The position numbers and the translations under genes are program-made. From positions 1-26,780 of the IMG/VR virus record IMGVR_UViG_3300004457_000258: a stretch of 26,780 nucleotides of DNA; one strand, written 5' to 3'. Positions 1 through 26,780 of the stretch are shown in pieces (position 1 is the stretch's first letter; every line of letters begins with the position of its first letter). Below the pieces are notes generated by a model, which did no database searches, was not told the origin of the DNA, and was given only the letters and a program-made list of their open reading frames with translations. The stretch is from a virus.

Positions 1-63
1 TAGTAATATTGCCACAAACACTATTACTCCTGATATTGTGCCTACTATTATGTCAGTTATCAT
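1..63 (-). CDS. Partial small membrane protein
   Basis: A minus-strand frame begins with ATG at 61-63 and stays open to the window edge. Only the first 21 codons are visible. They encode a strongly hydrophobic segment (MITDIIVGTISGVIVFVAIL), so the product is probably a short inner-membrane protein or holin-like miniprotein. It starts six bases after the stop of the next minus-strand gene, so it belongs to the leftward early run. The family cannot be named from this fragment. Confidence 0.5.
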   Translation of the reverse strand, partial: MITDIIVGTISGVIVFVAILL

Positions 64-68
64 ATAGT

Positions 69-221
69 TTATTTATCTTTGTTAGGGGTGGATAAGTTGT
101 TAATAACTTCTATAATCTCATTTATCTTATCAAGGACAATCTTCATACCCAAAGCGTCAAGGGTTACCAGTTCTCTATTAGCTATTTGAGTGGCAGTGAA
201 GTTTATTTCAATTTTCTTCAT
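69..221 (-). CDS. Small helical hypothetical protein (50 aa)
   Basis: This 50-codon minus-strand frame starts with ATG at 219-221 and stops at TAA. The product begins MKKIEINFTATQIANRELVT and continues as a likely amphipathic helix ending in a polar Lys/Asp tail. There is no cysteine cluster, membrane segment or recognised motif. It sits 12 bases after the preceding leftward gene and 5 bases before the next, so it is likely co-transcribed. The function is unknown. Tight packing and a coherent amino-acid composition are the only support that it is a real gene. Confidence 0.5.
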   Translation of the reverse strand: MKKIEINFTATQIANRELVTLDALGMKIVLDKINEIIEVINNLSTPNKDK

Positions 222-233
222 TCTATATTTCTC

Positions 234-404
234 TTATGCTTTTAATCCGTAATATCTTCTTATCTCTTCGACTGTTTTCTTAATTCTAAAGTATCCATCG
301 CCATCGTATTCCTTAAATATCACATTGCCTAGAATTATAGAGGTAATATCGTATTGGTGTTCTTTGGCGTATCTAATTACTATTTCGAGGTATTCTGGTT
401 TCAT
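234..404 (-). CDS. Small hypothetical protein (56 aa)
   Basis: This minus-strand frame runs from ATG at 402-404 to TAA at 234-236 and gives 56 residues. It begins MKPEYLEIVIRYAKEHQYDI and has a central acidic turn (KEYDGDGYFR) followed by a basic helix (TVEEIRRYYGLKA). Its size and charge pattern fit the small accessory proteins of phage early regions. I do not recognise the family. It lies between the Cys-rich protein (30-base gap) and the 50-aa protein in the leftward operon. Confidence 0.5.
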   Translation of the reverse strand: MKPEYLEIVIRYAKEHQYDITSIILGNVIFKEYDGDGYFRIKKTVEEIRRYYGLKA

Positions 405-434
405 ATTAGCTTTTAATCTTCTTCATGTCTTTTT

Positions 435-689
435 CTATGAGTTGTCTTTACAAACACACTTAGTCTTGCTTTCATCCACGATCTCACCTCCATTTTGATA
501 GGCTGGGGTTGTGATGTAGCCGGTTCCTAAACAATATTCGCAAGTATTATTTAAGTCTCCTAGATCCAATACATTAACCCATTTATCATTAACAAAAAAC
601 TGTAAGATACCTTTTTCTAATAATCTCCAACAATGATCTTTACCTTGATAAAGAATAACTCCAACTTGTATGACAGCTATTTTATTCAT
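435..689 (-). CDS. Small protein with a DnaJ-type CxxCxGxG zinc motif
   Basis: The 84-aa product has a beta-rich N-terminal half (about residues 1-45) and a Cys-rich C-terminal half. C50 and C53 lie in CEYCLGTGYI, which is the CxxCxGxG signature of DnaJ central domains. C78 and C80 form a second CVC pair near the end. Four cysteines could bind one zinc ion. Full DnaJ has four such repeats, so this is a mini zinc knuckle and not a chaperone. Its ATG overlaps the stop of the 110-aa gene by 8 bases, which suggests translational coupling within the leftward operon. The stop is TAG. The role is unknown; protein or nucleic-acid binding is plausible. Confidence 0.65.
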   Translation of the reverse strand: MNKIAVIQVGVILYQGKDHCWRLLEKGILQFFVNDKWVNVLDLGDLNNTCEYCLGTGYITTPAYQNGGEIVDESKTKCVCKDNS

Positions 690-1014
690 TGTCTTCTATA
701 TAAGCTAATAATATCAATGCGTAGTTTGAGAGGTCCTTGAGAGTGTCCTTAATACTTTCATCCTTTACCTCGTTATCCTTAGTGAGTAAGTTTGATACTC
801 GCATCATCTTATCTGACATTCGGACCAGTAAGCCTTGCTCTGTTGTTATGCCGTACAGGTTACACGCTTTAAAATTCTTGAAAGGATCGTTGTTAGCCCC
901 GGAGTAATCAGCATTCTTTTGTTTAAGAATAGCAAGATTATCTTTGTGGTACTGTTCTACTTTGTTTAAAAGTTTATCCATGCTGGTTTTATTCCATGAG
1001 TTATATACATACAT
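682..1014 (-). CDS. DUF1599-like (nucleotide-modification-associated domain 1) protein
   Basis: The 110-aa product matches from memory a widespread phage family. The matching elements are an ADYSGANNDPFKNFK-like segment (residues 35-49), the EQGLLVRMSDK box (residues 59-69) and DESIKDTLKDLSNYA (residues 85-99). This pattern is typical of DUF1599, also called nucleotide modification associated domain 1, an all-helical fold related to MazG-like proteins and linked by others to modified-nucleotide metabolism. The in-frame ATG at 979-981 (residue 12) is an alternative start. It would cut the overlap with the upstream membrane-protein gene from 49 to 16 bases and may be the true start. The enzyme activity is not established. 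Confidence 0.75.
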   Translation of the reverse strand: MYVYNSWNKTSMDKLLNKVEQYHKDNLAILKQKNADYSGANNDPFKNFKACNLYGITTEQGLLVRMSDKMMRVSNLLTKDNEVKDESIKDTLKDLSNYALILLAYIEDNE

Positions 1015-1157
1015 GAGCAGTACATAAAGCTAATAAATCCTATAGTGCAAACTATCACGAACAGAATGAATCCGATAACCAAAAGATAATCACTAAGTTT
1101 TGCACGAGGTTGTCTGATACGGTAGGGGGTGTTTTTGAGTACTTGTTTAAGTTCCAT
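966..1157 (-). CDS. Small single-pass membrane protein (63 aa)
   Basis: This 63-aa frame starts at 1157, one base after the end of the 190-aa coiled-coil gene. It has a basic N-terminus (MELKQVLKN, then RIRQPRAK) and then a hydrophobic stretch from about residue 23 to 48 (YLLVIGFILFVIVCTIGFIS), which is long enough for one membrane span. The positively charged N-terminus predicts an N-in orientation. Two cysteines follow the span. No family is recognised. The end overlaps the next gene, which raises the question of which start is used downstream. Confidence 0.55.
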   Translation of the reverse strand: MELKQVLKNTPYRIRQPRAKLSDYLLVIGFILFVIVCTIGFISFMYCSCMYITHGIKPAWINF

Positions 1158-1158
1158 A

Positions 1159-1731
1159 TTATCTTCGGTTATTGATTGGTACTAATTTAATGTCTAGCTC
1201 TGCTCCTGGTATAACCTGTCCAGTCTTCAAGGCATCTAATAGTGCTTTCTCATTGATTACAAGGTATTCGCGAGGGATAAGAAGATGGTTTGTAATTTTA
1301 AGTATTTTGTCTTCTCGGAACTTTAGTGATCCAGAGTCAGTAGTGATTTTAGCCTCTGGAGTTTTTATGTCTTCCATTTTACTAATTGCAGTCTCGGGCT
1401 TAATGTATCCAGATGATACTTTGGCTGCTAATTTTTCTTCTTCTTTTCTTGCTAATTTAATCTGCTCTGTTTGGTACCTAGATTGCTCGCTACGAATGGC
1501 CCGGATCGCGCTGTCGAGTAGAGTCTCGAGAGGCTTATACTTTGCTCGTATTTGCTTTAAAGACTCGTTGATAGGCTTTGTGAGGAGTTCTTTGTCTTCT
1601 GTAAGCGCATCAAGTTGCCTGTTGAGTTGTGAAAGGATCTCCGCGCTCTTTTCCATATCTTTTGGTCCAGAGATTGTGAGAGACTTTGCTTTGTTTATAA
1701 ATGGTGCAATTTCTTTTTCTGTGATTTTCAT
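1159..1731 (-). CDS. Phage coiled-coil protein with C-terminal PREYL...IPG domain
   Basis: The 190-aa product is charged and helical from residue 1 to about 125, with a long coiled coil around residues 22-105. A compact C-terminal domain follows, containing PREYL (residues 153-157) and IPGAEL (residues 174-179). From memory this combination occurs in many phage proteins encoded beside single-strand annealing and nuclease genes, where the end reads roughly as a VPREYL plus EIPGV motif. A role in early DNA metabolism or recombination is inferred from that context and was not seen here. The gene has a good promoter 30-60 bases upstream (see 1763-1791) and leads the downstream part of the leftward operon. 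Confidence 0.7.
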   Translation of the reverse strand: MKITEKEIAPFINKAKSLTISGPKDMEKSAEILSQLNRQLDALTEDKELLTKPINESLKQIRAKYKPLETLLDSAIRAIRSEQSRYQTEQIKLARKEEEKLAAKVSSGYIKPETAISKMEDIKTPEAKITTDSGSLKFREDKILKITNHLLIPREYLVINEKALLDALKTGQVIPGAELDIKLVPINNRR

Positions 1732-1762
1732 TTTTTATTATCTAATTAATTAATATATTTAT

Positions 1763-1791
1763 ATTATACGCAAGTTAAATAGTTGGTGCAA
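1763..1791 (-). promoter_or_regulatory. Leftward early promoter with AACTTGCGTATAA box
   Basis: On the minus strand, TTGCAC (1786-1791) and TATAAT (1763-1768) are separated by 17 bases, which is near the sigma70 consensus. The spacer end and -10 form AACTTGCGTATAA (1764-1776), a 13-mer also found at 20579-20591 and 20788-20800 on the plus strand. Transcription would begin near 1756 and read the 190-aa gene after a leader of about 25 bases. The -35 lies inside the 3' end of the ribbon-helix-helix gene. Confidence 0.7.
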
Positions 1792-1954
1792 CTTGCTTAG
1801 GTGTGGATAAGTTCTCTTGTTGAATTCTATGGGCCTCGTCTCGGATTAGTTCTCTCAAAACTCCTGATCGAGACATTTTTGGATAATATGCTAATACTTT
1901 CTCAAATGCTTCGATATCTTTTCCTGATAAACACACTGTTGCTAGATCTGCCAT
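1775..1954 (-). CDS. Ribbon-helix-helix-like small DNA-binding protein (59 aa)
   Basis: This 59-codon minus-strand frame runs from ATG at 1952-1954 to TAA at 1775-1777. The product starts with a short strand-like segment (MADLATVCLS), followed by a helix (KDIEAFEKVLAYYP) and a second helix SRSGVLRELIRDEAHR (residues 28-43). Strand, helix, SRS turn, helix is the usual layout of CopG/Arc ribbon-helix-helix repressors. It is the first gene of the leftward run beside the control region, the expected place for an autoregulator. The TTGCAC of the next promoter lies in its last codons. The assignment is by pattern only. Confidence 0.6.
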   Translation of the reverse strand: MADLATVCLSGKDIEAFEKVLAYYPKMSRSGVLRELIRDEAHRIQQENLSTPKQVAPTI

Positions 1955-2007
1955 GGTTAAATTTGGTTAATTTTTAATTATATATAAGTGACTAAATTTA
2001 TATATAC

Positions 2008-2038
2008 ATAATGGTAACATTTCGTAAAAAAGTGTCAA
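2008..2038 (-). promoter_or_regulatory. Possible leftward promoter for the RHH gene
   Basis: The minus strand has a perfect TTGACA at 2033-2038 and CATTAT at 2008-2013, with a 19-base spacer that is longer than ideal. It points to the ribbon-helix-helix gene starting at 1954. The long spacer and the generally AT-rich surroundings make this a weak call. Confidence 0.35.
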
Positions 2039-2165
2039 ATTTAAAAAAGTCTAAAAAAAACACAAAAAAGAGATGGTGAAAGTGTATTACTATATAAAGG
2101 TAGAAATAAAAAAACTTACCTGCACCCCTAAAAAAAGCGATTCCAAGAGTTTCCCCAGTAAATGG

Positions 2166-2185
2166 TATGTATATATATATACATA
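2166..2185. repeat. 20-bp perfect palindrome
   Basis: TATGTATATATATATACATA reads the same on both strands. It lies near the middle of the divergent gene-free region. It could be a dimeric repressor operator or a cruciform-prone origin element, but the simple TA core means part of the symmetry is cheap. Confidence 0.6.
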
Positions 2186-2328
2186 TCTATTTTATACCAG
2201 TCTTTCCTAAATATATAAGGTAATACTATATACAAAAAAGCATTGTGATATATAGATAAAAAGTTGCTTGCATACCGTTTTTGATGTTTTTGCTATGTGA
2301 TATATTTAAAAAATTGTGTATAAGTGGC

Positions 2329-2358
2329 TTGACAGAATGATGTAAGACCCCCTAAAAT
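2329..2358 (+). promoter_or_regulatory. Rightward promoter, probably leaderless
   Basis: TTGACA (2329-2334) and TAAAAT (2353-2358) are separated by 18 bases. The predicted start of transcription (about 2365) falls only a few bases before the ATG at 2368, so the mRNA would be essentially leaderless. One GTGATATAT word overlaps the start codon and could be an operator. Confidence 0.6.
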
Positions 2359-2367
2359 AAGTGATAT

Positions 2368-2718
2368 ATGAATAAATACATAAAAGCAAGGTTTACTAGG
2401 GTTAGGAACTTATTAATGAAGACTCACTCAAAAGCTGTGGCACATAAGTTGATGAAGAAACAAATTGAGTCTGGGATGCTACCTAAAGAATTTTTAAAAT
2501 TATTAAATCATAAAGAAACTGTAAAAGAAATTGGATATAGACTTAAATCAAATTGGAAATTGAAACAAAATATTTTAAGAAAATTTGATCACACTTGCCA
2601 AGATTGCGGCGAACGAGGTATTGGTTTAGGAATGGGTGTAACTTTTAAAGATAAAAAATATTTAATATTGGAAGAATCTTTTTTAACTGTGAGATGTGCT
2701 AAATGTAGATTGCGTTAG
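2368..2718 (+). CDS. Small basic zinc-binding protein, possible degenerate HNH
   Basis: The 116-aa product is very basic and helical up to about residue 72 and ends in a four-cysteine module: C77 and C80 in HTCQDCGERG, and C110 and C113 in VRCAKCRLR at the very C-terminus. Two CxxC pairs around a hairpin of about 30 residues form a zinc ribbon. The spacing and position just before the terminase recall HNH endonucleases of phage packaging modules. However, the catalytic His-Asn-His residues are not visible, so nuclease activity should not be assumed. A strong promoter ends a few bases before the start. The stop is TAG. Confidence 0.6.
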   Translation: MNKYIKARFTRVRNLLMKTHSKAVAHKLMKKQIESGMLPKEFLKLLNHKETVKEIGYRLKSNWKLKQNILRKFDHTCQDCGERGIGLGMGVTFKDKKYLILEESFLTVRCAKCRLR

Positions 2719-2728
2719 TTATCCCCAC

Positions 2729-2756
2729 TTGCTTATCACTGTGCATGTTATATAAT
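2729..2756 (+). promoter_or_regulatory. Rightward promoter before the 59-aa gene
   Basis: TTGCTT (2729-2734) and a perfect TATAAT (2751-2756) are spaced 16 bases apart. Predicted transcription starts at about 2763, immediately before the ATG at 2764, again giving a leaderless transcript. It would drive the 59-aa gene and, by readthrough, the terminase genes. Confidence 0.6.
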
Positions 2757-2763
2757 TATTTCA

Positions 2764-2943
2764 ATGAATAATTTCAGTGAAGCAAAAAAAAGATATTGGT
2801 CAAAAATATCTCCAGAGGAAAGGTCGAATAGGATGCGAATAATCGCAACTATAAAGAATAAAAAAATGACTCCGAAGGAGAGGATTGATCATGCTTTAAA
2901 GATGGTGAGGGCTAGAAAATTAAAAGTTAATTTAAATAAATAA
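2764..2943 (+). CDS. Small basic protein (59 aa)
   Basis: This frame runs ATG at 2764 to TAA at 2941-2943 and shares one base with the next ATG (TAATG), a classic coupling arrangement. The product is very basic (KKRYWSKISPEERSNRMR, then ERIDHALKMVRARKLK). Its EAKKRYWSKISPEERSNRMR-type stretch resembles nuclease-associated modular DNA-binding repeats by eye, which would fit a role near DNA packaging. That resemblance is an impression only. The promoter directly upstream and the coupled downstream gene support it as a real gene. Confidence 0.6.
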   Translation: MNNFSEAKKRYWSKISPEERSNRMRIIATIKNKKMTPKERIDHALKMVRARKLKVNLNK

Positions 2944-3407
2944 TGTTAAGAGTAAAAAGTTTTGCAATAACAGATGATAGTGGAGTTAATGAATTACTAA
3001 ATAAATATCATTTAGCAGCATCTGCACATATTTTAATTTCCAATGGCTCTCTTTGTGTTCCTTATGAGGATGGTATGCCAGAAACAAACGAGGTGAAGAT
3101 TAGTGCAATACAAGAGAAAATAAATAATTTTAACGGAGAGATTGATCTTTTGGTTCATTCTCAGAAAGTTTTAGAATTACAAAATAGTGGAGTAAAAGCT
3201 CTTATTACAAAGTGTGAAGAAGAGCTTGTTACACCTGGTACAAAAGAAGCTTATGATAAAAAGAAAGAGTTAGAAACTGAGATTAAAAGATTGCAAAATG
3301 TTTTTGATCAGAATGCAAATCAAATGATTATGAATCAATCCGAGATAACTTTAAAGAATTCAAACATCGCGGTATTTCTAGCTACTATTGACGAATTAAG
3401 CAAATAG
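2943..3407 (+). CDS. Coiled-coil hypothetical protein (154 aa)
   Basis: The product has a small alpha/beta N-terminal domain (about residues 1-50, containing HILISNGSLCVPYEDGMPE) and then a long coiled coil (about residues 52-150) rich in Glu, Lys and Gln. There is no membrane span or enzyme motif. It is translationally coupled to the preceding 59-aa gene by a TAATG junction and ends with TAG 21 bases before the small terminase. This is the usual place for small packaging-module accessory proteins. I do not recognise a named family. Confidence 0.65.
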   Translation: MLRVKSFAITDDSGVNELLNKYHLAASAHILISNGSLCVPYEDGMPETNEVKISAIQEKINNFNGEIDLLVHSQKVLELQNSGVKALITKCEEELVTPGTKEAYDKKKELETEIKRLQNVFDQNANQMIMNQSEITLKNSNIAVFLATIDELSK

Positions 3408-3428
3408 ATTTATAGAATCTTATCTAAT

Positions 3429-3776
3429 ATGGGTAAAAAGGGTGGAAAACAACCAGGAGCTGGTAGGCCAAAAGGTTTTGCAGCTCTTGAAGCTGAAAGG
3501 GCTCGTATTATGATATGTGAAAAACTTCAAACTGAGTTTATGCCTATAGTAGATATGGCTATAACTCAAGCAAAAGAAGGTAATAAAGATGCCAGGGAAT
3601 GGCTAACCGACCGTGCGTTCGGAAAAGCAGTAAATGTTATTGATCTTAATATTAATAAATCGCTCTTTGATGACGCAACAAAACTTAAAGCAAGAGAAGC
3701 CATCATCCATATCGCTAGCACTAGAGATGTTGGAGGGGGGAGACAAATCGGAGGTCCGAGCGCTACTAGCGTTTGA
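3429..3776 (+). CDS. terS: Terminase small subunit (probable)
   Basis: The 115-aa product starts with a Gly/Lys/Pro-rich arm containing GAGRPKG (residues 10-16), common at the N-terminus of small terminases and other phage DNA-binding proteins. A helical segment follows (about residues 20-52), then NKDAREWLTDRAFGKAVN, the AIKELMDRAYGKP-like element of this family. It would bind the packaging site and hand DNA to the large subunit. It lies directly upstream of and overlaps the large terminase, the canonical order. It is the only complete gene here ending in TGA, and TAA follows in frame after two more codons (3783-3785). Confidence 0.75.
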   Translation: MGKKGGKQPGAGRPKGFAALEAERARIMICEKLQTEFMPIVDMAITQAKEGNKDAREWLTDRAFGKAVNVIDLNINKSLFDDATKLKAREAIIHIASTRDVGGGRQIGGPSATSV

Positions 3777-5268
3777 CTCAACTAATACTGATGAAGAAGT
3801 ATTAATAAAATTTCACCTTTGGGCGAGATGGTTTTTCCCTAATTTCTTTAAGTCACCTGATGCACCTTTTCATTTAGAGATTGATAAGAATAATATTGCT
3901 GTCTATCGAGCTACTCAAAAGATATTTGTAAATATAGGTTTTAGAGGTTGTGCGAAAACATCCCGGACTAAATTGTTCCGGGCTTTTGTAATTGCAAATG
4001 ATATGGACCATAAAAGAAAGTATCTAAAGATTGCAACAAAGGATCTCGGAAATGCAAAACAAATTGTGACTGACATATTCAACATGCTTGCGATAGGTAG
4101 AATAAAATATTATTACCCTGAGATATTTCGAAAGTCTGAAGAGAAACGTCAAGAGACAATGGGAGTGTTTGATACAGCGACTGGAGTTAAAGTTCTAGCG
4201 GTCACTGTTGGTATGGACCAGCGAGGACAACTCCAGGACGAGTCAAGACCTGATGAGGTATGGCTTGAAGATATTGAAACTCGCAATACCTTACGATCTG
4301 CAGTAGTGACTGAGACTATTTGGAATAACATCCAGGAAGCAATTACTGGGCTCTCAAAGGACGGAGGGGTTATTGCAACATGTAACTATATTTCAGAGCG
4401 AGGTAATGTGCACAAACTTGTGCAAAAGTATCGAGATAATACTTTGATTACTCCAATCAAAAAGGATGGCAAGCCTACATGGTCTGCTTATACAATGGCT
4501 GAGATTAATACTATCGAAAAGAATACTGATGACTTCGCTGGTGAGTATATGTGTGAACCATCCGCGGGCGCTGATGTATTCTTTGATCGTTCTATACTCG
4601 ATAATCAAAAAACAATACAACCAATTAGAACTATTGCTGACTTCAAGATATTTTATAACTATGTTCATGATCATAGATATGGACTTGGGGCCGATGTTGC
4701 TGGAGGTGTTGGGCTAGATTCATCTACCTCTGTGATTATAGATTTTTCTACCGTGCCCAACAGAGTCGTTGCGACATTTGCGAATAATACTATTAAGCCT
4801 GATACATTCGGAGATGAGATTAAGAACCAAGCTGATCGCTATGGCGCTCCAATCGTTGCGGTAGAAAACAATAAATTTGATATGTGTATCGGAAGACTCA
4901 AGCAAATCTACGATAACCTTTTCTTTACTGAACAAAAAGAAACTAGAGTCGGACTTCCTCCAAAGACTAGGACCTATGGCTGGAATACTAATGGAATGAC
5001 AAAACCGAAGATGTTATTCGAATTAAAGAAAGCGATTGAGGATGGACATTTAGAGCTATCTGATGAGGATTTGAAAGCTGAACTAAGATCTTATTCTCGA
5101 GATGACCTTATGGATCGAGATGAAGATGTCCGATTGACTACAAGACACTTTGACTTACTTATTGCGTGTGCTATTGCATATCAAATGAAGAATCATGCAG
5201 TGATTAAAAGTGATTTATCCACAACTTATCAACAGCCGGAATATCAGAGGTCCGGCTTAGAAGAATAA
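3727..5268 (+). CDS. terL: Terminase large subunit (ATPase and nuclease)
   Basis: The 513-aa product packages phage DNA using ATP and cuts concatemers. From the chosen ATG at 3727 the ATPase shows a Walker A-like GFRGCAKTS (residues 71-79), with Ala where Gly usually precedes Lys, and a Walker B-like VWLED (residues 178-182). The RNase H-type nuclease shows D323 in GADVAGG, E380 in VENNKFD and D476 in HFDLLIA, which fit the acidic triad. Full length suggests an intact enzyme. The reading frame is open further upstream to an ATG at 3634, but that would put 143 bases inside the small subunit gene. The 3727 start, with a 50-base overlap, gives a normal N-terminus. No Shine-Dalgarno precedes it. 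Confidence 0.95.
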   Translation: MLEGGDKSEVRALLAFDSTNTDEEVLIKFHLWARWFFPNFFKSPDAPFHLEIDKNNIAVYRATQKIFVNIGFRGCAKTSRTKLFRAFVIANDMDHKRKYLKIATKDLGNAKQIVTDIFNMLAIGRIKYYYPEIFRKSEEKRQETMGVFDTATGVKVLAVTVGMDQRGQLQDESRPDEVWLEDIETRNTLRSAVVTETIWNNIQEAITGLSKDGGVIATCNYISERGNVHKLVQKYRDNTLITPIKKDGKPTWSAYTMAEINTIEKNTDDFAGEYMCEPSAGADVFFDRSILDNQKTIQPIRTIADFKIFYNYVHDHRYGLGADVAGGVGLDSSTSVIIDFSTVPNRVVATFANNTIKPDTFGDEIKNQADRYGAPIVAVENNKFDMCIGRLKQIYDNLFFTEQKETRVGLPPKTRTYGWNTNGMTKPKMLFELKKAIEDGHLELSDEDLKAELRSYSRDDLMDRDEDVRLTTRHFDLLIACAIAYQMKNHAVIKSDLSTTYQQPEYQRSGLEE

Positions 5269-5269
5269 T

Positions 5270-5419
5270 ATGAAAAAGATAATTGTTACTGAAAAGAATA
5301 TTAATAAGATTATGCAATCTTTTATAAAAAAAATGAAAGCAAGTAAAAAAGTATATAAAAATGGTCTTATTGGAGAATTTATAGGATTTAAATATCATAA
5401 ACCATGCCAGAAAAAGTAA
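5270..5419 (+). CDS. Small basic protein (49 aa)
   Basis: The frame runs ATG at 5270 to TAA at 5417-5419, starting one base after the large terminase stop. The product is very Lys-rich (KKIIVTEKNINKIMQSFIKK, then KMKASKKVYKNG) and ends KPCQKK. It overlaps the next gene by 16 bases. Tight spacing favours a real gene. No function can be assigned beyond possible nucleic-acid binding from its charge. Confidence 0.5.
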   Translation: MKKIIVTEKNINKIMQSFIKKMKASKKVYKNGLIGEFIGFKYHKPCQKK

Positions 5420-5592
5420 AACGCGATAACATGTTTCGTTGCAAAATCTGTAAGAAACTCTACAAAGATGAAGAGTGTATTCCTGATCCAATTACCGGGG
5501 CGCTAATTTGCCCCTTAGGATGTGTCGAGTCCTATGTCCAACCACCTTATGAGTCTCCAATGTTAAGCGATGAAGATCCACTCAGTCTCTAA
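5404..5592 (+). CDS. Cys-rich zinc-finger-like miniprotein (62 aa)
   Basis: The product has C13 and C16 (RCKICKKLY), C25, C36 (CPLGC) and C40, spaced like a small zinc finger. The C-terminal third is acidic and proline-rich. The gene lies between large terminase and portal and overlaps both neighbours (16 and 23 bases), so it is translationally packed with them. A small zinc protein between terminase and portal is not a standard part of P22-like modules. Its role is unknown. Confidence 0.6.
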   Translation: MPEKVKRDNMFRCKICKKLYKDEECIPDPITGALICPLGCVESYVQPPYESPMLSDEDPLSL

Positions 5593-5839
5593 GCGGTGCG
5601 AAAGATGTGAGAAACTTTATGATATTCCAAATATCAAGGATTGTTCTAGTCGGCAACTAATAATTGATTTTACCCCCTGCCCCCACTGTGGTTATGTGCA
5701 AGATATTTTATATAAAAAAAATGATAAGTCTGGAAGATGCCTAGATTGTTCAATACCATTTTGCCTAATTGATCATCATTCGAAAGGAAGATGCGAGAGA
5801 TGTTCACGAAGGTATTATCGTGAGCGCGACAAAAAATAG
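5570..5839 (+). CDS. Multi-cysteine zinc-binding protein (89 aa)
   Basis: Ten cysteines and two adjacent histidines are arranged as four CxxC pairs plus extras: C10/C13, C25, C37/C40 (CPHCG), C57/C60, C65 with H69-H70, and C75/C78. Two or three zinc sites are likely. The C-terminus is basic (RCSRRYYRERDKK). The last codons carry a copy of the AGCGCGAC promoter element for the portal gene. It overlaps the preceding zinc miniprotein by 23 bases, so the two may form a functional pair. A nucleic-acid or protein adaptor role is inferred only from the zinc sites. The stop is TAG. Confidence 0.65.
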   Translation: MKIHSVSKRCERCEKLYDIPNIKDCSSRQLIIDFTPCPHCGYVQDILYKKNDKSGRCLDCSIPFCLIDHHSKGRCERCSRRYYRERDKK

Positions 5840-5853
5840 CTATTTGATAGATT
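5823..5853 (+). promoter_or_regulatory. Late-class promoter 1 (portal)
   Basis: AGCGCGAC at 5823-5830 is followed, after 17 bases, by TAGATT at 5848-5853. The portal ATG is at 5861. A start about seven bases after the hexamer would fall at 5860, giving a leaderless portal mRNA. This is one of four sites with identical AGCGCGACA and identical spacing (others at 8235, 15063, 22277). Confidence 0.7.
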
Positions 5854-5860
5854 ATTAACA

Positions 5861-7885
5861 ATGGAAGAAAAACCTGACTATTTTGGAGACAGTAAATATT
5901 TAAACATGAACAAGGAGCAACTTGCTGCCGAAGCTGTTAATACTGCTATTAATCAGATCAACGCTTGTTATGAATTCAAGAAACCACGTCTTGCAAAAAT
6001 AGCAAAGTACTGGGCACTCTATGACGGTAAAACATCTAAAAAACTAAGACAACTATTCAACGTCCCAATCCCTGTGTTCCCTGGGATGATTGATACTTTG
6101 AATGCGCAATATGATACTCCAATCCAGGTAAAATTTAAGGAAGGGGATGCAGCTGACTATTTCAAGATAAATAAGGTCAATGCTGCATTTCAAATGGAGA
6201 TAATGGATTCAAACAATAACAGTAAGTGGGATTCTAAGCTTAGAATGGCCCGCAAACACGCCATAATGACTGGTAGAGCGATTGTTGAGTATCGGGCTAC
6301 ATCTGATCCAGAATACAGTTCAGAACTAAATACAATCAATCTAAAGAACTTTAACTTCCAACCAAAAGGAGGTCTTTACCTTGAAAATCACCTTTTTGCT
6401 GGAGTTGAGGATATTGATAAGACAAAAAGTGAAATAATCGCTGGTGTTAAGAGTGGTATCTATAACAAAGACCAAGCAGAAAAGCTATTTACAACATGCC
6501 TTGATGAAAATTACCTTCCATCTGGATCTCAAGATATGGCAGATAGACTATCTCGATTCAAGCCTATGGGACTGGATGCTGAGAATAATTCTTATGTTGG
6601 AGAAGCTGTCTATAAACTAGCAAATCATATTTTAAATATAAATGGTGTTCGATATTACCTTGTGTTTCACCCATGGTCAAAAACTTGGTTACGATTCGAG
6701 AAATGGAAGGATGTTGATTCTTCTGGACTTTACCCTTGGAAGACTTATGCAACACATGAGGATGATGAGAATTTCCTTTCAAAAGGTTATGCTGACGATC
6801 TTTATTCTGCAGCTGATGCTATTGTCGCAATGTTTAATCAAGAGCTTACAAACCGAGAAAAGCGAAATTTTGGTGCTCGAGCATATGATAAAGATATGTT
6901 TCCAGATGTTCGAAAACTTGATGAGGCCATGCACCGACCGGATGCGCTGGTCCCCGCTGATACAAAAGGAGGAACTCGAAGAATCTCTGAGGGAGTATAT
7001 GAATTTAAAGTGGGTGAGCTTGGCGGAACTGTAAACCTTATTGACTGGATTACTGGATCACTTGGGCGAAATACTGGAGCGACAGACCTATCAATGGGTA
7101 GTACTCAAGAAGTATCAAAGAAAGCATCGGTTACTTTTGCAGAGCAGAAATCAGTCTCAAAGCGTATTGGATGGGGAGCGCAACCATTCCAAGATATGAT
7201 GGCTGATCTTGGTAAAGCATATATCTGGGGACTTAAAGACCATATGCCTTCTAAGATGGCTATTAGGCTCATGGGTGAGGGTGGATGGGACTGGGATGAG
7301 ATTACACGTCTCGATTTAAATACTAAGAAGGATATTGATGTTCTTATTCAATCTACTGATCAACAAGTCCAGGATAGCGAAATAAAAGCTAAGAGACGAA
7401 CTGATGCCCTAACACTTGTACTCAAAAGCCCAAATATTAATGGGCAAAAACGAGATGAGGAGATTCTTCGTTCTGTGGGAGGATATGAGGATTCTGAAAT
7501 TGCCGAATTTCTTGATGTAAAAACATATTCAAATAGAAAAGCTATAGCAAAAGCTTCTGAATCAATCCAATTAATCTTAATGGGCCAAGAACCATTGCTA
7601 TGGTATGGAGCAAATATAGCATTTATACAAAAAATCGTAGACTTTGCATCCGATAAGCGATCAACTCTAAAAGACAAGTTCGAAAAACTAATGAAGTATG
7701 CAATGGATCACAAAGATATAGCAAAACAAAATATAGAAAGGCAAATAATGGAGGATGCAACAACTATGGCAAAGCAACAATTACAAAATCCTTCTGCTCC
7801 AGCTAGTACTAATACATCTGAAAATCCAGGTATGTCTGGAGGGATGAGTCGAGCAATGAGTATGGGCGCAGCAATGTCACAATAA
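5861..7885 (+). CDS. Portal protein
   Basis: The 674-aa product lies directly after the terminase module and before scaffold and capsid genes, and its length fits P22-type portals. The N-terminal third carries helical and mixed segments (KPRLAKIAKYWALYDGKTSK around residues 41-60, then the PIPVFPGMIDTLNAQ region). The ATG-proximal region, the central IPVFPGMIDTL-type wing and a C-terminal helical barrel-like region agree with phage portal proteins. The last ~18 residues are rich in Met, Gly and Ser. It would form the dodecameric DNA channel at one capsid vertex. The assignment rests on order, size and general resemblance, with no catalytic motif. It is driven by late-class promoter 1. Confidence 0.85.
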   Translation: MEEKPDYFGDSKYLNMNKEQLAAEAVNTAINQINACYEFKKPRLAKIAKYWALYDGKTSKKLRQLFNVPIPVFPGMIDTLNAQYDTPIQVKFKEGDAADYFKINKVNAAFQMEIMDSNNNSKWDSKLRMARKHAIMTGRAIVEYRATSDPEYSSELNTINLKNFNFQPKGGLYLENHLFAGVEDIDKTKSEIIAGVKSGIYNKDQAEKLFTTCLDENYLPSGSQDMADRLSRFKPMGLDAENNSYVGEAVYKLANHILNINGVRYYLVFHPWSKTWLRFEKWKDVDSSGLYPWKTYATHEDDENFLSKGYADDLYSAADAIVAMFNQELTNREKRNFGARAYDKDMFPDVRKLDEAMHRPDALVPADTKGGTRRISEGVYEFKVGELGGTVNLIDWITGSLGRNTGATDLSMGSTQEVSKKASVTFAEQKSVSKRIGWGAQPFQDMMADLGKAYIWGLKDHMPSKMAIRLMGEGGWDWDEITRLDLNTKKDIDVLIQSTDQQVQDSEIKAKRRTDALTLVLKSPNINGQKRDEEILRSVGGYEDSEIAEFLDVKTYSNRKAIAKASESIQLILMGQEPLLWYGANIAFIQKIVDFASDKRSTLKDKFEKLMKYAMDHKDIAKQNIERQIMEDATTMAKQQLQNPSAPASTNTSENPGMSGGMSRAMSMGAAMSQ

Positions 7886-7889
7886 TTAT

Positions 7890-8246
7890 ATGGACCAACT
7901 AGAAAAAATAAAACAAATATTCCTAGCCTCAGATGTAGATGATGAAACTCTTGAAGATAATCAATCAAAAATTGATGAATGGCAGAAAACTATCATTGAA
8001 AATGAAAATTTGAAATCCTGGCAAGAACATGATGTTACAAGATTGATAGTCAAACAATGTAAAGATACCTATAAAGATTTATCAATAATGTTGGCAAAGA
8101 ATCGGTCGTTGTCAGACGAAGAGAGAAAATCTTTGTGGGGTAAGCAAGATGCATGTTTATTTATTTTATCTTTAGCTAGTGGAGATCCAGAATCGTCACT
8201 TAAACAAGTTGAAGAAGAAATTAATCACGCGTTGAGCGCGACATAA
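7890..8246 (+). CDS. Helical hypothetical protein following portal (118 aa)
   Basis: The gene starts 4 bases after the portal stop. The product is acidic and predicted all-helical, with the segment SWQEHDVTRLIVKQCKDTYK around residue 43-62. Small helical proteins with a similar EHPVTK-type segment commonly follow portal genes in phages, and their role is undefined. The final codons (AGC GCG ACA) are the start of late-class promoter 2. No cysteine cluster, membrane span or catalytic motif is visible. Confidence 0.65.
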   Translation: MDQLEKIKQIFLASDVDDETLEDNQSKIDEWQKTIIENENLKSWQEHDVTRLIVKQCKDTYKDLSIMLAKNRSLSDEERKSLWGKQDACLFILSLASGDPESSLKQVEEEINHALSAT

Positions 8247-8265
8247 ATTATAAATTAATCATAAT
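8235..8265 (+). promoter_or_regulatory. Late-class promoter 2 (HeH protein, scaffold, capsid)
   Basis: AGCGCGAC at 8235-8242 and CATAAT at 8260-8265 are separated by 17 bases. The next ATG is at 8276, so the transcript would begin about 4 bases upstream. By position it can also feed the scaffold and capsid genes. Confidence 0.7.
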
Positions 8266-8275
8266 ATTAAATATC

Positions 8276-8518
8276 ATGACAAAACCAGAAATAATCGAAA
8301 AATTAATAGCAGCAGAAATTGAATTTGATGATACGCTCTCAAAGAAAGAGCTAGAGGCTTTATTGCCTGAAGATGTTAAGAATTCAGATGAAGAAAAGAC
8401 AGAAGTTACAGTTCTATTTGATAATACATCGAGAGTTTATTCAAAAGAAGTTCATGGAGATAATTTCCTAGACCTTGCAAATGAATTTGCAACAAAAAGA
8501 AAGGGAACGATAGCGTAA
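8276..8518 (+). CDS. Small HeH/SAP-like domain protein (80 aa)
   Basis: Residues 3-30 (beginning KPEIIEKLIAAEIEFDDTLS, then KKELEALL) match the helix-extended loop-helix (HeH/LEM/SAP-like) motif, common in small phage head-region proteins. The C-terminal half (about residues 42-80) is a separate short alpha/beta segment. HeH domains bind nucleic acid or protein partners. It sits in the head module between portal and scaffold, directly after late-class promoter 2 and before a structured gene-free leader. Confidence 0.7.
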   Translation: MTKPEIIEKLIAAEIEFDDTLSKKELEALLPEDVKNSDEEKTEVTVLFDNTSRVYSKEVHGDNFLDLANEFATKRKGTIA

Positions 8519-8523
8519 TTTTA

Positions 8524-8651
8524 CTTGGGCCATCTTCGACCGGATGACCCAAGAATAAAAGACACTAATAGTATCTTTTCCCCAGGCTCGCGGGCATTAG
8601 TGGAGCAAAGTTATAGGACTGGATTCAAAACCTATCTCTCGTGATACGAGA
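8524..8651 (+). ncRNA. Structured leader with successive hairpins before scaffold gene
   Basis: The 152-base gap before the scaffold ATG can fold into several stems. CTTGGG-C-CATC pairs with GATG-A-CCCAAG (8524-8553). AAAAGACAC pairs with GTATCTTTT (8557-8579, one mismatch). GCTC (8586-8589) can pair with GAGC (8603-8606), ATAGG (8613-8617) with CCTAT (8631-8635), and TCTCGT with ACGAGA (8637-8651, perfect). No coding frame or clear terminator T-tract is seen. It could be a cis-acting leader, processing site or attenuator for scaffold and capsid expression. Folding was judged by eye. Confidence 0.45.
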
Positions 8652-8670
8652 CTTTAAACAAATCAAATGT

Positions 8671-9564
8671 ATGAATGAAGATGAATATAAAAAGGAATTA
8701 TTAGCTAATGGCGTACAAGTTCCTGAAATAACAGAGGAGCCAGCTAAGGAACCAGAGAAAGAACCTGTAAAGGAACCGATCAAGGAACCTGAGAAAACTC
8801 CCGAGGAGCCTAAAATTGAGCCGAAGGAACCTGTAAAGGAGCTAGAGGACAATAAGGAACCGAAAAAGCGATCTATCTACGATGAATACAAGGATAAAAA
8901 ATCCGAGTTGAAAGAAGAGAAAGAAGCGCGTCTTCAAGCAGAAAAAGAGCGCGATGAATTAAAAGAAGCTTTAGCAAAAGCTAAGACTCCAGAAGAAAAA
9001 AAAGAAGCATTAGATGATCTTGATGAGTTCGCGAAATCAAGCAATCTCGATCCGGCAGGATTAAAGAAAATGCGAGATATTTTTCTAAAGGATCTAAAGG
9101 TACCTGGATTGAGCGATGAAGATCGTAAAATCCTAGAGGATGCTAAAAACTTCTCAAACCAAAACAAAGAAGTTGTTGAAAAACAACAATTTGAAAAGGA
9201 ATTCACTGCGACTATTCCAACCTTGAAGGAATTTTTCCCGACAGCTTCGCAAGAAGAATTAAACACTGTGAAAGTTGAGCTAGATAAAATTGCTCACTCG
9301 GAAGGGTGGAATGATAAGTCACTCGATTACATAGCATTTAAACACAAAGATGTACTTAAAGAGCTTGTATCTCCAAAAAAACGAGGACTCGAGTCTAAGG
9401 GTAATAAGCAAATAGATGAGACTGTTCCAACAGACTTTAATCCAAATGCCGATATATCAAAGATGTCTGAGGCTGAATTTACAACTTGGAATACAAAATA
9501 TCAAAGTATGATGAAATCTGAGGGTCTTGCTGAAGATTCTCAAGGGAGAAAGTTACTAATTTAA
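8671..9564 (+). CDS. Scaffolding protein (probable)
   Basis: The chosen start (ATG 8671) gives 297 residues, close to P22 scaffold length. Residues about 21-66 are an acidic, Pro-rich tract of repeated K-E-P units. A strongly predicted coiled coil follows (about residues 70-115), and a helical C-terminal half has a mildly basic end. High charge, low hydrophobicity, coiled coil and position immediately before the capsid gene all fit an internal scaffold that guides capsid assembly and is then removed. A GTG at 8641 would add 10 residues but lies inside the last leader hairpin, so the ATG is preferred. Confidence 0.8.
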   Translation: MNEDEYKKELLANGVQVPEITEEPAKEPEKEPVKEPIKEPEKTPEEPKIEPKEPVKELEDNKEPKKRSIYDEYKDKKSELKEEKEARLQAEKERDELKEALAKAKTPEEKKEALDDLDEFAKSSNLDPAGLKKMRDIFLKDLKVPGLSDEDRKILEDAKNFSNQNKEVVEKQQFEKEFTATIPTLKEFFPTASQEELNTVKVELDKIAHSEGWNDKSLDYIAFKHKDVLKELVSPKKRGLESKGNKQIDETVPTDFNPNADISKMSEAEFTTWNTKYQSMMKSEGLAEDSQGRKLLI

Positions 9565-9580
9565 ACATTAAAACATTATT

Positions 9581-10861
9581 ATGGCAGCAAACCCAAACAC
9601 AATGACCTTTAAAACGGTCTTTAGTGCGGAATACCAAATGTCTCACTTCAAGGAGCCTGTATATCAGATCCTTGCTGATACAAGACTAGAGTCTGATCTC
9701 GTTAAAGGTCAAACTATTTCACGGTCATATGCTTCAGATGTTCAAGTAAATGACATGGGTGGTGACGGAAGTTACTCAACTCAAGCAATTACTGATACTG
9801 CTGAGACATTGACAGTTAGTTATGAAAAAGAAGCTTCAATTTACATCAAGAAACTTGATGAATTGCAAGCTCACCTACCTCTTAAACAGAAGTATGGTAA
9901 GAAACTAGCAAATGCACTTATTAATCAAATTGATGGTGATGTTTTGCTAAAAATGTACCAAGGAGCAGGGACTACTCTTGATGATGGTTCTTTTGGAGGT
10001 ACATCTGGTAACGGTTTTGTAGTTACAGCTTCAAACGTAGCAACAGTATTTACTACTGCTATGCAAAAGCTAAGACTAAAGAACGTAGTTTACAATAAGA
10101 GATTCCAGGGTGGAGTTAAATTGGAGGTTCCAGAAGGAATGCCAGTTGCAACTATCTCTCCTGAAATACTTTCTTACATCGAGCTTTTCCTCGGAGGTAA
10201 AGATACTCTTCTTGGAGATCAAGTATCTCGAAATGGATACTCTGGTTATTTCATGGGATTTGAGTGTTTCGTTTCAAACTCAATCGCATGGACAGCAGAG
10301 CTTGCGTTCGCAACTATTCCTACAGCAGCAGATACAATAACTATCAACGGTGTTGTATTGACAGCTACAGCGAACGGAGGTGCGACAGCGGCTGGAGACT
10401 TCTCAATTTCTACTACTAACGACTTAGCAGCAGCAAACCTTGTGCAACTAATCAATGGTACTGGAACTCCTGGAGCTTCAAACTATATTGAACTTTCAGC
10501 AGCAAACCGAAGACTTTTGAAGAATATTACAGCTTCTTATAGTGCATCTACAGACACACTAACTCTTACATCTTCTGGATGGGGAACAGTGGTTGTTTCT
10601 GAAACACTTACACCAGCTGGAGATATTTGGACAACTGCAAAACAACAACTACACGTTCTATTCTCACTTTCAAAATCATGTTCTCTTGTGGTTCAAAAGA
10701 CCCCTTCAATGGAAGAGAACTTTGTTTCTGGAAAGATTGGTAGAGACTATATTTGTTGGACAGTTTATGGTATTAAGGTCTTCGTTGATCAAGCTCCACA
10801 AATTGTACAGCTTGCGGTTGCATCTTCATCATTTACTTCAGCTTCAACAACAGTAAGATAA
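9581..10861 (+). CDS. Major capsid protein with inserted domain
   Basis: The 426-aa product follows the scaffold and matches P22 coat in length (about 430). Its N-terminal portion contains the strand-rich MGGDGSYSTQAITDTAETL region (around residue 59-77) and a spine helix-like segment (LKQKYGKKLANALINQIDGD, around residues 101-120), as in HK97-fold coats. Residues about 246-345 form a separate beta-rich insertion (TITINGVVLTATANGG, then AAANLVQLINGTG). This type occurs as a mobile structural domain in phage proteins. Core sequence resumes after it (SMEENFVSGKIGRDYICWTV). It has no Shine-Dalgarno and probably relies on an upstream late promoter. Confidence 0.9.
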   Translation: MAANPNTMTFKTVFSAEYQMSHFKEPVYQILADTRLESDLVKGQTISRSYASDVQVNDMGGDGSYSTQAITDTAETLTVSYEKEASIYIKKLDELQAHLPLKQKYGKKLANALINQIDGDVLLKMYQGAGTTLDDGSFGGTSGNGFVVTASNVATVFTTAMQKLRLKNVVYNKRFQGGVKLEVPEGMPVATISPEILSYIELFLGGKDTLLGDQVSRNGYSGYFMGFECFVSNSIAWTAELAFATIPTAADTITINGVVLTATANGGATAAGDFSISTTNDLAAANLVQLINGTGTPGASNYIELSAANRRLLKNITASYSASTDTLTLTSSGWGTVVVSETLTPAGDIWTTAKQQLHVLFSLSKSCSLVVQKTPSMEENFVSGKIGRDYICWTVYGIKVFVDQAPQIVQLAVASSSFTSASTTVR

Positions 10862-10881
10862 TAACTAATTAAAACAACTAT

Positions 10882-11190
10882 ATGAACAACTTCGCAAAAA
10901 ATGCAGGGCTAGTCATCGCGGGAGTTATAGTTGGTCTATTATTCTTCGCGGTTTCAACAGGGGGAGGTAAATTGGGAGGAGTGTATCAACAAACTGATAG
11001 ATTTTCTCAAGCAGATTTAACTATCAGTGGTGGAACACTAACAGTAGCAACTTCTAATACAGCGACTTCGACAATTACAGGTGGATGTTTTCAATTCTAT
11101 GCAACTTCAACAGCTACGGCTTTAAAGTTTCAAGCATCGACAACTCCAGGCATAATGTACTCGCAGTACGGAACTTGTCCTAACCTTTAG
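10882..11190 (+). CDS. Small membrane-anchored or exported Thr/Ser-rich protein (102 aa)
   Basis: The N-terminus (MNNFAKNAGLVIAGVIVGLL) has two Lys/Asn-rich turns and then a hydrophobic span (about residues 8-25), so it is a signal anchor or Sec signal. The rest is Thr/Ser-rich with ATST-type words and two cysteines (in GGCFQF and YGTCPN) that could pair outside the cell. It lies between the capsid and decoration-type genes. A secreted or membrane-anchored protein inside the head module is unusual. No family name is known to me. It ends with TAG just before a strong hairpin. Confidence 0.65.
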   Translation: MNNFAKNAGLVIAGVIVGLLFFAVSTGGGKLGGVYQQTDRFSQADLTISGGTLTVATSNTATSTITGGCFQFYATSTATALKFQASTTPGIMYSQYGTCPNL

Positions 11191-11231
11191 CCGATTCCCT
11201 CAGTCCTCTTAGGAGGGCTGGGATGAGTCGG
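11191..11231 (+). terminator. Intergenic hairpin, weak terminator or mRNA stabiliser
   Basis: CTCAGTCCTC (11200-11209) pairs with GAGGGCTGGG around a four-base loop, giving ten pairs including G-U pairs. An outer CCGA/TCGG clamp lies at 11191-11194 and 11228-11231. The downstream bases (TTAAAAATTAAT) lack a clean T-tract, so strong rho-independent termination is doubtful. A 3' end stabiliser or processing site is equally likely. Confidence 0.5.
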
Positions 11232-11260
11232 TTAAAAATTAATAATTAATTATTTAATAA

Positions 11261-11635
11261 ATGACACCAAAAATATTTAAAGTCTTAGATGGAGTAACGG
11301 CAACAACAACTTCAGAAGTAATTGATATTGAGAATGCTAAAAAGGTTACGCTTGAATTTACTCGAGCCGATCATAGTGCTGGATCATCCGCTTTTGCGGT
11401 CACAGTATCTGTGGATGGTATAAATTATGTAACATTCAATAAACTTATTGACAACGTAACAAATACTAACGCGCAAACAAAGACTAGAGTAGCGAGTGCG
11501 ACCCTTTCAAGTAACACTTCGAAACTATATGCTCTTGATTTAGAGAATGATTCATTCAGATTCATGAAAGTAACAGTAACAGAGACAACAGACGGAACAC
11601 ATACATGTAAAGCATCAGTTCTATATAATTATTAA
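11261..11635 (+). CDS. Decoration-type beta-sandwich head protein (124 aa)
   Basis: The product is a compact beta-rich domain with no membrane span. The order of strands (VDGINYVTFNKLIDNVTN at residues 50-67, then ending RFMKVTVTETTDGTHT) resembles small beta-sandwich proteins encoded after capsid genes that sit on the capsid surface or act as head-fibre bases. I infer a decoration or stabilising role from fold type and position only. It is preceded by the hairpin and by a 30-base AT-rich leader without Shine-Dalgarno. It is followed 5 bases later by the next gene. Confidence 0.6.
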   Translation: MTPKIFKVLDGVTATTTSEVIDIENAKKVTLEFTRADHSAGSSAFAVTVSVDGINYVTFNKLIDNVTNTNAQTKTRVASATLSSNTSKLYALDLENDSFRFMKVTVTETTDGTHTCKASVLYNY

Positions 11636-11640
11636 ACAAA

Positions 11641-12447
11641 ATGATATTAAGGCCACAGAAAAACTTTACTTTGGTCAGACAAATCGCTAACCATACCGAT
11701 ACTGCTACTTATTATGTTCGTGCGGTCATACGAGATGCCTATACTGACGAGATTTTAGATACGCTTAATCTTGATGATAAAGGTGGTCAGAGGTTTTCAA
11801 AAAATTGGCGAGTGGTTGCTGATCCGTCCGGTCTTGGTCGGGAGATTTCTATTGTAACATCTGTGTACACTGATAGTGGGTATACTACAAAAAGTGAAAA
11901 TTATGGTGATGAGGAAAATTCACATCTTATTGAAGATAAGGAAGTAAATGGTCGAAGTGGCGGTGGTGGAATAGATGCGCGAACACTTCGAAGAATAATC
12001 AAAGAGGAAATTGAACTAGCTAGGCCAGAACCTATAGAAATACCGGAATTCCCAGAACCAAAAGAGTATGAGATGAGATGGGATGATATTTTAAAGGCTA
12101 TAAGTGAATTGCCAAAACCACAATCGGAAACTAATATTAATCCTATTCTTGATGGGTTAAAAAATCTAGCAAATCTTATAGAACAAAAAGAGGTTACACC
12201 ACCTACTGATTTATCACCTGTACTTGACCATTTAAAAGATTCTGATGATAACCAAGAATTGAATAAAGATGAGGTCGTGACTATGTTAAATACATTAGCA
12301 AATATTTTAGTAAAGCAAATTCCAAATGAAATCAAAAAAATACTAAAAGATGCAACATTTAATATGGTTTCAATGAAAGCAGAGATTGATTTGGCAGAAA
12401 AGAAAATTCCTGTAAAAGAAATAGACATTAGTAAAATAACACTATAA
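11641..12447 (+). CDS. Virion-associated hypothetical protein (268 aa)
   Basis: An N-terminal beta domain (about residues 1-80) carries the YYVRAVIRDAYTDEILDTLN element (residues 24-43). It is joined by a Gly-rich hinge (SGGGGIDAR) to a Pro/Glu-rich acidic region and a helical C-terminal half that may form a coiled coil. Proteins of this layout lie between capsid and neck genes and may connect head proteins. No specific family is recognised. It starts 5 bases after the preceding gene and ends 2 bases before the neck gene. Confidence 0.6.
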   Translation: MILRPQKNFTLVRQIANHTDTATYYVRAVIRDAYTDEILDTLNLDDKGGQRFSKNWRVVADPSGLGREISIVTSVYTDSGYTTKSENYGDEENSHLIEDKEVNGRSGGGGIDARTLRRIIKEEIELARPEPIEIPEFPEPKEYEMRWDDILKAISELPKPQSETNINPILDGLKNLANLIEQKEVTPPTDLSPVLDHLKDSDDNQELNKDEVVTMLNTLANILVKQIPNEIKKILKDATFNMVSMKAEIDLAEKKIPVKEIDISKITL

Positions 12448-12449
12448 TT

Positions 12450-13163
12450 ATGATAACAACTGGCGCACAATTAACTACTTTTATAACAGGATTAAACGCA
12501 GATAATACAATTAATGCGACTCTTTTAGACACACTTGTGGATAATGCCCGGACCATACTCGAGGAGGAAAGACCTTGGATGGTTTTACGAAAGACTGATA
12601 GTTCAAAAAACGTTGATACGTCCAATACTTGGCAGACTGCTATCGATCTATCTACTATTACAGATTTTTCACGATTCTATGTAAATCAAGACGGTGTTGT
12701 TATCAAATTATTTGATGGCAATGATCGTGTCGAATATTACAGACTAAAATCTTTTGATCAGAGACTTGAATACAAAGACGTTTCATACACTTGTGTTTAT
12801 GATGAAAATAGCAAAACACTTTATCTAAATGGTTTGGTACCATTCTCTGGAACTCTTTATATCCCATATATGTCTACCTCTGATGCAATTGATTTAGCGA
12901 GTGAGAGCGCGGTATGGCCTAAATTTCCAGCAAGGTTTTTACCAGTGCTTGGGTATTACGCTGCGGGAATTTTTAAAGGAGCTGTGGATTATGACAGTAT
13001 AAACAGACAAATGATGCCAGAAAATAGAGATACACTCCGCGCATTAAAGAATGCGATGGTAACTTGGGACAATGAGAAGCAATTAGCTACAATTCAGAGT
13101 AATGATCCAACAGAGTATCCTGGAGGGTATCCAAGGAGTGGTGCCATTAATAGATATGAATAA
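12450..13163 (+). CDS. Head-to-tail neck protein, P22 gp4-like (probable)
   Basis: The 237-aa product begins ITTGAQLTTFITGLN, followed by NARTILEEERPWMVLRK (around residues 32-48), a pattern typical of podovirus head-closure/neck proteins of the P22 gp4 type. A beta-rich middle and an end segment (PARFLPVLGYYAAGIFKGAV) with helical packing complete it. It would attach below the portal and start the tail. Its position immediately before the tail-hub gene agrees. Family assignment is from layout and local resemblance, not alignment. Confidence 0.65.
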   Translation: MITTGAQLTTFITGLNADNTINATLLDTLVDNARTILEEERPWMVLRKTDSSKNVDTSNTWQTAIDLSTITDFSRFYVNQDGVVIKLFDGNDRVEYYRLKSFDQRLEYKDVSYTCVYDENSKTLYLNGLVPFSGTLYIPYMSTSDAIDLASESAVWPKFPARFLPVLGYYAAGIFKGAVDYDSINRQMMPENRDTLRALKNAMVTWDNEKQLATIQSNDPTEYPGGYPRSGAINRYE

Positions 13164-13171
13164 TAAATAAA

Positions 13172-15064
13172 ATGTTTCCAGATTTCACAATATCTCAATT
13201 TTTTGGAACTAATACAGCAGTAAAAGACATAAAAACTCTTAAGCCTGGTGTTTCTCCAGATGCTAAAAATTGGATTACTTCACGAGAGAAAGATTCTATA
13301 TCACTAAGACGTGGATATGCTCGCAAAGGTCTTACAGAAGTCACTGGAGTTGGTAAGGTAACTGGAATAGGTAAAGGTATTAGATATGATACTACTGAAG
13401 TTCTTTGGTATTCTTATGGTCAAAAAGTAAAATATTACGATACAATTACTGATGATAATATTGAGGTTGGGACAGATTTATTAGGTATTAAGGCAGATGG
13501 TGAAGATGTTTGGATGCAAGCATACCAGGGCCTTGCAGGGTCTTTTATGTATATTGGTTCTCCAAATAGTAGTGTTTACAAAATACCAGTTGCTAACCCA
13601 GGGAATGCTGTTGATCAACTCGTGTCCAACTATCGTTGGGGAGTATTCCATATAGGTCAAAATAGAAGCTTTGCAGGGCAGAGAAATGGTACTGTAGCGG
13701 GTAATAGAGACAAGACAGGACTTTACTTATCATACATCGATAAAGATCAGTTATCTGATTTTACTCAGGTTACAGGTGAATCAATTGGAACAGGAAATGG
13801 TGCTACAGTGACATTTACTGGAACTTTAGCGGTTGTTGGATCTGGCAAAACTTTAATGTATATAAGTATCACAGATACTGTGGAGACATTCACAGATGAT
13901 AGAAATGGAAATCTTATCGGTAGTCTTGGTGGTACAGGAACTATAAACTATTCAACTGGAGCTTATAGTGTAACTTTCAATACCGCACCTGCTGGGGCTC
14001 AGGCAATAACAGGGTCTTACTACCACGAAACGTCTACATCGGCAGGAATACTTGATTATTCAGGTGGTGCAAACGGTCAAGGAAAATCATTCAGACAAGA
14101 TGATGGTGGAGGAAACTTGATGGCAATTTGGAATATCAATAATATCGAATATTGTATGCACCTTTTAAAGACATGGCAATTTACTGCAACCCTTGATGAT
14201 ACAACAAGTACAAACTTGCCTTATCGAAATATTGGTATCCCGTATAATCGATCAGCATATCAAACCGATAAAGGTATTATATTAGCTGACTTGTCAAGAC
14301 CAGCGGACCCAAAATTACGAAGACTACAAGTGTTACAAGGTACAAATATTCAAACTATTGAACCTTTACCTATTTCTGATGCTTTGGATTTATCTATTTA
14401 TGGCTTCGATTATTGTATAGCTTACCGATGGGGTGACTATGAAATATTCTGTGTTCAAGAAAAGATAAATGAGGTTGCAAATACATTCAATTCAATAATG
14501 TGGATTCACAATGTTGTTGCTGAAACTTGGGATAAGCTTGACTATTATGCAAGTTGTTTAGTTGAGTACAATGGTACTCTGGTTGCGGGGGATTCTATTT
14601 CAAATAATATATACACTCTATTTTCAGGTTTTGATGATGATGGACAAATTATAGATAACTACTGGTTATCAAGCGATCTTGATTTAGGTAGCGATCATTT
14701 AAAAAATTGTCGTAGAATGGTTATGGATGGGCTAATACAACCGGACCAACAACTTCAAGTTAGTCTTGCTTTTGATGGTGGAGCATTTTCTTTAAAATAT
14801 ACAATTGACGGTAGAGGAGCTTATGTTGATAGTGGAATAAATACTTATATTGGTGGTACTACAATCGGATCTAAGGTAATTGGAGGTGGAGGCGCTGAAA
14901 CTGCACATCCTTATGAATTGGATTTTCCAATAAATAGCGATAGATTCGTGAATGTCCAAATAAAGATTGAGGCAATAGGTGTTGGATTCGTTTCAGTAAA
15001 TAATTTTACATTTAAGGATATAAGAGATAAAGGACGGAAGAATATACCAGTAAGAATAGTGTAG
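13172..15064 (+). CDS. Tail hub / stabilisation protein, P22 gp10-like
   Basis: The 630-aa product starts MFPDFTISQFFGTNTAVKDI and then KPGVSPDAKNWI and RRGYARKG. This N-terminus is typical of P22 gp10-like tail hub proteins and related short-tail proteins with a beta-propeller. Residues about 206-285 look like an inserted beta-sandwich (TGNGATVTFTGTL up to AITGSYYH). The C-terminus returns to beta-rich sequence (WLSSDLDLGSDHLKNCRR). It would close the neck and hold the fibres. The TAG stop overlaps late-class promoter 3. Confidence 0.75.
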   Translation: MFPDFTISQFFGTNTAVKDIKTLKPGVSPDAKNWITSREKDSISLRRGYARKGLTEVTGVGKVTGIGKGIRYDTTEVLWYSYGQKVKYYDTITDDNIEVGTDLLGIKADGEDVWMQAYQGLAGSFMYIGSPNSSVYKIPVANPGNAVDQLVSNYRWGVFHIGQNRSFAGQRNGTVAGNRDKTGLYLSYIDKDQLSDFTQVTGESIGTGNGATVTFTGTLAVVGSGKTLMYISITDTVETFTDDRNGNLIGSLGGTGTINYSTGAYSVTFNTAPAGAQAITGSYYHETSTSAGILDYSGGANGQGKSFRQDDGGGNLMAIWNINNIEYCMHLLKTWQFTATLDDTTSTNLPYRNIGIPYNRSAYQTDKGIILADLSRPADPKLRRLQVLQGTNIQTIEPLPISDALDLSIYGFDYCIAYRWGDYEIFCVQEKINEVANTFNSIMWIHNVVAETWDKLDYYASCLVEYNGTLVAGDSISNNIYTLFSGFDDDGQIIDNYWLSSDLDLGSDHLKNCRRMVMDGLIQPDQQLQVSLAFDGGAFSLKYTIDGRGAYVDSGINTYIGGTTIGSKVIGGGGAETAHPYELDFPINSDRFVNVQIKIEAIGVGFVSVNNFTFKDIRDKGRKNIPVRIV

Positions 15065-15093
15065 CGCGACAAAATATTAATAATTAATATAAT
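15063..15093 (+). promoter_or_regulatory. Late-class promoter 3 (fibre 1 and ejection proteins)
   Basis: AGCGCGAC at 15063-15070 is followed, after 17 bases, by a perfect TATAAT at 15088-15093. The next ATG is at 15105, giving a leader of about 5 bases. The first element covers the TAG stop of the hub gene. This is the best -10 of the four sites. Confidence 0.75.
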
Positions 15094-15104
15094 AATTCAT
15101 AATC

Positions 15105-16352
15105 ATGCAATACCTATTTACCAAAATCATTGCGACAATCTTAGCACCATTTCTTTTTATTGGAGCAGTACTCAACCCAGTTTCAATTATCGAGCAACCT
15201 ACTCAATCCGTAAACCTTGGAGCAGCACTCCCAGGAGCAACTGCGGTATTTGAGACATCACTAGCATCTCCAATTACTTCGACTGCTACATCAATGACTT
15301 TGAGTGCGAATGCAGTCCGAGGTGGAGGTTCAATATCAGGATATAACTGTTTGACTGTAGATGAGGGAAAGGCAGAGGCAGAAACCCTTTGCGGTACAGT
15401 ATCTGGGACTTCAGTAACAGGTATATCTAGGGGTATTAGTCAATCAACGGGCACAACCACTGTGGCTATTCTTAAATTTGCACATAGACGTGGTGCGAAC
15501 GTAAAAATCACTGACTTTCCAATAATCCAAATTCTAAAAGCTCAAAATAACGGAGAGGATACTTTTGAAAATCCTATTAGATATGCTTCAACTGTCAGTA
15601 CTTCAACTCTCGCTTTAAATACAAATAATATCGCTAGTGTAGGATATGTAACATCCGCAGCATTAAATGCTGGGAATGTTTTGACAGCTACTGAAACTTC
15701 TGGAGGATTTGTGGAACTTGCGACAGGTACAGAAGCAGCAAACGGAACTTCAAGTGGTACAGTTGGTAGACTAGCATTACCAGCAAGTATCGCATCATCT
15801 ACATACAATTCAACCGGAGCAAATCAAGTAGTGGTGACTAATGGAAGTAATAAGATAGATAATAACTTTATTGCTACTTCAACACTATTTGCAAATACAA
15901 ATTTGCCATCTACAGTAACATTGGCCACTTCTACTTCATTTACTACAGGTATTCCATTAATGAATATTGGTAAAAATAGTCAAGTATTTTCATCAACTGG
16001 AACAACAACATTTTCTGTTCCAAGTGGTGTGACTAAATTATCCGTGACTGTTCAGGCTGGAGGAGGAGGAGGGGGTGCTGATCCAGGTAATACTTCCAAC
16101 CCATCAGGAGGAGGAGGAGGAGCAGGTGGATTTTCTATGGAAAATGTAGATGTAACTGGGACATCCACAATACAATTATATGTAGGTGCTGCTGGAGAAT
16201 GGTCTACTTTTGGTACAAATGGAAGTTATTTATATGCTACAGCTGGTAGTAATGGTGCTAATGGTAGTTCTGGAGGAGCTGGTGGTGCTGGAGGATCTGG
16301 ATTTGCTTCTGGAGGAACAGGTGCACAAGGAATTGTAATAGTAAGATGGTAA
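15105..16352 (+). CDS. Secreted fibre-like protein with Gly-rich tip
   Basis: The 415-aa product has an N-terminal hydrophobic export segment (MQYLFTKIIATILAPFLFIG). A beta-sheet stalk/baseplate-type domain follows (about residues 45-140, with GYNCLTVDEGKAE, RGIS and HRRGANVKITDFP), then a Ser/Thr-rich shaft. From about residue 300 a glycine-rich polyglycine-helix-type domain starts with FSVPSGVTKLSVTVQAGG and ends GAQGIVIVRW. This end is common in phage receptor-binding and CPR surface proteins. It would contact the host surface. The signal peptide is unusual for a virion protein. Confidence 0.8.
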   Translation: MQYLFTKIIATILAPFLFIGAVLNPVSIIEQPTQSVNLGAALPGATAVFETSLASPITSTATSMTLSANAVRGGGSISGYNCLTVDEGKAEAETLCGTVSGTSVTGISRGISQSTGTTTVAILKFAHRRGANVKITDFPIIQILKAQNNGEDTFENPIRYASTVSTSTLALNTNNIASVGYVTSAALNAGNVLTATETSGGFVELATGTEAANGTSSGTVGRLALPASIASSTYNSTGANQVVVTNGSNKIDNNFIATSTLFANTNLPSTVTLATSTSFTTGIPLMNIGKNSQVFSSTGTTTFSVPSGVTKLSVTVQAGGGGGGADPGNTSNPSGGGGGAGGFSMENVDVTGTSTIQLYVGAAGEWSTFGTNGSYLYATAGSNGANGSSGGAGGAGGSGFASGGTGAQGIVIVRW

Positions 16353-16360
16353 AATAATAT

Positions 16361-17938
16361 ATGGACACAACAATCCCACAATACAAATATGGTGAAGATG
16401 TAAAGGATACTTCTGGTAATGTCATAGGACAGGCTAAATTTGATACAAATACTGGAAAAGCTTTACCAGCACCAGAGCCAATAAATAGGACTGTGACAAC
16501 ACCAAAGGTTGATACTGGATATACTTATACAGGCACAAATGGTCAATCTTACAACAGTAAAACTGGTGAGGTAGTACCAACCCCTCCAAAATCTGCGCAA
16601 CAAATTCAAGAAGAAATGCTTAATTCTGCTCAAGGAGAGATAAATAATCTTAATGCTTATGAGCAAACACTCCTAAAAGAACAAGCACCAATTAACGAAA
16701 AAAATGATCGCTCAACTTCTGCAATATCTACTCTAACAGGACTCGCTGGATCAACTGAAGCAGACATCAATCAACAAACAACTACAAAAGTAGGACAGCA
16801 AGCAAATGAAAAAATAAAACAGGAAGCGATGATTCGAATGAATGTTCTTCTAGGTAATATTCGTGAATCTGCACTAAAACAATCACAAATACAAAGAGAG
16901 AATGATCGAGTTGACGAAGCAACTCGTATTGCAAATAGAAAAGCAGCTGCTGAAGAAGCAAATACTCAACTTACAAATCTTGCATCTGGAGGAGCTACTT
17001 TTGAAGGATTAAAGACAACTGATCCAGAGTCATTCAAATATCTAGCAGAACAATTTGGTGGAGAAGAAGCTCTAAAAGGTGCGTTTGTTTTGAATACTCC
17101 ACAAGATCAGATTTTGGATAAGAGAGTAGAGAATGGTAAATATGTTATTGCAAAACAAAATCCTCTTACTGGTAAAGTATCTATTGAGACACTTGACCTA
17201 GGTATTCCACCTGGCTATTCAAAGACAATTGATGCAGGTAATAGAATTCTCGCGATTCCAGATAATTGGGATGGAGATCCAAGTAAGCTTGTAACTATTA
17301 ATAAAGGATTGACTCCGAGTCAAGCAAGTGCAGCGGGTAGTGGATATGGTACAAGAGCAGGAGGTCTTGAATCATACCCTCCAGAAATTCAAGCCGCTGC
17401 ACAATCTATTCTCGATGGTAAATCAAAACTCAATGAATACCCTCAAAAGAATAGACTTCTCATAAATCAAGCTATGTCTAAAGTTTATACAGCAACAGGT
17501 GGTAATGAATTAGCACAAGGTGCTTACGATTCTATTCTCGCACTTGAAAAACACCCTGGATTAAGTGGAGCGGTGGGTACCAACTTACTACTTGGATACG
17601 GAAAAACAATATCAGGAAGTCAGTCTGCAGGATTCTTGTCTGAACTTGATAAATTGAAAGCTAATATTAAACTTGTAAATATCAAATACTTGAAAGGTAC
17701 TGGTGCATTGTCTGATACAGAGGGTGCTACACTTGAAAACGCTGGTACATCACTTAGTGCTGACCTACCAGAGACAGACTTTAAGACCGAACTTGCAAGA
17801 GTTAAAAAAGCTCTCCTTAAAGCAAATAATGTAGATACAGGTGGTGCAAATCAAAGTGTTGCCCCTGTAAGTGAAGATCAACAACTTCGTGATGCAGGAT
17901 ATACAGAAGAACAAATAAAAGCACTAAAATCAAAATAA
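16361..17938 (+). CDS. Internal virion / DNA-ejection-type protein (525 aa)
   Basis: The N-terminal ~85 residues are Thr/Pro-rich with a beta hairpin. Residues about 85-215 form a long Gln/Glu-rich coiled coil. The C-terminal third is helical with LSDTEGATLENAGTSLSADL (residues 458-477), which resembles the end segments of phage DNA-transfer and ejection proteins. Large coiled-coil proteins after the tail hub in P22-like phages are injected with DNA. It is separated by one base from the next gene and is probably co-assembled with it. No enzymatic motif was found. Confidence 0.6.
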   Translation: MDTTIPQYKYGEDVKDTSGNVIGQAKFDTNTGKALPAPEPINRTVTTPKVDTGYTYTGTNGQSYNSKTGEVVPTPPKSAQQIQEEMLNSAQGEINNLNAYEQTLLKEQAPINEKNDRSTSAISTLTGLAGSTEADINQQTTTKVGQQANEKIKQEAMIRMNVLLGNIRESALKQSQIQRENDRVDEATRIANRKAAAEEANTQLTNLASGGATFEGLKTTDPESFKYLAEQFGGEEALKGAFVLNTPQDQILDKRVENGKYVIAKQNPLTGKVSIETLDLGIPPGYSKTIDAGNRILAIPDNWDGDPSKLVTINKGLTPSQASAAGSGYGTRAGGLESYPPEIQAAAQSILDGKSKLNEYPQKNRLLINQAMSKVYTATGGNELAQGAYDSILALEKHPGLSGAVGTNLLLGYGKTISGSQSAGFLSELDKLKANIKLVNIKYLKGTGALSDTEGATLENAGTSLSADLPETDFKTELARVKKALLKANNVDTGGANQSVAPVSEDQQLRDAGYTEEQIKALKSK

Positions 17939-17939
17939 A

Positions 17940-20390
17940 ATGGCAGAGACACTATTAGAAAAAGCTCAAAGACTCGGAATGAAACCAGCGGGAGCACCTG
18001 TTACTCAATCTGTGTTGCCTACCGCTCCTCAAGAAACTTTGCTACAAAAAGCACAGAGACTTGGGGTAAAGCCGGCTAATCAGTCATTCTTTACAAAAAC
18101 TGGACCATCATTCCCCGCGAGCGAGGGCGGTGCTAATACAATCTTGCCAAACGTAGCAAAAACAATTGGAAACATTCCATCATCAGCGCGTGATTTTACT
18201 CGGTCAGTTATTGCACCAGTGAATCCTTTTGATACTGAGAATTCCCAAAATATTGGTGCAAATATATCTAAAGGTGCTAGTAATATTATTGATATATTTA
18301 AGACAGCTGGATTTACCGGAGGCCTAAAAGCTATTGCTCAAGGTGTAGGAGATACTGTAATGAAAGGGGCAGAAGCTGTCGGAGGTGCTATATATAATCC
18401 TCTGGAGAAAAATGTTATTGCGACAGATAGTGTAACTGGTGGTATAACAAAAACCGCTGGAGATATTGTAGAAGGTGTTGCAAAAACAGGTATTGAGAAT
18501 CCTCTGCTTATTCCATCTATGATATATGGAGGACCAAAAGTAGCAGGAGCAAAGACGACTGATGTTATAGCAGAAACAGGGCAAATATTTACTCGAGGAG
18601 CCGACACAAGTCTTACAAATATTGTACCAAAAGTAAAAACTGTAGTTTCAGATACTGTCAAGACACTTACCCAAAAAAGTGAGGCAAATATTGAAAAGAC
18701 TATTTTAAATAAATTTGAAAAAGGTGTAAAACCTCTAATCCCGGCAAAAACAACCCCAAACCAACTCTCAAATTATCGTGAGGATGTTATTTCTGCTGTA
18801 AAGACAATCAAAGAAAACCAGCCAAATCTAAAATTTTTTGATGAAGCTGGTGGATTGATAGAGGGTCAAACACCTAGATCACTGCAAGAACTAGCAGATT
18901 CTGTGGAACAGACTAAGAAATCTGTATTTGCAAAATATGATGCACTAGCAAAAGAGGCTGGTGATGCTGGTGTAAAAGTTGATATGATACCTATTGCATC
19001 CGAACTAGATACTGTAATAAATAACAAGGCACTTGCTATCACGAATCCTAAGGCAATTAAATATGCTGAGGAACTAAAACAAAGACTTACTGATGCTGGA
19101 TCACTTGAGGCTTTGACTTCACAGGAGGTTATTCAAAATTACAATAAATCACTTGAGGCTTTCTATAGAAATCCTAGTTACGATACAGCAAGCCAGGCCG
19201 CTATTGATGCGATGGTAGTGAACAATATGCGAAAGGCCTTGGATGAAGGGATTACTGGTCTTACTGGTACTCAGTATGGAGCATTAAAAAGGCAATATGG
19301 GTCACTCAAAGCTATTGAAAAAGATGTAATAAAAGCAACCCTTCGTGATGCGCGAAAAAATAATAAAGGCTTGATTGACTTTACTGATATATTCTCTGGA
19401 GGACAATTAGCGAGCGGTATTTTAACATTAAATCCTCAAGCGATTATCCAAGGAGGTACTCAGAAAGCTATTGCTGAGTTCTATAAATACCTTAATAATC
19501 CCAACCGAGCGATTGAGAAGATGTTCAAAGCTGTGGATACTCTACCTTATAAGAACCAGACTCCGTACAATAGTTTGTTACGGACCGCTGCTCCTACCCA
19601 AAGTAAAAATAATATAATTCCTAATACTGTCATACCCAAGATACTACCAGAGAAACCTACGCAAGTCAATATAGCACCAATAAAAAAAGTCCCAGGCGAA
19701 ATCCTACCAACTAATCCAGCTCCTGGAGTATTAAGAAAAACTGTAGATTTTGAGAAGTTAAAAGAAGTTGCTAAAACTAATAGAATTGATTATTCAAAGA
19801 TTGAATCTGAGTTAAATAGCAAAATAGCGCAAGCCCCAAAAGCAAAAGAGTATATAGATTCTGAAATTGATAAGATTGTATCTGGTAATCCAGATCTAGT
19901 AACCGCTAAGGCTCCGGTAAAATCATTCGATAGATCTATTGAAAAAACTATTTTAGAAGATGATGGAAAGGTAGAAAATCTCAAAGACCTAGCAAGAAAT
20001 ACAATTGTGCCAAAGACAGTGAAATCAAGTAATGAAGTCATTGCAAAAATGGATGCAAGACCAGATATATATAAAAAGAAAGTACAAACTGCAGATAAAT
20101 TCATGGGTTATGAAGGTGTAATCTATAATATAAAAACTCCATCCGGACTCATTGCTGAAACACAGATAGTGTCACCTAAGATGACTTTTGGTAAAAATGA
20201 ACCAGAATTTGCTAAACGTATATTGGGAGAAGATTTGTATAATCAAATCCAAAAGGAAACTGGACTTGAAGGAGGGCTTGGACACAAAATATATGAGGAG
20301 TATAGATCACTTTCTTTTAAAGATAAGCTTGGTAAAAAAGGTAAAAACCTTGTGGATAAGTCACTTGCGTATTATGGTAAATTAAGGTAA
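17940..20390 (+). CDS. Large virion protein with C-terminal RelA/SpoT-like domain
   Basis: The 816-aa product has a duplicated 15-residue motif at its N-terminus (ETLLEKAQRLGMKPA at residues 3-17 and a near copy at 32-46). A Gly/Ala-rich region (about 105-190) may insert in membranes, and a helical middle (about 275-545) and a Pro-rich linker (to ~625) follow. The end resembles RelA/SpoT nucleotidyltransferase-like domains found in phage polyvalent proteins: KDLARNTIV (682-690), GYEG (723-726), AETQIVSP (739-746) and GHKIYEEYR (781-789). Catalytic competence is doubtful. It probably enters the cell with phage DNA. Confidence 0.65.
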   Translation: MAETLLEKAQRLGMKPAGAPVTQSVLPTAPQETLLQKAQRLGVKPANQSFFTKTGPSFPASEGGANTILPNVAKTIGNIPSSARDFTRSVIAPVNPFDTENSQNIGANISKGASNIIDIFKTAGFTGGLKAIAQGVGDTVMKGAEAVGGAIYNPLEKNVIATDSVTGGITKTAGDIVEGVAKTGIENPLLIPSMIYGGPKVAGAKTTDVIAETGQIFTRGADTSLTNIVPKVKTVVSDTVKTLTQKSEANIEKTILNKFEKGVKPLIPAKTTPNQLSNYREDVISAVKTIKENQPNLKFFDEAGGLIEGQTPRSLQELADSVEQTKKSVFAKYDALAKEAGDAGVKVDMIPIASELDTVINNKALAITNPKAIKYAEELKQRLTDAGSLEALTSQEVIQNYNKSLEAFYRNPSYDTASQAAIDAMVVNNMRKALDEGITGLTGTQYGALKRQYGSLKAIEKDVIKATLRDARKNNKGLIDFTDIFSGGQLASGILTLNPQAIIQGGTQKAIAEFYKYLNNPNRAIEKMFKAVDTLPYKNQTPYNSLLRTAAPTQSKNNIIPNTVIPKILPEKPTQVNIAPIKKVPGEILPTNPAPGVLRKTVDFEKLKEVAKTNRIDYSKIESELNSKIAQAPKAKEYIDSEIDKIVSGNPDLVTAKAPVKSFDRSIEKTILEDDGKVENLKDLARNTIVPKTVKSSNEVIAKMDARPDIYKKKVQTADKFMGYEGVIYNIKTPSGLIAETQIVSPKMTFGKNEPEFAKRILGEDLYNQIQKETGLEGGLGHKIYEEYRSLSFKDKLGKKGKNLVDKSLAYYGKLR

Positions 20391-20400
20391 TGTAGAGAAC

Positions 20401-20580
20401 ATGGAATACTATATATCAGATTTTCACGATAAAGTTGTAAGAGTAGACATCGAAAACGAGGTTGCTTTTGCTAAAGGTAAAGGTGAAAATGAATCTCGCA
20501 TAGGTAATGATACTAAGATTGTTACAGATGCTATCATAGCAAACGATCATATCACTAAGGAGGAATACGAAAGTTATTAA
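20401..20580 (+). CDS. Small acidic hypothetical protein (59 aa)
   Basis: The frame runs ATG at 20401 to TAA at 20578-20580, ten bases after the large ejection-type gene. The product begins MEYYISDFHDKVVRVDIENE and ends DHITKEEYESY. It is acidic and mixed alpha/beta. An AGGAGG sequence lies inside its last codons (20559-20564), but no start codon follows it at a useful distance. The end overlaps the AACTTGCGTATAA box of the RNA promoter. The function is unknown. Confidence 0.55.
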   Translation: MEYYISDFHDKVVRVDIENEVAFAKGKGENESRIGNDTKIVTDAIIANDHITKEEYESY

Positions 20581-20581
20581 C

Positions 20582-20610
20582 TTGCGTATAAATCAATAGT
20601 ATGATATAGT
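20582..20610 (+). promoter_or_regulatory. Promoter of the structured RNA
   Basis: TTGCGT (20582-20587) and TATAGT (20605-20610) are 17 bases apart, predicting a start near 20617. TTGCGT is part of the repeated AACTTGCGTATAA box (20579-20591). In the other two copies TATAAT within the box acts as the -10. Here the box seems shifted to the -35 position, or the TATAAA at 20587-20592 is itself the -10. Confidence 0.5.
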
Positions 20611-20614
20611 CAGA

Positions 20615-20716
20615 TTGAGACGGACAAGGCTTTTGGCAGTAATGCCAATAGTGGGTATCCAATCCCAGTGGGAAGCGAGTGGTCTCAGAAAAAACATCCG
20701 AAAGGGTGTTTTTTTT
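20615..20716 (+). ncRNA. Candidate stand-alone structured small RNA
   Basis: About 100 bases lie between a promoter and a strong terminator and have no good coding frame. TGAGAC (20616-20621) pairs with GTCTCA (20682-20687) to close the molecule. Inside, TTGGCA and TGCCAA (20633-20648) form a perfect stem with a GTAA tetraloop. CCC (20664-20666) can pair with either the GGG before it (20653-20655) or the one after it (20670-20672), giving two mutually exclusive stems. I cannot match it to tRNA or a riboswitch class that I know. It may be a regulatory RNA. The folding was done by eye. Confidence 0.6.
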
Positions 20717-20720
20717 ATTT
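20689..20720 (+). terminator. Rho-independent terminator of the small RNA
   Basis: AACATCC (20693-20699) pairs with GGGTGTT (20704-20710) around a GAAA loop and is followed by a run of six T (20711-20716), then ATTT. An A-tract precedes the stem, so it could also terminate leftward transcripts. Confidence 0.85.
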
Positions 20721-20743
20721 TAGCCTTATTTTATAAGGCTAAA
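20719..20743. terminator. Second, bidirectional-looking hairpin
   Basis: TTTAGCCTTA (20719-20728) pairs perfectly over ten bases with TAAGGCTAAA (20734-20743) around a five-base loop. It directly follows the first terminator and separates it from the next promoter. Its own downstream T content is low. Confidence 0.55.
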
Positions 20744-20773
20744 GTTATCCACATCTTTTTATGCAATTATTAC

Positions 20774-20801
20774 TTGCATTTATTTTTAACTTGCGTATAA
20801 T
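20774..20801 (+). promoter_or_regulatory. Accessory-gene promoter with AACTTGCGTATAA box
   Basis: TTGCAT (20774-20779) and TATAAT (20796-20801) are 16 bases apart. AACTTGCGTATAATATAAAT (20788-20807) equals the minus-strand promoter box at 1757-1776 over 20 bases. The predicted start is near 20808, about 50 bases before the 58-aa gene. Confidence 0.75.
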
Positions 20802-20858
20802 ATAAATGTAGGGGAAAGGTCATCCACTACGCTTTAGATAATTTAAAAAGATAATAAA

Positions 20859-21035
20859 ATGAAAGAACTATTTGAAAAATTTATGAACAAAAAGGGTTAT
20901 GCGTTTCTCGGAGGATTGAAGGTTGAAGTCACGATCATTAACATCAAGGAGGCCTGGGGAAAGCAAAGATTTCTCATCACTCCGGTTGCAGGTGAGGGCG
21001 AGGTTTGGGTCGAGGCAGTGAGCGGAATACATTAA
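20859..21035 (+). CDS. Small hypothetical protein (58 aa)
   Basis: The frame runs ATG at 20859 to TAA at 21033-21035. The product has a short N-terminal helix (MKELFEKFMNKKG) followed by beta strands (LKVEVTIINIKEAWGKQRF, then ITPVAGEGEVWVEAVSG), a compact OB- or SH3-like strand pattern. It has higher GC than the flanking DNA. It is the first gene behind the accessory promoter and is 19 bases before the 187-aa gene. The family is not recognised. Confidence 0.65.
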   Translation: MKELFEKFMNKKGYAFLGGLKVEVTIINIKEAWGKQRFLITPVAGEGEVWVEAVSGIH

Positions 21036-21054
21036 TCATTAATTTAAAAACATT

Positions 21055-21618
21055 ATGCAAAAACTAACAAGAGAATTTTATATCAAACCAGGGAGCATGC
21101 AGAAAGTTATCTCAATGACAGGTACAGACCTTTACATGACGACATTACAAGAGATTAAGCATCCTTATGTCGCTATGGGATTTAGTGGCAAGAAAGCAAA
21201 GTATGACTTCTACTATCATTTCCAGACTATCGAACAGAGACATGAATTCATTACTAAGTGGGAGAATCGGTTGAAAGCCATTGCAAAGTCAAAGCAAGAA
21301 CGAAAGGAAAAGAGACTTGCACCATCAACATTGAAAGAAGGTGCCATACTATATTCAAGTTGGGGATACGAACAGACAAACATTGACTTCTATCAAGTGA
21401 CAAAGGTTATCGGCTCACGCTCTGTGGAGATTAGAGAGCTTGCTCAAGAGAGAACACCGACAGCTTGGGAGCAGGGTGAGACAATGCCAAAGCCGGGAGT
21501 ATTCATTGGAGAGCCTATGCGAAAGCTCGTTAGAGACCAAAATACAATAAATATCAACAGTTACGCGAGCGCTTGGATGTGGGAAGGTAAACCAAAACAT
21601 TTTACAAGTTACGCTTAA
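21055..21618 (+). CDS. Conserved phage/plasmid hypothetical protein (187 aa)
   Basis: An N-terminal domain (about residues 1-70) has the YDFYYHFQTIEQRHEFI segment. A Lys/Arg-rich linker (about 71-90) joins it to a C-terminal domain with YSSWGYEQTNIDFYQVTKV (residues 99-117), then FIGEPMRKLV and ASAWMWEGKPKHFTSYA. From memory the SWGYEQTN...FYQV and end WDGKP elements recur in many phage and plasmid proteins of unknown function. No enzyme assignment is safe. Its position in an accessory cassette with an early-type promoter suggests a host-takeover or DNA-related role. Confidence 0.7.
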   Translation: MQKLTREFYIKPGSMQKVISMTGTDLYMTTLQEIKHPYVAMGFSGKKAKYDFYYHFQTIEQRHEFITKWENRLKAIAKSKQERKEKRLAPSTLKEGAILYSSWGYEQTNIDFYQVTKVIGSRSVEIRELAQERTPTAWEQGETMPKPGVFIGEPMRKLVRDQNTININSYASAWMWEGKPKHFTSYA

Positions 21619-21630
21619 TATAAAATAATT

Positions 21631-21771
21631 ATGACATACGAAAAAGCATGCGAAATCAGCGACTATCTACTAAAAACAAATCAAGGTTTTTGTTTCTTAC
21701 AGTCTACAGGTGAAATAGTAACCAAAGAGCAATGCGAGAATATTATTAATGACTTTAACACTATAAAATAA
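21631..21771 (+). CDS. Small hypothetical protein (46 aa)
   Basis: The frame runs ATG at 21631 to TAA at 21769-21771. The product MTYEKACEISDYLLKTNQGF then CFLQSTGEIVTKEQCENI contains three cysteines and a helix-strand-helix pattern. It is 12 bases after the 187-aa gene, preceded by an A/T-rich leader without Shine-Dalgarno, as for its neighbours. It is probably in the same transcript. The function is unknown. Confidence 0.5.
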   Translation: MTYEKACEISDYLLKTNQGFCFLQSTGEIVTKEQCENIINDFNTIK

Positions 21772-21772
21772 T

Positions 21773-21838
21773 ATGAATAGATTAAAAACATGGAAAGCAC
21801 AAGGACAATACAAAAACGCTAGGACTACAAGGCAATAA
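21773..21838 (+). CDS. Possible 21-aa basic micropeptide
   Basis: ATG at 21773 begins one base after the preceding stop and the frame ends at TAA 21836-21838. The peptide (MNRLKTWKAQGQYKNARTTR plus Gln) is very basic. Only tight spacing supports it. It may be chance. Confidence 0.25.
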   Translation: MNRLKTWKAQGQYKNARTTRQ

Positions 21839-21851
21839 GAAAGGCGTAAGA

Positions 21852-21911
21852 ATGATTATGACGGACAAAGGCACAATTTTAGAACCACTTTATAAAACTA
21901 AGAAAAAATAA
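21852..21911 (+). CDS. Possible 19-aa micropeptide
   Basis: ATG at 21852 leads to MIMTDKGTILEPLYKTKKK and TAA at 21909-21911, two bases before the next gene's ATG. As with the preceding micropeptide, packing is the only evidence. Confidence 0.25.
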   Translation: MIMTDKGTILEPLYKTKKK

Positions 21912-21913
21912 TT

Positions 21914-22087
21914 ATGAACGAATCATTCACAATGAAAGATGGTCGAGAGGTCAAATTTTATTCAGCATTATCATATAATGGTATGAATATTAGACTAGAA
22001 GATAAATTAGGCCAGGCAGATCTGAAGCAATTTAGAAAGGAAATTTCTTCAGAAAGAGATGTTGTATCAATAATAAATGGAAGATAA
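21914..22087 (+). CDS. Small hypothetical protein (57 aa)
   Basis: The frame runs ATG at 21914 to TAA at 22085-22087 and shares its last base with the ATG of the HTH gene. The product (MNESFTMKDGREVKFYSALS, then a charged helix DLKQFRKEISSERD) is mixed alpha/beta. Translational coupling to a Cro-like regulator suggests that the pair is produced together, but the function is not recognised. Confidence 0.55.
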   Translation: MNESFTMKDGREVKFYSALSYNGMNIRLEDKLGQADLKQFRKEISSERDVVSIINGR

Positions 22088-22278
22088 TGAAAACATTCTA
22101 CAAAGAACTTAAAAAACAAGGTAAAGACGTAAAATGGCTGGCCACCCAGCTCGGAGTGTCTCACCAAACTGTGTATCATTGGAAGTTGGGCAAGACAAAG
22201 CCAAAGCTATCCCACATAAGAAAAATATCGGTGATCCTAAGGATTGAGATGGAAACTCTTTTTTCAGATCATTATTAG
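22087..22278 (+). CDS. Cro/XRE-family helix-turn-helix regulator (63 aa)
   Basis: The product is a minimal HTH domain: helix WLATQLGV (residues 17-24), turn, recognition helix SHQTVYHWKLG (residues 25-35) and the following KPKLSHIRKISVIL helix. This is the canonical XRE/Cro pattern (QLGVS..TVYHWKLGKTKP). At 63 aa it is about the size of lambda Cro, with no sensor domain. A weak GGAAG lies 5 bases before its ATG. Its TAG stop is inside late-class promoter 4, so the product is well placed to act on phage promoters. Its target is not shown by the sequence. Confidence 0.85.
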   Translation: MKTFYKELKKQGKDVKWLATQLGVSHQTVYHWKLGKTKPKLSHIRKISVILRIEMETLFSDHY

Positions 22279-22307
22279 CGCGACAAAAAACTAAAAAATA
22301 GTATTCT
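22277..22307 (+). promoter_or_regulatory. Late-class promoter 4 (fibre 2)
   Basis: AGCGCGAC at 22277-22284 is followed, after 17 bases, by TATTCT at 22302-22307. The fibre ATG is at 22318, so the transcript leader would be about 4 bases. Confidence 0.7.
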
Positions 22308-22317
22308 TTTATTCACA

Positions 22318-24918
22318 ATGTATAAAAGAATAATTCTAGCATCTATTATATCACTAGCTCTAGTATCTACAGCATATGCTGGGATATTAGAGTTTTTCCA
22401 TTCTACTCCGCAAGAATCAATCTTTGGTGGTGGATCAGGAACTATTCAACAACTCGACCAGTGGAAGGCCACAACTACTCCAGAAATTGCAATCACACAG
22501 GGTGTGTATGGCAAATCTCTCAAACTATCTGGCTATGGATCTGGATGTGCGCAATTCTCAGCTACAGGACTTTTAACTTCTACAGGTACTGATTGTGGTA
22601 CAGGTGGTGGTGGAGGTACTCCGGCCGGGTCAGATAGTTATGTTCAATTCAATAATAGTGGAGCATTTGGTGCGGATAGTAATTTTGTATGGAAGAATAT
22701 AACCAAAAGACTAGGTATACAAGTTGCCTCTCCAATGGCTGCTCTACATGTAGATGCAACAGTAGGAGATACTCTAGATACCCCTGCAACAGCCACTGCT
22801 ACTCTTGTAGAGGATGTAGCGATAGATTCACCAACTACAGCTAGTGCAACGCAAATAGATGCTCCTGGTGATTCTAGTGGTATTGGACAGACTGGTACAC
22901 AAGTGACTGATGGCTCTGCTTTATACCTAGCAGACGGTGGTACAAGTATAAATACTAACGTCTATGGGTATAAAACTATAAACGGTTCACAATACTATGT
23001 AGGTACTGCGAGTGCATACAACTTTGGTGACAATAACGATGCAAATAATTATCATATTGCTTATACATGGTCTGCTATTAGTGGTGCGGATGGATACGTT
23101 ATAACATCTAGCGGTTCAGCAAGTGCAGGTAATCCAAACTGGACTAAAGACGTAGGAAATGTGACATCATATAATGACGATGGAACTTTATCCGGCGCAG
23201 ATGCTTTACCATCCATATTTTCCACAATAGCTTTTCCTCAATTCAATACATCTTTAACAGGAGCTAGTAGCGGTAGCCCTAGTGTTAATTACGGTGGAGG
23301 GCAATACGCCGCGGACGGATCATCATGGGAAGTAGAGGTGTGGACGTATCGAACTGGTTTAGACGGAGTAAAGTACTTTGTGACCTCTCCTGGCTCATAC
23401 GGTCTAGGAACTGATGCTAATGATAGTAGTACCTTTTCCGTAGATGGAACTTATACTATTGGTGATGGGGATGGGCAAATAATTATTTTAAAACAAAATG
23501 GAACTCCTGTGTACGGCTATGATGGTGGAAACTCTGGTACAATTTCATTAAACTCTTTAGGTACACCACCTGCTACAACTCCTGCAATATCTAGTTATTC
23601 CGGTATTACAAGAAACTTTTCAGATTATGGTTTTGTCACATCACCTAGTTTGAAATATGCAACAACACCTAAAACATATTCATTCACAGATACAAACCCT
23701 GCTAATGGTTATGTAATCCAACATAATCAATCTACTTTTGGAAGCGCTACAGGATTAAAGGTCCTTGAGTCTTCTTATCGCAATGGAAATATATATGACA
23801 GTACTACAGTGTCTTCTTTTACCCAAACAAATGCTGCTGTTGGAGGTACTTCAGTAACTCCTAATAGTGTTGGATTCTTATCTAATGGTGCAAACCTTGA
23901 CCGAGTGTATAGATTTTATGCGAATAAAACGATAAATGGTTTATCTATATTTTCAGGCTACATAACAGCTACTACAACCGACCCTAATGACGGTAAGTAC
24001 TATGTTATTGATTTAGCAAACGCTACTGTATCGGGTGCAACATACAAAATCGGTCGCTCAATAGACGGAGGTGCGTACTCATATCATGCCCTTTCAGGAA
24101 CAACGTATCAAGACAATACAGAAATAACATGGAGTAACACATCTAGTACTCTAACACCTACATCGGCACCGGGTGTAACTGCTAGATTCGATAGAACAGA
24201 CGTAACATCGGCAGATCCTGTTCACTTAGAACTTTATAACAAAACTCCTGGAGCAGGTGAAAACTCCGGCCTTTCATTTACATCAGACCTAGCCGAATTA
24301 GGTAGGATTGCGATTGGTAGTGGTGGAAATATGTTTTTTAGTAACTACAATAATACTTTTAAATTTGGTTCAACAGCTACACCATTCGTAACACTTGCTC
24401 AATCTGGCAACTTCTTTAACACACAAGGTGTGTCTGGGCGTAATACTACTTTCAATGGTAGTACTGGTGGAGTATTAGGTGTATTTGATACTAATATAGA
24501 TACAGCTATTTTTGGTAGTGCGTACGGTAGTTTTGCTCAAGACCCAGCTTCTGCGGTAGCTATCCAACCTAAAAATACTACAGATAGTGGCCTAACACTC
24601 TATCAACGGCCTGGAGCTTCTGACACAGGTGTAATAGCCAACCTTACAAACTCTAGTAATTCAAATCTGTGGAGCTTATTGAATAACGGCAATATGGGAT
24701 TGGGTACTGGGGCAGTTAGTAATGCACGACTAAAAATAAACTCTGGTAATTCTTCAATCACTCAACTACTGTTTGCAAATACAGCAAACTTTCCATCATC
24801 ACCTGTTGCAGGAGGACTTGAATATCAAAGTGGTGATTTATACCTCACAAACGCAAGTAATGTACGAAATAAATTGCTTGTTGGACTAGGCTCAGGCACA
24901 AACACTTACTACTGGTGA
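22318..24918 (+). CDS. Secreted tail-fibre protein, ends at an in-frame TGA
   Basis: The 866-aa product begins with a textbook Sec signal peptide: basic MYKR, a hydrophobic core to about residue 17, and an AYA cleavage site at 19-21. A Gly/Thr-rich stalk follows, including a polyglycine hinge near residue 100. An FN3-like segment (YTWSAISGADGYVI, around residue 248-261) opens a long beta-rich region. The end (AGGLEYQSGDLYLTNASNVR) is typical of phage fibre shafts. The frame stops at TGA (24916-24918) but continues open to 25899 without shift, so this is probably the N-terminal 73% of one ~1,190-residue fibre. Confidence 0.8.
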   Translation: MYKRIILASIISLALVSTAYAGILEFFHSTPQESIFGGGSGTIQQLDQWKATTTPEIAITQGVYGKSLKLSGYGSGCAQFSATGLLTSTGTDCGTGGGGGTPAGSDSYVQFNNSGAFGADSNFVWKNITKRLGIQVASPMAALHVDATVGDTLDTPATATATLVEDVAIDSPTTASATQIDAPGDSSGIGQTGTQVTDGSALYLADGGTSINTNVYGYKTINGSQYYVGTASAYNFGDNNDANNYHIAYTWSAISGADGYVITSSGSASAGNPNWTKDVGNVTSYNDDGTLSGADALPSIFSTIAFPQFNTSLTGASSGSPSVNYGGGQYAADGSSWEVEVWTYRTGLDGVKYFVTSPGSYGLGTDANDSSTFSVDGTYTIGDGDGQIIILKQNGTPVYGYDGGNSGTISLNSLGTPPATTPAISSYSGITRNFSDYGFVTSPSLKYATTPKTYSFTDTNPANGYVIQHNQSTFGSATGLKVLESSYRNGNIYDSTTVSSFTQTNAAVGGTSVTPNSVGFLSNGANLDRVYRFYANKTINGLSIFSGYITATTTDPNDGKYYVIDLANATVSGATYKIGRSIDGGAYSYHALSGTTYQDNTEITWSNTSSTLTPTSAPGVTARFDRTDVTSADPVHLELYNKTPGAGENSGLSFTSDLAELGRIAIGSGGNMFFSNYNNTFKFGSTATPFVTLAQSGNFFNTQGVSGRNTTFNGSTGGVLGVFDTNIDTAIFGSAYGSFAQDPASAVAIQPKNTTDSGLTLYQRPGASDTGVIANLTNSSNSNLWSLLNNGNMGLGTGAVSNARLKINSGNSSITQLLFANTANFPSSPVAGGLEYQSGDLYLTNASNVRNKLLVGLGSGTNTYYW

Positions 24919-24963
24919 AGTGATAGTAGCGGTAATCCTATAGCAGATAATACTCTTCAAACA

Positions 24964-25899
24964 GTGTCAGGTGTTGTTTTAGCAGTAAACTTAAACTTTA
25001 ATGCAAAACAAGGTATTTCACTTGATTCAGGAAAAGATTTAACTATGGGTAATAACTCGAGGATAACTGGCAACATAGGGACAACTTATGAGGCAAAGAC
25101 AGCTAACTTTACAGCAAATGTATCTGGACATATTTACAATGCTACATCAGGTACATTTAACGTTACTCTACCTACAGCGGTATCAATCTCAGGGCGTGAG
25201 TATTATATTTATAACTCTGGTACAGGTGTTATTACAATCAATACAACAAGTTCTCAAACAATCTCCGGGCAATCATCTGGAGCAATAACCCTATCTCAAT
25301 ATCAAGGTATTAAAGTTATATCAGATGGTGCAAATTGGATAAAAGTCATAGATACTAAAAATCTCCTATCAACAAATAATACTTGGACAGGTACTAATAC
25401 ATTCTATAATGCTCTAACTATCCCATCATTGGTCGCTACATCAACGACAGCAACATCTACTTTCGCAGATGGCTTTGGAGTAGGTACCACGACTCCTATG
25501 GCAAAATTTGCCGTTCTAAACTCTACATCTATGTCTTCTTTTGTGGTCGCGCAAGTAATATCTGCTACTACATACATCGCCGAAAGAATAGACCAATTCA
25601 TACATCTAATCACTCAAGGTCCTGTACCAACACTTTCAACATGTGGCACTTCACCTACAATCGGAGGAAATGATCGAACAGGAAACATCACAACAGGCTC
25701 TGGCGTATCTGTAACAGCTTGTACTATGACTTTTGCCAACGCTTACCCTAGTGGAACGACACCGGTTTGTACCGTATCGACAGATAGCACAGTATCGCTC
25801 GCTTCTATAACCTCAATATCTACAAGTTCAGTCACGTTTGGATTATCAGCATCCCTCGCTGGCGGTCACTTGTATTATATTTGTCAGGCTTATCAATAA
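24964..25899 (+). CDS. C-terminal part of the tail fibre, in frame after the TGA
   Basis: This 311-aa stretch from the possible GTG at 24964 (open in frame from 24919) is in the same frame as the preceding fibre. No Shine-Dalgarno or promoter is visible, so independent translation is doubtful. It contains beta-helix-like shaft sequence, a chaperone/anchor-type motif FADGFGVGTTTPMAKFAVLN (residues about 170-189), and a C-terminal domain with three cysteines (in STCGTSP, TACTMTF and PVCTVS) ending GGHLYYICQAYQ. This C-terminal type is familiar from CPR surface and phage proteins. It would be the receptor-binding tip, made only by readthrough, reinitiation or a different allele. Confidence 0.6.
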   Translation: MSGVVLAVNLNFNAKQGISLDSGKDLTMGNNSRITGNIGTTYEAKTANFTANVSGHIYNATSGTFNVTLPTAVSISGREYYIYNSGTGVITINTTSSQTISGQSSGAITLSQYQGIKVISDGANWIKVIDTKNLLSTNNTWTGTNTFYNALTIPSLVATSTTATSTFADGFGVGTTTPMAKFAVLNSTSMSSFVVAQVISATTYIAERIDQFIHLITQGPVPTLSTCGTSPTIGGNDRTGNITTGSGVSVTACTMTFANAYPSGTTPVCTVSTDSTVSLASITSISTSSVTFGLSASLAGGHLYYICQAYQ

Positions 25900-25910
25900 T
25901 AAATAATTAT

Positions 25911-26243
25911 ATGGATATATTTAAAACAACAGAAAATGCTAGTAGAAGTGAAATTATAAATCGTGAGGTATCAAACATCATACAAGAGAATAGTTCTACA
26001 CTCGAAATGATAAAAGATAAATGTACTAATGCTTTTGCATTAGTTTGGAATAACCCACATGTAACACCTCAAGAGGTATCTACTAAGTTCGGGCATGATG
26101 CTTATAAGTTATTTGAGGTAGCAGGGCTCACAATTCAATATATCCTAGCCCTAGACCCAACATGGACACCACCAACACCACCATATGAGTACACAATAAA
26201 TGAGGATGGTACAGTATTAGTAGGAGAAAAAATAGAAGAATAA
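25911..26243 (+). CDS. Small fibre-adjacent phage protein (110 aa)
   Basis: The start is the ATG at 25911 after the fibre stop (11-base gap). An upstream in-frame start would overlap the fibre gene. The product has a helical N-terminal half and the segment FALVWNNPHVTPQEVSTKFG (residues 43-62), then a Pro-rich turn (PTPPYEYTINEDGTV). From memory similar small proteins follow tail fibre genes in many phages, ending PPYPYTINEDGTV. A fibre-assembly or capping role is a guess. One base separates it from the membrane protein gene. Confidence 0.65.
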   Translation: MDIFKTTENASRSEIINREVSNIIQENSSTLEMIKDKCTNAFALVWNNPHVTPQEVSTKFGHDAYKLFEVAGLTIQYILALDPTWTPPTPPYEYTINEDGTVLVGEKIEE

Positions 26244-26244
26244 C

Positions 26245-26466
26245 ATGGAGCAATTAACAGATATATTCGTAATAGGCACAATAATTGTATGGATTCTGTA
26301 CGATCTATTTGCTTTGTATATGGGATATAAAGATGGTGTAAAAACACAGTACACCATATCATATCGTATAGGCAAAAGGCTAAAGAATATATTTGTTTTG
26401 ATTTTATTCATATTCGCCTTAGGTGTTTTGGTCGGGCACTTTGGATGGCATCAGTGTATAATTTAA
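26245..26466 (+). CDS. Two-span membrane protein, possible holin or superinfection factor (73 aa)
   Basis: Two hydrophobic segments (about residues 6-28, DIFVIGTIIVWILYDLFALY; and 48-66, IFVLILFIFALGVLVGHFGW) flank a basic loop with ISYRIGKRLK. The end LGVLVGHFGW recurs, as I recall, in small phage membrane proteins near lysis genes. Size, two spans and place after tail fibres suit a class II-type holin, but no lysin lies within the window. It starts one base after the preceding gene. Confidence 0.6.
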   Translation: MEQLTDIFVIGTIIVWILYDLFALYMGYKDGVKTQYTISYRIGKRLKNIFVLILFIFALGVLVGHFGWHQCII

Positions 26467-26470
26467 TAAC

Positions 26471-26780
26471 ATGCCTAAATCTATAGAAATGATGGTTGGT
26501 GGGCTAATAGAAGGTCAAAATAATCTTCTTAGAAGCTTTGATAATCTTGATAAAAAACTCGATATGAGCAATTTAAAGCTTGAAGAAAGTAATAAGGAGC
26601 ATAGAGAGTTTCACGATCATATGAAGTCTAAGGTGGACGGTGTGTTTGAGCAATTTCAACTAGATATAGAAAACAAACTAAAAGAGCATGGTGAATCTTT
26701 TAGAAAGGAGATTGATGCAAATAGTATCCGATTCATGACACGACTGAATGAATTAAATGAGACAGAGATTGTCCCAATGA
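26471..26780 (+). CDS. Coiled-coil protein, open at the window edge
   Basis: ATG at 26471 opens a frame of at least 103 codons that has no stop before the window ends. The visible part is charged and heptad-like (SFDNLDKKLDMSNLKLEESN, then QFQLDIENKLKEHGES), so it is a long coiled coil. No membrane span is visible in this part. Position after a two-span membrane protein makes a lysis-accessory or tail-associated role possible, but nothing defines it. Confidence 0.55.
   Translation, partial: MPKSIEMMVGGLIEGQNNLLRSFDNLDKKLDMSNLKLEESNKEHREFHDHMKSKVDGVFEQFQLDIENKLKEHGESFRKEIDANSIRFMTRLNELNETEIVPM

Follow-up and report, generated by a model that had tools for sequence, protein, structure and literature searches.

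In a group of uncultured phages, virion genes are preceded by short, regularly spaced elements, and the sequence comparisons described here strongly support their assignment to a class of almost leaderless promoters with a non-canonical −35 region. The box at the −35 position differs from phage to phage and varies together with residues of p89, a small putative zinc protein. From this covariation we strongly infer that p89 reads the box. The reading as a whole, namely that these are sigma70-type late promoters at which p89 reads the box at −35 and recruits the host polymerase, has in our estimate a probability of about 0.7.

Results

A repeated box precedes virion genes

The window, a 26,780-base virus contig from IMG/VR, contains four exact copies of AGCGCGACA, all on the plus strand (Table 1). 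About 0.04 copies on both strands are expected by chance under a dinucleotide model, and 0.11 copies of GCGCGACA alone. At all four copies, the box is separated by 16 nt from a −10-like hexamer, and the distances from the start of the box to the ATG are 38, 41, 42, and 41 nt for copies 1 to 4, respectively. The hexamers match the consensus at four to six of six positions, the perfect match being TATAAT. The −35 region is not canonical, as the window copies read GCGACA and match TTGACA at four of six positions. The copies lie in different frames: copy 1 codes for ERD within the 89-aa gene (p89), copy 2 for SAT at the end of the 118-aa gene, and copies 3 and 4 straddle TAG stop codons (15062–15064 and 22276–22278). 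A previous sequence-only reading of the window had reported four exact copies on the coding strand 38–42 nt before an ATG, the four hexamers at +25 of the motif starts, the differing frames, and an expectation of well under one copy, and all of these statements, including every position, were confirmed.

A terminase, a major head protein, and a tail-fibre gene of the contig were recognised by PHROGs. The portal gene had no match among 50,697 phage records, and the contig therefore represents an uncultured clade. A host search of GTDB genomes with a TerL profile and a 311-aa fibre protein yielded no relative. Upstream of the boxes, a candidate host-type promoter with 11 of 12 consensus matches was the best such site of the first 20 kb, and it presumably serves the operon whose last genes are terL, p62, and p89.

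Table 1. Putative promoter elements and associated genes in the window
Feature	Position	Strand	Remarks
Candidate host-type promoter TTGACA-N18-TAAAAT, near-leaderless	2329..2358	+	before operon ending terL, p62, p89
p89, 89-aa double-zinc protein, proposed box reader	5570..5839	+	H70, E76, S79, R80 covary with N2/N4
−35-region box copy 1 (AGCGCGACA)	5823..5831	+	3' end of p89 gene, before portal; orthologous box in ~30 relatives
Putative −10 of portal promoter, TAGATT	5848..5853	+	conserved TANNNT at 16/17 nt in relatives
Promoter 1 gene: portal, then 118-aa gene	5861..7885	+	portal is the label of the sequence-only reading; no library match
−35-region box copy 2	8235..8243	+	before 80-aa (HeH-type) gene
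Putative −10 of promoter 2, CATAAT	8260..8265	+	
Promoter 2 genes: 80-aa protein, scaffold-like 307-aa protein, major head protein (phrog_267)	8276..10861	+	
−35-region box copy 3	15063..15071	+	overlaps stop of 630-aa gene, before fibre 1
Putative −10 of promoter 3, TATAAT	15088..15093	+	
Promoter 3 gene: fibre 1 (phrog_863 tail fiber assembly)	15105..16352	+	
−35-region box copy 4	22277..22285	+	overlaps stop of 63-aa HTH gene, before fibre 2
Putative −10 of promoter 4, TATTCT	22302..22307	+	
Promoter 4 gene: fibre 2 (866 aa)	22318..24918	+	

The family form of the promoter

Relatives were collected by searches with TerL, portal, and head proteins, which yielded about 80 IMG/VR contigs, mostly fragments, with roughly 30–83% protein identity. 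The motif search of relatives that the sequence-only reading had proposed did not recover the exact word, but variant boxes were present at the equivalent places, i.e. before the portal gene, the HeH-type (80-aa) gene, and fibres 1 and 2, in about 36 related uncultured phages. The box words of closer relatives include, among others, CGCCACA, CGCCACG, CGCTACG, CGTTACA, CGTAACA, CGTGACA, CGAGACA, CACCACA, TGCGACA, TGCTACA, TGTCACA, and TTCCACA. The box consensus of the family is approximately AA-Y-G-N-N-A-C-A-A, and the exact nonamer is the window phage's own variant. The complete family form can be written as N1N2N3N4-AC[A/G]A, a spacer of 17 (or 16) nt, TTTGnTANNNT, and usually 6–7 nt to the ATG. 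The arrangement AGCGCGACA-N16-TATAAT was also considered as a general phage promoter and was rejected; this exact arrangement occurs in 10 scattered IMG/VR contigs, none of which are relatives.

The spacing was analysed with each phage's own box, every occurrence of which was scored for a TANNNT at 16 or 17 nt. The hexamer was present at 65 of 79 gene-proximal boxes, compared with 13 of 226 boxes elsewhere (Fisher, 5e-39). When the portal sites were set aside, because they had helped to define the boxes, 35 of 48 gene-proximal boxes still carried it. The spacing profile has peaks only at 17 nt (55 sites) and 16 nt (10 sites), and most relatives have 17 nt, compared with 16 nt in the window. 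A sequence logo revealed TTTGn in front of the −10, i.e. an extended −10, and, where the −35 would lie, one asymmetric box with no second arm within 10 nt upstream. With a TANNNT at a fixed distance and TTTGn in front of it, the −10 is of the sigma70 type.

In 38 of the 65 sites the ATG lies 6–7 nt past the −10, which places the usual transcription start on or next to the A of the ATG. In most contigs of the group Shine-Dalgarno motifs do not rise above background, and in the window they precede about 1 in 39 genes. Because of the predicted start at or next to the ATG and the scarcity of Shine-Dalgarno motifs, the late transcripts are probably leaderless. The proposal of a new late promoter class in the sequence-only reading was strongly supported by the relatives for the non-canonical −35 region, the almost leaderless arrangement, and the location before virion genes, while the word "late" is deduced from gene content.

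Each phage uses its own box word

The identity of positions N1–N4 was 90% between copies in the same phage and 10% between phages (permutation p ~2e-4); for this comparison, boxes were chosen blind to the other sites of the respective phage. Some phages contain mixed boxes, namely L159 (CACC/TGCC), L160 (CGCC/TGCC), L150 (CGCA/CGCT), and L087 (CTCC/TTCC). Uniformity within a phage together with differences between phages has as its natural explanation a trans-acting, phage-specific factor that would read the box.

The sequence-only reading had suggested the 63-aa HTH protein (22087–22278) as a binder. This candidate was rejected, as no homologue is encoded in any relative that carries the promoters, and covariation points to p89 instead.

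The box covaries with p89

For 33 phages, 11 conserved proteins were aligned, and every column was compared with the bases of the box. The tree-aware test contrasted dependent with independent evolution for about 1850 columns of the 11 proteins. Residue groupings were picked per column after seeing the data, in the same way for every column, and for the tree-aware and sliding-window tests we excluded those p89 codons, from about residue 84 onwards, that coincide with the portal box.

In the tree-free test for N4, three of the top five columns were p89 E11, R80, and E76; p62, the neighbour of p89, had little N4 signal in such tests. In the tree-aware test, p89 residues 76, 79, and 80 took ranks 2, 3, and 5 for N4=C, where the terL column K127 exceeded every p89 column. 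Residue 76 took rank 1 for N4=A, and residues 70 and 79 took ranks 1 and 2 for N2=G. For N4=G, which is found in five phages, columns of p118, p62, and terL were leading and p89 was not at the top. In these four tests together p89, with 4% of the columns, took 6 of the 12 places in the top three, and five of these went to residues 70–80. An analysis of co-change on branches placed H70 at rank 1 of 1848 for N2, a result that includes L159, in which the fibre and portal boxes differ, and R80 at rank 3 for N4. In a tree-free sliding-window analysis of N2–N4, p89 69–80 was first of 2968 windows, but only narrowly above portal windows, so that relatedness was not fully removed from this score.

The residues follow a recognisable, albeit imperfect, code. 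Residue 76 is K, H, or N in all 17 phages with N4=C and in none with N4=A, residue 80 is R or K in all five phages with N4=G, and residue 70 is H, Q, or W only together with N2=G. Close relatives differ in step: the window has CGCGACA with E76/R80 and G001 has CGCCACA with K76/M80, and L070 has CGCCACA with K76 and L022 has CGTAACA with T76. As exceptions, K76 also occurs with N4=T (G009, L083, L011) and with N4=G (L025), and L025 and G007 share the same box and differ in residue 76. One new phage (L187/L181), with the box CGCTACA at three sites, served as an out-of-sample case. It has H70 with N2=G, as expected, and A76/I80 with N4=T, a combination that was allowed, but not predicted. The preferences are chemically sensible: a G at N4 is accompanied by K/H/N when it lies on the lower strand and by R/K when it lies on the upper strand, and N4=A by small or uncharged residues. 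The derivation of contacts from protein–DNA covariation has a precedent in Prot-DNA-Korr (PMC5045206).

Properties of p89

The p89 gene lies directly before the first late promoter, and its 3' end overlaps box 1. The protein contains four cysteine pairs, at positions 10/13, 37/40, 57/60, and 75/78, and in an AF2 model (pLDDT 89) a helix of residues 76–88 begins inside C75-E-R-C78. There was no significant match in Pfam, NCBIfam, PHROGs, or PDB sequences and no homologue in phage records. A Foldseek search of the model against the PDB gave nothing significant (best E 1.0), with weak repeated matches to ribosomal protein entries, and a DNA-binding role thus had no significant structural or sequence match in its support. 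Sigma domains were not matched, CxxC zinc motifs being present instead, and MotA was not matched in the Pfam and PHROGs scans.

Discussion

Proposed mechanism

According to the model that we favour, synthesis of p89 would come first, from an operon under a normal TTGACA promoter (2329–2358). The protein would then bind the phage-specific box YGNNACAA, which stands in for the −35 element, and H70 and the start of the C-terminal helix (E76, S79, R80) would contact the variable bases N2–N4. p89 would recruit the host RNA polymerase, while a sigma70-type factor would still read the (often extended) −10. Head and fibre genes would thereby be switched on, with the first late promoter starting in the 3' end of the p89 gene. 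Transcription would start at or very near the ATG and generate leaderless late mRNAs, in keeping with the fact that this phage family lacks Shine-Dalgarno sequences. The comparisons themselves show the box, its fixed spacing, its uniformity within a phage, its conservation in relatives, and its covariation with p89; from these we infer that p89 binds DNA and activates, that the host polymerase is used, and the timing.

Direct reading of the box by sigma region 4 seems unlikely. The factor would be a host sigma with a non-TTGACA preference or a phage sigma encoded off the contig, and box differences would reflect host differences. The box does occupy exactly the position of a −35 hexamer, with 17 nt to the −10. 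Its invariant AC(A) agrees with the last bases of TTGACA, and some variants (CGTGACA) come close to the consensus. However, N2–N4 vary in step with p89 residues and not with overall relatedness, phages with very similar virion genes differ in their boxes (L160/L093; window/G001), and the same window carries the TTGACA-N18-TAAAAT site.

We judge it similarly improbable that the reader is another phage protein, missing from most contigs, and that the p89 signal stems from shared descent and adjacency to the portal box. The fragmentary nature of most contigs and the comparable scores of some terL, portal, p118, and p62 columns speak for such a protein, yet the top-ranking columns are concentrated at p89 residues 70–80. 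Moreover, the equally adjacent p62 was not outstanding for N4=C, N4=A, or N2=G, and boxes 2–10 kb away follow suit.

It is still less probable that p89 reads the box to repress or delay the late promoters by occluding the −35 region. Binding there would block sigma region 4, covariation is blind to the sign of regulation, and sequence alone cannot tell an activator from a repressor. Activation is suggested because a good −35 is absent: without a good TTGACA, these sites should be transcribed only weakly by the polymerase alone, and many have an extended −10, a feature shared with activator-dependent promoters such as those of T4 middle genes (PMC6755090). A repressor made just ahead of the virion genes would also be less economical. 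That the box is a recurrent sequence without regulatory function, e.g. from coding constraint at gene ends, is hardly credible: the portal box does code for a conserved p89 C-terminal RHK/RDK in many phages, but the other copies lie in different frames, over stops, or between genes in about 36 genomes, and the fixed spacing to −10 and ATG contradicts it.

If p89 is the reader, related genomes contain over a dozen naturally diverged forms of a single putative protein–DNA contact, most with several target copies. The apparent lockstep of box and zinc protein would be a natural catalogue of protein–target coevolution. Two questions become open to direct testing: how a regulator and the full set of its sites can change jointly while remaining functional, and which residues set specificity in the p89 zinc fold. 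Late transcription might also become accessible in uncultured phages whose host is not known and, if binding is confirmed, small orthogonal promoter/activator pairs could be obtained for synthetic biology. A wider interpretation, to which we assign slightly less than an even chance, is that p89 is the founding member of a new phage transcription factor family with a nuclear-receptor-like P-box that reads two variable −35 bases. All late promoters would have been rewritten repeatedly together with their reader, so that every phage would own a private late-promoter code; this might keep phages in the same host from activating one another.

Comparison with known systems

At T4 middle promoters, a phage-specific box replaces the −35 and a sigma70 −10, often extended, is kept; the small protein MotA reads the box, and the host polymerase is used (PMC6755090). 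The promoters described here likewise combine a box in place of the −35 with a sigma70-type −10, and p89 would be the small reader. However, MotA has two domains, binds DNA with a "double wing" domain, and works with AsiA, whereas p89 is a double-zinc protein without a match in the families searched, and T4 middle promoters drive replication genes, whereas those described here precede virion genes.

P2 Ogr and P4 Delta resemble p89 in being small phage zinc-finger proteins, and they switch on virion operons via the host polymerase. The Ogr site in phiRSY1 is a dyad, TGTTGT-N13-ACAACA, centred −50 to −90 from the start codon and without a sigma70 promoter (PMC5694545). In contrast, the box of the phages studied here is single and lies at −35, with a sigma70-type −10, and among the Pfam/NCBIfam matches shown for 26 p89 members (E up to 0.5) none was to the Ogr model.

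A further parallel concerns the P-box of the treble-clef zinc finger of nuclear receptors, C-E-G-C-K-G, in which specificity resides in the first position between the zinc cysteines and the second position after them and which discriminates the middle NN of AGNNCA (PMC3908500). p89 comes from a prokaryotic virus, has no detectable homology to nuclear receptors, and has no dyad site, and the parallel is an analogy of position, not homology. Within this analogy, E76 and R80 of C75-E-R-C78-S-R hold P-box positions 1 and 3, and the discriminated bases would be the NN of YGNNACA.

Promoter-like sequences

Besides the box promoters, a second promoter-like class is suggested by the 23-mer TTTAACTTGCGTATAATATAAAT, which contains TATAAT. 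Two exact copies were found in the window, whereas none was expected, and both lie upstream of genes that point away from them, i.e., the Gam-like gene and gene 20859.

The box, the phage-specific word in the -35 region of the proposed late promoters, seems to have been lost before the 80-aa gene in one subclade of related contigs, L159/L160/L180 (noted for contigs L182, L183, and L180); L159 and L160 retain it upstream of the portal and fibre 1 genes. Late promoters were not identified in the more distant relative G006 (46,554 bases). This contig contains five host-type promoters of the form CTTGACT-N17-TANNNT, all upstream of genes.

Features of the window
Feature	Position	Strand	Remark
23-mer TTTAACTTGCGTATAATATAAAT, copy 1	1757-1779	-	exact match
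23-mer TTTAACTTGCGTATAATATAAAT, copy 2	20785-20807	+	exact match
p62, small cysteine-bearing protein, 62 aa	5404-5592	+	adjoins p89
Intergenic stretch with stem-loop-like sequence cagtcctcttaggagggctggg	11190-11260		5' of gene 11261

Further features

The conservation of p62, which was recovered from 17 contigs when proteins were clustered and from 31 when they were searched, is nearly that of p89, the proposed reader of the box; a family search with p62 gave no match. Nearly all genes of the window lack a Shine-Dalgarno motif (present before about 1 of 39), and its frequency does not exceed the background in most relatives. Inverted-repeat-like sequences similar to cagtcctcttaggagggctggg precede the gene 11261 orthologue in three related contigs (G001, L080, and L075).
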